From positions 30,419,673-30,483,672 of the forward strand of contig OX243814.1 of the NCBI GenBank assembly GCA_945859605.1: a stretch of 64,000 nt of DNA, given 5' to 3'. Position numbers and translations under genes: made by a program. Origin of the DNA: Lumbricus rubellus (Eukaryota > Annelida > Clitellata > Crassiclitellata > Lumbricidae). The notes beneath the pieces were generated by a model. The model was not told the DNA's origin. It saw only the letters and a list, made by a program, of their open reading frames with translations, and ran no database searches. How positions within the stretch are numbered: the first letter of the stretch is position 1; every line of letters begins with the position of its first letter. Shown here piece after piece: positions 1 through 64,000 of this stretch.

Positions 1-64
1 CAGTTTCTTACTAATGAATAATGAACTACTTTGATACTTAGTTTTAGCATAAAACTTGTCATGG

Positions 65-405
65 TCAGTGAAACAATCAGTCAATCAATCATTGAATCAA
101 TCAGAATTTATACGTAGCTCTTTCAGGATGCCAACTCAGAGGTGCTCCCGGCCGAGATCAGGCGAAAAACAGTCTTCAACCGTTTTTAAAACTGAAAACA
201 GTTTGAGAGGTGTCGAATAGTCAAGTTCCAGGTTGTAGGACCAACGCATAGACGAAATGGCTCTGCATTGTCACGCTGTGAGTGAAAGTAACTATAGAGT
301 CACCATAGACAGCATAGCGCAGTGCGCGGCCCCCTATGCAAATGAAAAGTGGGATGCAGAGCTCACGCAGATAAAACGGCGATGAGCATGATAAGAGATG
401 CAAAA
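65..405 (-). mobile_element. LINE 3' end fragment (non-LTR retrotransposon)
   Basis: On the minus strand the bases encode the degraded C-terminal end of a LINE ORF2. It reads FYLRELC, then GRALRYAVYG, then an aromatic segment, and ends near GCTCCCGGCCGAGATCAGG. The same order (IYLRELC, GRRQLRSAVKG, then FSVVGPAVWNSLP) occurs in the better copy at 25,041-25,440. The 3' end runs into a (TGATTGAT) tail at about 68-105, as expected of a retroposed LINE end. The reading frame is broken and no catalytic domain is present. This is a dead 5'-truncated copy. Confidence 0.6.
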
Positions 406-1827
406 GATGCAGTCCTTAATCAAATGCTCTGCGGGAAAGGAAAGGCTAAACAGTAAAGTACCAAGTCAAGGTGCTACTGCACGTTGCTTAGTTGGTAGTG
501 CCGCTAAATGTTTAAGACTTCCGAATGTGGCGTCTGAGAGCTCCTAAATTTGGCATGCCACCACAACAATTCTGAAATTATGTTGGAGAAGGTCTTAGGT
601 CTGTATGATGCATCCAAGTTTTCCAATATGGAGCAATCAAGTCACTTTAAAGATTCCTGGCCCATTATAGACCAGGCATCCTTTTCCACATCCACAGAAG
701 ATGAGCAGATGACGACCAGATCTCGTGGAAGGACGTGGTTATTGAGTTTGCGGTGATGACTACTAATGAACTTCTTGAGCTACCGTACCTGCCATTTTTC
801 TCGGTGACATTGAACCACATGACTATGATTGTTTCCGGTATCCACCAGCTGTGCGTCGGGTGTTATGATGGTTAGAGCTATTTACACATTTAAAATCTGG
901 ATATTCCTCTCACAATATGAACCTCGACACGGTCTGCGGCCAGTATCAACAAAATCACGGAAGTCTCGTGTCTTTCGTGTGGCAAACAATGTGGGAGCAT
1001 ATGAAAGAAGTATCACTCTTTGTGATTATCCTATAATACCAAGTAGGCCTACTGTTTCCAGAGCGCAGCATCGACAGTAACCCCCCACCTCCCAAATGAC
1101 CTGAATTTTCTCTCCGTGCTCTTCGCCGACAAGAACAGCAATGTTGCTAAGGATGCCACTTGTCATACACGTTTAGTTTTTTCTTCTAGGACTTGTCTGA
1201 TATTAATGGAGCTCGAACGTAACAAAAGAGCCATATAATTCTCCAATCCGTTAAAGTGGTTAACTGTATCGCAGCAGTAGAGTAGACACCTCAGTGCAAA
1301 AATTGAACTCTTTGCCAGCACAAAGTGCAGAACAAAGGTAGTTCTTGCTACAGGTCGTAGGGAAACACAAGAGGCTATGCTATGAGCCAACCAAAACGGC
1401 ACCCATCTATTTGGTCAAAGTCGAATGACCGACAAATTCATCGGCAAAATTTAATGTTGATATTCTCGGCTACAATTTTACGACATTGTTATGCTCTAAG
1501 TTTTGCAGTCAATATATTAAAAATACATAAAATTTACTCATTCCGGCATGACTTTGGTAATATTATTCAGAAAATTAATTAAATTGCACATCTCAGAATT
1601 TTTGTTTTAGCTTGTATGCAATTATTACCAACATTGCCATTATCCGATGTCTAGATAAGTTTTATGCAAGCCAGTAGCAAAATATGAATATTTCGTCAGC
1701 TCCGCGCCAGTCCTAAATATTAATATTTTCTTATAATTTTTTAGCTGTGACCTACTGACACCTGGCGTCACCAAATGGCGGGTTGAAGAAAATTTTTTAA
1801 CCACTTTCATTTTTTAGAACCACACTA
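406..1827. other. No gene recognised
   Basis: Short open frames here (up to 83 codons) have no recognisable motif, no convincing splice-site structure and no repeat partner elsewhere in the window. One TAGGCCTA octamer lies near 1,043. I see nothing that supports a coding or RNA gene. Confidence 0.5.
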
Positions 1828-2021
1828 ATGTATGTATGTATGTATGTATGTATGTATGTATGTATGTATGTATGTATGTATGTATGTATGCATGTATGCA
1901 TGTATGTATGCATGTATGCATGTATGCATGTATGCATGTATGCATGTATGTATGTATGCATGTATGCATGTATGTATGTATGTTTGTATATATGTACATG
2001 TATGTATGTATGTTTGTATGG
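1828..2021. repeat. TATG/CATG tetranucleotide microsatellite
   Basis: About 190 bp of TATG repeats interspersed with CATG units. It is open in several frames on both strands only because the 4-bp unit lacks stops, so I do not treat it as coding. Confidence 0.95.
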
Positions 2022-2146
2022 GGGGATAATGTCCGGGGGGATAATGTCCTACGAAAATTCGGGGGGGAATATGTCCGGGGGGGGATAATGTCCGGGGGGA
2101 TAATGTCCGGGGGGGATAATGTCCAGGGGGATAATGTCCGTTCCCC
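2022..2146. repeat. G-run minisatellite (GGGGGATAATGTCC unit)
   Basis: About seven tandem units of a G-run of 5-8 followed by ATAATGTCC; one unit is diverged (TCCTACGAAAATTC). Length differences between units are confined to the G-run, which points to slippage. The regular G-runs could support a G-quadruplex on the plus strand. Confidence 0.85.
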
Positions 2147-2349
2147 GTTGTTTACTGTATAGGCCTATACATAGAATTGCACCATGCAGTCGAACTTCGC
2201 CGAGATGTATGATATGAAATTTTATGAATGGATTAATAATTATTACTTTTGGAGTTATTATGTAATGGATTTATTTGAGGCAATCAGTGTATACAAAGAA
2301 ATTGGGTTGCAATGAATGAGAAACATTCTCGTTTATTGATGCTTAAAGA

Positions 2350-2417
2350 CATGTAGAAAGACAGACAAACAGACAAGCGAGAGAGATAGAGAGGGAGAGA
2401 CAGACAGACAGACAGAC

Positions 2418-2454
<37 letters not shown>

Positions 2455-2880
2455 GAGTTAAACACAGAAATGGAATTCAAGGTGATGAAAGTGAAACAGA
2501 GTGAAAGACAGAGACAGACAAAGAGAAGAGTTAAACAGACGTAGACAGAGACAGAGAGGCAAGTATATAGACAGACAGTGAGACAAAAAGACAGAGAGGC
2601 AGGTAGAGAGAGACAGAGGCAAAGAGAGATGGAGACAGAGACAGAGGCAGGCAGACAGACAGACAGAGGAAGAGAGGGGCAGAGAGAGAGAAAGAGAGAG
2701 AAAGAGAGACATAGGCAGAGACAGAGACAGAGACAGAGAGACAGAGAGACAGAGACAGAAAGACAGAGACAGAGAGACAGAGCCAGAGACAGAGGCAGAG
2801 ACAGACAGACAGAGAGGCAGAGAGAGACAGAGAGAGACATAGACAGAGACAGAAACAGAGAGGCAGAGAGGTAGACAGAG
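2350..2880. repeat. CAGA/GACAGA purine-rich simple repeat
   Basis: Imperfect GACA/GAGACAGA repeat over about 530 bp, read as TCTG/TCTC on the minus strand. Several long open frames on both strands are low-complexity artefacts. It opens with pure (CAGA)n and becomes a variable purine tract. The 200 bp before it hold nothing recognisable. Confidence 0.92.
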
Positions 2881-3206
2881 AAGTCGTACATGACTGATAT
2901 TGACGAATCGCAGCAGCTGCAGCTGTCATTTTCTGTTTCGGGCGAAATTGATGCAGATGACAAAAGATGAACTGATGATGATGATGGTTGGATGGTTGAG
3001 ATGATGAGATGGGTTCTGAAGTGATGCGGATGCAAATGTCAGAAGATGCGGAGGCAGATAACAACATCGGTGGTCAGCAACCGAACTGACTGGTCAGCAG
3101 TGATTGTTGCACCCAATTGTAGACTCGGACCGGGGTGAGGGTCATCTGACACCCAGAGCCATCTGTCAATGCAGTGATCTCACCGAAGATTTATTACACG
3201 CCAACA

Positions 3207-3441
3207 TTACGTGTCAACGGTGTCAACGGTGTCAACGGTGTCAACGGTGTCAACGGTGCCAGCGGTGTCAACGGTGCCAACGGTGTCAACGGTGTCAACG
3301 GTGCCAACGGTGTCAACGGTGTCAACGGTATCAACGGTGTCAACGGTGTCAACGGTGTCAACGGTGTCAACGGTGTCAACGGTGTCAACGGTGCCAACGG
3401 TGTCAACGGTGTCAACTGTGTCAACGGTGTCAACGGTGTCT
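3207..3441. repeat. 9-bp minisatellite, unit GTGTCAACG
   Basis: About 25 head-to-tail copies of GTGTCAACG with scattered T-to-C changes (GTGCCAACG) and one TGTGTCAACTG variant. Because the unit is 9 bp, all plus frames and one minus frame stay open and predict NGV, QRC or STV repeats. None has coding context, so I reject them as genes. Confidence 0.95.
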
Positions 3442-3529
3442 TATGGCAAATGATTTCAGTGGCTTCACAAAACCGTCAAGTATAGACTTGCTACTGTTTA
3501 ACGACATTGCCATAATCAAAGGTGAATAG

Positions 3530-3600
3530 TGTCGCCCTCCTCCTTTATCCAGGCTTGGGACTGGCACTGGCAGATTGCAACCATCAGTGGCGGAGTTAAA
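3530..3600. repeat. Dispersed repeat member (TTTATCCAGGCTTGGGACTG)
   Basis: The segment around TTTATCCAGGCTTGGGACTG, followed by GGCACTG, recurs at 16,405-16,560. In the opposite orientation the family appears at 13,721, 17,441 and 18,158 as a CCAGT..CAAGCCTGG.. form. It is therefore a dispersed repeat family of unknown class. The following 570 bp (3,600-4,170) show no gene. Confidence 0.5.
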
Positions 3601-4169
3601 CCGTCACTAGATGGTGTAGAGGAGCGATGTATACGAAGTGTTAAGTTTGTACTTAACGCCATCAATCCGAGCCACAGAGCAGTTGGTACGCAACGCCATC
3701 GGGCGGTAAAATGGATTCAGCAAAAATGCTTTCATTTGGTATCCGGTGCCATCCTGCGGTGCTGTGTTTCAGTTGGCATTCAACGCCATCCGTCTCTTTG
3801 TGATGATGAATAATTTTTATGGCGCCACTGTATGCATGTGTCTGCTTAGAAGCACTGTCGGCAATTTCAGAATCAGAGGCTGTAGAAATCAATACACAGT
3901 CATGTGGATGTACATGGCTAAAGGAGAATGTTACATCATGGTTAGGTGTAGCTGTGATTAGCTGCAGCAACAGGTTGTTCATTGCTAATCACGGATTGGA
4001 TGGTTATGTGGATTGTGATATTAGTAGCATTGGCTTAATGTGTGAGAATGAATCAAACGGCAACACAGTGGAAGATGTCACGATGGGGGCGGGGGGTCTC
4101 TTTTGGCTCAGCCTGAATATAGGCCTACATGTCATACCTTATCTGTCGTATTCTCTTACTTTATGTCAG

Positions 4170-4353
4170 TATTTTTGTGTGTGTCTGTGTGTCTGTCTGT
4201 CCGTCCGTCCGTCCGTCTGTTCTGTCTGTCTGTCTGACTGCCTGTCTGACTGTCTGTCTGTCTGTCTGGCTGTCTGTTCTGTCTGTTTGACTGTCTGTCT
4301 GTCTGTTCTGTCTGTTTGACTGTCTGTCTGTCTGTCTGTTCTGTCTGTTTGAC

Positions 4354-4394
<41 letters not shown>

Positions 4395-4396
4395 GC
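4170..4396. repeat. TCTG microsatellite, imperfect
   Basis: (TCTG)n with higher-order blocks TGTTCTGTCTGTTTGACTGTC repeated about three times before a purer TCTG run. It starts after a GTGTGTCTGTGTGTCTG transition. No gene. Confidence 0.92.
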
Positions 4397-4835
4397 AGCT
4401 AGATTTCCAAGCGTGTACACACTTCTCTGTTTATTATATTGGCGTCAATCTTCTTGTAGCCTATATCATCTAGAGAACGTTGCCGATGTGCTCATATAGA
4501 CGGTGGATGGCATAGTATGTGCATTGGGCAAATCTGTTGAGACAGAGGGCGCCACTTTTAATGCTCCTCATGGCGTTATTGTTTTCGATGCAAGCCTAAA
4601 ATATTTATGGATGCGTTCGCCCACCGATCTCAGGAACCGTAGAAATAAATATCTACTGCCAAAGACCTCGGGCAAGATTACCATAGATAGAAAAGACTAA
4701 AAGGGAATGCATTGGGGTGGGATGAGAGAGAGTGAGGGGCGGCGGGGAAGAACGTAGGGGAGGTTAGTGGTGTTTGTCTTTTCTAATGATCTCCCCAGTT
4801 CAGCCTGCCTGTAGTCTCATCGGACCTAATCTTCT

Positions 4836-4842
4836 GTCTGTG

Positions 4843-4918
<76 letters not shown>

Positions 4919-4921
4919 GGC

Positions 4922-5014
<93 letters not shown>

Positions 5015-5040
5015 TCTGTCTGTCTGTCTCTGTCCGTCAG
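4836..5040. repeat. TCTG microsatellite
   Basis: A nearly pure (TCTG)n run with a short TATC interlude at about 4,860-4,875. Open frames through it (CLSV or QTDR) are artefacts. Confidence 0.93.
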
Positions 5041-5194
5041 TATTTGTTTCTCTGCAGTCTTCATCTTTCCGCATGCTTTATTTGGTCGTCTTATACGCGT
5101 TCTTAACTACATGTACGTGTATTCGTGCAAGTACCTGTGTATGTATAATATAATTATATGTATGTACTTTTTTGTTTCTTTGCTTGTATGTGCA

Positions 5195-5403
5195 CTTGTT
5201 TTAGCGCCCCTTCAATCTCACTACTCAGAGGCGCTCCCGACTACAGCGTAAACAGTGCATAGGAGTTTCACGCCAAAGCGCTGAGCAATTGCGAGTGAAG
5301 GGCTTGCCCAAGGCCGATACGCGGTGGCTTGAGGTGGATTCGAACCTGCAACCCTCCGGCTGCAAGGCAACGAATACACCCACTATGCCACCGCGCCTCA
5401 CAT
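5195..5403 (-). mobile_element. tRNA-derived SINE, antisense copy
   Basis: Read on the minus strand, the unit starts with GGCGCGGTGGCATAGTGGG, a Pol III A-box-like sequence, followed by a B box GGTTCGAATCC. It then has a tRNA-unrelated body (CTTGGGCAAGCCCTTCACTC, AGCGCT, GGCGTGAAACTCC) and a tail GGGAGCGCCTCTGAGTAG...GGGGCGCTA. The same order of blocks is found at 13,876, 18,355, 24,839 and 57,874. The 5' end abuts the ATGT microsatellite. No tRNA gene is inferred, since the cloverleaf is not maintained. Confidence 0.8.
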
Positions 5404-6278
5404 GTATGTGGGCTATGTATGTATGTATGTATGTATGTATGTATGTATGTATGTATGTATGTATGTATGTATGTATGTATGTATGTATGTATGTATGTAT
5501 GTATGTATGTATGTATGTATGTATGTATGTATGTATGTATGTATGTATGTATGTATGTATGTATGTATGTATGTATGCATGTATGCATGCATGTATGTAT
5601 GTATGTATGTATGTATGTATGTAGGTATGTATCTAGGTATGTACTATGTTTGTATGTATGTATGTATGTATGTATGTATGTATGTATGTATGTATGTATG
5701 TATGTATGTATGTATGTATGTATACTATGTATGTATGTATGTATGTATGTATGTATGTGGGCTATGTATGTATGTATGTATGTATGTATGTATGTATGTA
5801 TGTATGTATGTATGTATGTATGTATGTATGTATGTATGTATGTATGTATGTATGTATGTATGTATGTATGTATGTATGTATGTATGTATGTATGTATGTA
5901 TGTATGTATGTATGTATGTATGTATGTATGTATGTATGTATGTATGTATGTATGTATGTATGTATGTATGTATGTATGTATGTATGTATGTATGTATGTA
6001 TGTATGTATGTATGTATGTATGTATGTATGTAGGTATGTATCTAGGTATGTACTATGTTTGTATGTATGTATGTATGTATGTATGTATGTATGTATGTAT
6101 GTATGTATGTATGTATGTATGTATGTATGTATGTATGTATGTATGTATGTATGTATGTATGTATGTATGTATGTATGTATGTATGTATGTATGTATGTAT
6201 GTATGTATGTATGTATGTATGTATGTATGTATGTATGTATGTATGTATGTATGTATGTAGGCTATGTTTGTATGTATG

Positions 6279-6309
<31 letters not shown>

Positions 6310-6320
6310 TACTATGTATG
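5404..6320. repeat. Long ATGT microsatellite (about 0.9 kb)
   Basis: Essentially continuous (ATGT)n with rare interruptions such as GTGGGCTATG, TAGGTATGTATCTAGG and TACTATGTTTG. The interruption block TAGGTATGTATCTAGGTATG occurs twice (about 5,622 and 6,030), which shows that a segment of the array of about 400 bp was itself duplicated. Open frames encode MYVC repeats and are not genes. Confidence 0.96.
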
Positions 6321-6464
6321 TTTGTACGTTTGTATATGTATACGCATGTTCAGCATAAGCTGTTTGCATGTGTGTGTGTATATATATATGAATGCATAAA
6401 TGCATTTATTTCTGCATATTTCTATAGATTTTCAGTATCCCTCAAGGCCTGTGTGTGTCGGTAT

Positions 6465-6465
<1 letters not shown>

Positions 6466-6535
<70 letters not shown>
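6466..6535. repeat. AC then AT dinucleotide repeat
   Basis: A short (AC)n leads into about 58 bp of (AT)n. The next 1.3 kb to about 7,825 hold no recognisable gene; a second (TA)n run lies at 7,177-7,216. Confidence 0.9.
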
Positions 6536-6536
<1 letters not shown>

Positions 6537-7177
6537 CGTTCAAGGCATTTCTTCTCCTTTGCTTCTCGCATCACAGTCTGCTTCAAATGCGTTCCTTCTT
6601 CTTGTGCTCATGCGGCATTCTCGCCGGCAAAATTTCTTTGCATCATCACCACCGAGCTTCCCTCATTATACGGCATTCTGCATTTCTAGCGATTCAATCG
6701 AACGCGATTCATGGCCCCCTGGCGGCGAAACCAAATCTCACGGCTAATAATGTATCATAATTTATAGGGATTCTTCTTTGCTCTGCACTGCAGGACTTGC
6801 TACTGCCGATCGGGGATGGTCCGTCTTAATGTCTCTCTAAATGTCTGTCTATAAGTCTGTCTTTGTATTCTTGATCTGTTAGAGTAGGCTATATACAGGC
6901 TTGTGGAGTAATATGACGGGCTTGATGATTTGACATAGATGTATAAACCTGTCATTTTGGTCTTCTGATGTCGTTTTATGGTCTGCAATGTAACCGTATA
7001 TAAATATAATATAGATACGTATACAGATTATTATTGTTGCTCAAGCTAGGGTCACATCAGCTGTTATTGCTATACGCAAATTTTATGGTGATCCGAAGAA
7101 ATTGCAACTCTAAGGATGCAAACAAATCTGGATATAATATATTATGACTCGATTTATGAGAAACTGAGTGCTTCGAA

Positions 7178-7220
<43 letters not shown>

Positions 7221-7824
7221 ACTGCTTCGGCCAACAAGGTGCTTTGTTCTAACTGCAAATCTTCCTTTCCTTGAGGCTCACTCGCTCAGATAAAGAGAAT
7301 CAAATATTCGAAGCATCTTTGTGCAAATTCCGTGGCAAAAAGCACCGATATGTACCCACATAACAACCTCAAGTATACCTCATTCGTGTTATTACCACAT
7401 TTAATTTAACTGGGTTTAGCAACGCCTGGTCCGTTACATGTAATCATTACTGACTGAGTATAAATATAATAATAATTATTATAATAAACCATCCATTGCT
7501 GACGACGCGCAAACAGCTATATTCAGGTCTGCTGCTTCGTCACTTTCTATAACATGGCAAGGTCGGGCAAACACCCCCACCCCCCGGAAAAAAATGCTGG
7601 CTACGTACTTGACTTGCACTACTACTATACTGATACTAGCCTATTGCTTTATTCTGCCTTATTCTCATCCCACTTTGTTTTCTCCTCCGATTCGCAGATT
7701 CTCACTTGCACTCGCTGATGCTTCGTCTTCTTTCTCCGTTTCCTCTCATCTTCTCCGTCGTCGTCTTCTATCAACTCATTCCATCTATTAATCCATTCCT
7801 TCTTTTGATGTCTCTCCACCTACA

Positions 7825-8050
7825 TTTACTACATTTTTTCTTCTTCTCCTCTTCTCCTCCACCTCCCTCTCTTCCTCCTTCTCCATCTCTTCATCCTCCT
7901 CCTCCCTCTCTTTCTCCTCGTCTTCTTTCTCCTCCTCCTCCTTCTCGTTCTCCTCCTCCTTCTCCATATCTTCATCATCCTTCTCTTCCCCCTCCTTCTC
8001 TTCTTCCTCCTCATTCTCCTCCTCCTCGTCCTCCTCCTTCTCTTCCCCTC
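7825..8050. repeat. Pyrimidine tract (CTCCTT-type)
   Basis: Strand-asymmetric CT-rich tract with CTCCT and CTTCT words over about 225 bp, a polypyrimidine/polypurine block. Predicted Pro-rich (plus) or Glu-rich (minus) frames are compositional artefacts. Confidence 0.85.
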
Positions 8051-8660
8051 TTACCAGCGATCCTACGCCTCCGGTGCCTTCTCGCGAAAGTAGCAAAACG
8101 ATGACAGCGTAGGTGACGACTATAGATATTGGCTCTGTAGGAGGAATCACTGGTGATGACGTCATGCGTACAATACTGTCTACTCTACGCCACCTACCGA
8201 TTAAATCACCGACAAACTGCAATTACATCCCAATTAGCAAATACTTCCCACAAAGTGCGTAATATAAACATTATCTATATAAATAAAAATGAAACTTTCC
8301 AATAGTTCGTCGCATTACCACGCCGAAAGCTACGCACCGATTGTTGTGAAAATTTACCAGAACCTTCCATTCAAATAGCACCGTGTCTTAAGATTTTTTC
8401 ACCCCAAAAAACGCAATCGTTTCCACAAAAAGTGAACTTTGCAATCCGTTCGTCCGCCATTTACAAATTCAACACGTCCCACACGGCTAAACGCTGTCTC
8501 CAAACACAGCAGACGAAACATCAATGAGGTGGCGTTCTGTGACGTCATAAGCGAGTCGCGATTAATTTACCAAAGAGGCCGCTTTTAGGCCTTTTCCCAG
8601 AGCGGCCTTTGGGCTTGGAATGGACGCTGCGACGGAGGAAAGGAGCGGAGGGAGCGGGAC
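8051..8660. other. No gene recognised
   Basis: Unique-looking sequence. Bases 8,300-8,420 (CACGCCGAAAGCTACGCACC, GATTGTTGTGAAAATTTACC) look like the kind of moderately conserved text found in old transposon ends, but I cannot name the family. No splice-linked reading frame was found. Confidence 0.35.
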
Positions 8661-8663
8661 AAA

Positions 8664-8852
8664 GACGGTGGGGAGGGGAGGGGGAGGGGAGGGGGAGGGG
8701 AGGGGAGGGGGAGGGGGAGGGGGAGGGGGAGGGGGAGGGGGAGGGAGAGGGGGAGGGGAGGGGAGGGGAGGAGGAGGAGGAGGGGGTGGAGGAGGGGGAG
8801 GGGAGGGAGAGGGGGAGGGAGAGGGGGAGGGGGAGGGGGAGGGGGAGGGGAG
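8664..8852. repeat. GGGGGAG tract, G-quadruplex-prone
   Basis: About 190 bp built of GGGGGA and GGGGA units on the plus strand with a short GGAGGAGGAGGA interlude. Dozens of G-runs of four or five at 1-nt spacing make it a strong G-quadruplex candidate. Open frames encoding Gly/Glu or Pro/Ser repeats are artefacts. Confidence 0.93.
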
Positions 8853-9548
8853 CCTCTTTTCAGCCACAGCAACGCGTGGCCGGGTTCAGCTTGTATATGA
8901 TAAAAATAATCATAATGAAATATTTTATATATTTAAAATTGTACAGCGGATTACTTCCACTTTCTAGAAGGCCCTGCTTGCAATTTCTGTAACGATGATA
9001 GCATAGGCGACGACTATAGATATAGAATTTGTAGTAGTGGTCACTGTTACTGTATCACAGATGATAAAACTTTCGCCTCACGATACTTTTATGGGGTAGG
9101 CCTGTACACAGAATCTGTCGTAGGAATTTAGGCCTATAGATTCTGTGGAACAGTGTAGATGATGCTAACCTCTATCCTCGACCGATTTTACTCAACGAGT
9201 CATTTTTCTTAAAATCCCGAAAGATGCTTACAAATATATTGCTGTACTTCGCCGGCAAGACTGAAACACAGTTATTAAGCCCTCTTGCGGTCAAAAGAGA
9301 TTGTTCAGATTTGGTTCAAAGTGATTTCTTTTATGAGTCTGTGTAAATCCGGTGACCACCAGCGCCTTCCAAGTTCCTATATCACATAATAATTATTATA
9401 CATGACATTGTAACAGCCTAGCAACTGATTTCCATTGGCATCCGCTGCTTATTTGTCATTCGCAAGAGGCCGGTGTTGTTTATTCGTCATTCGCTAGGGG
9501 TCGGTGGTGTTTCCAATAGACCTTGCATTGCTCAGCAGCAGCTTTTTA
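8853..9548. other. No gene recognised
   Basis: AT-rich sequence between the G-tract and the mariner-type element. It carries several TAGGCCTA-type words near 9,095 and 9,130. No exon or RNA gene seen. Confidence 0.4.
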
Positions 9549-9550
9549 TA

Positions 9551-10814
9551 CCGGGTGGCGCATAAAAAACGTCCCCAAACTTTGTTAATCTGGCAAAGAT
9601 CTAATTTCAGATATATCAAATATTAATTTACACCAAAATGTTAAGCAATCATTTCTGTGCATACATGTCAAATTTCAAGAGAGTACGTTTATTATATCAC
9701 ACTCTGCGGCAAGGTTATAACGTCGTACCTGTTAAAATATTTTGCACAAAACTACGTCATTTATTTCGCCGCGAACGAAAGTCTTCAATTGCGCCAGTAA
9801 GACTTTATCATGAGACTAGTCGTTTCTCTAAACAAATTTAATGGCATCTGCTGGAGTTTCGATGCACGGTAAAACACACATCATCGTCATTGATCCTCGG
9901 AAAACCAAAGTCAATGGAGAGTAGGCCTATTAGGCCTACATTGGCTTGTTACGCGATAAGCTCATTCCCGAACGTCGTATAGGCCTAGTACGTAGACTCA
10001 ATCCTGATGACAATTAGGCCTACATCTTTCAACAAGACAGTGCTCCTTCACATCGTTGCAGATTGGATCAGCAATTTCTTCAAGCAAACATCCCTGATTT
10101 TATCCACAGTGATGCCTGGCCTCCAAACTCTCCCGATCTAAATCCTATGGTCTACTTATGCACGGAGCGCCCCAAAGGAGCTTGTGTAATGTGTATGCTG
10201 GTCGCAGAAATTTGTTTCTAAAATTAATGCTGACGAACTTAAGCAGGTCATTGAAGTAAAAAAATTAATGGTCTCTATTAGACGACACACAAATAGGCCT
10301 ACAGAAGTCAACAGGACAGTGGAAATAGCGTTTAAGGGTCGTTACAAGAGAAAGCGGAGGATCAATCAAACATTTGCTCGCGTAAAACATCATCATTAAA
10401 CAACTGTGCAAAATTTTGGCCATGGGTCATACAGTTCTAACAACAATTTCTCTCAAACGGTTGAGTATTTTTAGCTAAAATTTGGCTGTGTTGTACAAAT
10501 ATGAATTATAATTAGTTTGATGTACTATGATTTAGTTTATCTTTAAAATTGTTTAATTGCCAGCCTGCCAGGTTAACAACGTTTGGGAACGTTTTTAATT
10601 ACGTAGTTTTGTGCAAAATATTTTAGCAGGTACGACGTTATAACCTTGCCGCAGAGTGTGATAAAATAAACGTATACTCTCTTGAAATTTGACATGTGTG
10701 CACAGAAATGATTGCTTAACATTTTGGTGTAGCCTAAATTAATATTTGATATCTCTGAAATTAGATCTTTGCCAGATTAACAAAGTTTGGGGACGTTTTT
10801 TATGCGCCACCCGG
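9551..10814 (+). mobile_element. Tc1/mariner-type DNA transposon, decayed, with long inverted repeats
   Basis: The element starts CCGGGTGGCGCATAAAAAAC and ends in the inverse complement, flanked by TA on both sides (9,549-9,550 and 10,815-10,816). That is the TA target duplication of the superfamily. Inverted repeats span about 9,551-9,757 and 10,601-10,814. A partial second copy of the terminal sequence (GCCAGGTTAACAACGTTTGG) lies just inside the right arm at about 10,566. Between the arms, the plus strand carries a transposase remnant with VNGE, then FQQDSAPSH, then WPPNSPDLNP. The second Asp and the degenerated third catalytic position (LNPMVY, where Asp or Glu is expected) are 37 residues apart, resembling the DD37 branch. 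Several in-frame TAG stops come from TAGGCCTA insertions. Length (1,264 bp) is normal for the family. Confidence 0.88.
9880..10230 (+). pseudogene. Transposase pseudogene of the mariner-type element
   Basis: The recognisable stretch runs from a DPRKTKVNGE segment through FQQDSAPSH to WPPNSPDLNP. Stops at 9,922 and 9,931 (both TAG of TAGGCCTA) and at 10,015 (again TAG of TAGGCCTA) interrupt the frame without shifting it. The third catalytic acidic residue is replaced (MVY). The N-terminal DNA-binding part is not recognisable, and the frame is lost after about 10,190. It is non-functional. Confidence 0.75.
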
Positions 10815-11159
10815 TATATCAACGGTTGAACGAACTGCAGTAAGTCAATGACAAAAACTAAGCTTTCGTAGTTCTCACATTTTCTAGTGCTTCAGCTTGG
10901 TGGACCTACATGTAAAATACACCTGCTTTTTATTGCTGCCTTTTGTTTTTCAATGAAACGATGGGGTTATAATCCACCTTCGTGATATCTCCATCAACAT
11001 CGTTGTCCGTAAAATGGGTTCCACCATTGGTGGACCACCATGGTCCTCGATCGCCAGAGCACCATGGTTCCACACGACATTTAAGATCTCGTGTACAAAT
11101 CGTGCTCATCCGACACTCAATCTGATGGGGTCAAGAGGCATATTACTGCAGACCGTTTG
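10815..11159. other. No gene recognised
   Basis: Short spacer between the mariner-type element and the GAAT array. A 68-codon frame here runs into the microsatellite and has no support. Confidence 0.4.
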
Positions 11160-11457
11160 CATGAATGAACGAACGAATAAATGTATTCAAGAAAGAAGGA
11201 AGAAAAGAAAGAAAGAATGAATAAATGAATGAATGAACGAACGAATGAACGAATGAATGAATGAATGAATGAATGAACGAACGAATGATTGAATGAATGA
11301 ATGAACAAATGAATGAATTAGAGAAAGAAAGAATGAATGAATGAAAGAAAGAATGAATGAACGAACGAACGATTGAACGAGTGAATGCATGAAAGAAAGA
11401 ATGAATAAATGAATGAATAAATGAATGAATGAACGAATGAATGAATGAGCAGACAAA
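11160..11457. repeat. GAAT/GAAC tetranucleotide microsatellite
   Basis: (GAAT)n with GAAC and GAAA variants over about 300 bp. Open frames on the minus strand encode SFIH repeats and are artefacts. Confidence 0.92.
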
Positions 11458-11559
11458 TGAAGGGACAGTTTTCTCTCCCACATCTTGAGCCATATAATTG
11501 TCAGTTGCAGTGTTCTGAAAACACTAGGTTATCAAAGCATAGACCTTTTGTCACATAAT

Positions 11560-11953
11560 TATGCATGCACATAGGCGTAGGAGACGGGGGTCCAGAGGGG
11601 GCAAATGCCCCCAAATTTCGGGCAAGTCTGATTTTTCGGGCAAGCAGACCCGGATTTTTTTTTTAAAAACCCTTTTTTAAACAAATCTTTTTTTTATTTT
11701 TCCGGATCTTTTTGGCGAAAAATCAGACTTGCCTGAACAAAAAAAGTTGTCAGAAAAAGTCACGGGAAATTTCAGAAGATTTTAGCTGGATAGGCATCAT
11801 AGGCCTAACTAAAAAATGGTCGTAAGAATTTTCCGGCAAACGTAACTGGAATTTTTCTTAAGATTTCGGCCGGATGACAAAAAAATTTGGGCAAAAGCCT
11901 CATTTCCCCCGCCCCCAACGCTGAAATGTCCCCTACGCCTATGTGCATGCATA
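11560..11953. mobile_element. Foldback/MITE-like element with GCACATAGGCGTAGG ends
   Basis: The left end reads ATGCATGCACATAGGCGTAG followed by GAGACGGGG. The right end is its inverse complement (TCCCCTACGCCTATGTGCAT). Between the ends the sequence is T/A-homopolymer rich and has a looser inverted symmetry (GGGCAAGTCTGATTTTT versus AAAATCAGACTTGCC at about 11,620 and 11,720). No coding capacity. The target duplication cannot be read because the flank is itself palindromic (ATGCAT). Confidence 0.65.
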
Positions 11954-12365
11954 GTTGCATACTATAATAGTCCTGCTACAATTATAGTCTGTGTGGTTGG
12001 ACTTGAACTTTGCTTTTCACCAACCGTAGAAAATGTTGGTCCTTAGTCCATCATCGACTTTAAGCCAAACGAGTTTCATCATCAATGACGTCTGTTGACA
12101 GTCTGCTTCATTGCCTCCTACGCTGTCAGTCATCATCGTCGTGTGCTGAGTCATTGACGGGTAACCAGCGTATCGTGGAGGCTTGCACGGATTGTTTAAA
12201 CAATCAAGAGATTTCTGTTTGAAGAAGGCCTTCAGATGTTGAGGTGTTTACAGTATGGACGCTGACGTGTTCAGATCGGTGCCAGTCCCAATTGCGGATG
12301 AAGGAGGGTGGCGACTCTGGTCATCTTCACTGTGACATTGCGGGAAGGGAGATGATTGAATGGCT

Positions 12366-12669
12366 CCAGTGTAAGAATTGTTGAAAAATAACTGGGGGGG
12401 GGGTTAGACCATTATACACTTGGAATCGGGGTATGAAAAACAGACTTTAACATGGAACTCCAAAAAGACTGGGGAGTTGAAACCCCCCAAACCCCGGTAA
12501 TTCTCACCCTGAATTATGGCTCAGAGTGAGAATTGCCGAGGGGTTTGGGGGAGGGGGTTCAACCACCCAGTCTTTCTTAGAGTTCTATAGTAAAGTCTGT
12601 TTTTCACACCCCAATTCCAAGTGGATCATAGTCCAACCCCGCAGTTATTTTTCCATGATTCTCACACTG
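12366..12669. mobile_element. hAT-like foldback MITE with 8-bp target duplication
   Basis: A 304-bp near-palindrome: the left arm (CCAGTGTAAGAATTGTTGAA, then AAATAACTGGGG, CCATTATACACTTGGAATCG) is repeated inverted on the right. The 8-mer GAATGGCT lies immediately on both sides (12,358-12,365 and 12,670-12,677), which fits the 8-bp duplication of hAT-type elements. Ends start CCAGTG/CACTG. No open frame. A half copy lies in intron 1 at 30,057-30,195. Confidence 0.75.
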
Positions 12670-12677
12670 GAATGGCT

Positions 12678-13430
12678 ACACGAGTGGAACTAAGAACAAT
12701 ATTAGGAAAAAATTCATGTTAGAATGTGTAGTTGAAAGTCTTAAAATAAAAATGATTCAGCCCATGCATTGGTCCATAATTATGTAGGCTAGACACGGAT
12801 GTATTGTATAGGCCAATCTATGCATAGATAGGTTGGTCATTTTTATGCATGTGTATATTATATGCATTATGCAAGCATCAGAGTTCACACACATAAGCAT
12901 GCATGTGTATTGTGTATAATATATATACAATATATACATATTATATATATGTAAATTATATATCTAAAACAGATGACGCATCTCCGTATCAGTGGGTGTG
13001 AGCATATCTGAGGAGTGCATGTGTGGCTTCGGCATATAATATTAAAGACTATAAGACTCTCTCAATCAGGCTGAGCTGGCAGCGTTTTTGATGTGACACA
13101 TCATATATTGGCGATATATAAATTGACAAACAGGATCAACGAATGACGTAATATGTGTACATACATTATATGTAACATGGTTCGAGTCGCAATTGCTAAA
13201 TGAATAGAAGTAACAGATACACGGTTTCGTAAGAATTAATGACCTCATAAATTATAAATGCCTATTGCAAGTATAGCCGAATAACTGGACCTATCTACTG
13301 GGCATAGATTTAGGGCTACTGCTTGGACAGCAACTGCATAGCCTGCATGGAATAGGAGACAGTTGACACAGACTGCAGCAGTTGAAGAGGTAAGAAATAA
13401 CTATTGAGATTATACTTACAGTTTTGCACC
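12678..13430. other. No gene recognised
   Basis: AT-rich spacer with short ATATAT runs at about 12,915-12,965. No supportable coding or RNA feature. Confidence 0.4.
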
Positions 13431-13487
13431 GCATACACACACACTGTGACACACAGACACACACACGCGCACACACAGTCGTACATA

Positions 13488-13530
<43 letters not shown>
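13431..13530. repeat. AC then TA dinucleotide repeats
   Basis: An imperfect (AC)n run at 13,434-13,478 is followed by (TA)n at about 13,486-13,529. No gene. Confidence 0.9.
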
Positions 13531-13531
<1 letters not shown>

Positions 13532-13720
13532 TATTGGGTTTAACTTTAATTGGTCGCATAGTAAACTTTCTTTCACCTGTAGGCCTATAATGTATAGGCC
13601 CTTGCGGTCTTAAATTGCAACGTCTTCTATATCTATATGGAGTCTTATATTATGCTTAGTCTGATGTACTGCTCTGTATTCATATAAGACACATGTACTG
13701 TATAGTGTCTATAGACTCTG

Positions 13721-13818
13721 CCACAGCTCGTTCCTTGGCAGTGCCAGTCACAAGCCTGGAGAAAGGAGGAGGGTGACACTAATCATCTTTGATAGGACAC
13801 AGTATCGTTAAACAGCAA
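13721..13818. repeat. Dispersed repeat member (CTCGTTC..CAAGCCTGG..CAGTATCGTTAAACAG)
   Basis: Contains the blocks GCTCGTTCCTTGGCAGTGCC, CAAGCCTGGAGAAAGGAGGA, GACACTAATCATCTTTGATA and CACAGTATCGTTAAACAGCA. The same blocks in the same order are found at 17,441-17,695 (interrupted by an insertion), and partly at 18,158-18,232. Family unknown. Confidence 0.6.
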
Positions 13819-13875
13819 CGAGTATGTACTACAACTGTCCTTCATGGGTCTCCTGTGTGATACCGTACAGGCACT

Positions 13876-14110
13876 TTTTGTGGGGCGCGGTGGTCTAGTG
13901 GTGGCGTCGTTGCCTTGGAGCAGGAAGGCTCGAGGTTCGAATCCATCTCGCCGCGTAAGGATCTTGGGCCAGTCCTTCACTCACAATTGCTCAGCGCTTC
14001 GGCGTGAAACTCCGATGCAGTGTCCGCTCTGCATTCGGGAACGCCTCTGAGTAGAAAGAGCTTGAAAGGGCGATATATAACAAGTGCACATACAAACAAA
14101 CAAACTACCT
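13876..14110 (+). mobile_element. tRNA-derived SINE, full-length-looking copy
   Basis: Starts GGGGCGCGGTGGTCTAGTGG (A box region), with B box GGTTCGAATCC at about 13,934. The body has AGTCCTTCACTCACAATTGC and GGCGTGAAACTCCGATGCAG. The LINE-like tail reads GAACGCCTCTGAGTAG, then TTGAAAGGGCGATATATAAC, and ends in (ACAA)n. It shares its tail with the LINE at 25,041-25,470. No coding capacity. Confidence 0.85.
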
Positions 14111-16080
14111 TAATTACATTGATTGCTACTGTTCTTGATTTGTCACAAAATAAATGATTTGATTCGATTGTCTTGTATACAATCAAGATACTCCTTTCTA
14201 TCTGTTGTATGTTTGAGATTTGAATCCCTATCTACGTTCTATTCACAGCTGATATTCTTACTGCACCCATGAGTGTTTTGCACGAGACCAGCAACCATTC
14301 ACTGAGGTTCCGCTTCACTCGACTATCTCGTACAATAGTCTAATGTCTCCCGGTACAATAGGCGGGCTATCAACCGGTCCGCCTGTTTATACAGGCCTTA
14401 CATGCAGGCAGCGAAAGGCCTACAGAGCAGCTTTAGGCCTGTGGGCCTGCACTGAAGAAATTTGTTTATAGGAGCCTAATAACGTTGGCCACTTTTTATA
14501 GCTGTGTTCCGTTGGTCTATCAATGCGGTCCGTCTGCAGCCTATTCTAGAAATTATCTGTAGCCTATGTATACATGCGATAGACAGTTCGTATACGCTGC
14601 TATACCTTGGCCAATATTATTGTGCCGGAGGGCTTGCAAACTGCTGCGAATCTGACGTTGGCGAGCGTTGTAAGTATATCTACTGTGCGTTCATTGGAAA
14701 CTCTACTAGTGTTTATTTTTCCATAAGCAGAATGTGCAAGAATTCGCACCGAGACTGGTGAGTTAAACGATCAGGTAAGCTCTGCAGAGACACTGAATCA
14801 GCACATTCCGTTAGTGCTTTGCTTCAAGGAGTGTCACCGCTTCACCAGTCATTTTTTACTATAAGGAATGTTATGCATGCTTGGTCATTTTACTGAAAGG
14901 TGTCTAATGTGCTCGGTCATTTTACTAGAAGGAATGTTGTATACCTGCTCTGTCATTTTACAATTGCACACGACGTGTGACGTGTCCAATTTATTACAAT
15001 TGCAACAATCGGAACTTTTTTAAGCGCCGAGAGGCTTTTTAATCATGCAGATCTATAATTATAAATGTACACAGATTAGAGCAATTAATTTACAAAGTGA
15101 TGTCATGTAATGCAAAGTAAGATTAATTACCATCTAGGGTTCAACTATAGTTTTGCTATCGTGTTATGACAACATCATAGCTCAGAAGCATATAGACTAG
15201 GGCCTGGCTAGGCCTATCACGATGAGCCAGGCAGAAATCGACTCTACCATATACTGTACGTACGTGCATAGGTCTACCTAGATATGCTTATCACCTTGTA
15301 ATCTTATAACGGTGTCGATGCTCTGTCAATAAATGACTCACTATACTAACAAGTTCAAATGTATGTGCAGGACTGTAGGGGCCTATGTAGGCTATTCTTA
15401 ATGCAATCTTTTTCTTGCCCATTTACCCGACAACGCGTAGGCTATACATTGAGAATTATTGCTCACGCTTTGAGCTGACGATTACATTTTTGCACACCTA
15501 ACTTTCACGATAAGATCTGCTTATCACGAAGGTCCGGTCTTGCATCCTACGCAATTTGTTGCCTATCAGCACGCAATAGGGCTACTTATTATGCCTATAT
15601 ATGCAACAAATGCACCACATACAGTGATGCGTTTATTATATGGATTCAATACATCATAATAATAATAATTATTATTGTACTGATCAACATGCAAATGATG
15701 CAATGTGTTAAGCATCATCTGTTGCGATATTGTGATGTAAGACATGTAGACGTAATGTGCTACCGGTAATGCATCATATTGTATTGATAATATGCATGCT
15801 ACTGCCCTATGCATTTATATAGTCAGCCTTTACCGAAAGTAAAGTATAATTATTCGTGCATATGGTAATGGATCTTGCGTTATGCAGTCATGTGCACGCA
15901 TAACTTACGCAGCACAAAATATAAGCATGCAGCCAAAACCCAATATTTTACCAATTTACTTAATTAATTATATAATCAATTAGACATTCACCAGACATAA
16001 TCGGCTGCACAGATATGCTTACCAATGTATACAATACATGTCTAGACGTGTATACGTTTATGGGTGCAACTATTCACGCG
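14111..16080. other. No gene recognised (about 2 kb)
   Basis: Mixed AT-rich sequence with TAGGCCTA-type words (for example near 14,393, 14,434 and 15,208). A loose direct repetition of GTCATTTTACT..AAGGAATGTT occurs near 14,850-14,960. I found no exon with splice sites and no RNA gene. Confidence 0.4.
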
Positions 16081-16327
16081 GTGCATAGCATTGCATAGCA
16101 TTGCATAGCATTGCATAGCATTGCATGGCATTGCATAGCATTGCATAGCATTGCATAGCATTGCATAACATTGCATAGCATTGCATAGCATTGCTTAGCA
16201 TTGCATAGCATTGCATAGCATTGCATAGCATTGCATAGCATTGCATAGCATTGCATAGCATTGCATAGCATTGCATAGCATTGCATAGCATTGCATAGCA
16301 TTGCATAGCATTGCATAGCATTGCATA
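16081..16327. repeat. 10-bp minisatellite, unit TTGCATAGCA
   Basis: About 25 units of exactly 10 bp with very few substitutions (one TTGCATGGCA, one TTGCATAACA, one TTGCTTAGCA). Homogeneity implies recent expansion. The 10-bp period is close to one helical turn. Minus-strand open frames (MQCYAMLCNA repeats) are artefacts. Confidence 0.96.
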
Positions 16328-16404
16328 ATGCATAATTGCATATGCATGTATGCCTATGTATTTGGCTTATTTACCCATGCACATTGTGTTATGGTCAAAG
16401 ATCT

Positions 16405-16560
16405 TTAGTGTCACTCCTGCTTTATCCAGGCTTGGGACTGGCACTGCCAAAGTGCGACCAGTGGCGGAGTTCGTAATCGCAATCGCAATCTCCAAACTTC
16501 TAAAGCGCCATTCGAAAGCCAAGCGCGGAGCACCATCTCATTCACGAGCGCTGCGTTGAG
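16405..16560. repeat. Dispersed repeat member
   Basis: Begins TTTATCCAGGCTTGGGACTG as at 3,545. It continues with AATCTCCAAACTTCTAAAGC and GAAAGCCAAGCGCGGAGCAC, which recur in intron 1 at 30,630-30,712 (AATCTCCAAATTTCTAAATC, GAAAGCCAAGCGCAGGGCAC). Family unknown. Confidence 0.6.
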
Positions 16561-17099
16561 TCAAAAGGGATGTCCGTAAGGGCAGTCCAATGGAGGTCCG
16601 AGTTGTGTATTTATTTGAACATGCATATATTATTTATGTATGTACTCATGCATATGCAGTTATGCACGTATACGTAGGCCTTATGTATTCATGCATGCAT
16701 TTGCATTTATAAGTATGTATTTACCTATCAACGTGTTTATGTACGTAGAACCTACGACGTATGTGCAATAATAATTATTGCAATCGTACATCTATGCTTG
16801 CGTGTGTGATTTACGACCAGGAGATACCGTAACAAGCATGCAGGCTTAGTATGGTATTGATCATTCTTCTCTAACAATAATTCCAGCCTCTGAGCCTCTG
16901 CCATATTCAATTCTTCACCTGTCGTCTCCTCTCCTCTCATGTGCACGGAGTCACGGCTCCCATCTCTCCACCCATCAAGGTATTGTCCTGCACGGCTGCC
17001 ACCGCCTGCCTCTCCTGCCTCTGCCGCCGACGTCCAATTGATTGATTTTCTTCACCACTGTCCGGCATTCCGCTCAAAGCAGAAACCAACAGCAACACA

Positions 17100-17320
17100 A
17101 CATCACTGCTGCTAATGCTGCTGCTGCTGCTGCTGATGATGATGATGATGCTGCTGCTGTTGCTATTGCTGCTGCTGCTGCTGTTGATGCTGCTGCTGCT
17201 GCTGCTATTGCTGCTGCTGTTGATGCTGCTGCTGCTGCTGCTATTGCTGCTGCTGTTGATGCTGCTGCTGCTGCTGCTATTGCTGCTGCTGTTGATGCTG
17301 CTGCTGCTTCTGCTGCTGCT
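17100..17320. repeat. CTG trinucleotide repeat with 36-bp higher-order unit
   Basis: CTG repeats with ATG interruptions; after about 17,180 a 36-bp block (TTGATG, five CTG, CTATTG, three CTG) is repeated about three times. Frames encode poly-Leu, poly-Ala or poly-Ser and are artefacts unless transcribed. Unstable CTG/CAG tracts are worth noting for assembly quality. Confidence 0.92.
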
Positions 17321-17440
17321 GCAAAACACAGCCGCTCTTTCCCGACGATCGCAGACTGAGATTAGAGACTAGCGCACCTGTTGCTTATGTGTGCAAAACC
17401 CGTTGCATCGCTACGCCATATTATAATATGCGCAGCTACC

Positions 17441-17695
17441 TCACTGCTCGTTCTTTGGTAATGCCAGTGCCAAGCCTGGAAAAAGTAGGAGGGAGCATGG
17501 CTTAAAGTGAGGCTGGACGGTCCTGGACGGCGTCCATGCACTTGTTTTGAAATTTGAACACCGTCCCGCCACTTGTTAGGTCAAAATGGTTAGGGGCGTT
17601 CAGGCAGTTCTTTTTCTACACTTTAAGCACTGGGAGGGCGACACTAATCATCCTTGATATGACACAGTGTCGTTAAATCGCAGCAAACGATACGT
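17441..17695. repeat. Dispersed repeat copy split by a small nested insertion
   Basis: The order TGCTCGTTCTTTGGTAATGC, CCAAGCCTGGAAAAAGTAGG | GACACTAATCATCCTTGATA, TGTCGTTAAATCGCAGC matches the copy at 13,721-13,818. It is broken by about 130 bp that are absent there. The inserted piece is listed separately. Confidence 0.65.
17500..17628. mobile_element. Small MITE-like insertion with GCTTAAAGTG ends
   Basis: Starts GCTTAAAGTG and ends CACTTTAAGC, its inverse complement. It lies inside a dispersed repeat whose uninterrupted version is at 13,721. It also contains an internal near-inverted pair (GGACGGTCCTGGACGGCGTC versus the right part of the insertion). About 129 bp, non-coding. I could not define a clean target duplication. 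Confidence 0.55.
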
Positions 17696-18157
17696 GCAAC
17701 AGATGTAAACAAAACTGATTCGACCACCAGTAGAGAGCGTTAGGTCTAGACGAAATGCACGTGCTACTGCAGCTGGGGGCAAGTTGAAGTTAGCGCATAC
17801 TAATTATGCAGAGTGGACACTCGTGATCGCCGCTGTGCGAATTATGTAACTGCAGGCCTATAGTCTGGAGAATGTTACGGCTGATTATTTTTGGCCACCC
17901 ATGCAGAGGTTCGGTGTTGCTCAATGATATGCTGCAAGGTTTAATTTGTGTTTCGCAGTAGAAGTCTTGGACTTGAATATCAGAATGCAGTAGCATATAT
18001 ACAAGTATAATTATACATGTAGATTACGCATGTAGATGAAGATGCAAATCTGCTTAGGTAGCTGTTCAGTATTTCAGATGAATTCGTTAAAGAGTCTGAC
18101 TGGAATTCAGTACTTTAGTACAAACTGATGACTAATGTTGACTATGACACTGCAAGT

Positions 18158-18232
18158 GGATAAAGGAGGAGGACGATGCTGATTATATTATCTTTGATAT
18201 GGCACAGTGCAGTTAAACAGCAACAAGCCAGA
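18158..18232. repeat. Partial dispersed repeat member
   Basis: Blocks AAAGGAGGAGGACGATGCTG, ATCTTTGATATGGCACAGTG and AGTTAAACAGCAAC correspond to the right half of the copies at 13,721 and 17,441. Confidence 0.5.
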
Positions 18233-18354
18233 GTTCGGTGTATTTTATTATGATTTGTCTTGCCTCCTGAGTATAGTTTCTTCGTTGGGAAGATGTAGGC
18301 CTAGATGCGCCATATTAAGCGGCTATTGTGATACAACACAAACGCCATGCAGAG

Positions 18355-18595
18355 TCGGGGCGCGGTGGTGTAATGGGTATGTTCGTCGCCTTGCATCCGT
18401 GGGGTTGCACGTTCGAATCCACCTCAAGCCACCTCGTAGGGACCTTGGGCAAGTCCTTCACTCGCAGTTGCTCATGTGCTTCGGCGTGAAATTCCGATTC
18501 AGTGTCCGCGCTGTTAGCCTACAGTAGTACAAATCTTTGAAGAGCAACTAGGCCTATAGCAAGTGCACTTACAAACATACAAACAAAACACAGAA
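18355..18595 (+). mobile_element. tRNA-derived SINE copy
   Basis: Starts CGGGGCGCGGTGGTGTAATG, B box at about 18,410 (CGTTCGAATCC), then CTTGGGCAAGTCCTTCACTC and GGCGTGAAATTCCGATTCAG. The tail carries a TAGGCCTA at 18,549-18,556 and ends (ACAAACAT). Its head belongs to the same subtype (GTGTAATGGGTATGTTCGTC, CCTTGCATCC) as the minus-strand copies at 5,195 and 24,839. Confidence 0.82.
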
Positions 18596-18852
18596 AATTT
18601 CACGTTACCAATCAAAGAACTGAACTGGATACCACCAGATTTCGGTCCATTCAGACTGTTGATTGGCATTCACATTCTAAAGGGACCTTCAACTGGTTGG
18701 AGGCAGGTTACCCGTGACATAAGACACATTGGTTCTCAGCGAAACCAAGGGCAAAAGGTCATTCAACTCGTCTTTTTTTATTTATTTTTACTGCCTTCTT
18801 TAGGCTGACTTGGTTATCCCTCCCTCGTATTATATGGCTACACCATTTGGGC

Positions 18853-19560
18853 AATATTATTACCTCCTATAAGAGTATAAAGTCTCGTAATTGTAGACCA
18901 ACTTTTGCCTGTAAAATAATTATAAGAATACTTCCCCCAATGGCCTATAAGCTGAGCACTTCGTGCTTTTGAAGAGCTGAATAGTATGGCATACTCGTTT
19001 ATATAAGCCTACTAGAGCATATAGCTGCAGGCTGGCTTATAATATAGACGCCTCAAAAGTACATATTATAATTACATGTGTATGTTAGGATCTATAAGTT
19101 ACGAGACTTTATACTATTATAAGAGGTAATAAGTATGACATACACGTCATACGCTGATCATAGTTTATGTTTTGTTCTAGATCTCGCATTGTGCGACTCA
19201 TTTTGACGAGGTGTAGAGGTATAGGCTAGCCTACCAATGGTTTGCATTCTTCAACTTTCAACATCTCCCCACCATCACAAAACTACCTCCGTATTATTTA
19301 GGTCTATATAGGCAATTGTATTCTTATCTCATATACACGAATACATATACATCAAACTTTTATACGCACATGTGAGCTTTATTGCAAAAACGTCAAATTC
19401 AATGAAATACATTGCTGGTGTACTATTTTTATGACGAGCGAAGGGTATGGACTATGTTGGCACATGCAGTAATACATGGCTACAATAGATCCGAACATGC
19501 ACATGTAATTATAATATGTACTTTTGAGGCGTCAATATAAGCCAGCCTGCAGCTATGCGC
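18853..19560. repeat. Two interlocked inverted repeats
   Basis: Arms a (18,853-18,893, ATAAAGTCTCGTAATT end) and a' (about 19,093-19,132) are inverse copies. Arms b (about 19,018-19,090, GCTGCAGGCTGGCTTATAAT.. GACGCCTCAAAAGTACATAT..) and b' (about 19,492-19,560) are also inverse copies. The order is a-b-a'-b'. No open frame. These may be MITE remnants, one inserted within another. Confidence 0.6.
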
Positions 19561-20060
19561 TTGTATACTGGCTTATATTATGTATAATACGTCAGTAGGC
19601 CTACTCGGCTGGTTTCATATGCAAAGGTTGCTTCTTCTATGGCGTTAGATGATAACGTTACACCTGTGCAAAGCAGATCTATATACCTGTAGTAGAAACT
19701 CACGAAGCGTGACCGCCCTAATTGCAGCAGAAAAATGTGTACGATTGCTTTTCTATACTTGACGTTCTCGACCTGGTTTTCTGTATCTTTTCATGACTTG
19801 ACCTGTGTCGTTTGTCCTATTATAGGCCTATGCAATTGGCACGTACAGCTTTATGTTGTGTGTATCTCGCTCGAGACGTCAATCAGTTATTCAATCAATT
19901 AATCAATCACATAAATAAATGTCATGCGTGGTCTTTTTTTTATTAAAACGAGGGGAGGTGATGAGGGACCAATTCACTGAAAGATGAGCAGGGTCAAAGT
20001 CAACTTGTCTTATAGAAAAGGCAGTTATCTTTTTTATTCATAGACTATTAATTTTATTCA

Positions 20061-20375
20061 GTGCCTGCAATCTATGTTTGCCTGCAATCTATGTCTGCCT
20101 GCAATCTATGTTTGCCTGCAATCTATGTTTGCCTGCAATCTATGTTTGCCTGCAATCTATGTTTGCCTGCAATCTATGTTTGCCTGCAATCTATGTTTGC
20201 CTGCAATCTATGTTTGCCTGCAATCTATGTTTGCCTGCAATCTATGTCTGCCTGCAATCTATGTTTGCCTGCAATCTATGTTTGCCTGCAATCTATGTTT
20301 GCCTGCAATCTATGTTTGCCTGCAATCTATGTTTGCCTGCAATCTATGTTTGCCTGCAATCTATGTTTGTCTTCA
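20061..20375. repeat. 17-bp minisatellite, unit GCCTGCAATCTATGTTT
   Basis: About 18 near-identical units. A stray unit (GATGCCTGCAATCTATGTAT) lies 350 bp downstream at 20,726, beyond a TCTG tract, which suggests the TCTG sequence separated an originally longer array. Open frames (CLQSMFACNLCLPAIYV repeats) are artefacts. Confidence 0.95.
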
Positions 20376-20444
20376 TCTGTTTCTCATGTATCCGCGTTAT
20401 GTGATTGGACTGCAGCAGTTGTTCTTCTGCTTCAACATTCCTCT

Positions 20445-20451
20445 TTTTATC

Positions 20452-20490
<39 letters not shown>

Positions 20491-20690
20491 CTGTCTCTTT
20501 CTCTGTCTCTGCATCTGTCTTTGCATCTGTCTCTATCACTGTCTTTTTCTCTGCCTTTGTCTATCTTTCCGTCAGCCTGTCTGTCTCTGTCTCTCTCTGT
20601 CTCTGTCTCTGTCTGTCTGTTGTCTGTTTCACTATCTCATTCTCTGTCTTTGTCTCTGTCTCGCTCTTTCTCTCTCTTCCTCTTATTCTG
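20445..20690. repeat. TCTG/TCTC simple repeat
   Basis: Imperfect TCTG and CTGTCTCT tract. The next 600 bp (20,840-21,300) hold no gene; a (TA)n run lies at 21,137-21,169. Confidence 0.9.
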
Positions 20691-21133
20691 CGCTGCATAA
20701 GATTTTGCCATCGAGGTGTGCAAGTGATGCCTGCAATCTATGTATGCTGCGCGGTCAGCATAATATTTGTTTAGAACTATTTGTACAATTGCCTTGAAAA
20801 AACATTCGTCACGCTTTAAAGTATCAAGGACATAATATATCATATGCTATGTAGCAATTGTATCATAGGTCCTACACATGCTATGTAGCATGCAAGTAAA
20901 ATCCTATCCATTCAAACTTCAAAGATCAAGGATCTTGCTTAAAACGTCACTAAATGTCATAAAACTACACAGAAGCGGTAGAAGATGCCACTTGTTTAAG
21001 ACTTCCACACCCCTGCAAGTCCCCTTGCCTTGTCCGTGGTTATCTTTTCAAGCGTTACGAGTCTGAACGATTTGTAAGGTTTCCGGAATAACAAGCAAGA
21101 ATTTGCAATTCTGTGTTGAATCTCCTACAGTTG

Positions 21134-21171
<38 letters not shown>

Positions 21172-21304
21172 GTTTTATTGACAAAATAACCGGTCGACAC
21201 AACGCGACAGTTAACAAGCATAGACAGAGCAGCAGATTAAAAGCCTAGTAAACGTTTTTATACAGCATCCGTGTGATGAAGTTTTTGTTGTTTTTAATGA
21301 TTAG

Positions 21305-22315
21305 GTAACTGTGGGGAATAAGGCCCACCTAAGGAATTTCACTTAATAACTATTACTGGTATGCATCTGTAGCTATGCAAAACAGCTATATGAGGAGTGT
21401 GTGGATGTAGTTACATATTGAAATAATTATTTTGATAAAATAAATTGTCGTATAATAGAAAATATTTTTTAATTAATGGTCATGAAGTGGGCCTTATTAC
21501 CCAACACGTCGGGTAATAAGGCCCATCTAACAACTATCTTTTTTGTTGTCTAAACGTCTGTTTTACAATTTCAAACATCACAATTGAGCTCGTATTTAAA
21601 GGAACCAAACATATCAAATGGATGGATAGATATCAATTACTTATCATTGCCTGAAATAAAGAAGTATGATGAAAATGTACAACCCACCCGACCAACCCCA
21701 CCCCATCTCACTCCACCCCCACCCAATCCCACCTACCCTACCCCTCGCATCTATTCACAAGCAAATATAGCCAAAAGTGTGTCAAACAGCTTCAAGAACT
21801 CCTATCCAATACTAAATCATGAACAATTAAATATGTACCACTAGTACCGGAGTTGTGGGTAATAAGGCCCATTGGCTTGAAGATAGGGCCATATTACCCA
21901 CAAAAAGGTGGGCCTTGTTACCCTCAAACTCACACCATGATATTCGAAGACCAAAATCTGGGTAATTTCTAAGTGCAGACTATATTTTTCAGCCTATATC
22001 GTCTTTCTAATATCCTCTCTTAACGAATATTATTATAACAACGTGCATGCACTACGCGGATTGAGGATTAATTAGGAAAGTTATAAATACGAAAATAGAT
22101 AATTGCGAAATAAATGATCGCACAAATATTATCATCTGCATAATTCAAACATGTCACCAAAAAGAAAACCCATCGGGAACTAGAGTAGTTCACAGATAAA
22201 AACCGGTCAACAAAATTAAATTATAGCGACACCTGACGAATACATTCGGAGAAATTCTATGTTTTATCTGGTGGGCCTTATTTCCACCCGGGCCTTATTA
22301 CCCAGAGGTACCTTA
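21305..22315. repeat. 1-kb region with repeated (T)GGGTAATAAGGCCCA motifs on both strands
   Basis: The 13-15-mer GGGTAATAAGGCCCA or its inverse (TGGGCCTTATTACCC) occurs about eight times: near 21,313, 21,487, 21,513, 21,856, 21,887, 21,910, 22,270 and 22,290. The first and last lie close to the edges of the patch. An 86-codon frame at 21,584-21,844 includes a Pro-rich segment but no motif I recognise. I cannot decide between a transposable element with dispersed binding sites and another kind of repeat. Confidence 0.5.
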
Positions 22316-22850
22316 GTTCAAATGGATGCGGCCTTGGGCGCAGATTGTATTTCCCAGGAAGTCTATATGTGAAAAATGTATGAACTGCTAATAGGAACAA
22401 TGGAACATGACGAGAAGAGATCTGAGGGGTTCAATTCCGGGAGTTTCCGATGAAGATGACAACATGCAAGATGCACAGAATTATAATGATTAAAAATATG
22501 GAAATTACTCGTTTAGGGGCTTCAACCCGGAACCCCTAAGTAGCCCAATGCCCATGACTATACTTCCACTTTTTGTGAGTTATAAATTACCAAGAGTAAG
22601 CTTATACGCATTCTGTCACTGTTGCTACTGCTTTTGATGCTAATTAATCTGCTATTAGAATAATCACTGTTGCTGTAAGCTTTGTTTGAGAAGCTAATTG
22701 ATAGTAGTGGACCAAAGAAATCGACCTCCTCCTTCAGAAAATCTCCAACTACAGCCGATTGCTTCTGCTCATTAGCATTCAACAGTGTTTGCTATGAAAC
22801 GTGACGTCTACGACCCCCACCCCACTCCCGTTTGGTTCACTTACTGATTA
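22316..22850. other. No gene recognised
   Basis: No supportable exon or repeat beyond short AT-rich words. Confidence 0.35.
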
Positions 22851-22950
22851 TTGTATGGTGCACCTGAATAGCCTTGCATCCGGACTCCGGAGGGTTGCAG
22901 GCTCAAATCCACCTCAAGTCGCTTCGTAGGAATATTGGGCAAGTATTAGC
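22851..22950 (+). mobile_element. SINE 5' fragment, diverged
   Basis: TAGCCTTGCATCCGGACTCC, GGAGGGTTGCAGGCTCAAAT, CCACCTCAAGTCGCTTCGTA and TTGGGCAAG match the tRNA-related head and start of body of the SINEs at 18,355 and 24,839. The tail is missing. Confidence 0.6.
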
Positions 22951-23530
22951 CTTTGGGTTGATTAAATATTGTGTCTAACATAGGCGCATGATAGGCTATT
23001 CATTGGCTCGCTTAGCTACATCGGTAAGACATGTAACAACAATATGATAGGCTATTAGCCTAGTTGAATAATCAACCGAGAGGTTGACGGTTGAAAACCT
23101 CTCCATGGCAGAAGTTTGCTTCGTGACTAATGCTCCATCTGTATTCCGTATAGTGAACTCGGCAATTGTAATGACTCATATTATTATAATGAGTGCATCG
23201 ACCGTACACTATCCGCTGTGCAGTGATAAGATAACGAAGGAGAGGATTGGCCACACATGCGTCATCATAACTTTTGTTGAGGCTAAGGAAATTAGTATGC
23301 TAACGCTGACTGTCTCTAAGGCTGTTATAGTTAAGACCCTGCTTTTCTTCTTCGTTTCTAGTAGGGGTTTGCTTGTTGGTTCCTGCAGTGCGGTACAGTG
23401 AGGGCGACGATGCCAGGAACGGTGAAGATGGGGGGGGGGGTACTGGGGAAGACCCCTTGTCAGTCCGGTAGTAATTCTTTGGGTAAACGTCCAGGTCAGG
23501 CGACCTGGTGCAAACGCAGCCTGCTACAGC

Positions 23531-23789
23531 CAGTGGCGGCGTTAGGGGTCTAAGGGACTAAGCCCCTAAATGGCGCTCAGCCCCCACCCCCAAGAAAATG
23601 CGGAAAATGTCTACAACCATGGGTACATGGCGTATACTGACCAGAGAAAGAGCAAAATCGGGAAAATAAAGTCCAAAACCATTGGACGACTAAAAAAGGT
23701 TATCAGATTTTTGGAGCGACTAAAAAACGGAAAATTTATTAACCAACTTCAGCCCCCCACCCCATACTTAAATCCTGGCGCCGCCACTG
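23531..23789. mobile_element. MITE-like element with CAGTGGCGGCG ends
   Basis: Starts CAGTGGCGGCGTTAGG and ends CCTGGCGCCGCCACTG (inverse). Internal GCTCAGCCCCC..AAAATGTCTACAAC text matches a left-end fragment at 62,453-62,545, so it is a repeat family. CAGTG-type ends suggest hAT affinity, but I see no clear 8-bp duplication. A 60-odd codon frame inside is not supported. Confidence 0.65.
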
Positions 23790-23999
23790 GTTGCCCTCCG
23801 CTTGCCTTACGCTGGTCGAGTGGTTGATGAGTATTAACGCAAACTGAAAGGTTACTCAGTGCCATGCTGTGCAGGATTCATTCTTCTTTATATACGCATA
23901 TAGACACGATGATGATTCTTCGACAAACTCTAGACAATGCGAAGTAACCATTGAGGTGTCTACAATATAGACAACTACCTTCACCTTGATATAAATATA

Positions 24000-24079
24000 T
24001 GTATATATATATATCCCTCATATATATACCAGATTATATTATATACCGGTGTATACATATATATATAGATATATATGAG

Positions 24080-24125
<46 letters not shown>
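24000..24125. repeat. TA repeat containing inverted ATATCCCTC words
   Basis: (TA)n with inverted copies of TATATATCCCTCATATATA and TATATGAGAGGGATATATA that could form a hairpin of about 60 bp. A third copy, GGATATCCCTCTC, closes the tract at 24,125-24,137. Confidence 0.75.
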
Positions 24126-24838
24126 GATATCCCTCTCGTCAGAGACATAGACGTAAACAAACAGAGCCTCTAGTATGAATGACTGGACGCAGTGAAAATC
24201 ATCTCAAAGAAAGTTTTTCTCCATCTAGTTGTACAGTACCTCCTCCTTTGTATGTACAGCAAGTATAGCCTACGCAAGTACACATGCATCTGAATATATC
24301 ATTGTGGATCGGTTTACATACATGTACACTGTACAGTCACTCTACTCGCGGCCCTATGTTTAGCCGCCTGAGGCTCACGTAACGCTCTGTGCAAGATGCA
24401 CACTGCAGACGCCATAATAGACCCTACATGTATGCAGCCCGTGCCAGAGTTTGCATGCGCTGTAGACACTGTATATTGGCAGACAGAAGTAACATTGTTT
24501 AGGCCGCCGATAAAGTGCTGGTCCTATAATTATACAACATCGACGCACGCATGTTCAATGCGTAGTTCAGCTTCATGCGTGTAAGTGCGTGTAAAGTTAC
24601 GTGTAAGACGAAGATAATTATGTAAACAGTAAGTCGTAACTTATCTTTTAAGTTTGTTGTGAAACGGAACTCTGAAGGCGTTTGTATGTAAACATGGGCG
24701 ACTAGCACGTGACGTTCATAAAAGACTTGTTGACAGACATATTATGGATGACTCTATACTGTGAGGTCGGTTTTGACATCCGGTTGTGTGTCTGTCTGCT
24801 CGTATATTTATTTTCTGATGTTTGATTTCTCCATTTCT

Positions 24839-25040
24839 GTAGCGCCCCCTCAAGTGCTCTACTCATAGGCGCTCCTGACTACAGCGCTGACGCTGCATCG
24901 GAGTTTCACGCCGAAGCGCATGATTAATTGCGAGTGAAGGACTTGCTGAAGGTCCCTACGCGGCGGCTTGAGGTGGATTCGAGCCTGCAACCCTCCGGAT
25001 GCAAGGCAACGAACATACCCACTACACCACCGCGCCCTTT
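24839..25040 (-). mobile_element. tRNA-derived SINE, antisense copy
   Basis: On the minus strand: GGCGCGGTGGTGTAGTGGGT, a B box with one change (GGCTCGAATCC), CTTCAGCAAGTCCTTCACTC, GGCGTGAAACTCCGATGCAG, AGGAGCGCCTATGAGTAG and GGGGGCGCTA. It is abutted directly by a LINE fragment in the opposite orientation. Confidence 0.82.
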
Positions 25041-25470
25041 CTTATACAAAGGAAATGACTCTCTCGATGAGGCTGTACTTCACTGGCTCCCTATTCGCCA
25101 GCGTATTGAGTTCAGGATGTCTGCATTGGTATGGCGATGTTGTCAGGGCCTCGCCCCAATTTACCTCCGAGAGCTATGCAGCCTTACATTCGGTATCCAA
25201 GGACGTCGTCAGCTACGCTCTGCTGTTAAGGGAGTCCTCTTGGTTCCTTTTGCTCGTACTGCTACCATGAAGAATCGAGCCTTTTCTGTGGTTGGTCCGG
25301 CGGTCTGGAATAGCCTTCCTTTTGAGCTGCGCCTACACCCTGGGACTCTATCAGGATCGTTCCTTACTAAACTTAAAACTGTTCTTTTGGGGCGCGCTGG
25401 AGTCGGGAGCGCCTCTGAGTAGTTTTTTACTTGAAGGAGCGCTATATTAGTGTCCGAATGAATGAATGAA
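25041..25470 (+). mobile_element. LINE 3' end fragment, best copy in the window
   Basis: One open frame encodes the typical C-terminal tail of a LINE ORF2: LHWLPIRQRIEFRM, IYLRELC, GRRQLRSAVKG, FSVVGPAVWNSLPFELRL, LTKLKTVLLGRA, ending in a stop after GSASE. The region after the reverse transcriptase domain is diagnostic of CR1/L2-like non-LTR elements in many animals. The 3' end (GGGAGCGCCTCTGAGTAG, TTGAAGGAGCGCTATATTAG) is shared with the SINEs here and ends in (GAAT)n. The element is truncated at its 5' end and lacks the RT core. Confidence 0.85.
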
Positions 25471-25617
25471 TCTAAAATGCATACTGCGTGTGAATTGGTT
25501 TAATGGTAATTAATTAAGACTGAGAACTGTAGCCGGCGGTGCTAAGCTGCGTTTAAGTTAATTTTAAAGGCGTTGCCCGTGTAATGCAAGCTGCTAAAAA
25601 TTGTCTGCCGGATGATC

Positions 25618-26290
25618 AAATAGAGAGACAGAGACAGACAGACAGACAGGCAGACAGACAGACAGACAGGCAGACAGACAGACAGACAGACAGACAGAGA
25701 TGAAAGCTGATCACATGATGTGAACCCTCATAGAATAGATTCTTTGTGACTGGAGTTCTTTGTTTTCGCAAGCCAGTCTGACAATTTTGTATTCGGTTGT
25801 ATTTGATTACTGGGTTTCAGAGAGAGACAGAGAGAGAGACAGAGATAGACAGACATACATGTACGGACGACAGCAAGTACACAGAGACACATGGACGCAT
25901 ATATGCAACAGGCTGTGAAGAATAAGGTCTTGTTCACTGGCTGCTCTGTTACTGTGGTAGCTGGTCTTCTATTTCTTGACTGACTCACTGGCTGGCTTGC
26001 TTATCAATTACTGACTGGCTGACTGACTCACTGGCTGACTGACTGACTCACTGGCTGGCTAACTGGCTGGATAGCTGATTGATTGATCGAATGACTGACT
26101 GCATGGCTGACTCATTGATTGGCTGGCTGACTGACTGATTGACTGACTGGCTGGCTGGCAGGCCGACTGGCTGATTGACTAACGGACCGAGCGACTGGCT
26201 GGTTGATTGGCTGACTGACAGGCTGTATGTATATTGTATATGTATTGTATATTGACTGACAGGCCGACTGACTGACTGACTGAAAGCTTG
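25618..26290. repeat. CAGA then GACTGGCT-type simple repeats
   Basis: (CAGA)n at 25,618-25,698 and 25,820-25,855 is followed by an imperfect (GACTGACTGGCTGGCT)n tract at about 25,975-26,290. No coding support. Confidence 0.85.
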
Positions 26291-27790
26291 CGCAGCGATT
26301 GATAGAGATCTACATTATCTATGGCAGAATCTGTAGACTAATACAATAATTATGTCAGATGTGGATCTATTCTATAGGCCTGCAATTAACAGTTATATAA
26401 TATACATAGATAATTTATAACTCAATGTAAACGAAGATAATTTTTTTAAATATGCATAACATAATTATGCCATAATAGACTATGTATATAAATATGACAT
26501 GCATTATAAAAATATACAAATATTATACATTTTGTGCATATAGCTGTAGGCTATCGGTTTTGAAAGAACTGCTAAAGCATGATGCCAAGACAGTGTGTCC
26601 TGCAGCAGCTGCTTTGAATTTGAAAAGTCTGAGACGGACTTTCACCAATATCGAGCGACTGTCTTAATACGTGGGATGACATACAGGCGCCTTTGATACT
26701 GTATCTAATTATCATGCGAACCTTGGTTTGGAAACACAGCGCAATGCGATTTAGGCAGATACACCCAAACCAGTATAATAGTAGCTCTGTATATTTAACA
26801 GCCAATGTCGCGACCATTAGCTCTTTACCGATCAAAGTGTAGTAAATGGTATAGGCCTATGTATATAGGCCATATATGTGAAATCCTATGCCTTCTGCTT
26901 GTAAAGGGTTAAAGAGCCAGGATACCCACTCTGCTATCCGGATATTGAACAACACTTTATGAAAGGCACACTGGCCCATTATAATTATATAGCTTTGGCT
27001 CTGTCTTTCAAATTGCATCCTGTGCATGTTTATAGTTGGGCTACAGTAGGTAGGCCTATAAAGAACTGTCCTGCATTTGAGGGTTGTGACTAGCCTGCAT
27101 ATAGGGCTACACTGTGTTTAGGCCTAATTATGCCTATTATGGCTCATTATAATTCAAGTGTATACAGCATACAGACACAGCCTGCATAAGAAGGCTCGGA
27201 AAAACCAATGCATATTTACTGTAGATACTTCTGCACTGACTTCAGCATGCCTCTATCTGATTGATAACGTTTATTGCAAGGCTCCATGACAAAACTGATA
27301 GCCTCTACCGCTCTATCTTCTCCAGTAACTGTTGTTCTACTTCTACGCATCTCTATCCTCAGGTGTGTAATGATTGTGTAGCCTACGTCAATGACGAGGC
27401 TTGAGCAAGATTTCAGCACTTTTTCTCTCTGTTTCAGATCATGTTGAAGGCAATTTTCATTTGATCCACTACTCGCGTCCTGTTACTAGTAGCCGTTCAT
27501 TGACAGAGCATAAAACAAAAAATTACAGCAATCAGTACAAACTCAACAACTTTCAAATGATTTATACACAAGACAAAAAATCAATCCAAAAGAGATATTT
27601 CTGTTCACCTAATGAGACTTGATTAGCCATTAGGCCTAATATAGCTTCTGGATAACATTCAGCAATATTTACAATTTTACAGCAACTGTGCAAATACGAA
27701 ATCTGCAGCATGAAACGAGCACAGCATTACTGAAAACGAAACTATAAGACATGATCAATGGTTTGGATGGCCTCCCTGTTACACATGTAC
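26291..27790. other. No gene recognised (1.5 kb)
   Basis: AT-rich sequence with many TAGGCCTA words (near 26,374, 26,851, 27,052, 27,120, 27,631). Short frames lack motifs and splice context. Confidence 0.4.
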
Positions 27791-27799
27791 TAGACTACT

Positions 27800-27925
27800 A
27801 ACTGCCCAGAGACCACTCCACTCCGTTCCTTAAGAATCTAAAAACTTCCCTATTTGGCCGTAGTTGGACAGGGAGCGCTAGAAAATAGTCAACCTTCAAT
27901 CAATCAATCAATCATTTTTATTGAA
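27800..27925 (+). mobile_element. LINE 3' end fragment
   Basis: Encodes DHSTPFLKNLKTSLFGRSWTG followed by a stop, matching the LKTVLLGRAGVG end of the LINE at 25,041. A (CAAT)n tail with TTTTTATTGAAGAGGCGATA follows. Short, dead copy. Confidence 0.65.
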
Positions 27926-29224
27926 GAGGCGATATATATATATAGGCCTAATATGATTATATTCTAAAATAAAATAAATAAATACCAGTAAGTCAACGTG
28001 AGCAATTAAGTTAGTGTTCAGTAATGCTGCCAGATGCCTCGGAGGGGGTCTTGGTGAGTTAGCCCAGCAGTTCAGTTATTGTCAAATGTTTGCTACGTGA
28101 CCATCCGTAGGTGTAGCCTAGTGGTATATCTGCTGTCTGTGTGGTATTTTTTTATAAGCGCCATTAAGAATAGGCCTATAGGCCCTATACGCCGCTTTTT
28201 ACTGCCAGGCGAAGTCTACCAACCTACGCCCCTCTGTATTACCTCACTGTGTTATAGGACTGTGACTCCAAATGTAGAATCTTATGCATATTCATCAGTG
28301 CCTCATTGCATAATTAATTAGTGCAGCCCGGTGCAGCTTACAGAAGCGGAAATTGTGCCAATAAATGCTGCTCAACGATGCTGAAGATTATACGGAAGGG
28401 AAATTCATGTTATTGCAAACAAATTTTGTATGCTTGTCTGCACAATAAGACATGTATGCATAAATTGCATATGCGTGTATGTATAATCACGTACAATGTC
28501 GTACATGTAGGCTACGCAGGCTACACACACGCACAGGAACACGCACGCACACACACGCACACACACACGCACACAACATATATATAATTATATATTATAT
28601 AATGTATAATTCCTGCATGTGTGCCTGTGTGTGTATGTGGGCTGCATCTTGTATGTATCTATAGCTATTTAATACATGCGTCAAGGCTCTTATTCAAGCG
28701 CATTTTGTATAATATATTTTGCTGCAACAAACTGCACAATAGATGTTTTGTAGGCCCCTACTATCATATTTCTTATCTGTCTGTCGGCAATAAAAAAAAC
28801 TGTTGGCGCGTTATCCAGAAACAATCTTCATTCTGTGTATTCGCACTCTGCTTATCATGATAGCCTAACTTGATCTAGCCTAATAATACTTATCAGACAT
28901 ATTACAGATTTACAGACAAACACTGCATTTGATGTGAAAAGTCTTCCTGCACATATTCAAACGATCAGAATTTTGTTCGTGTTTAAAAAGTTAAGAGCTC
29001 TGAGCTTTTGCGTTGACAGTCGGCATACATGACATGTAGTGTTTGGCCTATAAAGTATCCTAAAAATAGCTTAACGCTGATAAAGCTATAGATCTTAAAT
29101 TTGTTGTTGTAATTTTAAATTCCCATACCAAAGTTTACATTGGTAAGTTTGCATTCACGAATATATAGGCCGCTTCATGTCTATCCAAAGTATCTATCCA
29201 TCTATAATAGTATCCGTCGGTCTG
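27926..29224. other. No gene recognised; contains AC/AT repeats
   Basis: (AC)n at about 28,524-28,575 and (TA) words to 28,605. No exon is supported. This is the region upstream of the giant gene, so promoter elements may exist, but none is recognisable by eye. Confidence 0.4.
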
Positions 29225-29650
29225 TCCGTCCATCCGTCTACTCTTACATCCATCCATCCAAACACCACTCATCCATCCATCCATACATCCATACATCCAT
29301 TGCAACCACCCATCCATGCATCCATCCATGCATCCATGCATCCATCCATCCATGCATCCATCCACGCATCCATCCATCCATCCATACATCCATACATCCA
29401 TACATCCATTGCAACCACCCATCCATGCATCCATCCATGCATCCATCCATGCATGCATCCATCCATCCACCCATTCATCAATCCATTCATCCATCCATCC
29501 ATCCATCCATGCGTCCGTCCGTCCATATATGTATGCATACATGTATACATGTATGCATGTATGCATGTATGTATGTATGTGTGTATGCATGTATGCATGT
29601 ATGCATGTATGTATGTATGTATGTGTGTATGCATGTATGCATGTATGTGG
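29225..29650. repeat. CATC and ATGT microsatellites upstream of the giant gene
   Basis: (CATC)n with higher-order blocks (CATACATCCATTGCAACCAC occurs twice) at 29,240-29,520, then (ATGT)n at 29,525-29,648. It ends about 120 bp before the proposed start codon. Long open frames in all six frames are artefacts. Confidence 0.92.
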
Positions 29651-29767
29651 ACACAAAATTTATTGTGTTTAATTAACCAACAAAATCGTTGAGTCATGTC
29701 TTTGTTTGACTTGTGCAGAGTTTGCTGACCGCTGTTAATTGAATATATCAGCAGCAGCAGTGAAATA

Positions 29768-29801
29768 ATGGCCACAACGTCAGCATCAACAGGTGCTACA
29801 G
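29768..29801 (+). CDS. Exon 1 (start codon; 11 residues)
   Basis: ATG in the context AATAATGGCC starts [11 protein letters not shown]. The exon ends in ACAG|GTAACA with one base of the next codon. That phase exactly matches the giant exon's acceptor (TTTTTGTAG|TC at 31,370/31,371), giving a Val at the joint. Bases upstream may be 5' UTR or hold another acceptor (TTGTGCAG near 29,719). The assignment is inferred, because an 11-residue exon cannot be recognised by homology. If wrong, the first in-frame ATG in exon 2 is at 31,508. Confidence 0.45.
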
Positions 29802-32800
29802 GTAACAATAAATTCTAATCGTCTCGTTATAATGCTCCATTTGCGCTGAGCAGATTGAACGCATTGTTCAGTATTTTGTCAGCCAAAACAAATCCGCCGC
29901 ACAATAATCGTTGCCAGACAATTGAATTGATAACCACCTGGAGTCTGGAGACCTTCCCCGGAAGACAGTAAACGTCCAGTGGAAATATATTAGTTTGAGC
30001 AGCTTTCATCTTTGATCATGCTGAACGAAAAGCTTTCTTTGCGATGAAACAAATGGTCAGGGTGAGAATTGCCGGAGGGGTTTAACCCCCAGTCTTTCTT
30101 AGAGCCCCATAGTAAAATATGTTTTTCACGCCCCAATTCCAAGTGTTTAATGGTCCAACCCCAACCTCATTTATTTTTCAAAATTCTTACACTACAAATG
30201 GCCGAAATAATAGGCCTATTAGGCCTATTTCAAATGTTCAAATGCTGATAATACGTGAGGCGCGACTATCTATAGGCCTACTCAATTAGCCGGTACATGT
30301 GTGGCACTGTGGCTTAACAACAGTTATGGACTCTGATACAAAATCTTATACAATTTCAGGTCGCAAAGTATTTTCATATAAACTTTTGGTCTTTCTCACA
30401 AACATGGGCGTAGGCCTACATGTGACTGTGAGTCTGTGATATAATTACACATGCAATTGCCAATTTTTAATACTGCAAACTGTGTTGTAAGTGCAGAACC
30501 TGATTAGACTATGTGTGATGAAACATAGGCCTATCTGGTAACCCTTCATAAATGTAGATATGACATTTTAACACAATTAACCACGTTTACAATAGAAAGC
30601 TTTGCGATGCGTATCGCATAGGCCTACACCGTAATCTCCAAATTTCTAAATCGCCACTCGAAAGCCAAGCGCAGGGCACCAGCTTATTCCTTAGCGTTGC
30701 GTGGATATTCTGCATCAACGAATTATCTTTGTATTCTGGTGAAACAATAGTTGATTGTTTGATGACAAATAATCACGACAATGAACGTTGAACATGTGAT
30801 CATATGTCGGGGGCTATGGATAGGAATTCATTGCTTGGGTTCTGCATATTTCGGAATGCCCGCCCTTTGTGACTTTTTCTAATTAGGTCTATGATTTATA
30901 TGTTTAAACAATGCTCGCTAACTGAGAACAACGCTCTATTCTTAACATCAGTTAGGTTACCGTAGAGATTGTCTCTGACTGGTTTCGTATTACATGTACA
31001 TGGTGCAATATAAATTTACATGAACAATTGGCATCTTATCTCATACTCATTAGGCCTAATTCCCGAAATTTATAGCACCCATTCAAGGGACCTACTCGAA
31101 GGCGCTCCCGGCCCAACAACAGCTAAAACAGTAAGATTTTTGCAACTTATAAAATATCCTACTGGTGCCGCAAGCTGCTTATTCGCAACCATAACGACCA
31201 AGACTTGTGCCGCGATGTTGACTGCAGTTATTTGCTTCTCAAATATTATATTCTTTTAAAAGCCTCTAAAGCTGAAACAAACGATAAAAGTAACCAGATT
31301 TATAAATTTAAATATTGAATTCTAAATTTTGTTTGAGTAAAAGACACCCACAATGTGTCGATTTTTGTAGTCGAATCGTCCGAAGGCGAGACGGAGATAT
31401 TGCAGTCAACATCCGATGCAAGTCTAACATTGCGCGACTCACACGAACATTTCTTGGACTCTGCTGCACTGGCTTCCCGTTCCGATAGAAATCTCCTGTA
31501 CGACGAAATGGCACGACAAGTGACGGACGAGGTCCTACAGAGCAGCATAGCGGCGATGAAACAGTCAATTCAGCATAACGGAGTGGCTGGCAGTGGTGGT
31601 GGTGAGCATGGCTGGTTGGAAGCCAGTGCAGGGACTCTTCATCCGAGGTCATACGTTCAGACGGAGAGAGTGGAGATTCGGAACACGACGACGAGGAGGA
31701 GACAACGTCCCGTCGTTAGTCTGAACCTCGCCGAAACAGTTGGAGAGTACGACGGGCAGGAAAGGGCGTCCGCCGTCTCTCTTGTCCAGCAGACGAGTGC
31801 TGCTCCGTTCCATGTGGAAGTGGAAGAAGAAGCTGTTTCATCCTATTCGACGGAAGTTGGAATGTTTAAAGTGCCAGGCTCCATGAGAAGAGAGCTGGGA
31901 GGGATCTCGTTGGGGAAAGCGGACGATAGCATCCGGAATGAGGATGGACTGGACGAAAGACCAACTGCTGTGGGTAGAGACGAAAACGAAAATATGCTCA
32001 GTGAATATGGTAGAGTGAGACTTCTTGGAAGCGAGACAGACGGACGATTTGATTCCGAATCAACCAACCAGGTTGAAGATGCTTACCGAGAGCTTGCGAA
32101 ACGTGTGGCCGACGAAGTACTTCGAAGCAGCGTGAAGTCACTTGAGCAGCCGCCGATCTCGTACAGCGGAATTTCAGACGAGAGTAGCATTGACTGGCTG
32201 GGAGCCAGTGCAGTGAGTCACTTCAGAGTGTACGTTCAGACGGACAGACTCAACTCACGGATCGTAACTCCTCATGCGGTGGATGATCGAAGCCGGGGCA
32301 GCAGGGTAGCCGATAAACGTCCGATTTCCTTTACTCGGAGTCCTAGGATGAAGAAGCGAGTTGTGATTCAGGTCGATCCAGTGGATGTTGTCTACCAGAC
32401 GACGCTAAAGGTGGATCTGGTTGATCGTCTGGCTGAGCGAAAGGTCAAGTCAGAGTCGTTGAAAGTCACTCCAGTGGAAAGTGATGCCGAACAGACCATA
32501 CCTCGAACTTCTGATTCAGAGATTTCTACGACGGGTCATATTACAGTCGATGGAGGGAGTGTCATCACAGGCGGTGAAATCTTACACGACCGCGTGCAGG
32601 ATTCCCAAGCGCAACTGTCAAGAGAGCAAAACGACAATGCATCGCAAGAGACTTTACAGAGCGCTACAGACTTCAGTCAAGCAACGACAACTTGGTATAC
32701 TGACGGTAACATTCAACTCCCCACGTTCTATGATCAACATGACATTGATCGCGTTGCAGCAGTCAAGGACAGCTCTACTGAGCAGGAAGAAGAAAAAGAA

Positions 32801-35800
32801 GATTCCTCAGATAACTTTAAGTCATCCACCGAGATATTTTCAAAGACTTCACCCGATGATTTCTCCACCAGAGAAATCTCTCAGCTTTCAACTTCGTCTA
32901 TTCAAGAATCGGACGCGTGCGGTGTGCTGGACGATGACGACGACGACGAAGAGGATGATGATGGTATTGAAAGACCAGGGAGAGCTGTACGGTTATTATC
33001 AATAAAGATGACTGAAGAATTCCCCACCAGAGAAACTTCTCAGCATTCGGATTCCTTTATTCAAGAATCAGACGGGTGTGGTGTGTTGGATGACGAAGAG
33101 GAAGATAACGGTACTGAAAGATCAGATAGATCTGTACGGCTGTTGTCACTAAAAATGAATTTACCTGAAAGGGAAACTCCAAATTTAGATTTTCGTGAAG
33201 ATCATTTTGCAGATGCCGAGCTTCCTGCATATCTCACGCAAACAGAAACTCACGAAGATGCAGGTTCATTGGAAGGATCACGAACGCAAGCAATAGACTC
33301 GTCTGAAGAATTCAAACCAACCACTTCCAGAGATGCTGAGATTTTGAGAGACTCTGAGCAACGCTCAACGGAGTCACAGCAAACTGAAACGATGACAAAA
33401 TTGTCGCTTGTTCCAGTATTTGACAGCAGTGATTTTGAGGAGCTATCAAGACAACAGGATACTGAAACTCATGTTCAGTATCCAGCGCATCATGCAGCTG
33501 CGCAGCAACAAATCATCGCTGGACACGAAATTCCAGGGGATGATTCCAAACAGGAAGCTTCGGGAGATTCCGGAAACGAAGACGAAGATGACGACGACGA
33601 CGTTTACAACGCTCACCACAGAGAAGTCAGACTCGTCTCGTTGAAGGTAACATCTATGGACGATGATGAAGATCAACTTATTAATCTACCAAGTCGTCGA
33701 GGAGATCCACTTAATGAATTCGATGTTGAAGAAGCAGGGGCATCAAAGAAGAAAGGGAAACCCGCAGACGACCTTTCCTATTCGCTTGGCGCGGGAGATG
33801 GGCAATCTCCAGAGGAAGGCAGGGAGGATATGGAAGGGTTTTGGTCGGAATCTGATGAAGAGGATGGGTACAATGAGGAATCTGAAGAACTGGTGGTGAC
33901 AAGGAAAGAAGGCAGCAGCAGCGAGGCTGTCGTAACAACCCCGGAAAGAAAGGTCCAAACAGTCGTCGTGGATATCCGGAACAATCGCAGGGAAGACGGA
34001 ACTGTCGGAACGACTGAACTAGCCGAGGAATTTGCTGACGGCGCAGAAGCATTAGTGATCGGAAGCGAACTAACAGACAACTCTGCCACCTTCCCAGAGA
34101 ATGTGGGAGCAGCTGAAATAACGGCTCACAGCGAGGCTAAAATAGTGTTGGAAGCTGAAGGTAAGGTAGATCAGGACACGACGTTTGGTTCTAGAACAGT
34201 TACTAAGGACGATGATAAAACGTTGTTTCAATTGCCTATTATGTTTCAGACAAGTGTTCCAGGTCTACTTGGAAGTGACGACCGGAAGAATGAAGACGCG
34301 GAGAATGATTCTCAAGATGAGAAACGTGAAACTTCAACTTTACAGGAATCGACGGTTGATGAACGTAGTAGCATCCAGTTGCCAGTGTTCTACCCGTCTA
34401 AAGATGCTGAAGCAGGTGAGGTGGAGGAATTGCATGAGTCGTCAGAAGAGGATGAAGATGGTGACAGGAATGAGAGGAAAGTTCGGCTGCTGTCGCTGAA
34501 GATGACTTCACAGGAAGACACGGACAAAGACATCTCAGAATTGAACGAAGATGAGAATGAGGAGGCAGAGGATACGTTCCAGATTTCTGATGAAGATGAC
34601 GAGAACTTGGAAACATCTGGCCGAAGTGTTAGACTGCTTTTCTTGAAGATAACCGGTGATGAGGCTGATGACCAAGAACGCTCCTGGCCAACAGCAGCAG
34701 CTGCTGTCGATGCTAAGGCAAAGGATACATTCCAGGTTTCTGACGACAGTGAGGAGGAAGCTTCAGAAACTCCTGGACGAAATGTTAGACTGATGTCCTT
34801 GAAGATGACCTCGCTTGACAATCAGATCCAACAAGTCTCCATTCCAGCAGACTCCGCAGCTGAGAGGAAAGATGAACCATTCCAGAGTTCCGATGAAGAC
34901 GACGAAATTCCGGAAGCAGCTGGTCGAAGTGTCAGACTATTGTCTTTGAAGATGACATCTTCACTCGATGATGAGGATGAGGGTATCGCTGTTGCAGGAC
35001 CATCTGAAGAAGCCGCTACAGAACGTGCAACATCTGAGCACACCGTAAAGACGGAGATTCCTCTCGAGACTCACCTTGAAGGATCAGAAGCATTTGCAAC
35101 GTTCGATTCAGACACTGGTAGACAGCAGGATATCTTAAGAGATCGTGTACAGGAATCACAGGAGCATCAATTTCAAGACTTGCATAAATCGACATCGCAG
35201 GATATTCCAGACGAGAGCAGACCAGCTTATGGCGACGATTTTGCTCGTCAATCCCATATTGAAAATCGTTTTCAGTTGCCGAAAGATGAAGGTGAACCGG
35301 AGAAAGATCACGAAGACGAAGACGATCTGGCGGAGGTTTCTAAAGGCAGAGTCAGGTTAGTTTCAATGAAGTTGACGTCATTCGAGGACGAAGATAAAAT
35401 TCTGACGACACCAAATTTGTCTGAAGATAACATAGAACAATTTTACGACAAAACAATTAATAAAGAGCAAATTGAGAGACAATCAGAAATAGGTCAATCG
35501 CAAGTTCAAGAGACTGACGCTTTCGAAATCGGTGCACATCCCGAAGAAAGTGATGATCCGAACTATTCCACGGACATTGGAATGCATAAATTTCCTACTG
35601 ATAGGAGGAAAGAATTGGCGGGAATCGTCGGAGGAGAGTTGTCGGCTGGTTCGGATGAGAAGGAAGAAGAAACAGATAAACGAATTGCGAAAGACGAATC
35701 TCAAGAACATAGAGAAGAGTTGTACAAAACTTCAGAAGGTGAAGTCTCAGATAAAAAGTCAGTTGAGACAAATCGTCCAGCAGATGAACATGGCAGTTTC

Positions 35801-38800
35801 CAATTGCCAGCTTTCTATCCGTCCAAAGAAGCTCAAGTAGAAAGGGAAGAAAAGACAGAAGAGAAGACGCTGCAAGATTCATCTGAAGAAGACGAGGATG
35901 GTGAAAAAGGCGAGGGAAGAGTTCGGCTTCTGTCTTTGAAAAAAGTAACTTCACTTGAAGATATGGACCAAGACAACTTCGAACCAAAGCAAGATGATGC
36001 AGAGGTAAAAGAAACATTCCAGTTCTCCGATGAAGAGAACGAGGACTTTGAAGCACCTGACCGAAGCGTTAGACTGATGTCTTTGAAGATGACCTCACTT
36101 GAGGATTTCGAACAGGAAATCAATGTTAGTAGACCCTCAGAAGCAGTTACTAGCGAACTTACAACGTCTGTTCCGATAATAGAGGCTGGTATTGCGCAAG
36201 AAGAACAAGTAGAAAGTGCACAAGACATATCTCGAATTCAAGAAACTGCAACTTTTTATATCAATCCAGAATCTAGAGAAACTGAAGATCCGAACTATTC
36301 CATGGATATTGGAATGTACAAATTTCCGTCGGACAAGAGGAAAGAATTGGCGGGAGTCTTTGGAAGAAAGTCATCAGATAGCTCGGATGAGAAGGTAGAA
36401 GCCACAGACCAAGGAATTGTGTTAGAAGAACCAAAGAAAGATGAGGCAGAGGTAAAGGAAACATTCCAGTTCTCCGATGAAGAGGACGAGAACTTTGAAG
36501 CACCTGACCGAAGCGTAAGACTGATGTCTTTGAAGATGACCTCACTTGAATATTTCCAACAGGATATCACGATTGCTAGACCGTCAGAAGCAGTTACTAG
36601 CGAACTTATAACCTCTGTGCCTATAATAAAGGCGAATATTTCACAAGAAGAACAAATAGAAAGTGGACCAGAAATATTTCAAGTTCAAGAGACTGCAACT
36701 TTCGACATCGATACACAATCTAGAGAAGCTGATGATCCAAACTATTCCACGAATATTGGAATGTACAAATTTTCATCAGACAAGAGGAAGGAATTGGCAG
36801 GAATCGTTGGAAGAAAGTCATCAGATAGTTCGGATGAAAAGGAAGACGACATAAAGGATCGAATTGTGAAGGAAGATTCTCCCGGTAGCAGAGAAGCATT
36901 GCACGATAAAACTTCAGATTTACCTATGGAAACTGCCATTGTCAATTTTCCTGAATCTCAAATTACACCTGGATTTGGAAAAGAATTATCTTCACCAAGT
37001 GAGGATAGCGAAACCAAAGACAAAGGGGCTCTTGATACAGTAGAGTTCAATGACGAATATGAATTGAAACAACAGAAAGAGGATAAAATAACACTAACCG
37101 AATTACCAACGATGTTTCAGACAGGTGATCAAGTCAGTGATGATAGAAACGAACAGAGAGAATTGTCTCCATGGGAGAAACTTGAAGTAACAGCAACACA
37201 CGAAGTCTCAGATAGTGCACTTGAAAAGTCAGTTGAGACAAATCGACCAGCAGATGAACATAGCAGTTTCCAATTGCCAGTTTTCTATCCATCCAAAAAA
37301 GCCGATGCAGAAGAGGAAGAGAAAGCACTGCGAGAATCATCTGAAGAAGAGGAGGATGATGAAAAAGGCGATGGAAGAGTTCGGCTTCTGTCTTTGAAAA
37401 AAGTAACTTCACTTGAAGATATGGACAATAGCATCACCGAACAAAAGGAAGATGAGGTAAAGGAAACATTCCAGTTTTCCGATGAAGAGGACGAGGACTT
37501 TGAAGCACCTGACCGAAGCGTTAGATTGATGTCTTTGAAGATGATCTCACTTGAGGATTTCGAACAGGAAATCAATGTTAGTAAACCCTCAGAAGCAGTT
37601 ACTAGCGAACTTACAACGTCTGTTCCGATAATAGAGGCTGGTATTGCCCAAGAAGAACAAGTAGAAAGTGCACAAGACATATCTCGAATTCAAGAAACTG
37701 CAACTTTTTATATCAATTCAGAATCTAGAGAAACTGAAGATCCGAACTATTCCATGGATATTGGAATGTATAAATTTCCGACAGACAAAAGGAAGGAGTT
37801 GGCAGAAATCTTTGGAAGAAGTTTATCAGATAGTTCGGATGAAAAGGTAGAAGCCACAGAACAAGAAACTGCGAAAGAAGAACCAAAGAAAGATGATGCT
37901 GAGGTAAAGGAAACATTCCAGTTCTCCGATGAAGAGGACGAGGACTTTGAAGCACCTGATCGAAGCGTTAGACTGATGTCTTTGAAGATGACCTCACTTG
38001 AAGATTTCGAACAAGATATTACTATTGCTAGATCGTCCGAAGCAGTTACTAGCGAACTTACAACCTCTGTGCCTACAATAGAGGCCGATATTGCTCAAGA
38101 GCAGCAAGTAGAAAGTCCACCAGAAATATTTCAAGTTCAAGAGACTGAAACTTTCGACATCGACTCACAATCTAGAGAAGCAGATGATCCAAACTATTCC
38201 ATAGATGTTGGAATGTACAAATTTCCATCAGACAAAAAGAAGGAGCTAGCGGGAATCTTTGGAAGAAACTTATCAGATAGTTCGGATGAGAAGGAGGATG
38301 ACACTAAGGATCGAATTGTGAAGGAAGAATCTCACGTGAGTAGAGAAGCATTGCACGATAAAACTTCGGATTTACCTATGGAAACTGTCAGTGTCAATTT
38401 GACTGAATCTCAAATTACACCTGAATTTGGAAAAGAATTATCTTCACCAAGTGAAGACAGCGAAACCAAAGAGAAAGGGGCTGTCAATGCAGTAGAGTTC
38501 AATGACGAATATGAATTGAAACAACAGAAAGAGGATAAAATAACACTAAGCGAATTACCAACGATGTTTCAGACAGGTGGTCAAGTCAGTGGTGACATAA
38601 ACGAACAGAGGGAATTGTCTCCATGGGAGAAACTTGAAGTAGCAGTATCACACGAAGTCTCAGATAGTGCACTTGAAAAGTCAGTTGAGACAAATCGTCC
38701 AGCAAATGAACATAGCAGTTTCCAATTGCCAGTTTTCTATCCATCCAAAGAAGCTCAAGTCGAAAAGGAAGAGACGGCACTGCAAGAGTCTTCAGGTGAA

Positions 38801-41800
38801 GAGGAGGAGGAGGAAAAAGGTGAAGGAAGGGTTCGGCTTCTGTCCTTGAAAAAAGTAACTTCACTTGAAGATATGGACAATGGCATCACCGAACAAAAGG
38901 AAGATGAGGTAAAGGAAACATTCCAGTTCTCCGATGAAGAGGACGAGGACTTTGAAGCACCTGACCGAAGCGTTAGACTGATGTCTTTGAAGATGACTTC
39001 ACTTGAGGATTTCGAACAGGATATCACTATTGCTAGACCATTCGAAGCAGCTACTAGCGAACTTACAATCTCTGTGCCTATAATAAAGGCCCAAGAAGAA
39101 CAAGTAGAAAATGCACCAGAAATATCTCAAAATCAAGAGACCACTACTTTCGACATCGATACAGAATCTAGAGAAACTCATGATCCAAACTATTCTATAG
39201 ACATTGGAATGTACAAATTTCCGTCTGACAAAAGGAAGGAATTAGCAGGAATCTCTGGAAGAAAGTCATCAGATAGCTCGGATGAGAAGGTAGACCAAGG
39301 AATTGCGAAAGAAGAACCAAAGGAAGATGAGGCTGAGGTAAAGGAAACATTCCAGTTCTCCGATGAAGAGGACGAGGACTTTGAAGCACCTGATCGAAGC
39401 GTTAGACTGATGTCTTTGAAGATGACCTCACTTGAGGATTTCGAACAGGATATCACGATTGCTAGACCGTCAGAAGCAGTTACTAGCGAACTTATAACCT
39501 CTGTGCCTATAATAAAGGCGAATATTTTACAAGAAGAGCAAGTAGAAAGTCCACCAGAAATATTTCAAGTTCAAGAAACTGCAACTTTTGACATCGATAC
39601 ACAACCTATCGAAACTGATGATCTAAACTATTCCACAAATATTGGAATGTACAAATTTCCATCAGACAAGAGGAAGGAATTGGCAGGAATCGTTGGAAGA
39701 AAGTCATCAGGTAGTTCGGATGAAAAGGAAGACTCCAAAGAGGAACAAATTGTCAAGGAAGAATCTCACGGGAGTAGAGAGGCGTTGCATGATGCTCCAG
39801 CGGATGTAGGAAATAAGCCCATTGAGACCAAAGTTTCGGTGGATGAACATGACCCCATCCAATTGCCAGTTTTCTATCCATCCAAGGACGCTCAAGTTGA
39901 AGAGAAAGAGAGAACAGTGCAAGAACCTTCCGCAGATGATGAAGTTGGTGACGCAGATGAGAGAAACGTCATTCATCCGTCACAGAAGGTGACGTCACTT
40001 GAAGATGCTGGTCAAGAAATCTCTGCACAAGATGCAGTTTCTGAGAAGTTGAGTGATGCAATTCAGACGACAGTATCAATCAGCAGAGCGTCTGCTATGT
40101 CGAAAGGGTATTCACTAGACTCTGCGTTGTTGACGAGAGAAGCTGCAGAAGAATTTCCCCGACAAAGAAGTTTGCAAGACATACCAACAGTAGAAGTTAC
40201 TCTTGCATCGGATGAGGAACCTGGTTCAGAGGACGAAAATGATTTTTATGAAGATGCTGATTCGCGTGATATTACATATTACAGCGCTAAGACTGATCAA
40301 ACGATCGAAGATGACTTAAGTGAAACAACAATTATCGAAGGTGAAGAAAAAGTGACAGCTGAAGGCATCTCGTGGGGTGAGGAAGAAAATCAGGACTGGG
40401 AAATATTTGACAGAGAATCTGAAACTGAAGAGCTGAAAGCGAGAGAAGAACAACAAGAACGTGAAAGGAAATCGCTGTTGCAAGGTGAAGAAAATGGAGA
40501 TTGGACATTGATAGACAAGGATTACGTAACTGAAGGTCTGACTGTGAAAGATCTACTACAAGATGATAAACCCATCGAATCTGCCCTCCAGGAGGAAGAC
40601 AAATGGCAATTCTCTGACCAAGACAAGGAGGATTTCTCTTTTCAAGATGAAAAGCAGCAGTTTATCGAAGAAGAGAAGATTTCATACGAAGAAGAAGAGA
40701 AACCTGTGGAAGCTGATTATTCCGAGGAGAAACCTGCCTGGATTTCAGAACCGTTCGAGAAACAGCTGTTCGATGACGATGAAGAACGAACTGAAGCACT
40801 CGACGCAGACGATAAACCGATCTGGGATTTACCCGAACAGCAGCGCCACCTGTCCTATCAGGAATCGTTGGAAGTGGCATTGGACGAGGAAGAGGTCGAC
40901 GAAAACGAACCTGTTTGGAAGCCGTTCGAAAAGTGCGCGGAGTCGTCAGAAAGCGAAGAAGAAGACGTTGCGATAGAATGGGAATTATCGGAGGCTGATA
41001 TAAAATCACTGGATACTCCCATTCTCTCAGTTCCTGAGTTGGCGGCGGGAGAACCAAAAGACGGGGCCTTTTGGAGGTCAAGTTCGGAGGACGTAACTAT
41101 GTCAGAAAAAGAAGGAACGCCTTCGCAAGAAACTGCCTCCACATCTAAGCGTGAGTCTGAAGTATTTGCAGCGACAAGTTACTTGGAGAGTTCTACGGCA
41201 TATGGTCTCGCCAGCGCTCCAGAAGAGCAAGAAGATCGACATGACATAAGCTTAGATAGAACCGATGACAAATTGAGTCCAACTCAAATACCTCAGCCAC
41301 TTGCCACGAAGATCGACGATCATGAAGAACAAAAGAAAAGCGAAACTGAACTGGTCACGACAGAGATAGATCAGAAATCGAGTCACATCGGTGGTGAAGA
41401 CGTCGAGAGAAACACCGAGAAAGAAATCCAGAAAAAGCACAGAAAGAATTTGATCTGGTCGCCCGCCCTGTTGGACGAAAACGAGGCAGAACCCGAGGAG
41501 GAGGAGGAGAAGGAAGGTGAGCCTGACCCAAAGACAAAGAGCCCGTCTATTAACATACTCTACCAGTCGCCAACAGAGGAGTCTGTGTTCCTCGCTCAAG
41601 CGGAGCTGGGCAGTCCGAAGACTGCAGAGGAGGATAAATTCTTCCTAAAAGTGGATGACGAATTGCTGGAAAAGTTCAGTCCAGCGTACAGTGAGGACGA
41701 AGACGAGAGACGAGAGTGGCCGAAATTGCCGAGACGTCACAGAGACAGAACGGACGAAAGAAAGAGATACGACGACGAGAAACCAGAAGAGCAATTTCAA

Positions 41801-44800
41801 CTGGAGCAGGAAAGAACTGATGATGTAATCGATCGGGAACTGGATACTGAGGTTCTCAGAACATCAGATCGTGAGCCGACGACAGAAACAGAAAAAGGTG
41901 AGGTATCGGTGCATCAGGTGGGTGAGATTGAGCTGGAGAGTGTTCGAAGACAAACAAAGGACACAGTGGGTGTTACAATTAAACGAAAGGCTGAAGAATT
42001 TGAAGACGACTTCCTCTTTGGTAGTCCTCCTAGGAAAATGCTAGAACTTCAAGACAGAGACTTTCCAGAAGACGTTGAAATAGACGACGGTTTCACGCGA
42101 CCTGACATAGACGACGAAAGTATTCACCAAGAGAAAGACTCTGTATCGCCAAGAAGCACAGAGACGTATTTGCAGCAGGAGCAAGAGTCTAAATTTATCA
42201 CAGTGCAGGAAAAAGAGCAGCCAATTGAACTAGAAAATGTGATTGAAACAGAGATAAAAGATTTAGAAGATAGAGTGGAAATTAGGGAATTGCCTTTAAC
42301 ATTCCAGAAAAAAACAGTTTCCAACGATGATCAGAAACAGGACTGGGAATTACATCAGTGGGAGAAAACGGACGTCGCAAAACCGAAGTCACCGTTTGAA
42401 GCCAGCGTCGAATCTCCTGACCGAACGCGACGACAAGGCGAAAGTGATGTCATAAAATTCCGAGTTTTATATCCGCCACAGATTTCTCGTGAAAAAGAAG
42501 CGGGTAAAGATAAATTTACAACAGATGCCGAAAAGACAGAGAAGACGCCTAAGTTATCAAATGATGACTCTAGCAGTAACGTTTCATCTGCAAAGCAGCA
42601 AACAACTGAAGTGAAGGATAACATCAAACAGTCTGACTTTAAACTCGGAATCAAAACATCCGAAACTGAACCTGAAATTGGGAAGGATGATTCTAAGGCT
42701 GATATTACATCTGAAAAGACGCCATACGATTTTCAATTTAAAATCGACGCGTCTGAATTTGAACCCGAACTGGGTGACGATGATCTGAAAACTGAGGTTG
42801 CATCTGAAGTTGTGAATGAGGATGTGTCCGATATTACATCTGAAAAGACGCGTTACGATTTTCAATTTAGAATGGACCCGTCTGAAATTGAACTTGAATT
42901 GGGCGAGGATGATTTGAAAACTGAGGTTGCATCTGAAGTTGAGAAGGATGACTTGAAGTCCGATAATGAATCTGAAAAGACGCGATATGACTTTCAATAC
43001 AGAATAGACGCGTCTGAATTTGAACCAGACGTTGATGATGATGATCTGAAAACCCAGGATACATCTGAAGTTGGGAAGGAGGATTATGAGTCAGATATTA
43101 CAGCTGAAAAGACGCGTTACGATTTTCAATTTAGAATGGACCCGTCTGAAATTGAACTTGAATTGGGCGAGGATGATTTGAAAATTGAGGTTGCATCTGA
43201 AGTTGAGAAGGATGATTTGAAGTCCGATAACGTAGGCCTATCTGAAAAGACGCCTTACGATTTTCAATTTAAAATTGACGCGTCTGAATTTGATCCCGAA
43301 CTGGGTGAAAATGATCTGAAAACCCAGGATACATCTGAAGTTGGGAAGGAGGATTATGAGTCAGATATTACAGCTGAAAAGACGCGTTACGATTTTCAAT
43401 TTAGAATGGACCCGTCTGAAATTGAACTTGAATTGGGCGAGGATGATTTGAAAACTGAGGTTGCATCCGAATTTGAGAAGGATGACTTGAAGTCCGATAA
43501 TGAATCTGAAAAGACGCGATATGACTTTCAATACAGAATAGACGCGTCTGAATTTGAACCAGACGTTGATGATGATGATCTGAAAACCCAGGATACATCT
43601 GAAGTTGGGAAGGAGGATTATGAGTCAGATATTACAGCTGAAAAGACGCGTTACGATTTTCAATTTAGAATGGACCCGTCTGAAATTGAACTTGAATTGG
43701 GCGAGGATGATTTGAAAACTGAGGTTGCATCTGAATTTGAGAAGGATGACTTGAAGTCCGAAAATGTATCTGAAAAGAAGCGATATGACTTTCAATATAG
43801 AATAGACGCGTCTGAATTTGAACCAGACCTCGATGATGATGATCTGAAATCCCAGGTTACTTCTGAAGTTGGGAAGGAGGATTATGAGTCAGATATTACA
43901 GCTGAAAAGACGCGTTACGATTTTCAATTTAGAATGGACTCGTCTGAAATTGAACTTGAATTGGGCGACGATGATTTGAAAACTGAGGTTGCATCTGAAG
44001 TTGAGAAGGATGACTTGAAGTCCGATAACGTATCTGAAAAGACGCCTTACGATTTTCAATTTAAAATTGACGCGTCTGAATTTGAACCCGAACTGGGTGA
44101 CGATGATCTGAAAACTGAGACTGCATCTGAAGTTGTGAATGAGGATGTGTCCGATATTACATCTGAAAAGACGCGTTATGATTTTCAATTTAGAATGGAC
44201 CCGTCTGAAATTGAACTTGAATTGGGCGAGGATGATTTAAAAACTGAGGTTGCATCTGAATTTGAGAAGGATGATTTGAAGTCCGATAATGTATCTGAAA
44301 AGACGCGTTACGATTTTCAATTTAAAATCGACGCGTCTGAATTTAAACCCGAACTGGGTGAAAATGATCTGAAAACTGAGGCTGCATCTGAAGTTGTGAA
44401 TGATGACTTGAAGTCCGATAATGCCTCTGAAAAGAAGCGATATGATTTTCGATATAGAATAGAGGCGTCTGAATTTGAACCTGAATTTGGTGAAGATGAT
44501 TTGAAAGCCGAAGTTATGTCTGAAAAGTTGACATCAATAGAGACGGGTGATTTTGGATTCGGAGTCAAATTATCAGAAGATGAAACTGAATTTGGTGGCG
44601 AAGATTTTAAGGCTGTTGCAACATCAGAAAAGTTGCCAACAACGGAGTTTCGAGACTTTGGTTTCACAGTCAAAACCTCCCAAGTTGAAACTGAATTTGG
44701 CGACGAAGACTTGAAGGCTGTAACAACTTCAGAAAGGTTGCAAACAACAGAGTTTGGGGAATTTGGATTCACAGTAAAATTATCAGAAGATGAACCTGAA

Positions 44801-47800
44801 TTTGCAAACGTGACTGAAAGGGATAGTGAAGGAGCAGCGGATGAAAGTGTTACTAAATCTGGGATTGAATTGCCTTCGGTGTTTGGTGCTTCCATCGTTG
44901 ATCGGAAACAAGAATCGGAATTATCTCAATGGGAGAAGAGTGAAGTAGGAACATCTGAGGAAATACCGATCGAGACAGGCATTGAGTCTCTGGCAACAGA
45001 ACGGCCACAAGATGAGCGTGATATCATCGTATTGCCAGTTTTATTACCATCGAAGAATGCCGATCTAAAAGAAACATGTGCAGACGCATCTGCCAATGAA
45101 ACAAGCGACAAAAGAGACACATTGCATGATGCGCCTGAAATCTCCCAAGAGCATTTACATACAAGTACTTCATCTAAAACATCGCCTACAACAGAGTCTC
45201 AGGATTTTGCATTCAAAGTCCAGCAATCTGAAGATATTGATGAATTCGCTGATGTGGATTTCACAACTGGCGTTGCTCTGGCACAGGTGCCAACAGAAGA
45301 GGTTCACGATTTTGCAATTGAAGGCAATGTATCTGAAAAGTTGTCAACAACGGAGTTTGGAGATTTTGGATTCAGTGTCAAAACATCCGAAGATGAACCT
45401 GAATTTGGCGACGAAGATTTGAAACCCGTAGCTACATCAGAAAAGTTGCCAACAACGGAGTTTGGAGAAATTGGATTCAAAGTCAAAGTATACGAAGGTG
45501 AACCTGATTATAGCGATGAAGATTTGAAGCCCGTAGCTACATCTGAAAAGTTGCCATCAACGGAGTTTGGAGATTTTGGATTAAAAGTCAAAGTATCCGA
45601 AGGTGAACCTGATTATAGCGATGAAGATTTGAAGTGCGTAGCTACATCTGAAAAGTTGCCATCAACGGAGTTTGGCGATTTTGGATTCGCAGTCAAAACT
45701 TCCGAAGATGAACCTGAATTTGACGATGAAGATTTGAAGCCCGTAGCTACATCAGAAAGATTGACAACAACGGAGTTTGGAGATTTTGGATTCAAAGTCA
45801 AAGTATCCGAAGGTGAACCTGATTATAGTGATGAAGATTTGAAGCCTGTAGCTACATCCGAAAAGTTGCCAACAACGGAGTTTGGAGATTTTGGATTCAA
45901 AGTCAAACTATCCGAAAGTGAACCTGATTTTAGCGATGAAGATTTGAAGGCTGTAGCTACATCAGAAATGTTGCCAACAACGGAGTTTGGAGATTTTGGA
46001 TTCAAAGTCAAAGTATCCGAAGGTGAACCTGATTATAGCGATGAAGATTTGAAGCCCGTAGCAACACCAGAAAAGGTGCCAACAACGGAGTTTGGAGATT
46101 TTGGATTCGCAGTCAAAACTTCCGAAGATGAACCTGAATTTGCAAGCGTGACTGAAAATGATAGTGCAGGATCTGCGAATGAAAGTGTTACTAAATTTGG
46201 GATTGAATTGCCTTCGGTGTTTGGTGCTTCCATCGTTGATCGGAAACAGGAATCGGAATTATCTCAATGGGAGAAGAGTGAAGTAGGAACATCTGAGGAA
46301 ATACCGATCGAGACAGGCATTGAGTCTCTGGCAACAGAACGGCCACAAGATGAGCGCGATATCGTCGTATTGCCAGTTTTATTCCCATCGAAGAATGCGG
46401 ATCTAAAAGAAACGGTTAGAGAAGAATCTGCCAATGAAGCAAACGATAAAGAGGATTTGTCATTCAAAGTCCAACGACCCGAAGATATTAATGAAATCGC
46501 TAAGGTGGATTTCACAACTGGCGTTCCTCTGGCACAGGTGCCAACGAAAGAAGTTCACGATTTTGCAATTGAAGGCAAAGTATCTGAGAAGTTGTCAACA
46601 ACGGAGTTTGGAGATTTTGGATTCAGAGTCACAACTTCCGAAGATGAACCTGAATTTGGCGACGAAGATTTCAAGGCCGTAGCAACTTCAGAAAAGTTGT
46701 CAACAACGGAGTTTGGAGATTTTGGATTCAGAGTCACAACATCCGAGGATGAACCTGAATTTGGCGACGAAGATTTTAATCCTAAAGTGAAATCAGAAAA
46801 GTTGCCAATAAAGGCGTTTGGAGATTTTGGATTCACAGTCAAAACTTCAGAAGATGAACCTAAATTTGGCGACGAAGATTTCCAGGCCGTAACAACTTCA
46901 GAAAAGGTGCCAACAACGGAGTTTGGAGATTTTGGATTCACAGTCAAAACTTCAGAAGATGAACCTGAACTTGGCAATGAAGATTTCAAGGCCGTAGCAA
47001 CACCAGAAAAGGTGCCAACAACTGAGTTTGGAGATTTTGGATTTACAGTCAAAACTTCAGAAGATGAACCTGAACTTGGCAATGAAGATTTCAAGGCCGT
47101 AGCAACACCAGAAAAGGTGCCAACAACGGAGTTTGGAGATTTTGTATTCGCAGTCAAAACTTCCGAAGATGAACCTGAAATTGGCGACGAAGATTTCAAG
47201 GCCGTAGCCACACCAGAAAAGGTGCCAACAACGGAGTTTGGAGATTTTGGATTCACAGTCAAAACTTCAGAAGATGAACCTGAATTTGGCGACGAAGATG
47301 ATTTCATATCCGTAGCAACTTCAGAAAAGGTGCCAACAACGGAGTTTGGAGATTTTGGATTCACAGTCAAAACTTCAGAAGATGAACCTGAATTTGGCGA
47401 CGAAGATTTCAAGGCCGTAGCAACACCAGAAAAGGTGCCAACAACGGAGTTTGGAGATTTTGGATTCATAGTCAAAACTTCAGAAGATGAACCTGAATTT
47501 GGCGACGAAGTTTTCAAGGCCGTAGCAACACCAGAAAAGGTGCCAACAACGGAGTTTGGAGATTTTGGATTCACAGTCAAAACTTCCGAAGATGAACCTG
47601 AATTTGGCGACGAAGATGATTTCATATCCGTAGCAACTTCAGAAAAGGTGCCAACAACTGAGTTTGGAGATTTTGGATTCACAGTCAAAACTTCAGAAGA
47701 TGAACCTGAACTTGGCAATGAAGATTTCAAGGCCGTAGCAACACCAGAAAAGGTGCCAACAACGGAGTTTGGAGATTTTGGATTCACAGTCAAAACTTCC

Positions 47801-50800
47801 GAAGATGAACCTGAATTTGGCGACGAAGATGATTTCATATCCGTAGCAACTTCAGAAAAGGTGCCAACAACGGAGTTTGGAGATTTTGGATTCGCAGTCA
47901 AAACTTCCGAAGATCTACCTGAATTTGCAAGCGTGACTGAAAAGGATTGTGCAGGTTCAAAATCTGAGTTTGAATTGCCTTCGTTGTTTGGTGCTTCCAG
48001 CCTTGATCGGAAACAAGAATCGGAATTGTCTCAATGGGAAAAGAGTGAAATAGGAACATTTGAGGAAATACCGATCGAGGCAGGTAGTGATTCTTTCAAT
48101 ACAAAACGACCACAAGATGAGCGTGACATCTTCCCATTGCCAGTTCTATTTCCATCGAAGAATTCCGATCTGAAGGAAACGTATGCAGACGAATCTGCCA
48201 AAGAAACAGACGGCAAAAAGAGGGACATATTGCATGATCGAGTTGAAATCTCCGAAGGGCATTTACATACAAGTACTTCATCTAAAACATCGCCTACAAC
48301 AGAAGCTCAGGATGTTGCATTCAAAGTCCAGCGACCCGAAGATATTGATGAATTCGCTGATGTGGATTTCACAACTGGCGTTGCTCTGGCACAGGTGCCA
48401 ACACGTGAGGCTCATGATTTTGCAGTTGAAGGCAATATATCTGAGAAATTGTCTGAATCATCATCATCGGAGGATATCACAACTACTTTTACTGCCGATA
48501 AGGTTAAGGGAACCGAGAACCAAGGCTTTGATAGTAGAGACTTAGGCACCATTGTGGCGCCTGATTCGCATGGCAGTGTTTCAGCCGTCGAAACACGGAA
48601 ATCCGCGTGGGCGGTTTCTGTCGGAAAGGAGCTGACACTAGAGGACGAACCGTTTGAGAGTGCACGCAGCACTGGCATTCCAGTTGAAGAGCAGCTATCC
48701 AAAGTACCAGAAAAGGGTGAAACTAAAACTGGATCGAAACGTGATCCGGAAAGTGGTTGGTCGGACTTTGTATCTGGTAACGATACTCGTTCCATGGAGA
48801 CTGGAACACTGAGTCCCGAACTCACCTTAAGCCAATCATCTGATGACAATTTAACGCAAGACTATTCACGCATTACATCTGCGCAGACGTTTTCCTTTGA
48901 AGATGGTAAACCTGATTCGACAGAAAGGAATTTCCGCGGCGAGTTTGACCGCAGCGCTGTGGCAGGTCTTACAGGAGGATCAGCTCCAGCGGAGGAGAGA
49001 GAACATTCCAATATAACAGCTTCCGAAAAGCGCGTTGAGGTGGAACTAAGTCCGCTTGGTTCCATGGAGCAGGAGCTATATGAAACGCCGGTTGGATCTC
49101 CTACTCTGCAGGCGGCGGCAGCGGAGAGCAGCAACGAGGACGGAATAGAGATAGCGGAAGATGCCTTGATCAGCCAACATCTCCACCAGAGTCCACCAGT
49201 CGTAGTGTTAGCAGTTGGAAGGAACCCGGAACCGGAACCTCTGGGGGAACTGAGTACGGAACCAACGGAGGAAGAAATACTGAAGGATCTGTCGTCGATA
49301 CAAACCGCCGTCGTCGTCAAGGAACCTCCTCCTACATTGCATCATACATCTTTACCACCTTCTACCCAGCATGCTGTCCCTGTCCAACCTCAAGGTAGAA
49401 TTCAGTTGTAAAAAAACCCATCTGAAGCTACCCTGTCAGCATATGCACATCTATGATCCATTTAGGATCCATATATTCACACGGGACCCGTACAGAACCC
49501 TTATGAATCCTATTTAACGCTCGTATACGAGTAAGCTAGATGCAGCCCGGGTTGGTGAAAGGGAGGTGCCGAGTCTCTTTTTACGGTGCAATCTCTTTGT
49601 CTAATTCTCTAAATCTTTCCTGATTTTACCTGGATTATTTTATACAACCGGCAACCGTATAATTTAGTAATCAATACGTGAACCTTCCTTCCCTGACTTT
49701 CCACTCTCTACTTAATTAATTGCCTTAGTTCTGTGTGCGAAATATAATTATGGACCGGGGCAAGAAAAAGTTATCCGTATACTTCATGAACGCTGCATAG
49801 AACTAATATGGGTCAACACATAGGCTACCTTACCAGCAGAGATAAATGCGATATTGAGCTGTCTTTTATTAGGCTACTAATTGACAACTTCTACTGTAAC
49901 AGCACCGGTATCTGACGCGCATAGCATCAACCGAGAGCACACCGAAGCAAAAAGGCAAAATAAGTACACCAAACCTTAACCAAGTACACTAATCTATAAC
50001 CATGTACACCAAACCAAAAAGCAAGTACATCAAACCATAATCAGGTACACCAAACCATAGCCAAGTACATAAAATTATAACCAAGTATTTCACACTATAA
50101 CCAAGTACACCAAATCATAGTCAAGTACACCAAACCGTAACCAAGTATCTTGTTTGGCTGTGTAGATGAGGCTGTTTCCAGTCAAGACCACACCAGTTGC
50201 CGAGGCAGTGCTCTCAATGTCATCACTGTCGCCACAAGAGAAATCGGACCAAACGAGATAGAAAAACGACAGCAAAAGGAAAATCAATTGAGCCAGGTAT
50301 GCACAATCAGTCAATCAATCAGTCAATCAATCAATCAATCAATACGTTTATTATAAGTGCCTTAGGCTGACACAGACGCAACTTAAACAGACAATTACAT
50401 TGTTCATGGCTTTTTGTGTGTATGAATTTGCACTGTAGCCTACTACTGCCAAAATGTTATCCAGAATGAAATGGTTAGTCCAATCTCAGCGGGTCCATAT
50501 TAAATAATATTATGACCCTTTGGATTGATTCTTTGACTTGTGCATCAATCACTTGAAAGTTATTGAGTCTGTACTGATTGCCGTTATTTTCGCCGTGGCT
50601 TATGTTCTGTCAATAAACGATTACTGTCAATAAACGACTACTGTCAACAAACGACTAATAAATAAACGACTACTGTAGCCTAAATAAACGACTACTGTCA
50701 ATAAACGACTACTGTCATTAAACGACTACTGTCAATAAACGAATATACTGTAAATAAACGACTGCTGTCAATAAACGACTGCTGTCAATAGACGACTGCT

Positions 50801-53087
50801 GTCAATAAACGACTACTGTCAATAAATGACTACTTTCAACAAACGACTACTGTCAATAAACGACTACTGTAAATAAACGACTACTTTCAACAAACGACTG
50901 CTGTAAATAAACGACTACTGTCAATAAACGACTACTGTAAATAAACGACTACTATTAATAAACGACTAGGCTACTGTCAATAAACGACTACTGTAAATAA
51001 ACGACTACTGTTAATAAACGACTACTGTCAATAAACGACTACTGTAAATAAACGACTACTGTTAATAAACGACTAGGCTACTGTCAATAAACGACTGCTG
51101 TAAATAAACGACTACTGCCAATAAACGACTACCGTAAATAAACGACTACTGCAAATAAACGACTACTGTCATTAAACGGCTACTGTAAATAAACGATTAC
51201 TGTCAAGGAACGGTTACTACAAAAAAAGAATGCTTCCAACGATTTCCTTTCAGGAGGGTTCCCGTCGCCGTCCGCCTGCCGCTCCTAGAAGCGCTGAGGC
51301 GATCGCCCTGTCCGCCAAGGCCCAGTCCATCAAGGCCAGTTCGGAGTTCCTCCGCAAGGACAGCAGACCTGTGGGAGCCGTTGGATTCGTTGTCGTCAGC
51401 AATGACGTCAGCATTCCGCCAAACGACTTCTTCACTCCAGGCAGAGTGTTCGAGGCGCGAATCAAACACTCGTGCTTCCCAGGTCGGTCAATAAATAAAT
51501 TGTTAGACATTCACAGTCCTTGAATACAGTTCTACTCATGGGAAATTTCACAATTTCAATTATAATTTTATAAACAGACTCACTGCTATGGCCTGCTAGT
51601 TCAATACTGGGAATGTCCCAACGCAGAGCGTTGAAAATTTATTGGGGCATCTGCTTGAAAATTATATTAGCCGACGTACATTGTACAATAATGTACATGT
51701 ACAATTGTACATGTATGCAAAAAAGAAATGCATAATCTACATAGGCTACATTGCTCAAGCTCGATCCTTTACCATCATTGGGCCCTCCTTGTGGAATTCT
51801 CTTCCCTCCACTCTGCGTGGGACTCTACTTTCTGGAGCCTTATCTACATCTCTCTCCTTTCTTAAGACCCATTTTTTTCTCCAGAGGTTATCGCACTGGG
51901 AGCGCTACTGAATGGCCTCGACTGTGAGCGGCGCTATAGACATTACTAATTACATTACATTACATGAGTTCATGCGTGCAAAGATCTTTACATTTACTAG
52001 CAATACATTATAGCCTACATTTGAATTGTTGTCCAGCTTCCAGTGATGATCGTCGTGCGAATTTCAAGACGATGTCGATAAAGTTGGGCGATCACGACAC
52101 CGAATCACCGTTCGACCTCGTCCTTCAAACGGGTCAGATCAGTCCATACTGCAGCGCTGAAACCATGGACCAGTTCCAGACAGCACTACGCACTGGAAAA
52201 GCTCAGAACATCCGACAGGCAATCATCACCACGCCCGCATGGTAAACAATTTTCATCGTCATCATCATTGTCGTCGTCATCATCGTCGACGCCGTCGTCG
52301 TCGTCATCATCATCATTGTCGTCGTCATCATCATCATCGTCATCATCATTATCATTGTCGTCGTCATCACCATCATCATCTTCGCCACCACCACCACCAC
52401 CACCACCACCACCACCAACACCACCACCACAACCACCACATCACCATCATTTCACCATCATTTCACCATCTTCATCATCATCATGATCATCATCGTCATC
52501 ATCATCCTCATCATCATAATCATCATTATCATAAACATTATCATCACCACCACCACCATCATCGTCATCATCATCATCGTCATCATCATCATCATCATCA
52601 TCATCACATAATATAAATGATTCTCATCAGCATCCTCTGAATCGTTGATTGATAACTTTAGCGCTGAGGCAGTTTTGGACGGCCTGCGAGTCCTTCCAGA
52701 GTCCTACTACGATCAGCACTACTACTCACCAGTCATCTACCACTTCCGGTCAACAGAAGGCAACCGGAAGTACCTGGCCCGCTTCAGGGTCATACCGAAA
52801 GACGGGACGAAGGAGACAGGGCGCCTCTTACCAGAACAACACGCAGACAGTTGGACTCTCCTGTGAGTATCCATTCTTACTCAACGAAATAAATTAAATT
52901 AAAAGAGAGCTACACATGGTAACACCACCGTCAAGTGGTACGTCATTGGTGGTAGATTACGCATCGTCCGGAAAATTTTCAGTGTCTGATGATGGTTTTC
53001 ATTGTCAAAGGCTGACCCGATCTCACCCTTGATGACGGTCAAGATCACACCGGAAAACCCTGTTGTCTCATCGCCATCAATGTCAAA

Positions 53088-53118
<31 letters not shown>

Positions 53119-53122
53119 GTGG

Positions 53123-53184
<62 letters not shown>

Positions 53185-56100
53185 GTGATGGTGATGGTGA
53201 TGGTGATGGTGATGGTGATGGTGATGGTGATGGTGATGGTGATGGTGATGGTGATGGTGATGGTGATGGTGATGGTGATGGTGATGGTGATGGTGACGTT
53301 GGCGGTGACGGTGAGGATGACGGTGACGATGCTGATGGTGGTGTCGGTGTTGGTGCTGCTGGGTGGTGTTGGTGGTGCTGGTGGTGTTGGTGGTGGTGTT
53401 GGTTGTGGTGTTGGTGGTGGTGTTAGGTGGTGGTGGCGGTGTTAGGTGGTGGTGGCGGTGGAGGGGTGGTTCGGTGATGGTGGTGGGGGTGATGGGGTGG
53501 TGGTGTTGGTGTTGGTGTTGGGGGTGGTGTTGGTGGTGGTGATGTTGGTGGTGATGGTGGTGATGATGATGGTGGAGGGGTGGTGTGGTGATGGTGGTGG
53601 TGGTGGAGTTGGTGGTGATGGTGATGATGATAATAATGATGACGTCGACGTCGATGACAATGATGATGATATTCATCAACAGCAACTCCTGTTGGTTTCT
53701 TTGTTGCTCAACTCTTTGCATAACTATGGAAAATATGTCTAATTGCTTATTTCGTCGAATTTGCAATTGTTTAACACCACATCGACCCATATTGAATAAG
53801 GAACTATTATAGCAAATGTTGGGGAAAGCGCAGAGGATGTTCTGTCATGTGCAATGTGCATCTTCAGGATGTTTTGGTAATTGAGATGGCGCCCTGAAGC
53901 AGTGTAACCGAATCTACGCTATAGCTAAACTGAGCAAGTACACAGTCAGTATGGCTGCAAGGTTAAAACTTTAGACAGTTGGTTACTGTGCTAAAATAGG
54001 AAACATATGAGGATCACAAGAATCTCATATAGCCTTTCAAATCGAGTCACGGCCATCGTTTATCAAACCACGATGTTTAACCCTGTTAAAGCTGAACTGT
54101 TGTTTTGACTTACTGTGCAACAACACGTCAATATCACTTTGGAAAGACCCGATGGCTAGTAACGTTGACTGTGAAGGGTGTATTGTGCATAGGTCCTAAA
54201 CCCAGAGATGAACATAATATTATAATATATGCATGGTTTTTTATTATTGTACGTTGGCGTCATAGATAGATATATATATATATATATATAATATATATAT
54301 AGTATTATAGACATAGAGAGCAGAGTCTACAGACGTCAAAAGCAAATTGAATAGTTTCACGTTTTATTGAATCATAAGAGAATGAGTCATTGCCACGTGT
54401 GACTTGTGCCACTCCCAAGGTCACTTGCATTTATAGTCAGTAGCTAATTTGCATTGGATAAAAGTTCTGAGTGGTGCATTTGTCTATTGTCTAATATTGT
54501 CTATTGTTATTTTAATTGAAAAGTCATTTAGCATTGTTGGTCGTTTGCAGACTATCTATAGCCTAATTGCATCAAACCACGATTCATTCGTGACCTCGTT
54601 CTATCTTGAAGATCGGAAGTTTATAATAGCATTCAGTTTATGTAACCAAGATCACTAAATTAGGCCCAATTAGGAAGGATGAGGCTAGAAGAAGAGGTGC
54701 CATGGTTGGAAGAAGAGGCGGCAATAATATCTAAGGACAGAGACAGCATCTATGGAGAAAGCGAGGATGAAATGTACGCCTAATTATCCGTACACATGTA
54801 GCAGTATATAATAATTGGAAAACCTGTGTATAGAGAATCTGAACAAGCGAATCTATCTGATTGTTCGACTACAACAAGAGATATTATTGATTCAGTAACC
54901 ACTGTTTTGGACAACCCATTTGGCTATAGACTAGGCCTACAGCACCCGCGAATGAGATGGTGCCCCATGCTTGGCGTTCGAGTGCCGCTTTAGACATTTG
55001 GAGATTACGACTACGAGTGATTCACGCATCGAAAAGCAGATTCTGATATTCTTCAGATTCAGTAATTTAGAGATTCAGATCCGTACCTTCAGATGTTGAA
55101 CTTCCGCAGATCGCTCTTCTCTGGCACTTGATTGTACTTTTTCAGACTCTGTGCCGGTTTCACTGAAATTCTACAAGTAGAGACCGGAACAAATGCGATT
55201 TCGTGAATCGATAGTCACAAATGTCATCTCAGATTGCATTGTTAGTATGACATGTGTCACGACTGTGGTCCAGCTGCCATTCGTGAAAATGTCACAAACA
55301 AGACAATAATTATAGGCCTACTTTTGCGGCGTCATCGACTGAATCTTTTTGAATGCATTGTTTTAAAGACAAGGTTTGTGCCTACGTTACCAAATGATTT
55401 GACATTTTGAAATCACGTGGTCTACGTTTACTTTACAGGTCTCCGGATTACGTTCCGCAAACATCAAAACCGATCGACTACCTTCGCAATGAATACAAGC
55501 GCCGTTTCGAAGGCACGGACACGACAAGCAATGAAACACCGGAGTACGACATCCAGATTCAGCTGCACGAGATCCCTCACGGCGATACGGACAAGACGAA
55601 TAAGTGGTACAACCCTTTCTTCGTCTGGAACGAACCCTACCACCCATGGTTCAGCCTGGCCACCCTGACCACCTCCGACCTTCTACCAGGGCGTAGCACG
55701 AAGTCCACCCAGTTCACCGTAGCTCGTCTTCCCAGTAAGACCTTCAGCTTCCCTGCGTCCTCCTCCACGCAGGACTTCAACAGCGTCCCTGAGATGCTGG
55801 CTGTAGCAGCCACTGGTGACCAGGTGATGGGAGTATCAGCCACGGCTACTGCAGCTCATGGAGTCAGCGCTAAACAGGCTGAGTATTATCTGTACTGCGT
55901 GACGGGAGATAGGATGTCAGCTGGAACATTGGGTGACGTCTACGTCAGCATCGTAGGTAAGGAAGACAAGAGAAATGATAAATTATAATTACGGTAATTA
56001 ATTACAGGGTCCTTGTATCGACTGTAAGGAGTTAGGCACTAAGCGATCACTGGTTTTAAAAAATACAGTGATCTACAATGAAACATAGAATGAATTAGCG

Positions 56101-59100
56101 TGCATGTCCTTACATGAATACCAATCAATCAATCAATTAATCAATCAGTCAGTCAGTCAAACAATCAGTCAATTAGTCAATCAGTTAGTCAATCAATCAG
56201 TCAGTCAATCAGTCAGGAAGCAAGTCAGTCAGTCAGCTAGTCAGTGAGTTGGCGGCTCAATCAATCAGTCAATCAAGCAATCAGCCAGTCAATCAGTCGG
56301 TCAGTCAGTCAGTCAATCAATCAGTCAGTCAGTCAATCAATCAGTCAGTCAGTCAGCTAGTCAGTGAGTAGGCAAGTCAATCAATCAGTCAGTCCGCCAA
56401 ACAATCAGTCTATCAGTCAGTCAGTCAATCAATCAGTCAAGCAAGCAATCAGTCAGTCATTCAGTCAGTCAGCCAGTCAGTCAACCAGTCAATCAATCAA
56501 TCACACCAATCAATCAATCAATGAATGGGACACTTGATTTCATTGCAATATTGAAATACATTGTAGGCACGACAGGACGAACCGATTACCATAAGTTGGA
56601 GCCAAGGTACAAGACAGACTTCGAACGCGCGGGAAAGGCAACGTTCGTTATTCTCGACAGGCCAATCGGGTACTTGCGCTACATGAAGTTCTTCAAGGAC
56701 AAACACACGACGACGACGTCCAGCGATTGGTACTTGGACTACGTGATACTCAGTACTCCGTACAACAACAAATCCTACACGCTACCTGTTTACAGATGGC
56801 TCACAGATGAAGTCAATCTCCTCTCAGTTCGAGATGGACCAGGTCAGCTAACTTCAATTTTGCATGAAATAATATAGAGAATTGAATATTTTTACCTACT
56901 GCTGATGAGCAATGGAGGCCAAACTGAGAAAGACTGTTGTGATGATTCTGTTAATTTGCTGGACTATTATCGTAGTAGTTGTGCTGTGGTAGGCCCTATG
57001 TCATGTGCTATAATTGTTAACTGGTTGTAACTCACAGATAGTCAATTTTAATTGTAGGCCTATCTGACGTATGCGACTTGTTTTGTTTTTCCTCTGTTGG
57101 CAAATGAGTTGGTCTAAGTTCTGTAAATATTCCAATGAAAATGTGAAGAATGAAGATGACAGACGCTGCACAACACAGTGTAACTTCCCGTACACCTAAC
57201 TTTTCGACTTTTACACCCGCGAAACGAAATCTATCTATGCAGTTTACTGCATCCGCGATGAAACACACGAATTAGGATTTGACGTTCATACTGGCTGCGT
57301 CGTCAGTAAAATTAATTAATTAATTAAATTAATTAGTTGTTGTCTTATAGGCCTATTATTATTAGGCCTTGGGCCCATTTTAGACTTCTGTGCTTCTAAG
57401 CTTCTATAGCCTACCCTCTTCCGGAACTACATGTATGCGTGTTTCGTTCTTACAAAGTTATAATAACAACCTAACTTCCTGCAAATCTAATGGGAGAATA
57501 TCCAACTAAAGTTTATATGGCTATTATAATGAATTAATCTTCGGATTCGTTAAATGCTTACGACAGTTTAAACTTATTTGCAGGAATCTTGCTCGGCTTA
57601 GAAGGTCGCGACGACATGAAAGTCCAAAGAACTCTGGAAGTTTCATTTCGTCAACAGCAGCTGAAATGGCGCATCATTCACGGCCAGAATCCTTACTCCA
57701 TGTTACCCGGATACCTACAGAACGGAGAACAGCTGAGCACCATTCCAGGCGATCTTCAGTCGGATGCAGTCGGTCCACTGGAAATACAGTGGAGGGAACA
57801 CAGGGCTGGAAAGTTCTCGCGTAAGCAGAGTATATCCATTATCTACCATAATAGTAGTCTGCAATAGTTTGTGAGGCACGGTGGTGTAGTGGTGGCGTCG
57901 TTGCCTTGGAGCCGGAAGATCCGAGGTTCGAATCCACCTCGCCGTGTAAGGACCTTGGGCAAGTCCTTCACTCACAAGTCACAATTGCTCAGCGCTTCGG
58001 CGTGAAACTCCGATGCAGTGTCCGCTCTGCATTCGGGAGCGCCTCTGAGTAGAGAGAGCTTGCCTTGGAGCCGGAAGGTTCGAGGTTCGAATCCACCTCG
58101 CCGCGTAAGGACCTTGGGCAAGTCCTTCACTCACAATTATTGCTCAGCGCTTCGGCGTGAAACTCCAATGCAGTGTCCGCTCTGCATTCGGGAGTGCCTC
58201 TGAGTAGAGCGCTTGAAGGGGCGCTATAAAAAAAAGTGCATATATAAATAGTCATACGAATGCTTATAACATGCACAAGTTCAGCAACTACCTCATGTCA
58301 TGCGTTGTCATACAATTACATAGTCCAGACAGACCTGTTGCAGCCCTCTATGTAATTATAGGGTAGGCTTATTTTCTTGGATTCTTATGCCTTAGGCATG
58401 ATACTCTGAGTTCTTGTTCTTTAGGAGCCAAATAGAACTATAAATTAAAAATGCGACATGGCACGATACTATTTCCTTAAAAGTAAAAACTTTCACACAA
58501 AAAATACAGGGCCTGTAGCTGCAGAAGTGTAAGGAGCCAACATGAGAGAATGACTTGATCTGACTGGTAGGCCTACACAATTGAGTCTGGCTGCGTAGCA
58601 AACCACCGAACAGGAGACTTATAATTATTAGGCCTATAGTCGTGTGTATTGTATGAAATTGCTTATGTGTTTAGGGTGGTCTTTTTTATGTCTGAACACC
58701 CTCCCGAAACGAAATAATGTATAATGAAATAATACATTTACTAACACACGATGTAAGAATTAGCCGATAGGATCGCTAATTTTGAGGCTCTTTTATCTAG
58801 GTTATATTTCTAAATTAACAATAAATTTGATCACGTCGATGATCTAATCTAATCAAGATGAAAATGCTGAAGTGCTTCTCGGCTTGCTCCAGATCTATAG
58901 TAAACATCCACCCATCCAAACAAAGTTGTGGCTATACTTCCATGTGTTGATGTGTACATGTATCGCATGTTGTTTGTTCTAACAGTTTTCAAGACTATCA
59001 TGAAGTTCTTTACTTCGCGAAAGGCAACGATCAGCGTTGAGTTTGAGAAGACGTTGGCCGACACGATCGCTGACAAGTATGAGAACTCCAAGGTCATGGT

Positions 59101-59897
59101 TCACATCCTCCGCAACTGGAGAGAGGACACGGAATTCGCCAGACAGGTAAGACATATAGGCCTATAATTATATGCCTACCTGTGGGCCCATGTAACAGTC
59201 ACAAGATGCACTCGCCGCCTCATAATTAACTATAGGCGTGCTAAATGGTTTTGAGCCACAATTGTAGGCCCTTTAGCAGACTAAAATGTTCATATGCAAT
59301 GCATCATACTACAATTAAATCATTGTACCGGGTATGCCATTATGTATACAGGATATATTTATGTACATTGCACATGATAGACTCTATGTATATTTATACC
59401 ATTTTATGTATTGTGTTTATGCCTGGATAATAGCCTCTAGCCGGTAAAGGCATACGGACTGTACGTTCATGTACATTATAAACAAATGCACAATGTACAT
59501 ACATGTATATGTAGGCATACAGTAGTTCGAGTTTTTCTGGTGCTATAAGGCTTAATGATGATTTGCGATTACAGCTTTATTGTGCTTTTTGTTATTACCA
59601 CTGCTACTGCTGCTGTACGGTAACTGTTGTTATGTTTTTTATTTAGTTGTTATTAGTGTCGTTGTTATTGCTGTTATTATCATGATTATAATACTACTAT
59701 TATTATTGACATTATTGCGTATGCCTGTCTGATCTTTTATCCTTTTCTGTTTAGCTAATCAACGGATGTTCGCCGTTTCGTATCCAGCGATTGGATGTCA
59801 TTCCAGCGAATTTCCGAGTCACAAACGAAATGGTTCAGGATCGACTGGGACCAGGACGAACACTCGAAGGAGAGATGCAGGTTGGTAATTATTATTA

Positions 59898-59964
<67 letters not shown>

Positions 59965-61706
59965 CAATTTAATCTGAATGATTATGGGCTCAAAATTATG
60001 TAAAATTACAAAGCGCATAATTATTCGTGTTATTCTTAATAAGACCTAGGACTATTATCACTATTATCGTTATTGCTCATTCATTCATTACGAAGATTTA
60101 CATAGCGCCCCTTCAAGGTCACTATACTCAGAAGAGTAACTGAAAACATGCCTCTTTTTGGTCTGCATATTGCTGGCAATGTTACTTTTTGCCAGTCCTG
60201 TAAACATTATCTTCTTTTAATTTTATATACACCGTGGTTCAAAAAAAACTAAGCCAAATTGTTTTTCATATATCTCTGATGCCTGATAACATATCACGCT
60301 AAAATTTTCCAAATATTTAGAGAAGTGGACCAAGAATATGATTCCAAAATTTCAAGATATAAAATTGAACGGATAAAAAGATATGAATCTTTCAACTTCA
60401 TATGCCGAAATTGCAGTTTACAAGCAATTTTCAACCAGATTCAGTAAAAAGTAAGCTAAACTGGTTTTCTTATATCTCCAATGCCTGATAATTAATCATA
60501 CCAAAATTTTCCAGATATTTAGAGGATTGAACCAAGAATAGGATTCCAAAATATCATGTCTTAAATTTGAAAGGATAGAAAGATATGAATATTTAAACTT
60601 GATCTCCAGAAATGTCTGTTTTCAGCAAGTCTGTTATGGTGTTCGTTGCGGTTTCGATGCTTGATAGTTCCGAATTTTGGTCTTCATGGATGATGAAGTA
60701 AAATTAATTAATTATAAAGTGTGGAGCGTGATGTAAGACCGAATCTACCAAACAACAATCCATGATCTAAAGTCTAAACGATCTGAAGCAACCAGCGCTT
60801 GTTGGAAGTGTGGGATGGCCTGGACCAGTGGATAATCGACGATGCTGTTGCGTAATGCATGGCGCCAGCGCTTCCAGGCTTGCGTGCAAGCAGGAGGACA
60901 TTTTGAGCATCTTAATTAATTAAATAATAAAACCATACTGTTGTAATCATATTGTTAGTTCAATTCTCTACATATCTGGAAAATTTTATAATGATTAATC
61001 ATCAGGCATTAGAGATATAAGAGAACATTTTATTGAACCTGACAGAAAATTGCTTGTAAACTGAAATTTCGGCATATGAAGTTTAAAAATTTATAGCTTT
61101 TTAACCGTTCAACTGTGTCTCATGAAATTTTGGAATCATATTCTTGGTCCACTTCTCTAAATAGTTGGAAAATATTAGCTTGATATGTCATCAGGTATTT
61201 GAGATATATGCAAAACAATTTGGCTTAGTTTTTTTTGAACCACGGTGTATATATGTATGGTCTAATAAGTAGATTTTGGTGTTTTTTTGCAGGATGGTCG
61301 AATCTTCCTAATTTCGTTTCCAGATCTTCTTGAACCTGCAATAATCTGCTTGGCTGAAGCAGGTAGGCTAATTGTTTCTCCTTGAACCTATCCTATATGG
61401 AAACTTTTTGTTTTGTTTTAGGCTTAGAGTTATGTTGCGCCAACTTATATTTGTGTGACTCTTTAATACTGCTTAAAAGCCTCTCCTATAGCTGCTAGAT
61501 AGTGATTGGTGCAGTATCTTTGTGACTGCGAGTTACCTGAAAACATAGTATAGTGTTCTCACACACACACTTAAGCGTGCATCAACAGAGGTGAATATCG
61601 TCTGGGTTTGTTTCAGATGCCAGTCGAAGCAATCAGAGGAGACCGAAAGGAAAACTTCCACCGAGATTCATCTGCGCTCCAATGGTACTGCTCTATTCGA
61701 CCAGAG
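29768..61706 (+). CDS. Gene model: giant repeat protein fused to AOS-like, PLAT and lipoxygenase domains (13 exons, 3' end outside window)
   Basis: Exons: 29768-29801, 31371-49394, 50166-50296, 51254-51482, 52037-52241, 52662-52862, 55439-55956, 56567-56842, 57584-57820, 58986-59146, 59755-59880, 61293-61362, 61617-61706. All introns are GT-AG, and all phases agree (1,1,0,1,2,2,1,1,1,0,0,1). The joined frame gives about 6,767 residues before the window ends. Residues 1-6019 are an acidic repeat region; about 6020-6400 align in order to the catalase-related domain of coral AOS-lipoxygenase; about 6425-6540 are PLAT; the rest is the start of a lipoxygenase catalytic domain. The iron-ligand segments must lie beyond 64,000. 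Family knowledge: such fusions make and convert fatty acid hydroperoxides. Inference: joining exon 2 to the enzyme exons rests on phase and on the lack of an in-frame Met within exons 3-4; an RNA read across 49394/50166 would settle it. The alternative is two adjacent genes. Confidence 0.7.
29802..31370 (+). other. Intron 1 (1.57 kb) with repeat debris
   Basis: Contains a right-half copy of the 12,366 foldback element at about 30,057-30,195 (GTGAGAATTGCCG.., CCAGTCTTTCTTAGAG, TTTTTCACGCCCCAATTCC), a dispersed-repeat piece at 30,630-30,712, and an antisense LINE/SINE tail at about 31,071-31,142 (CCTACTCGAAGGCGCTCCCG). There are several TAGGCCTA words, including a close pair near 30,212. No further exon recognised. 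Confidence 0.5.
31371..49394 (+). CDS. Exon 2: giant 18,024-bp exon encoding about 6,008 residues of acidic repeats
   Basis: One frame stays open for 18 kb. Upstream in frame there is a stop at 31,334 and an acceptor at 31,370. The frame leaves through CTCAAG|GTAGAA at 49,394; unspliced, it would end at the TAA at 49,409 after GRIQL. The product is rich in Glu, Asp, Ser, Lys and Thr, has only about half a dozen cysteines and no recognisable globular domain, so it is probably disordered. Order: a duplicated N-terminal module (residues about 40-300); a section with about 17 VRLxSLKxTS motifs (about 540-2890); an acidic Trp-containing section (about 2950-3700); 14 YDFQF repeats (about 3790-4390); 24 EFGDFGF repeats (about 4395-5535); and a C-terminal section. 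Repeat copies differ by in-frame indels only, which is strong evidence of coding. No named homologue recognised. Function unknown; a scaffold or tether is inferred. Confidence 0.92.
31499..32260 (+). other. Duplicated N-terminal module with AKAP-like amphipathic helices
   Basis: Two copies of a module: [17 protein letters not shown] (31,499-31,549), then WLEASA and YVQTER; and [17 protein letters not shown] (32,084-32,134), then WLGASA and YVQTDR. Both 17-mers place hydrophobic residues in the pattern L/M-A-x-x-V-x-x-x-V-L of PKA-regulatory-subunit-binding helices, close to the artificial AKAP-IS peptide (LAKQIVDNAI). Anchoring of PKA is inferred from this pattern only. Confidence 0.45.
31836..39690 (+). 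repeat. Coding repeat: [16 protein letters not shown] motif, 8 copies
   Basis: One diverged copy near the N-terminus ([16 protein letters not shown], about 31,855) and seven close copies between about 35,565 and 39,690, most preceded by DDPNYS. Consensus [24 protein letters not shown]. The motif is basic and is followed by Ser/Asp/Glu-rich sequence (SSDSSDEK). Conservation above the disordered background suggests a binding peptide. Function unknown. Confidence 0.8.
32960..40010 (+). repeat. Coding repeat: RxVRLxSLKxTS motif, about 17 copies
   Basis: Clear copies start near 32,980, 33,130, 33,625, 34,480, 34,627, 34,785, 34,925, 35,350, 35,920, 36,065, 36,510, 37,375, 37,520, 37,965, 38,825, 38,965 and 39,400. 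A decayed copy lies at about 39,965 ([14 protein letters not shown]) and a possible one at 32,012 ([11 protein letters not shown]). Each basic-hydrophobic motif sits between acidic stretches ([13 protein letters not shown] before, LEDFEQD after). Two subtypes alternate: [13 protein letters not shown] and [14 protein letters not shown]. Each has Arg three residues before a Ser. Confidence 0.88.
42715..44518 (+). repeat. Coding repeat: about 44-residue YDFQF unit, 14 copies
   Basis: Unit of about 132 bp: [10 protein letters not shown], then [18 protein letters not shown], then an acidic linker. Two subtypes ([12 protein letters not shown] and [12 protein letters not shown] or [12 protein letters not shown]) tend to alternate, giving a dimer of about 265 bp. 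Blocks around 42,900-43,110 and 43,440-43,650 are nearly identical, so dimers were duplicated recently or are being homogenised. One unit has a 6-bp TAGGCCTA-type insertion at 43,233-43,240 that adds Gly-Leu. Confidence 0.93.
44520..47935 (+). repeat. Coding repeat: about 35-residue EFGDFGF unit, 24 copies in three blocks
   Basis: Unit of about 105 bp: [14 protein letters not shown], then [20 protein letters not shown]. Three blocks: 3 copies (44,520-44,810), 8 copies (45,340-46,145) and 13 copies (46,600-47,935). The blocks are separated by copies of a longer module ([37 protein letters not shown]). The last block is nearly homogeneous. The minus strand of this block is also open (a 448-codon frame), but that is a shadow. 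Confidence 0.93.
49395..50165 (+). other. Intron 2 with a 20-21-bp minisatellite
   Basis: From about 49,961 to 50,148, about nine units of CCAAGTACACCAAACCATAA run almost up to the exon 3 acceptor (TTGTTTGGCTGTGTAG). The 5' half is unique. The retained-intron stop codon for exon 2 lies at 49,409-49,411. Confidence 0.7.
50166..50296 (+). CDS. Exon 3 (44 residues), N-terminal lead of the AOS-like domain
   Basis: Acceptor TTGTTTGGCTGTGTAG|AT and donor AGCCAG|GTATGC. Phase 1 in and phase 0 out both fit their neighbours. It encodes a segment ending [17 protein letters not shown]. The EIEKRQQKE part resembles the N-terminal helix of coral AOS (a Glu-Leu-Glu-Lys-Arg segment about 45 residues before the haem-site loop), in the expected position. 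It has no in-frame Met, so it must be joined to upstream coding sequence. Confidence is moderate because the exon is short. Confidence 0.6.
50606..51205 (+). repeat. Intron 3 minisatellite, 17-bp unit AATAAACGACTACTGTC
   Basis: About 34 units over 600 bp, with about 29 intact AATAAA hexamers on the gene's sense strand. Variants are AATAAATG, AACAAACG and ATTAAACG. Two units carry GGCTA and one carries GCCTA inserted at a TA (TAGGCTA at 50,967 and 51,074; TAGCCTA at 50,676). A short (CAAT)n run at 50,308-50,344 precedes it. AATAAA is the core polyadenylation signal, but use of these sites is not shown. Confidence 0.95.
51254..51482 (+). CDS. Exon 4: catalase-related (AOS-like) domain, first part
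   Basis: Acceptor TTTCCTTTCAG|GAG, donor CCCAG|GTCGGT, phase 0 in and 1 out. After a Ser/Ala-rich lead, the sequence [15 protein letters not shown], then [17 protein letters not shown], aligns with coral AOS (VGTGGIGEITIVND, HEFFTAGRTFPARLRHA). The loop that should carry the distal haem His (His67 of coral AOS, in RRATHTVG) reads RKDSRPVG here and contains no His. An in-frame ATG at 51,230, just upstream of the acceptor, could start a shorter enzyme-only protein if transcription began in intron 3. Confidence 0.88.
51740..51965 (+). mobile_element. LINE 3' end fragment in intron 4
   Basis: Encodes [20 protein letters not shown], then LKTHFFLQ and a stop after HWERY, the same tail as the LINE at 25,041 but from another subfamily. 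It ends in (ATTAC)n at about 51,945-51,963. Inserted in the sense orientation within the 554-bp intron 4. Confidence 0.8.
52037..52241 (+). CDS. Exon 5: catalase-related (AOS-like) domain, second part
   Basis: Acceptor TTGTTGTCCAG|CT (phase 1) and donor GCATG|GTAAAC (phase 2). [15 protein letters not shown] and [15 protein letters not shown] align with coral AOS (DARSFSIKFADSD, GPLDIVMNTGEANIF). The catalytic Asn (Asn137 of coral AOS, in VMNTG) is Gln here (VLQTG). The alignment is ungapped around that site. Confidence 0.88.
52242..52661 (+). repeat. Intron 5, mostly ATC/CAC trinucleotide repeat
   Basis: (ATC)n, (GTC)n and (CAC)n mixtures fill 52,245-52,615, so nearly the whole intron is simple repeat. 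Open frames encoding His or Ser runs are artefacts. Confidence 0.92.
52662..52862 (+). CDS. Exon 6: catalase-related (AOS-like) domain, third part
   Basis: Acceptor GATAACTTTAG|C and donor CTCCT|GTGAGT, phase 2 on both sides. [20 protein letters not shown], then YSPVIYHF and [12 protein letters not shown], then ETGRLLPEQ, align in order with coral AOS (VEALRRAPDTFAHLYYYSQV, YCRYRALPGD, ESGRLTEEE). The length matches the family. Confidence 0.9.
52863..55438 (+). other. Intron 6 (2.6 kb) with GAT/GGTGAT repeat
   Basis: 53,085-53,640 is (GAT)n passing into (GGTGAT)n and then (GGTGTT)n; a (TA)n run lies at 54,268-54,302. The rest is unique-looking. No further exon is needed, because the phases of exons 6 and 7 join directly and the homology is continuous across the junction. 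Confidence 0.85.
55439..55956 (+). CDS. Exon 7: end of AOS-like domain and first strand of the PLAT domain
   Basis: Acceptor TTTACTTTACAG|G and donor CGTAG|GTAAGG. Conserved landmarks are [37 protein letters not shown] and [10 protein letters not shown]. Where coral AOS has the proximal haem ligand Tyr353 and its partner Arg349 (ELRVAVYTW after DYNSIG), this protein reads EMLAVAATG, so Tyr is replaced by Ala and Arg by Leu. The end ([25 protein letters not shown]) is the first PLAT strand pair, as in VEVETGDREHAGTDATITI. Strong homology throughout, apart from the haem-site changes. Confidence 0.95.
55957..56566 (+). repeat. Intron 7, mostly CAATCAGT-type repeat
   Basis: An imperfect tetranucleotide array of CAAT and CAGT units fills about 56,110-56,522, ending 45 bp before the exon 8 acceptor. 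Confidence 0.92.
56567..56842 (+). CDS. Exon 8: PLAT (beta-sandwich, membrane/lipid-targeting) domain
   Basis: Acceptor AAATACATTGTAG|GC and donor GACCAG|GTCAGC, phase 1 on both sides. [31 protein letters not shown] and [11 protein letters not shown] match the PLAT domains of animal lipoxygenases (GRTDYLKL..NDFEAGS, DWYLKYITL, PCYRWITGDV of 5-LOX). PLAT domains place lipoxygenases on membranes, often Ca2+-dependently. The family's substrate-presenting role is known; activity here is inferred. Confidence 0.95.
57584..57820 (+). CDS. Exon 9: linker and start of the lipoxygenase catalytic domain
   Basis: Acceptor ACTTATTTGCAG|GA and donor TCTCGC|GTAAGC, phase 1 on both sides. Encodes [11 protein letters not shown], then a helix with RQQQLKWRI and MLPGYLQ. 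Position and general pattern (basic helix, aromatic, Pro-Gly) match the segment after PLAT in animal lipoxygenases, but identity is low. Confidence 0.8.
57821..58985 (+). other. Intron 9 with tandemly duplicated SINE
   Basis: Apart from the SINE at 57,874-58,260, the intron is unique-looking, with TAGGCCTA words near 58,569 and 58,630. No extra exon is needed by phase or homology. Confidence 0.6.
57874..58260 (+). mobile_element. SINE with internal tandem duplication
   Basis: The first copy is complete (CACGGTGGTGTAGTGGTGGC, B box GGTTCGAATCC, body, GGGAGCGCCTCTGAGTAGAG). It is followed at about 58,060 by a second copy starting inside the tRNA-related head (TGCCTTGGAGCCGGAAGG) and running to the tail (CTTGAAGGGGCGCTAT, AAAAAAAGTGCATATA). 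The two bodies are nearly identical, so the duplication is recent or came by template switching. Confidence 0.85.
58986..59146 (+). CDS. Exon 10: lipoxygenase catalytic domain
   Basis: Acceptor TTGTTCTAACAG|TT and donor AGACAG|GTAAGA, phase 1 in and 0 out. Encodes [23 protein letters not shown] and [14 protein letters not shown]. Family members read FMHMF, FEKIF and NHWQEDLMFGYQ at these positions (5-LOX), or WHEDRWFGYQ in coral. Confidence 0.9.
59147..59754 (+). other. Intron 10, nothing recognisable
   Basis: AT-rich, with ATT-type runs near 59,690-59,710. No repeat family or exon identified. Confidence 0.5.
59755..59880 (+). CDS. Exon 11: lipoxygenase catalytic domain
   Basis: Acceptor CCTTTTCTGTTTAG|CTA and donor ATGCAG|GTTGGT, phase 0 on both sides. 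[20 protein letters not shown] and [11 protein letters not shown] match the family signature FLNGCNPVLIRRC..LP..PVTTEMV of 5-LOX and FLNGANPVILTRCDALPSNF of the coral enzyme. The strongest lipoxygenase exon in the window. Confidence 0.95.
59881..61292 (+). other. Intron 11 with TTA repeat and a mariner-like element
   Basis: (TTA)n at 59,886-59,964, an antisense LINE/SINE tail at about 60,096-60,175 (AGCGCCCCTTCAAGGTCACT), then the TA-flanked element at 60,230-61,247 that ends 45 bp before exon 12. Confidence 0.8.
60230..61247. mobile_element. Tc1/mariner-like element with two-tier inverted repeats
   Basis: Ends CACCGTGGTTCAAAAAAAAC and its inverse (TTTTTTTTGAACCACGGTG), flanked by TA (60,228-60,229 and 61,248-61,249). 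Each arm holds two tandem versions of the same text (ATATCTCTGATGCCTGATAA and ATATCTCCAATGCCTGATAA on the left, inverted counterparts on the right), an IR/DR-like plan. Near 60,805-60,915 the plus strand retains a transposase C-terminus ([17 protein letters not shown]), typical of the superfamily. The rest of the transposase is gone, so it is a 1,018-bp internally deleted copy. Confidence 0.82.
61293..61362 (+). CDS. Exon 12: lipoxygenase catalytic domain
   Basis: Acceptor GTTTTTTTGCAG|GAT and donor GAAGCAG|GTAGGC, phase 0 in and 1 out. [14 protein letters not shown] matches the beta-strand after the signature of exon 11 (QGNIFIVDFELLD in 5-LOX, DGHIYIVDFKVL in coral). The following residues are shorter than in the coral protein. 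Confidence 0.88.
61617..61706 (+). CDS. Exon 13: lipoxygenase catalytic domain; gene continues beyond the window
   Basis: Acceptor GTTTGTTTCAG|AT and donor CCAGAG|GTCAGT, phase 1 on both sides. It ends [17 protein letters not shown], matching LQFLAAPICLLYKN of 5-LOX and IRYCAAPLALFYVN of coral. The next family segment (PIAIQLNQ) was searched for by eye to 64,000 and not found, so the following exon lies outside. Confidence 0.88.
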
Positions 61707-62010
61707 GTCAGTCTGTCACCATCGCCATCGTCAGTCTGTCACCATCGCCATCGTCAGTCTGTCACCATCGCCATCGTCAGTCTGTCACCATCGCCATCGT
61801 CAGTCTGTCACATCGCCATTGTCAGTCTGTCACATCGCCATTGTCAGTCTGTCATCATCGCCATCGTCAGTCTGTCACCATCGCCATCGTCAGTCTGTCA
61901 CCATCGCCACCGTCAGTTTGTCACCATCGCCATCGTCAGTCTGTCACCATCGCCATCGTCTGTCTGTCACCATCGTCACCGTCAGTCTGTCACCATCGCC
62001 ATCGTAATGA
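61707..62010 (+). repeat. 23-bp minisatellite starting at the exon 13 splice donor
   Basis: About 13 units of GTCAGTCTGTCACCATCGCC plus ATC. The first unit supplies the donor GTCAGT of exon 13, and each later unit repeats the same GTCAGT hexamer. Frames stay open (SLSPSPSSVCHHRH repeats) because 23 bp repeats through all three frames without stops; I do not call them coding. Confidence 0.93.
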
Positions 62011-62089
62011 TTGCTGCCACAACACCATAAGCCCTGTTAACAATGACACCACCTCCAACTAAAACTAAAACAAAGACGACATTGTCGTC

Positions 62090-62225
62090 ATCATTATGGC
62101 CATTATAATCATCATTATCATAGTCGTTGTCATCCCTAACAACAACAACAACAACCACAACATCATCACCAACATTATTGTTATCAGCAGTAACATCATT
62201 CTCGTTGTTGACTTTCGGATCCAAA
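62090..62225. repeat. ATC/AAC trinucleotide-rich tract
   Basis: Mixture of ATC, AAC and ATT triplets. No gene. Confidence 0.7.
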
Positions 62226-62279
62226 CTGCTGCTCTCCGCTCTGGTGCACAAGCTGAGCATAAATTATTGTTCCACCCTC

Positions 62280-62452
62280 ACAGAATGCAGCAATCAGACA
62301 GCGCCGTGCCTATTGCGTTGCCGACCTTGCAACCTGGAATGGGAACCCTACCGTGTTCCGTCAAATATATAGATCTACTTGCTGGCCACTCTACCTCGCT
62401 TTTCTCTATTATAACTTTAAGACTCGCTTCTGGTTGGGCTGGGAGCCCTGAG
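62280..62452 (+). mobile_element. Probable LINE 3' end fragment
   Basis: The plus-strand frame reads WNGNPTVFRQ.. and ends FKTRFWLGWEP with a stop, the pattern of a LINE ORF2 terminus (WNSLP..R..FK..LKT). Only a weak match to the other copies, so the call is tentative. Confidence 0.4.
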
Positions 62453-62545
62453 CAGTGGCGGCGCCAGGGGGCTAGGGGGGCTAAGCCCCCCCTAAACGTG
62501 GCTCAGCCCCCCGAAACGAAAAAGCCGAAAATGTCTATAACGCTT
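62453..62545. mobile_element. Left-end fragment of the CAGTGGCGGCG MITE family
   Basis: CAGTGGCGGCGCCAGG, GCTAAGCCCCCC, GGCTCAGCCCCCCGAAAC and AAAATGTCTATAACG match the left part of the element at 23,531-23,789. No right end found. Confidence 0.65.
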
Positions 62546-62634
62546 TCTTCGCAATAAGAAAACTAGACAACGACCAACGGCACCGAAATCAACTATGTTA
62601 TTGTGGCGAAATTAAAGATTGTCCTGGTGGATCC

Positions 62635-63110
62635 AGCCCTTCCCCTCCAGCCCGGATTCAGAACAATCCGGACCTCAGTCCCCTTCCTCCCGCTAGTTCG
62701 AACTTTCAGCCCCTCCATCCTCCAGACTGCTCCGGACCACAGCCCTCTTCCTCCCGCTAGTTCGGACTTTCAGCCCCCTCCATCCTCCAGACCGCTCCGG
62801 ACCTCAGCCCCCTTCCTCCCGCTAGTTCGGACTTTCAGCCCCCTCCATCCTCCAGACCGCTCCGGACCTCAGTCCCCTTCCTCCCGAAAGTTCGGACTTT
62901 CAGCCCCTTCACTTCTCCAGACCGGTTCGGATCTCAGCCCCTTCATCTCGCCAGTTCGGACTTTCAGCCCTTCCATCCTCCAGAGCGGTCCGGACCTCAG
63001 CCCTCTTTCTCCCGCTAGTTCTAAATTCCAGCCCCTTTACTCCTACAGACCGGTCCGGACCTCAGCCCCCTTCATCCCGCCAGTTCGGAATTCCAGCCCC
63101 CAGCTAGTCC
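62635..63110. repeat. 65-bp tandem repeat, C-rich
   Basis: About seven imperfect units containing TTCGGACTTTCAGCCCCCTC, ATCCTCCAGACCGCTCCGGA and CCTCAGCCCCCTTCCTCCCG. A 237-codon Pro/Ser-rich frame runs through it, but it only reflects the repeat and has no splice context. It lies within the right-hand intron of the giant gene. Confidence 0.88.
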
Positions 63111-64000
63111 TATGCAATCACATACGAAATGGGGTTTCAATTAGAAGCAGCACTCGTCGGGAGACTTGGGGGAAATGCCAAGGGGACGTTCCACAAGTTT
63201 GTAGTCAAGAGTTTGCGGGGCCCAATGCAGCAAACGATTCTCTGAAAAGGGTTCTCAAGCACAGCATTTGCGAAGTTGATTTCCTGCCAATAAGGTACTG
63301 TAAGCTTATACCATAGCTTTTAATATTCTAGAAAACTCGAATTCTACCGGTAGGCATAGCTCAGGGCTGAAAGTGGTTTGGCAAAGTTGCCGGGTCTGAC
63401 TGTGGCGGACGAACCGAAGCACCCATTTTTGTTACCTGACGACCTTTTTTTAGCCATTAAATTTTGCTCATAAAATTTCAAAATCTTACCATTTTTACCT
63501 ATTTATTTTAGCCTATCTGACGACCTGGTTTTTAGTTGTTTTCTCAAAAATTGTTAAACTTGCTTCCCGACTGATACCCGGCACCAGCAGGACAGCAGGT
63601 CACAAAAAACAATGCCGGGTCGCAGATCCTGACAGACCCGTCTCATTTTCAGTCCAGACCTAGCCTGCATGTACACTAGTAGTTGTGACTCGCTTTATTT
63701 GCAGACTCGCTCTTTCGGAATCTTTTCCAACACACCCAATCACTTTCATTTGGCAAAATGACCTCAGTATAGGCTATTAATTAATGCTGCCAAGCGATTA
63801 AAGCTTCCAATATCATCACAGTAAAAATTAAGGTGAGTAGCGCGAGGACCTGAAAGCGCAGGGCCCACGGCGGCTGCAGACTCGTTTGCCTTTCCCTAAT
63901 ACCGTGCCTGTTTGTGGTTGAGGGACGGAGCCTAGGAGATGCTTAAGTGTAGGCCTACCCAATATTTCATAAATATTTCCGATATATCATAATAAATAGC
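63111..64000. other. No exon recognised (intron 13 continues)
   Basis: I looked for the next lipoxygenase segments (PIAIQLNQ, the WxxAK region, the His-x4-His iron site) and did not see them. One TAGGCCTA-type word lies near 63,950. Confidence 0.5.

Follow-up and report, generated by a model that had tools for sequence, protein, structure and literature searches.

In the stretch of DNA analysed here (the window, 64,000 nucleotides on contig 4 of a 787-Mb genome), an 18-kb open exon lies upstream of exons that resemble an AOS-LOX enzyme, on the same strand. We propose, with a probability of roughly 0.55, that both belong to one gene, predicted to comprise a short exon 1, an 18-kb scaffold exon and an in-frame AOS-like/PLAT/LOX pseudoenzyme tail.

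Gene structure and splice chain

The forward strand is open from 31337 to 49411, a frame of 6,024 codons from stop to stop (31337-49408), which bears out the 18-kb open exon described in the initial annotation. Using splice-site matrices, we obtained a single splice chain from an ATG at 29768 to 61706. It is open throughout with consistent phases, so the agreement claimed from the start codon onwards holds, as does the absence of an in-frame Met from exons 3 and 4. The AOS-LOX homology noted downstream was also recovered: exons 4-12 match coral AOS-LOX (3dy5, E 1.3e-65) and exon 13 matches a paralogue. The gene runs 4.9 kb beyond the window, and the adjacent 10 kb past the window end (L012) was used to complete it, adding five further exons and a TGA at L012 4919-4921. 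Extended to this stop, the chain encodes 7,130 residues (~801 kDa); with the giant exon skipped it encodes 1,122 residues (127 kDa). In the L012 region other combinations of exons likewise stay open (30 and 10 chains). Support for the small exon at L012 3348-3403 and for the exons beside it comes from an unbroken match to human ALOX15B (E 7.1e-33), with which LOX homology reaches near the C-terminus. The features of the chain are as follows.

29768..29801, + strand: proposed exon 1; 11 residues plus 1 nt, A at -3, G at +4, donor score 2.9, without homology
31371..49394, + strand: giant exon 2; 18,024 nt, 6,008 codons, phase 1-1 (1 nt in, 1 nt out)
49394..49411, + strand: weak donor at 49394 (score 0.3, in the top 8.1% of window GT sites) and stop TAA at 49409-49411 five codons later
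50166..50296, + strand: exon 3; probable AOS-like start, without in-frame Met, acceptor in the top 2.3%
51254..51482, + strand: exon 4; AOS-like, heme positions R64/T66/H67 = K/S/R, R102 = K
52037..52241, + strand: exon 5; AOS-like, N137 position = Q
52662..52862, + strand: exon 6; AOS-like domain
55439..55956, + strand: exon 7; AOS-like, Y353 = A, R349 = L, R360 = G; PLAT begins
56567..56842, + strand: exon 8; PLAT domain
57584..57820, + strand: exon 9; from the splice chain
58986..59146, + strand: exon 10; LOX domain
59755..59880, + strand: exon 11; LOX domain
61293..61362, + strand: exon 12; LOX domain
61617..61706, + strand: exon 13; final in-window exon, covered by the match to a paralogue
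L012 1173-1649, 2147-2307, 3348-3403, 3840-4056 and 4742 to the stop at 4919-4921, + strand: five exons past the window, completing the LOX domain

Of the exon borders given in the initial annotation, the overall chain stood and two positions were revised. The acceptor placed at 31344 for the giant exon scored -4.1 and was abandoned; among those compatible with exon 1, the best is 31371 (-0.2). The top-scoring acceptor within 31337-31560 is 31489 (2.7), in a different phase, and we favour 31371 because residues resembling the remainder of the giant protein (ESSEGETE..., by eye) start exactly there. The giant exon is phase-neutral with an acceptor at 31371, 31338, 31344 or 31386 and fails to be so with 31489. 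For exon 9 the probable end is 57820 (GTAAGC), where 57829 (GTATAT) had been proposed; the frame is kept by either. Exon 1 is weakly supported: three ATG-led candidates of equal quality occur in 20.0-31.3 kb, two of them with a common donor. By eye, none of the 20 ORFs longer than 100 codons listed for 1-31336 (after removal of low-complexity frames) resembled a part of this gene.

Elsewhere in the window, 24928-25419 and ~51750-51900 look by eye like non-LTR retrotransposon tails (LHWLPIRQRIEFR, WNSLP), and 57870-58230 holds a tRNA-like element (GGTTCGAATCC) twice in tandem, with GCGCTATAAA at its end, which by eye resembles a SINE.

Composition and coding capacity of the giant exon

The giant part is acidic, with a net charge of -913 and a pI of 4.2. 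Its 5' half is made of acidic-run/RxVRLxSLK cassettes and its 3' half of 44-aa and 35-aa tandem units. FxF-type repeats, counted by pattern, amount to 35 units, and the protein contains 20 FGDF motifs, placed in the tandem units of 44552-47927.

32984..39661, + strand: cassette region; 17 acidic-RxVRLxSLK cassettes by pattern, 16 with RxxS, and seven NYSx6KF cassettes
42672..44506, + strand: 44-aa tandem array (132-nt units, YDFQFRMD type); 14 units by pattern
44552..47927, + strand: 35-aa tandem arrays (105-nt units); 21 units by pattern, with longer linkers between

Much of the frame is thus repeated, and repeats lengthen open frames, which raises the alternative that the 18 kb are untranslated or open by chance. 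The minus strand, too, carries a 448-aa open frame across the tandem array (46555-47901), probably a by-product of the repeats. Every one of the listed repeat spacings is, however, a multiple of three. We determined pN/pS for four of the eight listed repeat families, two of them overlapping and the tandem arrays lying outside the set, and found 0.63, 0.44, 0.52 and 0.66 in the real frame. Values in the two other frames ranged from 0.74 to 1.35; although three of these eight are also below 1, the real frame was lowest in all four families tested. Moreover, just two short two-copy repeat families are listed for the first 1,000 codons. With these results, an untranslated or chance frame appears very improbable.

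When three pieces of the giant exon (600, 600 and 1,000 residues; 2,200 of 6,024) were searched against the whole 787-Mb genome, they gave at least 2, 11 and 11 matches, all inside their own frame on contig 4; the first look was loose, so that these counts are lower bounds, and all of its 14, 14 and 17 candidates were scored. No second copy of the three pieces was found in this genome. A Pfam scan of the giant protein yielded no family above its cut-off, and four sub-threshold matches (Rad26-like_N, EF_HAND_2_PLCG, DUF3102 and P2_C) were dismissed as composition noise. Queried with residues 1-600, the PDB returned nothing up to E 10. In viral contigs, 133 stretches matched the repeat-unit pattern, with 0 confirmed as relatives. 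AF2 models gave a mean pLDDT of 38 for four 35-aa units and 53 for a 148-aa cassette unit, both from shallow alignments (five and six similar copies). Overall the giant part looks disordered, the low AF2 confidence being compatible with disorder and no proof of it.

According to an excerpt of PMC4450067, FGDF is the core motif through which USP10 and alphavirus nsP3 bind G3BP, and acidic residues stand just downstream of it. The copies found here stand in an FGDFGFxVK context without downstream acidic residues, and a role as a G3BP-binding motif was set aside as a lead only.

Putative protein kinase A-anchoring helices

Two segments near the N-terminus of the giant protein resemble amphipathic helices that anchor the RII subunit of protein kinase A (PKA).

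31502..31552, + strand: PKA-RII-anchoring-like amphipathic helix 1; 17 residues, score 18.9, second-best window of the giant protein
32087..32137, + strand: PKA-RII-anchoring-like amphipathic helix 2; 17 residues, score 19.4, best window of the giant protein

The scoring reference consisted of seven known RII-binding helices. Left out one by one, these score 13.8-20.8, a range into which both giant-exon helices fall, and either value was attained in one of 500 shuffles. Part of the text of PMC3682517 gives the RII-anchoring consensus as LxxxAxxIVxxAIxxA. At its key positions (L-A-I-V-A-I-A), helix 1 reads Y-A-V-T-V-L-S and helix 2 Y-A-V-A-V-L-S, so that the residues are similar and identity is limited to the first A. 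The giant scaffold would probably dock protein kinase A via the two predicted helices.

The AOS/PLAT/LOX tail has lost its catalytic residues

The AOS part of the tail matches 1u5u (E 4.4e-36) and is 29% identical to coral AOS, and the PLAT-LOX part matches 5-LOX. PLAT (PF01477) passes its Pfam cut-off of 23 with 52.6 bits; the in-window LOX part, at 23.5 bits, falls just short of its cut-off (23.6). An NCBIfam search with the AOS-like part gave no match. Exon 3 has a short match of 13 residues to the coral N-terminus (shuffle p 0.01 for exon 3 alone); exon 3 together with the start of exon 4 gave p 0.038 in local and 0.09 in semi-global comparison with coral. A match of the exon 3-4 region (50166-51482) to dynein regulatory complex protein 9 (PDB, E 0.19) was taken as chance.

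The initial annotation had suggested that the giant part tethers or organises an oxylipin enzyme, and the full AOS-PLAT-LOX order with homology along the whole length would suit an active enzyme. The residues at the two metal sites argue otherwise. As given in a section of PMC5617202, the heme residues of coral AOS are R64, R102, R360, T66, H67, N137 and Y353; PMC5793058, in the part consulted, adds R349 and the LOX residues H757, H762, H943, N947 and I1066. All eight AOS positions are changed in the tail: R64, R102, R360, T66, H67, N137, Y353 and R349 read K, K, G, S, R, Q, A and L. In an alternative ungapped register the H67 position is D, and no His lies nearby in either register. The iron ligands H757, H762 and H943 are replaced by L, N and Q in alignments with 8R-LOX and ALOX15B; at the first two positions other registers show A or a gap, and none supplies a His. 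The fourth iron-ligand position is S, which alone would not matter because ALOX15B has S there too, and the C-terminal I1066 position is V.

According to the same part of PMC5793058, the second and third LOX His are conserved in 52 of 52 aligned LOX sequences, some coral sequences have a changed first His, T66 or R349, and a few carry single ligand changes. Because many positions differ at 29% identity, we read the replacements as evidence of lost catalysis and not of selected loss. The tail is enzyme-shaped but probably inactive, with both metal sites lost.

Related loci in the same genome

Searching the genome for LOX sequences returned eight matches, which fall into four loci; all nine first-look candidates were scored.

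Contig 4: window copy
Contig 6, ~9.343-9.354 Mb: parA; AOS-like then LOX exons
Contig 6, ~13.356-13.365 Mb: parB; AOS-like then LOX exons
Contig 2: parC

The parA locus keeps all three LOX His (the HxxxxH motif and the third His) as well as Y353 and R102 of AOS, and has N for H67. In parB, H67, R102, Y353 and R360 are kept (Y353 and R360 from a weak match, E 0.014), together with two of the three LOX His, the first being A. N137 is lost in parA (L) and parB (F), and so is R349 (C and W, respectively); by their sequences, these two loci are not intact AOS controls either. Their decay seems complementary, parA having three LOX His with H67 changed to N, and parB having H67 and Y353 with the first LOX His changed to A. 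The parC locus keeps the third LOX His and the Asn. Among the three AOS-LOX loci compared, only the giant-exon copy has lost Y353, H67 and all three LOX His. As a control, prokaryote genomes were searched with coral AOS: the single sequence found none, and a two-row alignment found three cyanobacterial loci (L001-L003). L001 and L002 keep H67, N137 and Y353, and L003, matched from residue 238 on, keeps Y353. With eight examined heme residues and three iron His all replaced in the tail, and some of them kept in two paralogues, the tethering of an active oxylipin enzyme is hardly credible.

No giant exon was found in the ~45-47 kb upstream of parA and parB, and the 60 kb examined at each held no gene-strand frame above 398 codons. 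Likewise, the giant protein had no match in the parA and parB regions (tblastn to E 10, low-complexity filter on).

Probable joining of the giant exon to the tail

The in-frame fusion put forward in the initial annotation is plausible: the phases agree, and once fused the frame runs through 7,130 codons before it meets the stop. The predicted junction is likely to join the giant part and the AOS-LOX tail in frame.

An alternative is that two neighbours lie on the same strand, a giant scaffold gene ending at 49411 and an inactive AOS-LOX-like gene that would start from a first exon of its own in 49412-50165. GC3 is 0.37 in the giant exon and 0.61 in the AOS-LOX exons, a gap that could mean two genes. 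The weakness of the donor at 49394 points the same way; it ranks fifth in the last kilobase and 71 among the 797 GT sites in the giant exon. When the donor threshold was set at -3, four ATG-led exons fitted exon 3, the best of the four (49808-49907) having a donor of -0.4, near the 0.3 of 49394, and two fitted exon 4. Against a separate second gene, no ATG-led first exon with a donor above 2 was found between 49300 and exon 3 or exon 4. The comparison with parB also argues for a start further upstream: the window copy needs one because its exon 3 is without Met at the place where what is probably exon 3 of parB carries an in-frame ATG. The opening residues there are MCSMGT, with an in-frame stop upstream, and the exon 3/exon 4 phase of parB is, by eye, as in the window copy. 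The match of window exon 3 to this parB stretch is weak (E 0.053 in 170 kb searched; a reverse-strand parB stretch gave E 0.24), and for parA nothing better than E 1.5 was found as an exon 3 homologue.

Signals for a transcript end at 49411 were also examined. AATAAA and ATTAAA are absent from 49395-50498, that is, within 1.1 kb past the stop, which disfavours two genes, although the variant hexamers CATAAA, GATAAA, AATATA and AAGAAA are present after it. Poly-A hexamers occur at ~1.2 per kb in nine intronic stretches (the intron with an AATAAA minisatellite excluded), and because of this background the hexamer-free 754 nt says little alone. The minisatellite, at 50600-51200 in intron 3/4 with a unit near TCAATAAACGACTACTG by eye, holds 31 of the 32 AATAAA/ATTAAA hexamers of 49395-51300. 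Taken together, these observations leave two separate genes a somewhat unlikely arrangement.

The same signals bear on a gene with two ends, in which exon 1 would be spliced either to a giant last exon with its stop at 49411 or to exon 3, giving a short AOS-LOX-like product, and the two parts would never be joined. Such a gene would fit the 1 nt carried by exon 1, which suits exon 2 and exon 3 alike, and the weak donor at 49394, but the absence of AATAAA and ATTAAA from 49395-50498 argues against it, and we consider it distinctly unlikely.

Discussion

In the single gene that we prefer, a short first exon would be spliced to the 18-kb exon to encode a disordered and very acidic scaffold of ~6,000 residues, and the scaffold exon would in turn be spliced in frame to the AOS-like/PLAT/LOX tail. 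Instead of acting as an oxylipin enzyme, the tail may be a folded module for anchoring or binding. The scaffold would dock protein kinase A through its two N-terminal amphipathic helices, and its short motifs (16 RxxS sites in the acidic cassettes and 20 FGDF) might be displayed to partners. If a phase-1 acceptor is used, the giant exon would be phase-neutral and could be skipped to give a short form of 1,122 residues, as with giant ankyrin exons. More tentatively, we suggest that a doubly dead AOS-LOX gained one 18-kb phase-neutral exon and thereby came to form the folded tail of a kinase-anchoring scaffold of 800 kDa, and that skipping of this exon would leave a normal-size pseudoenzyme in a giant-ankyrin-like switch.

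Coral AOS-LOX has the same order of AOS-like, PLAT and LOX parts, with 29% identity over the AOS part, an E value of 1.3e-65 and LOX homology to near the C-terminus. The coral protein has 1,066 residues, whereas the window copy is without the heme and iron ligands and has a probable N-terminal extension of 6,000 residues. The parA and parB loci likewise have AOS-like then LOX exons, and the phase in which parB enters exon 4 looks identical by eye; they differ in keeping some catalytic residues and in having no long open frame or giant-protein match in the ~45-47 kb upstream. To A-kinase anchoring proteins the likeness lies in two predicted helices that score like known anchoring helices; the helices here are putative, and the first 600 residues of the giant protein are without a PDB match. 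AHNAK-type single-exon giants are also repeat-built, with ~6,000 residues in one exon. AHNAK is not known to carry an enzyme-like tail.

The giant exons of ankyrin-G and ankyrin-B are described in an extract of PMC5422562 as very large, optionally spliced in frame and extending a normal-size protein. The giant exon here is similarly very large, with a length divisible by three and equal phases (18,024 nt, 1-1 with acceptor 31371). It differs from them in that the giant part is without a Pfam family above its cut-off, the host gene is AOS-LOX-like and optional splicing is a prediction from sequence. Our literature search, which covered titles and the starts of abstracts with subscription papers mostly outside its scope, found nothing, among the papers listed, on a giant AOS-LOX or on an AOS-LOX with both sites lost.

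If the proposal is correct, a whole two-step metabolic enzyme would have lost both its metal sites and joined a giant signalling scaffold, and the relatives with partly kept catalytic machinery in the same genome would offer a comparison. It would also provide an example beyond the ankyrins of a giant in-frame exon that toggles a protein between normal and huge forms.
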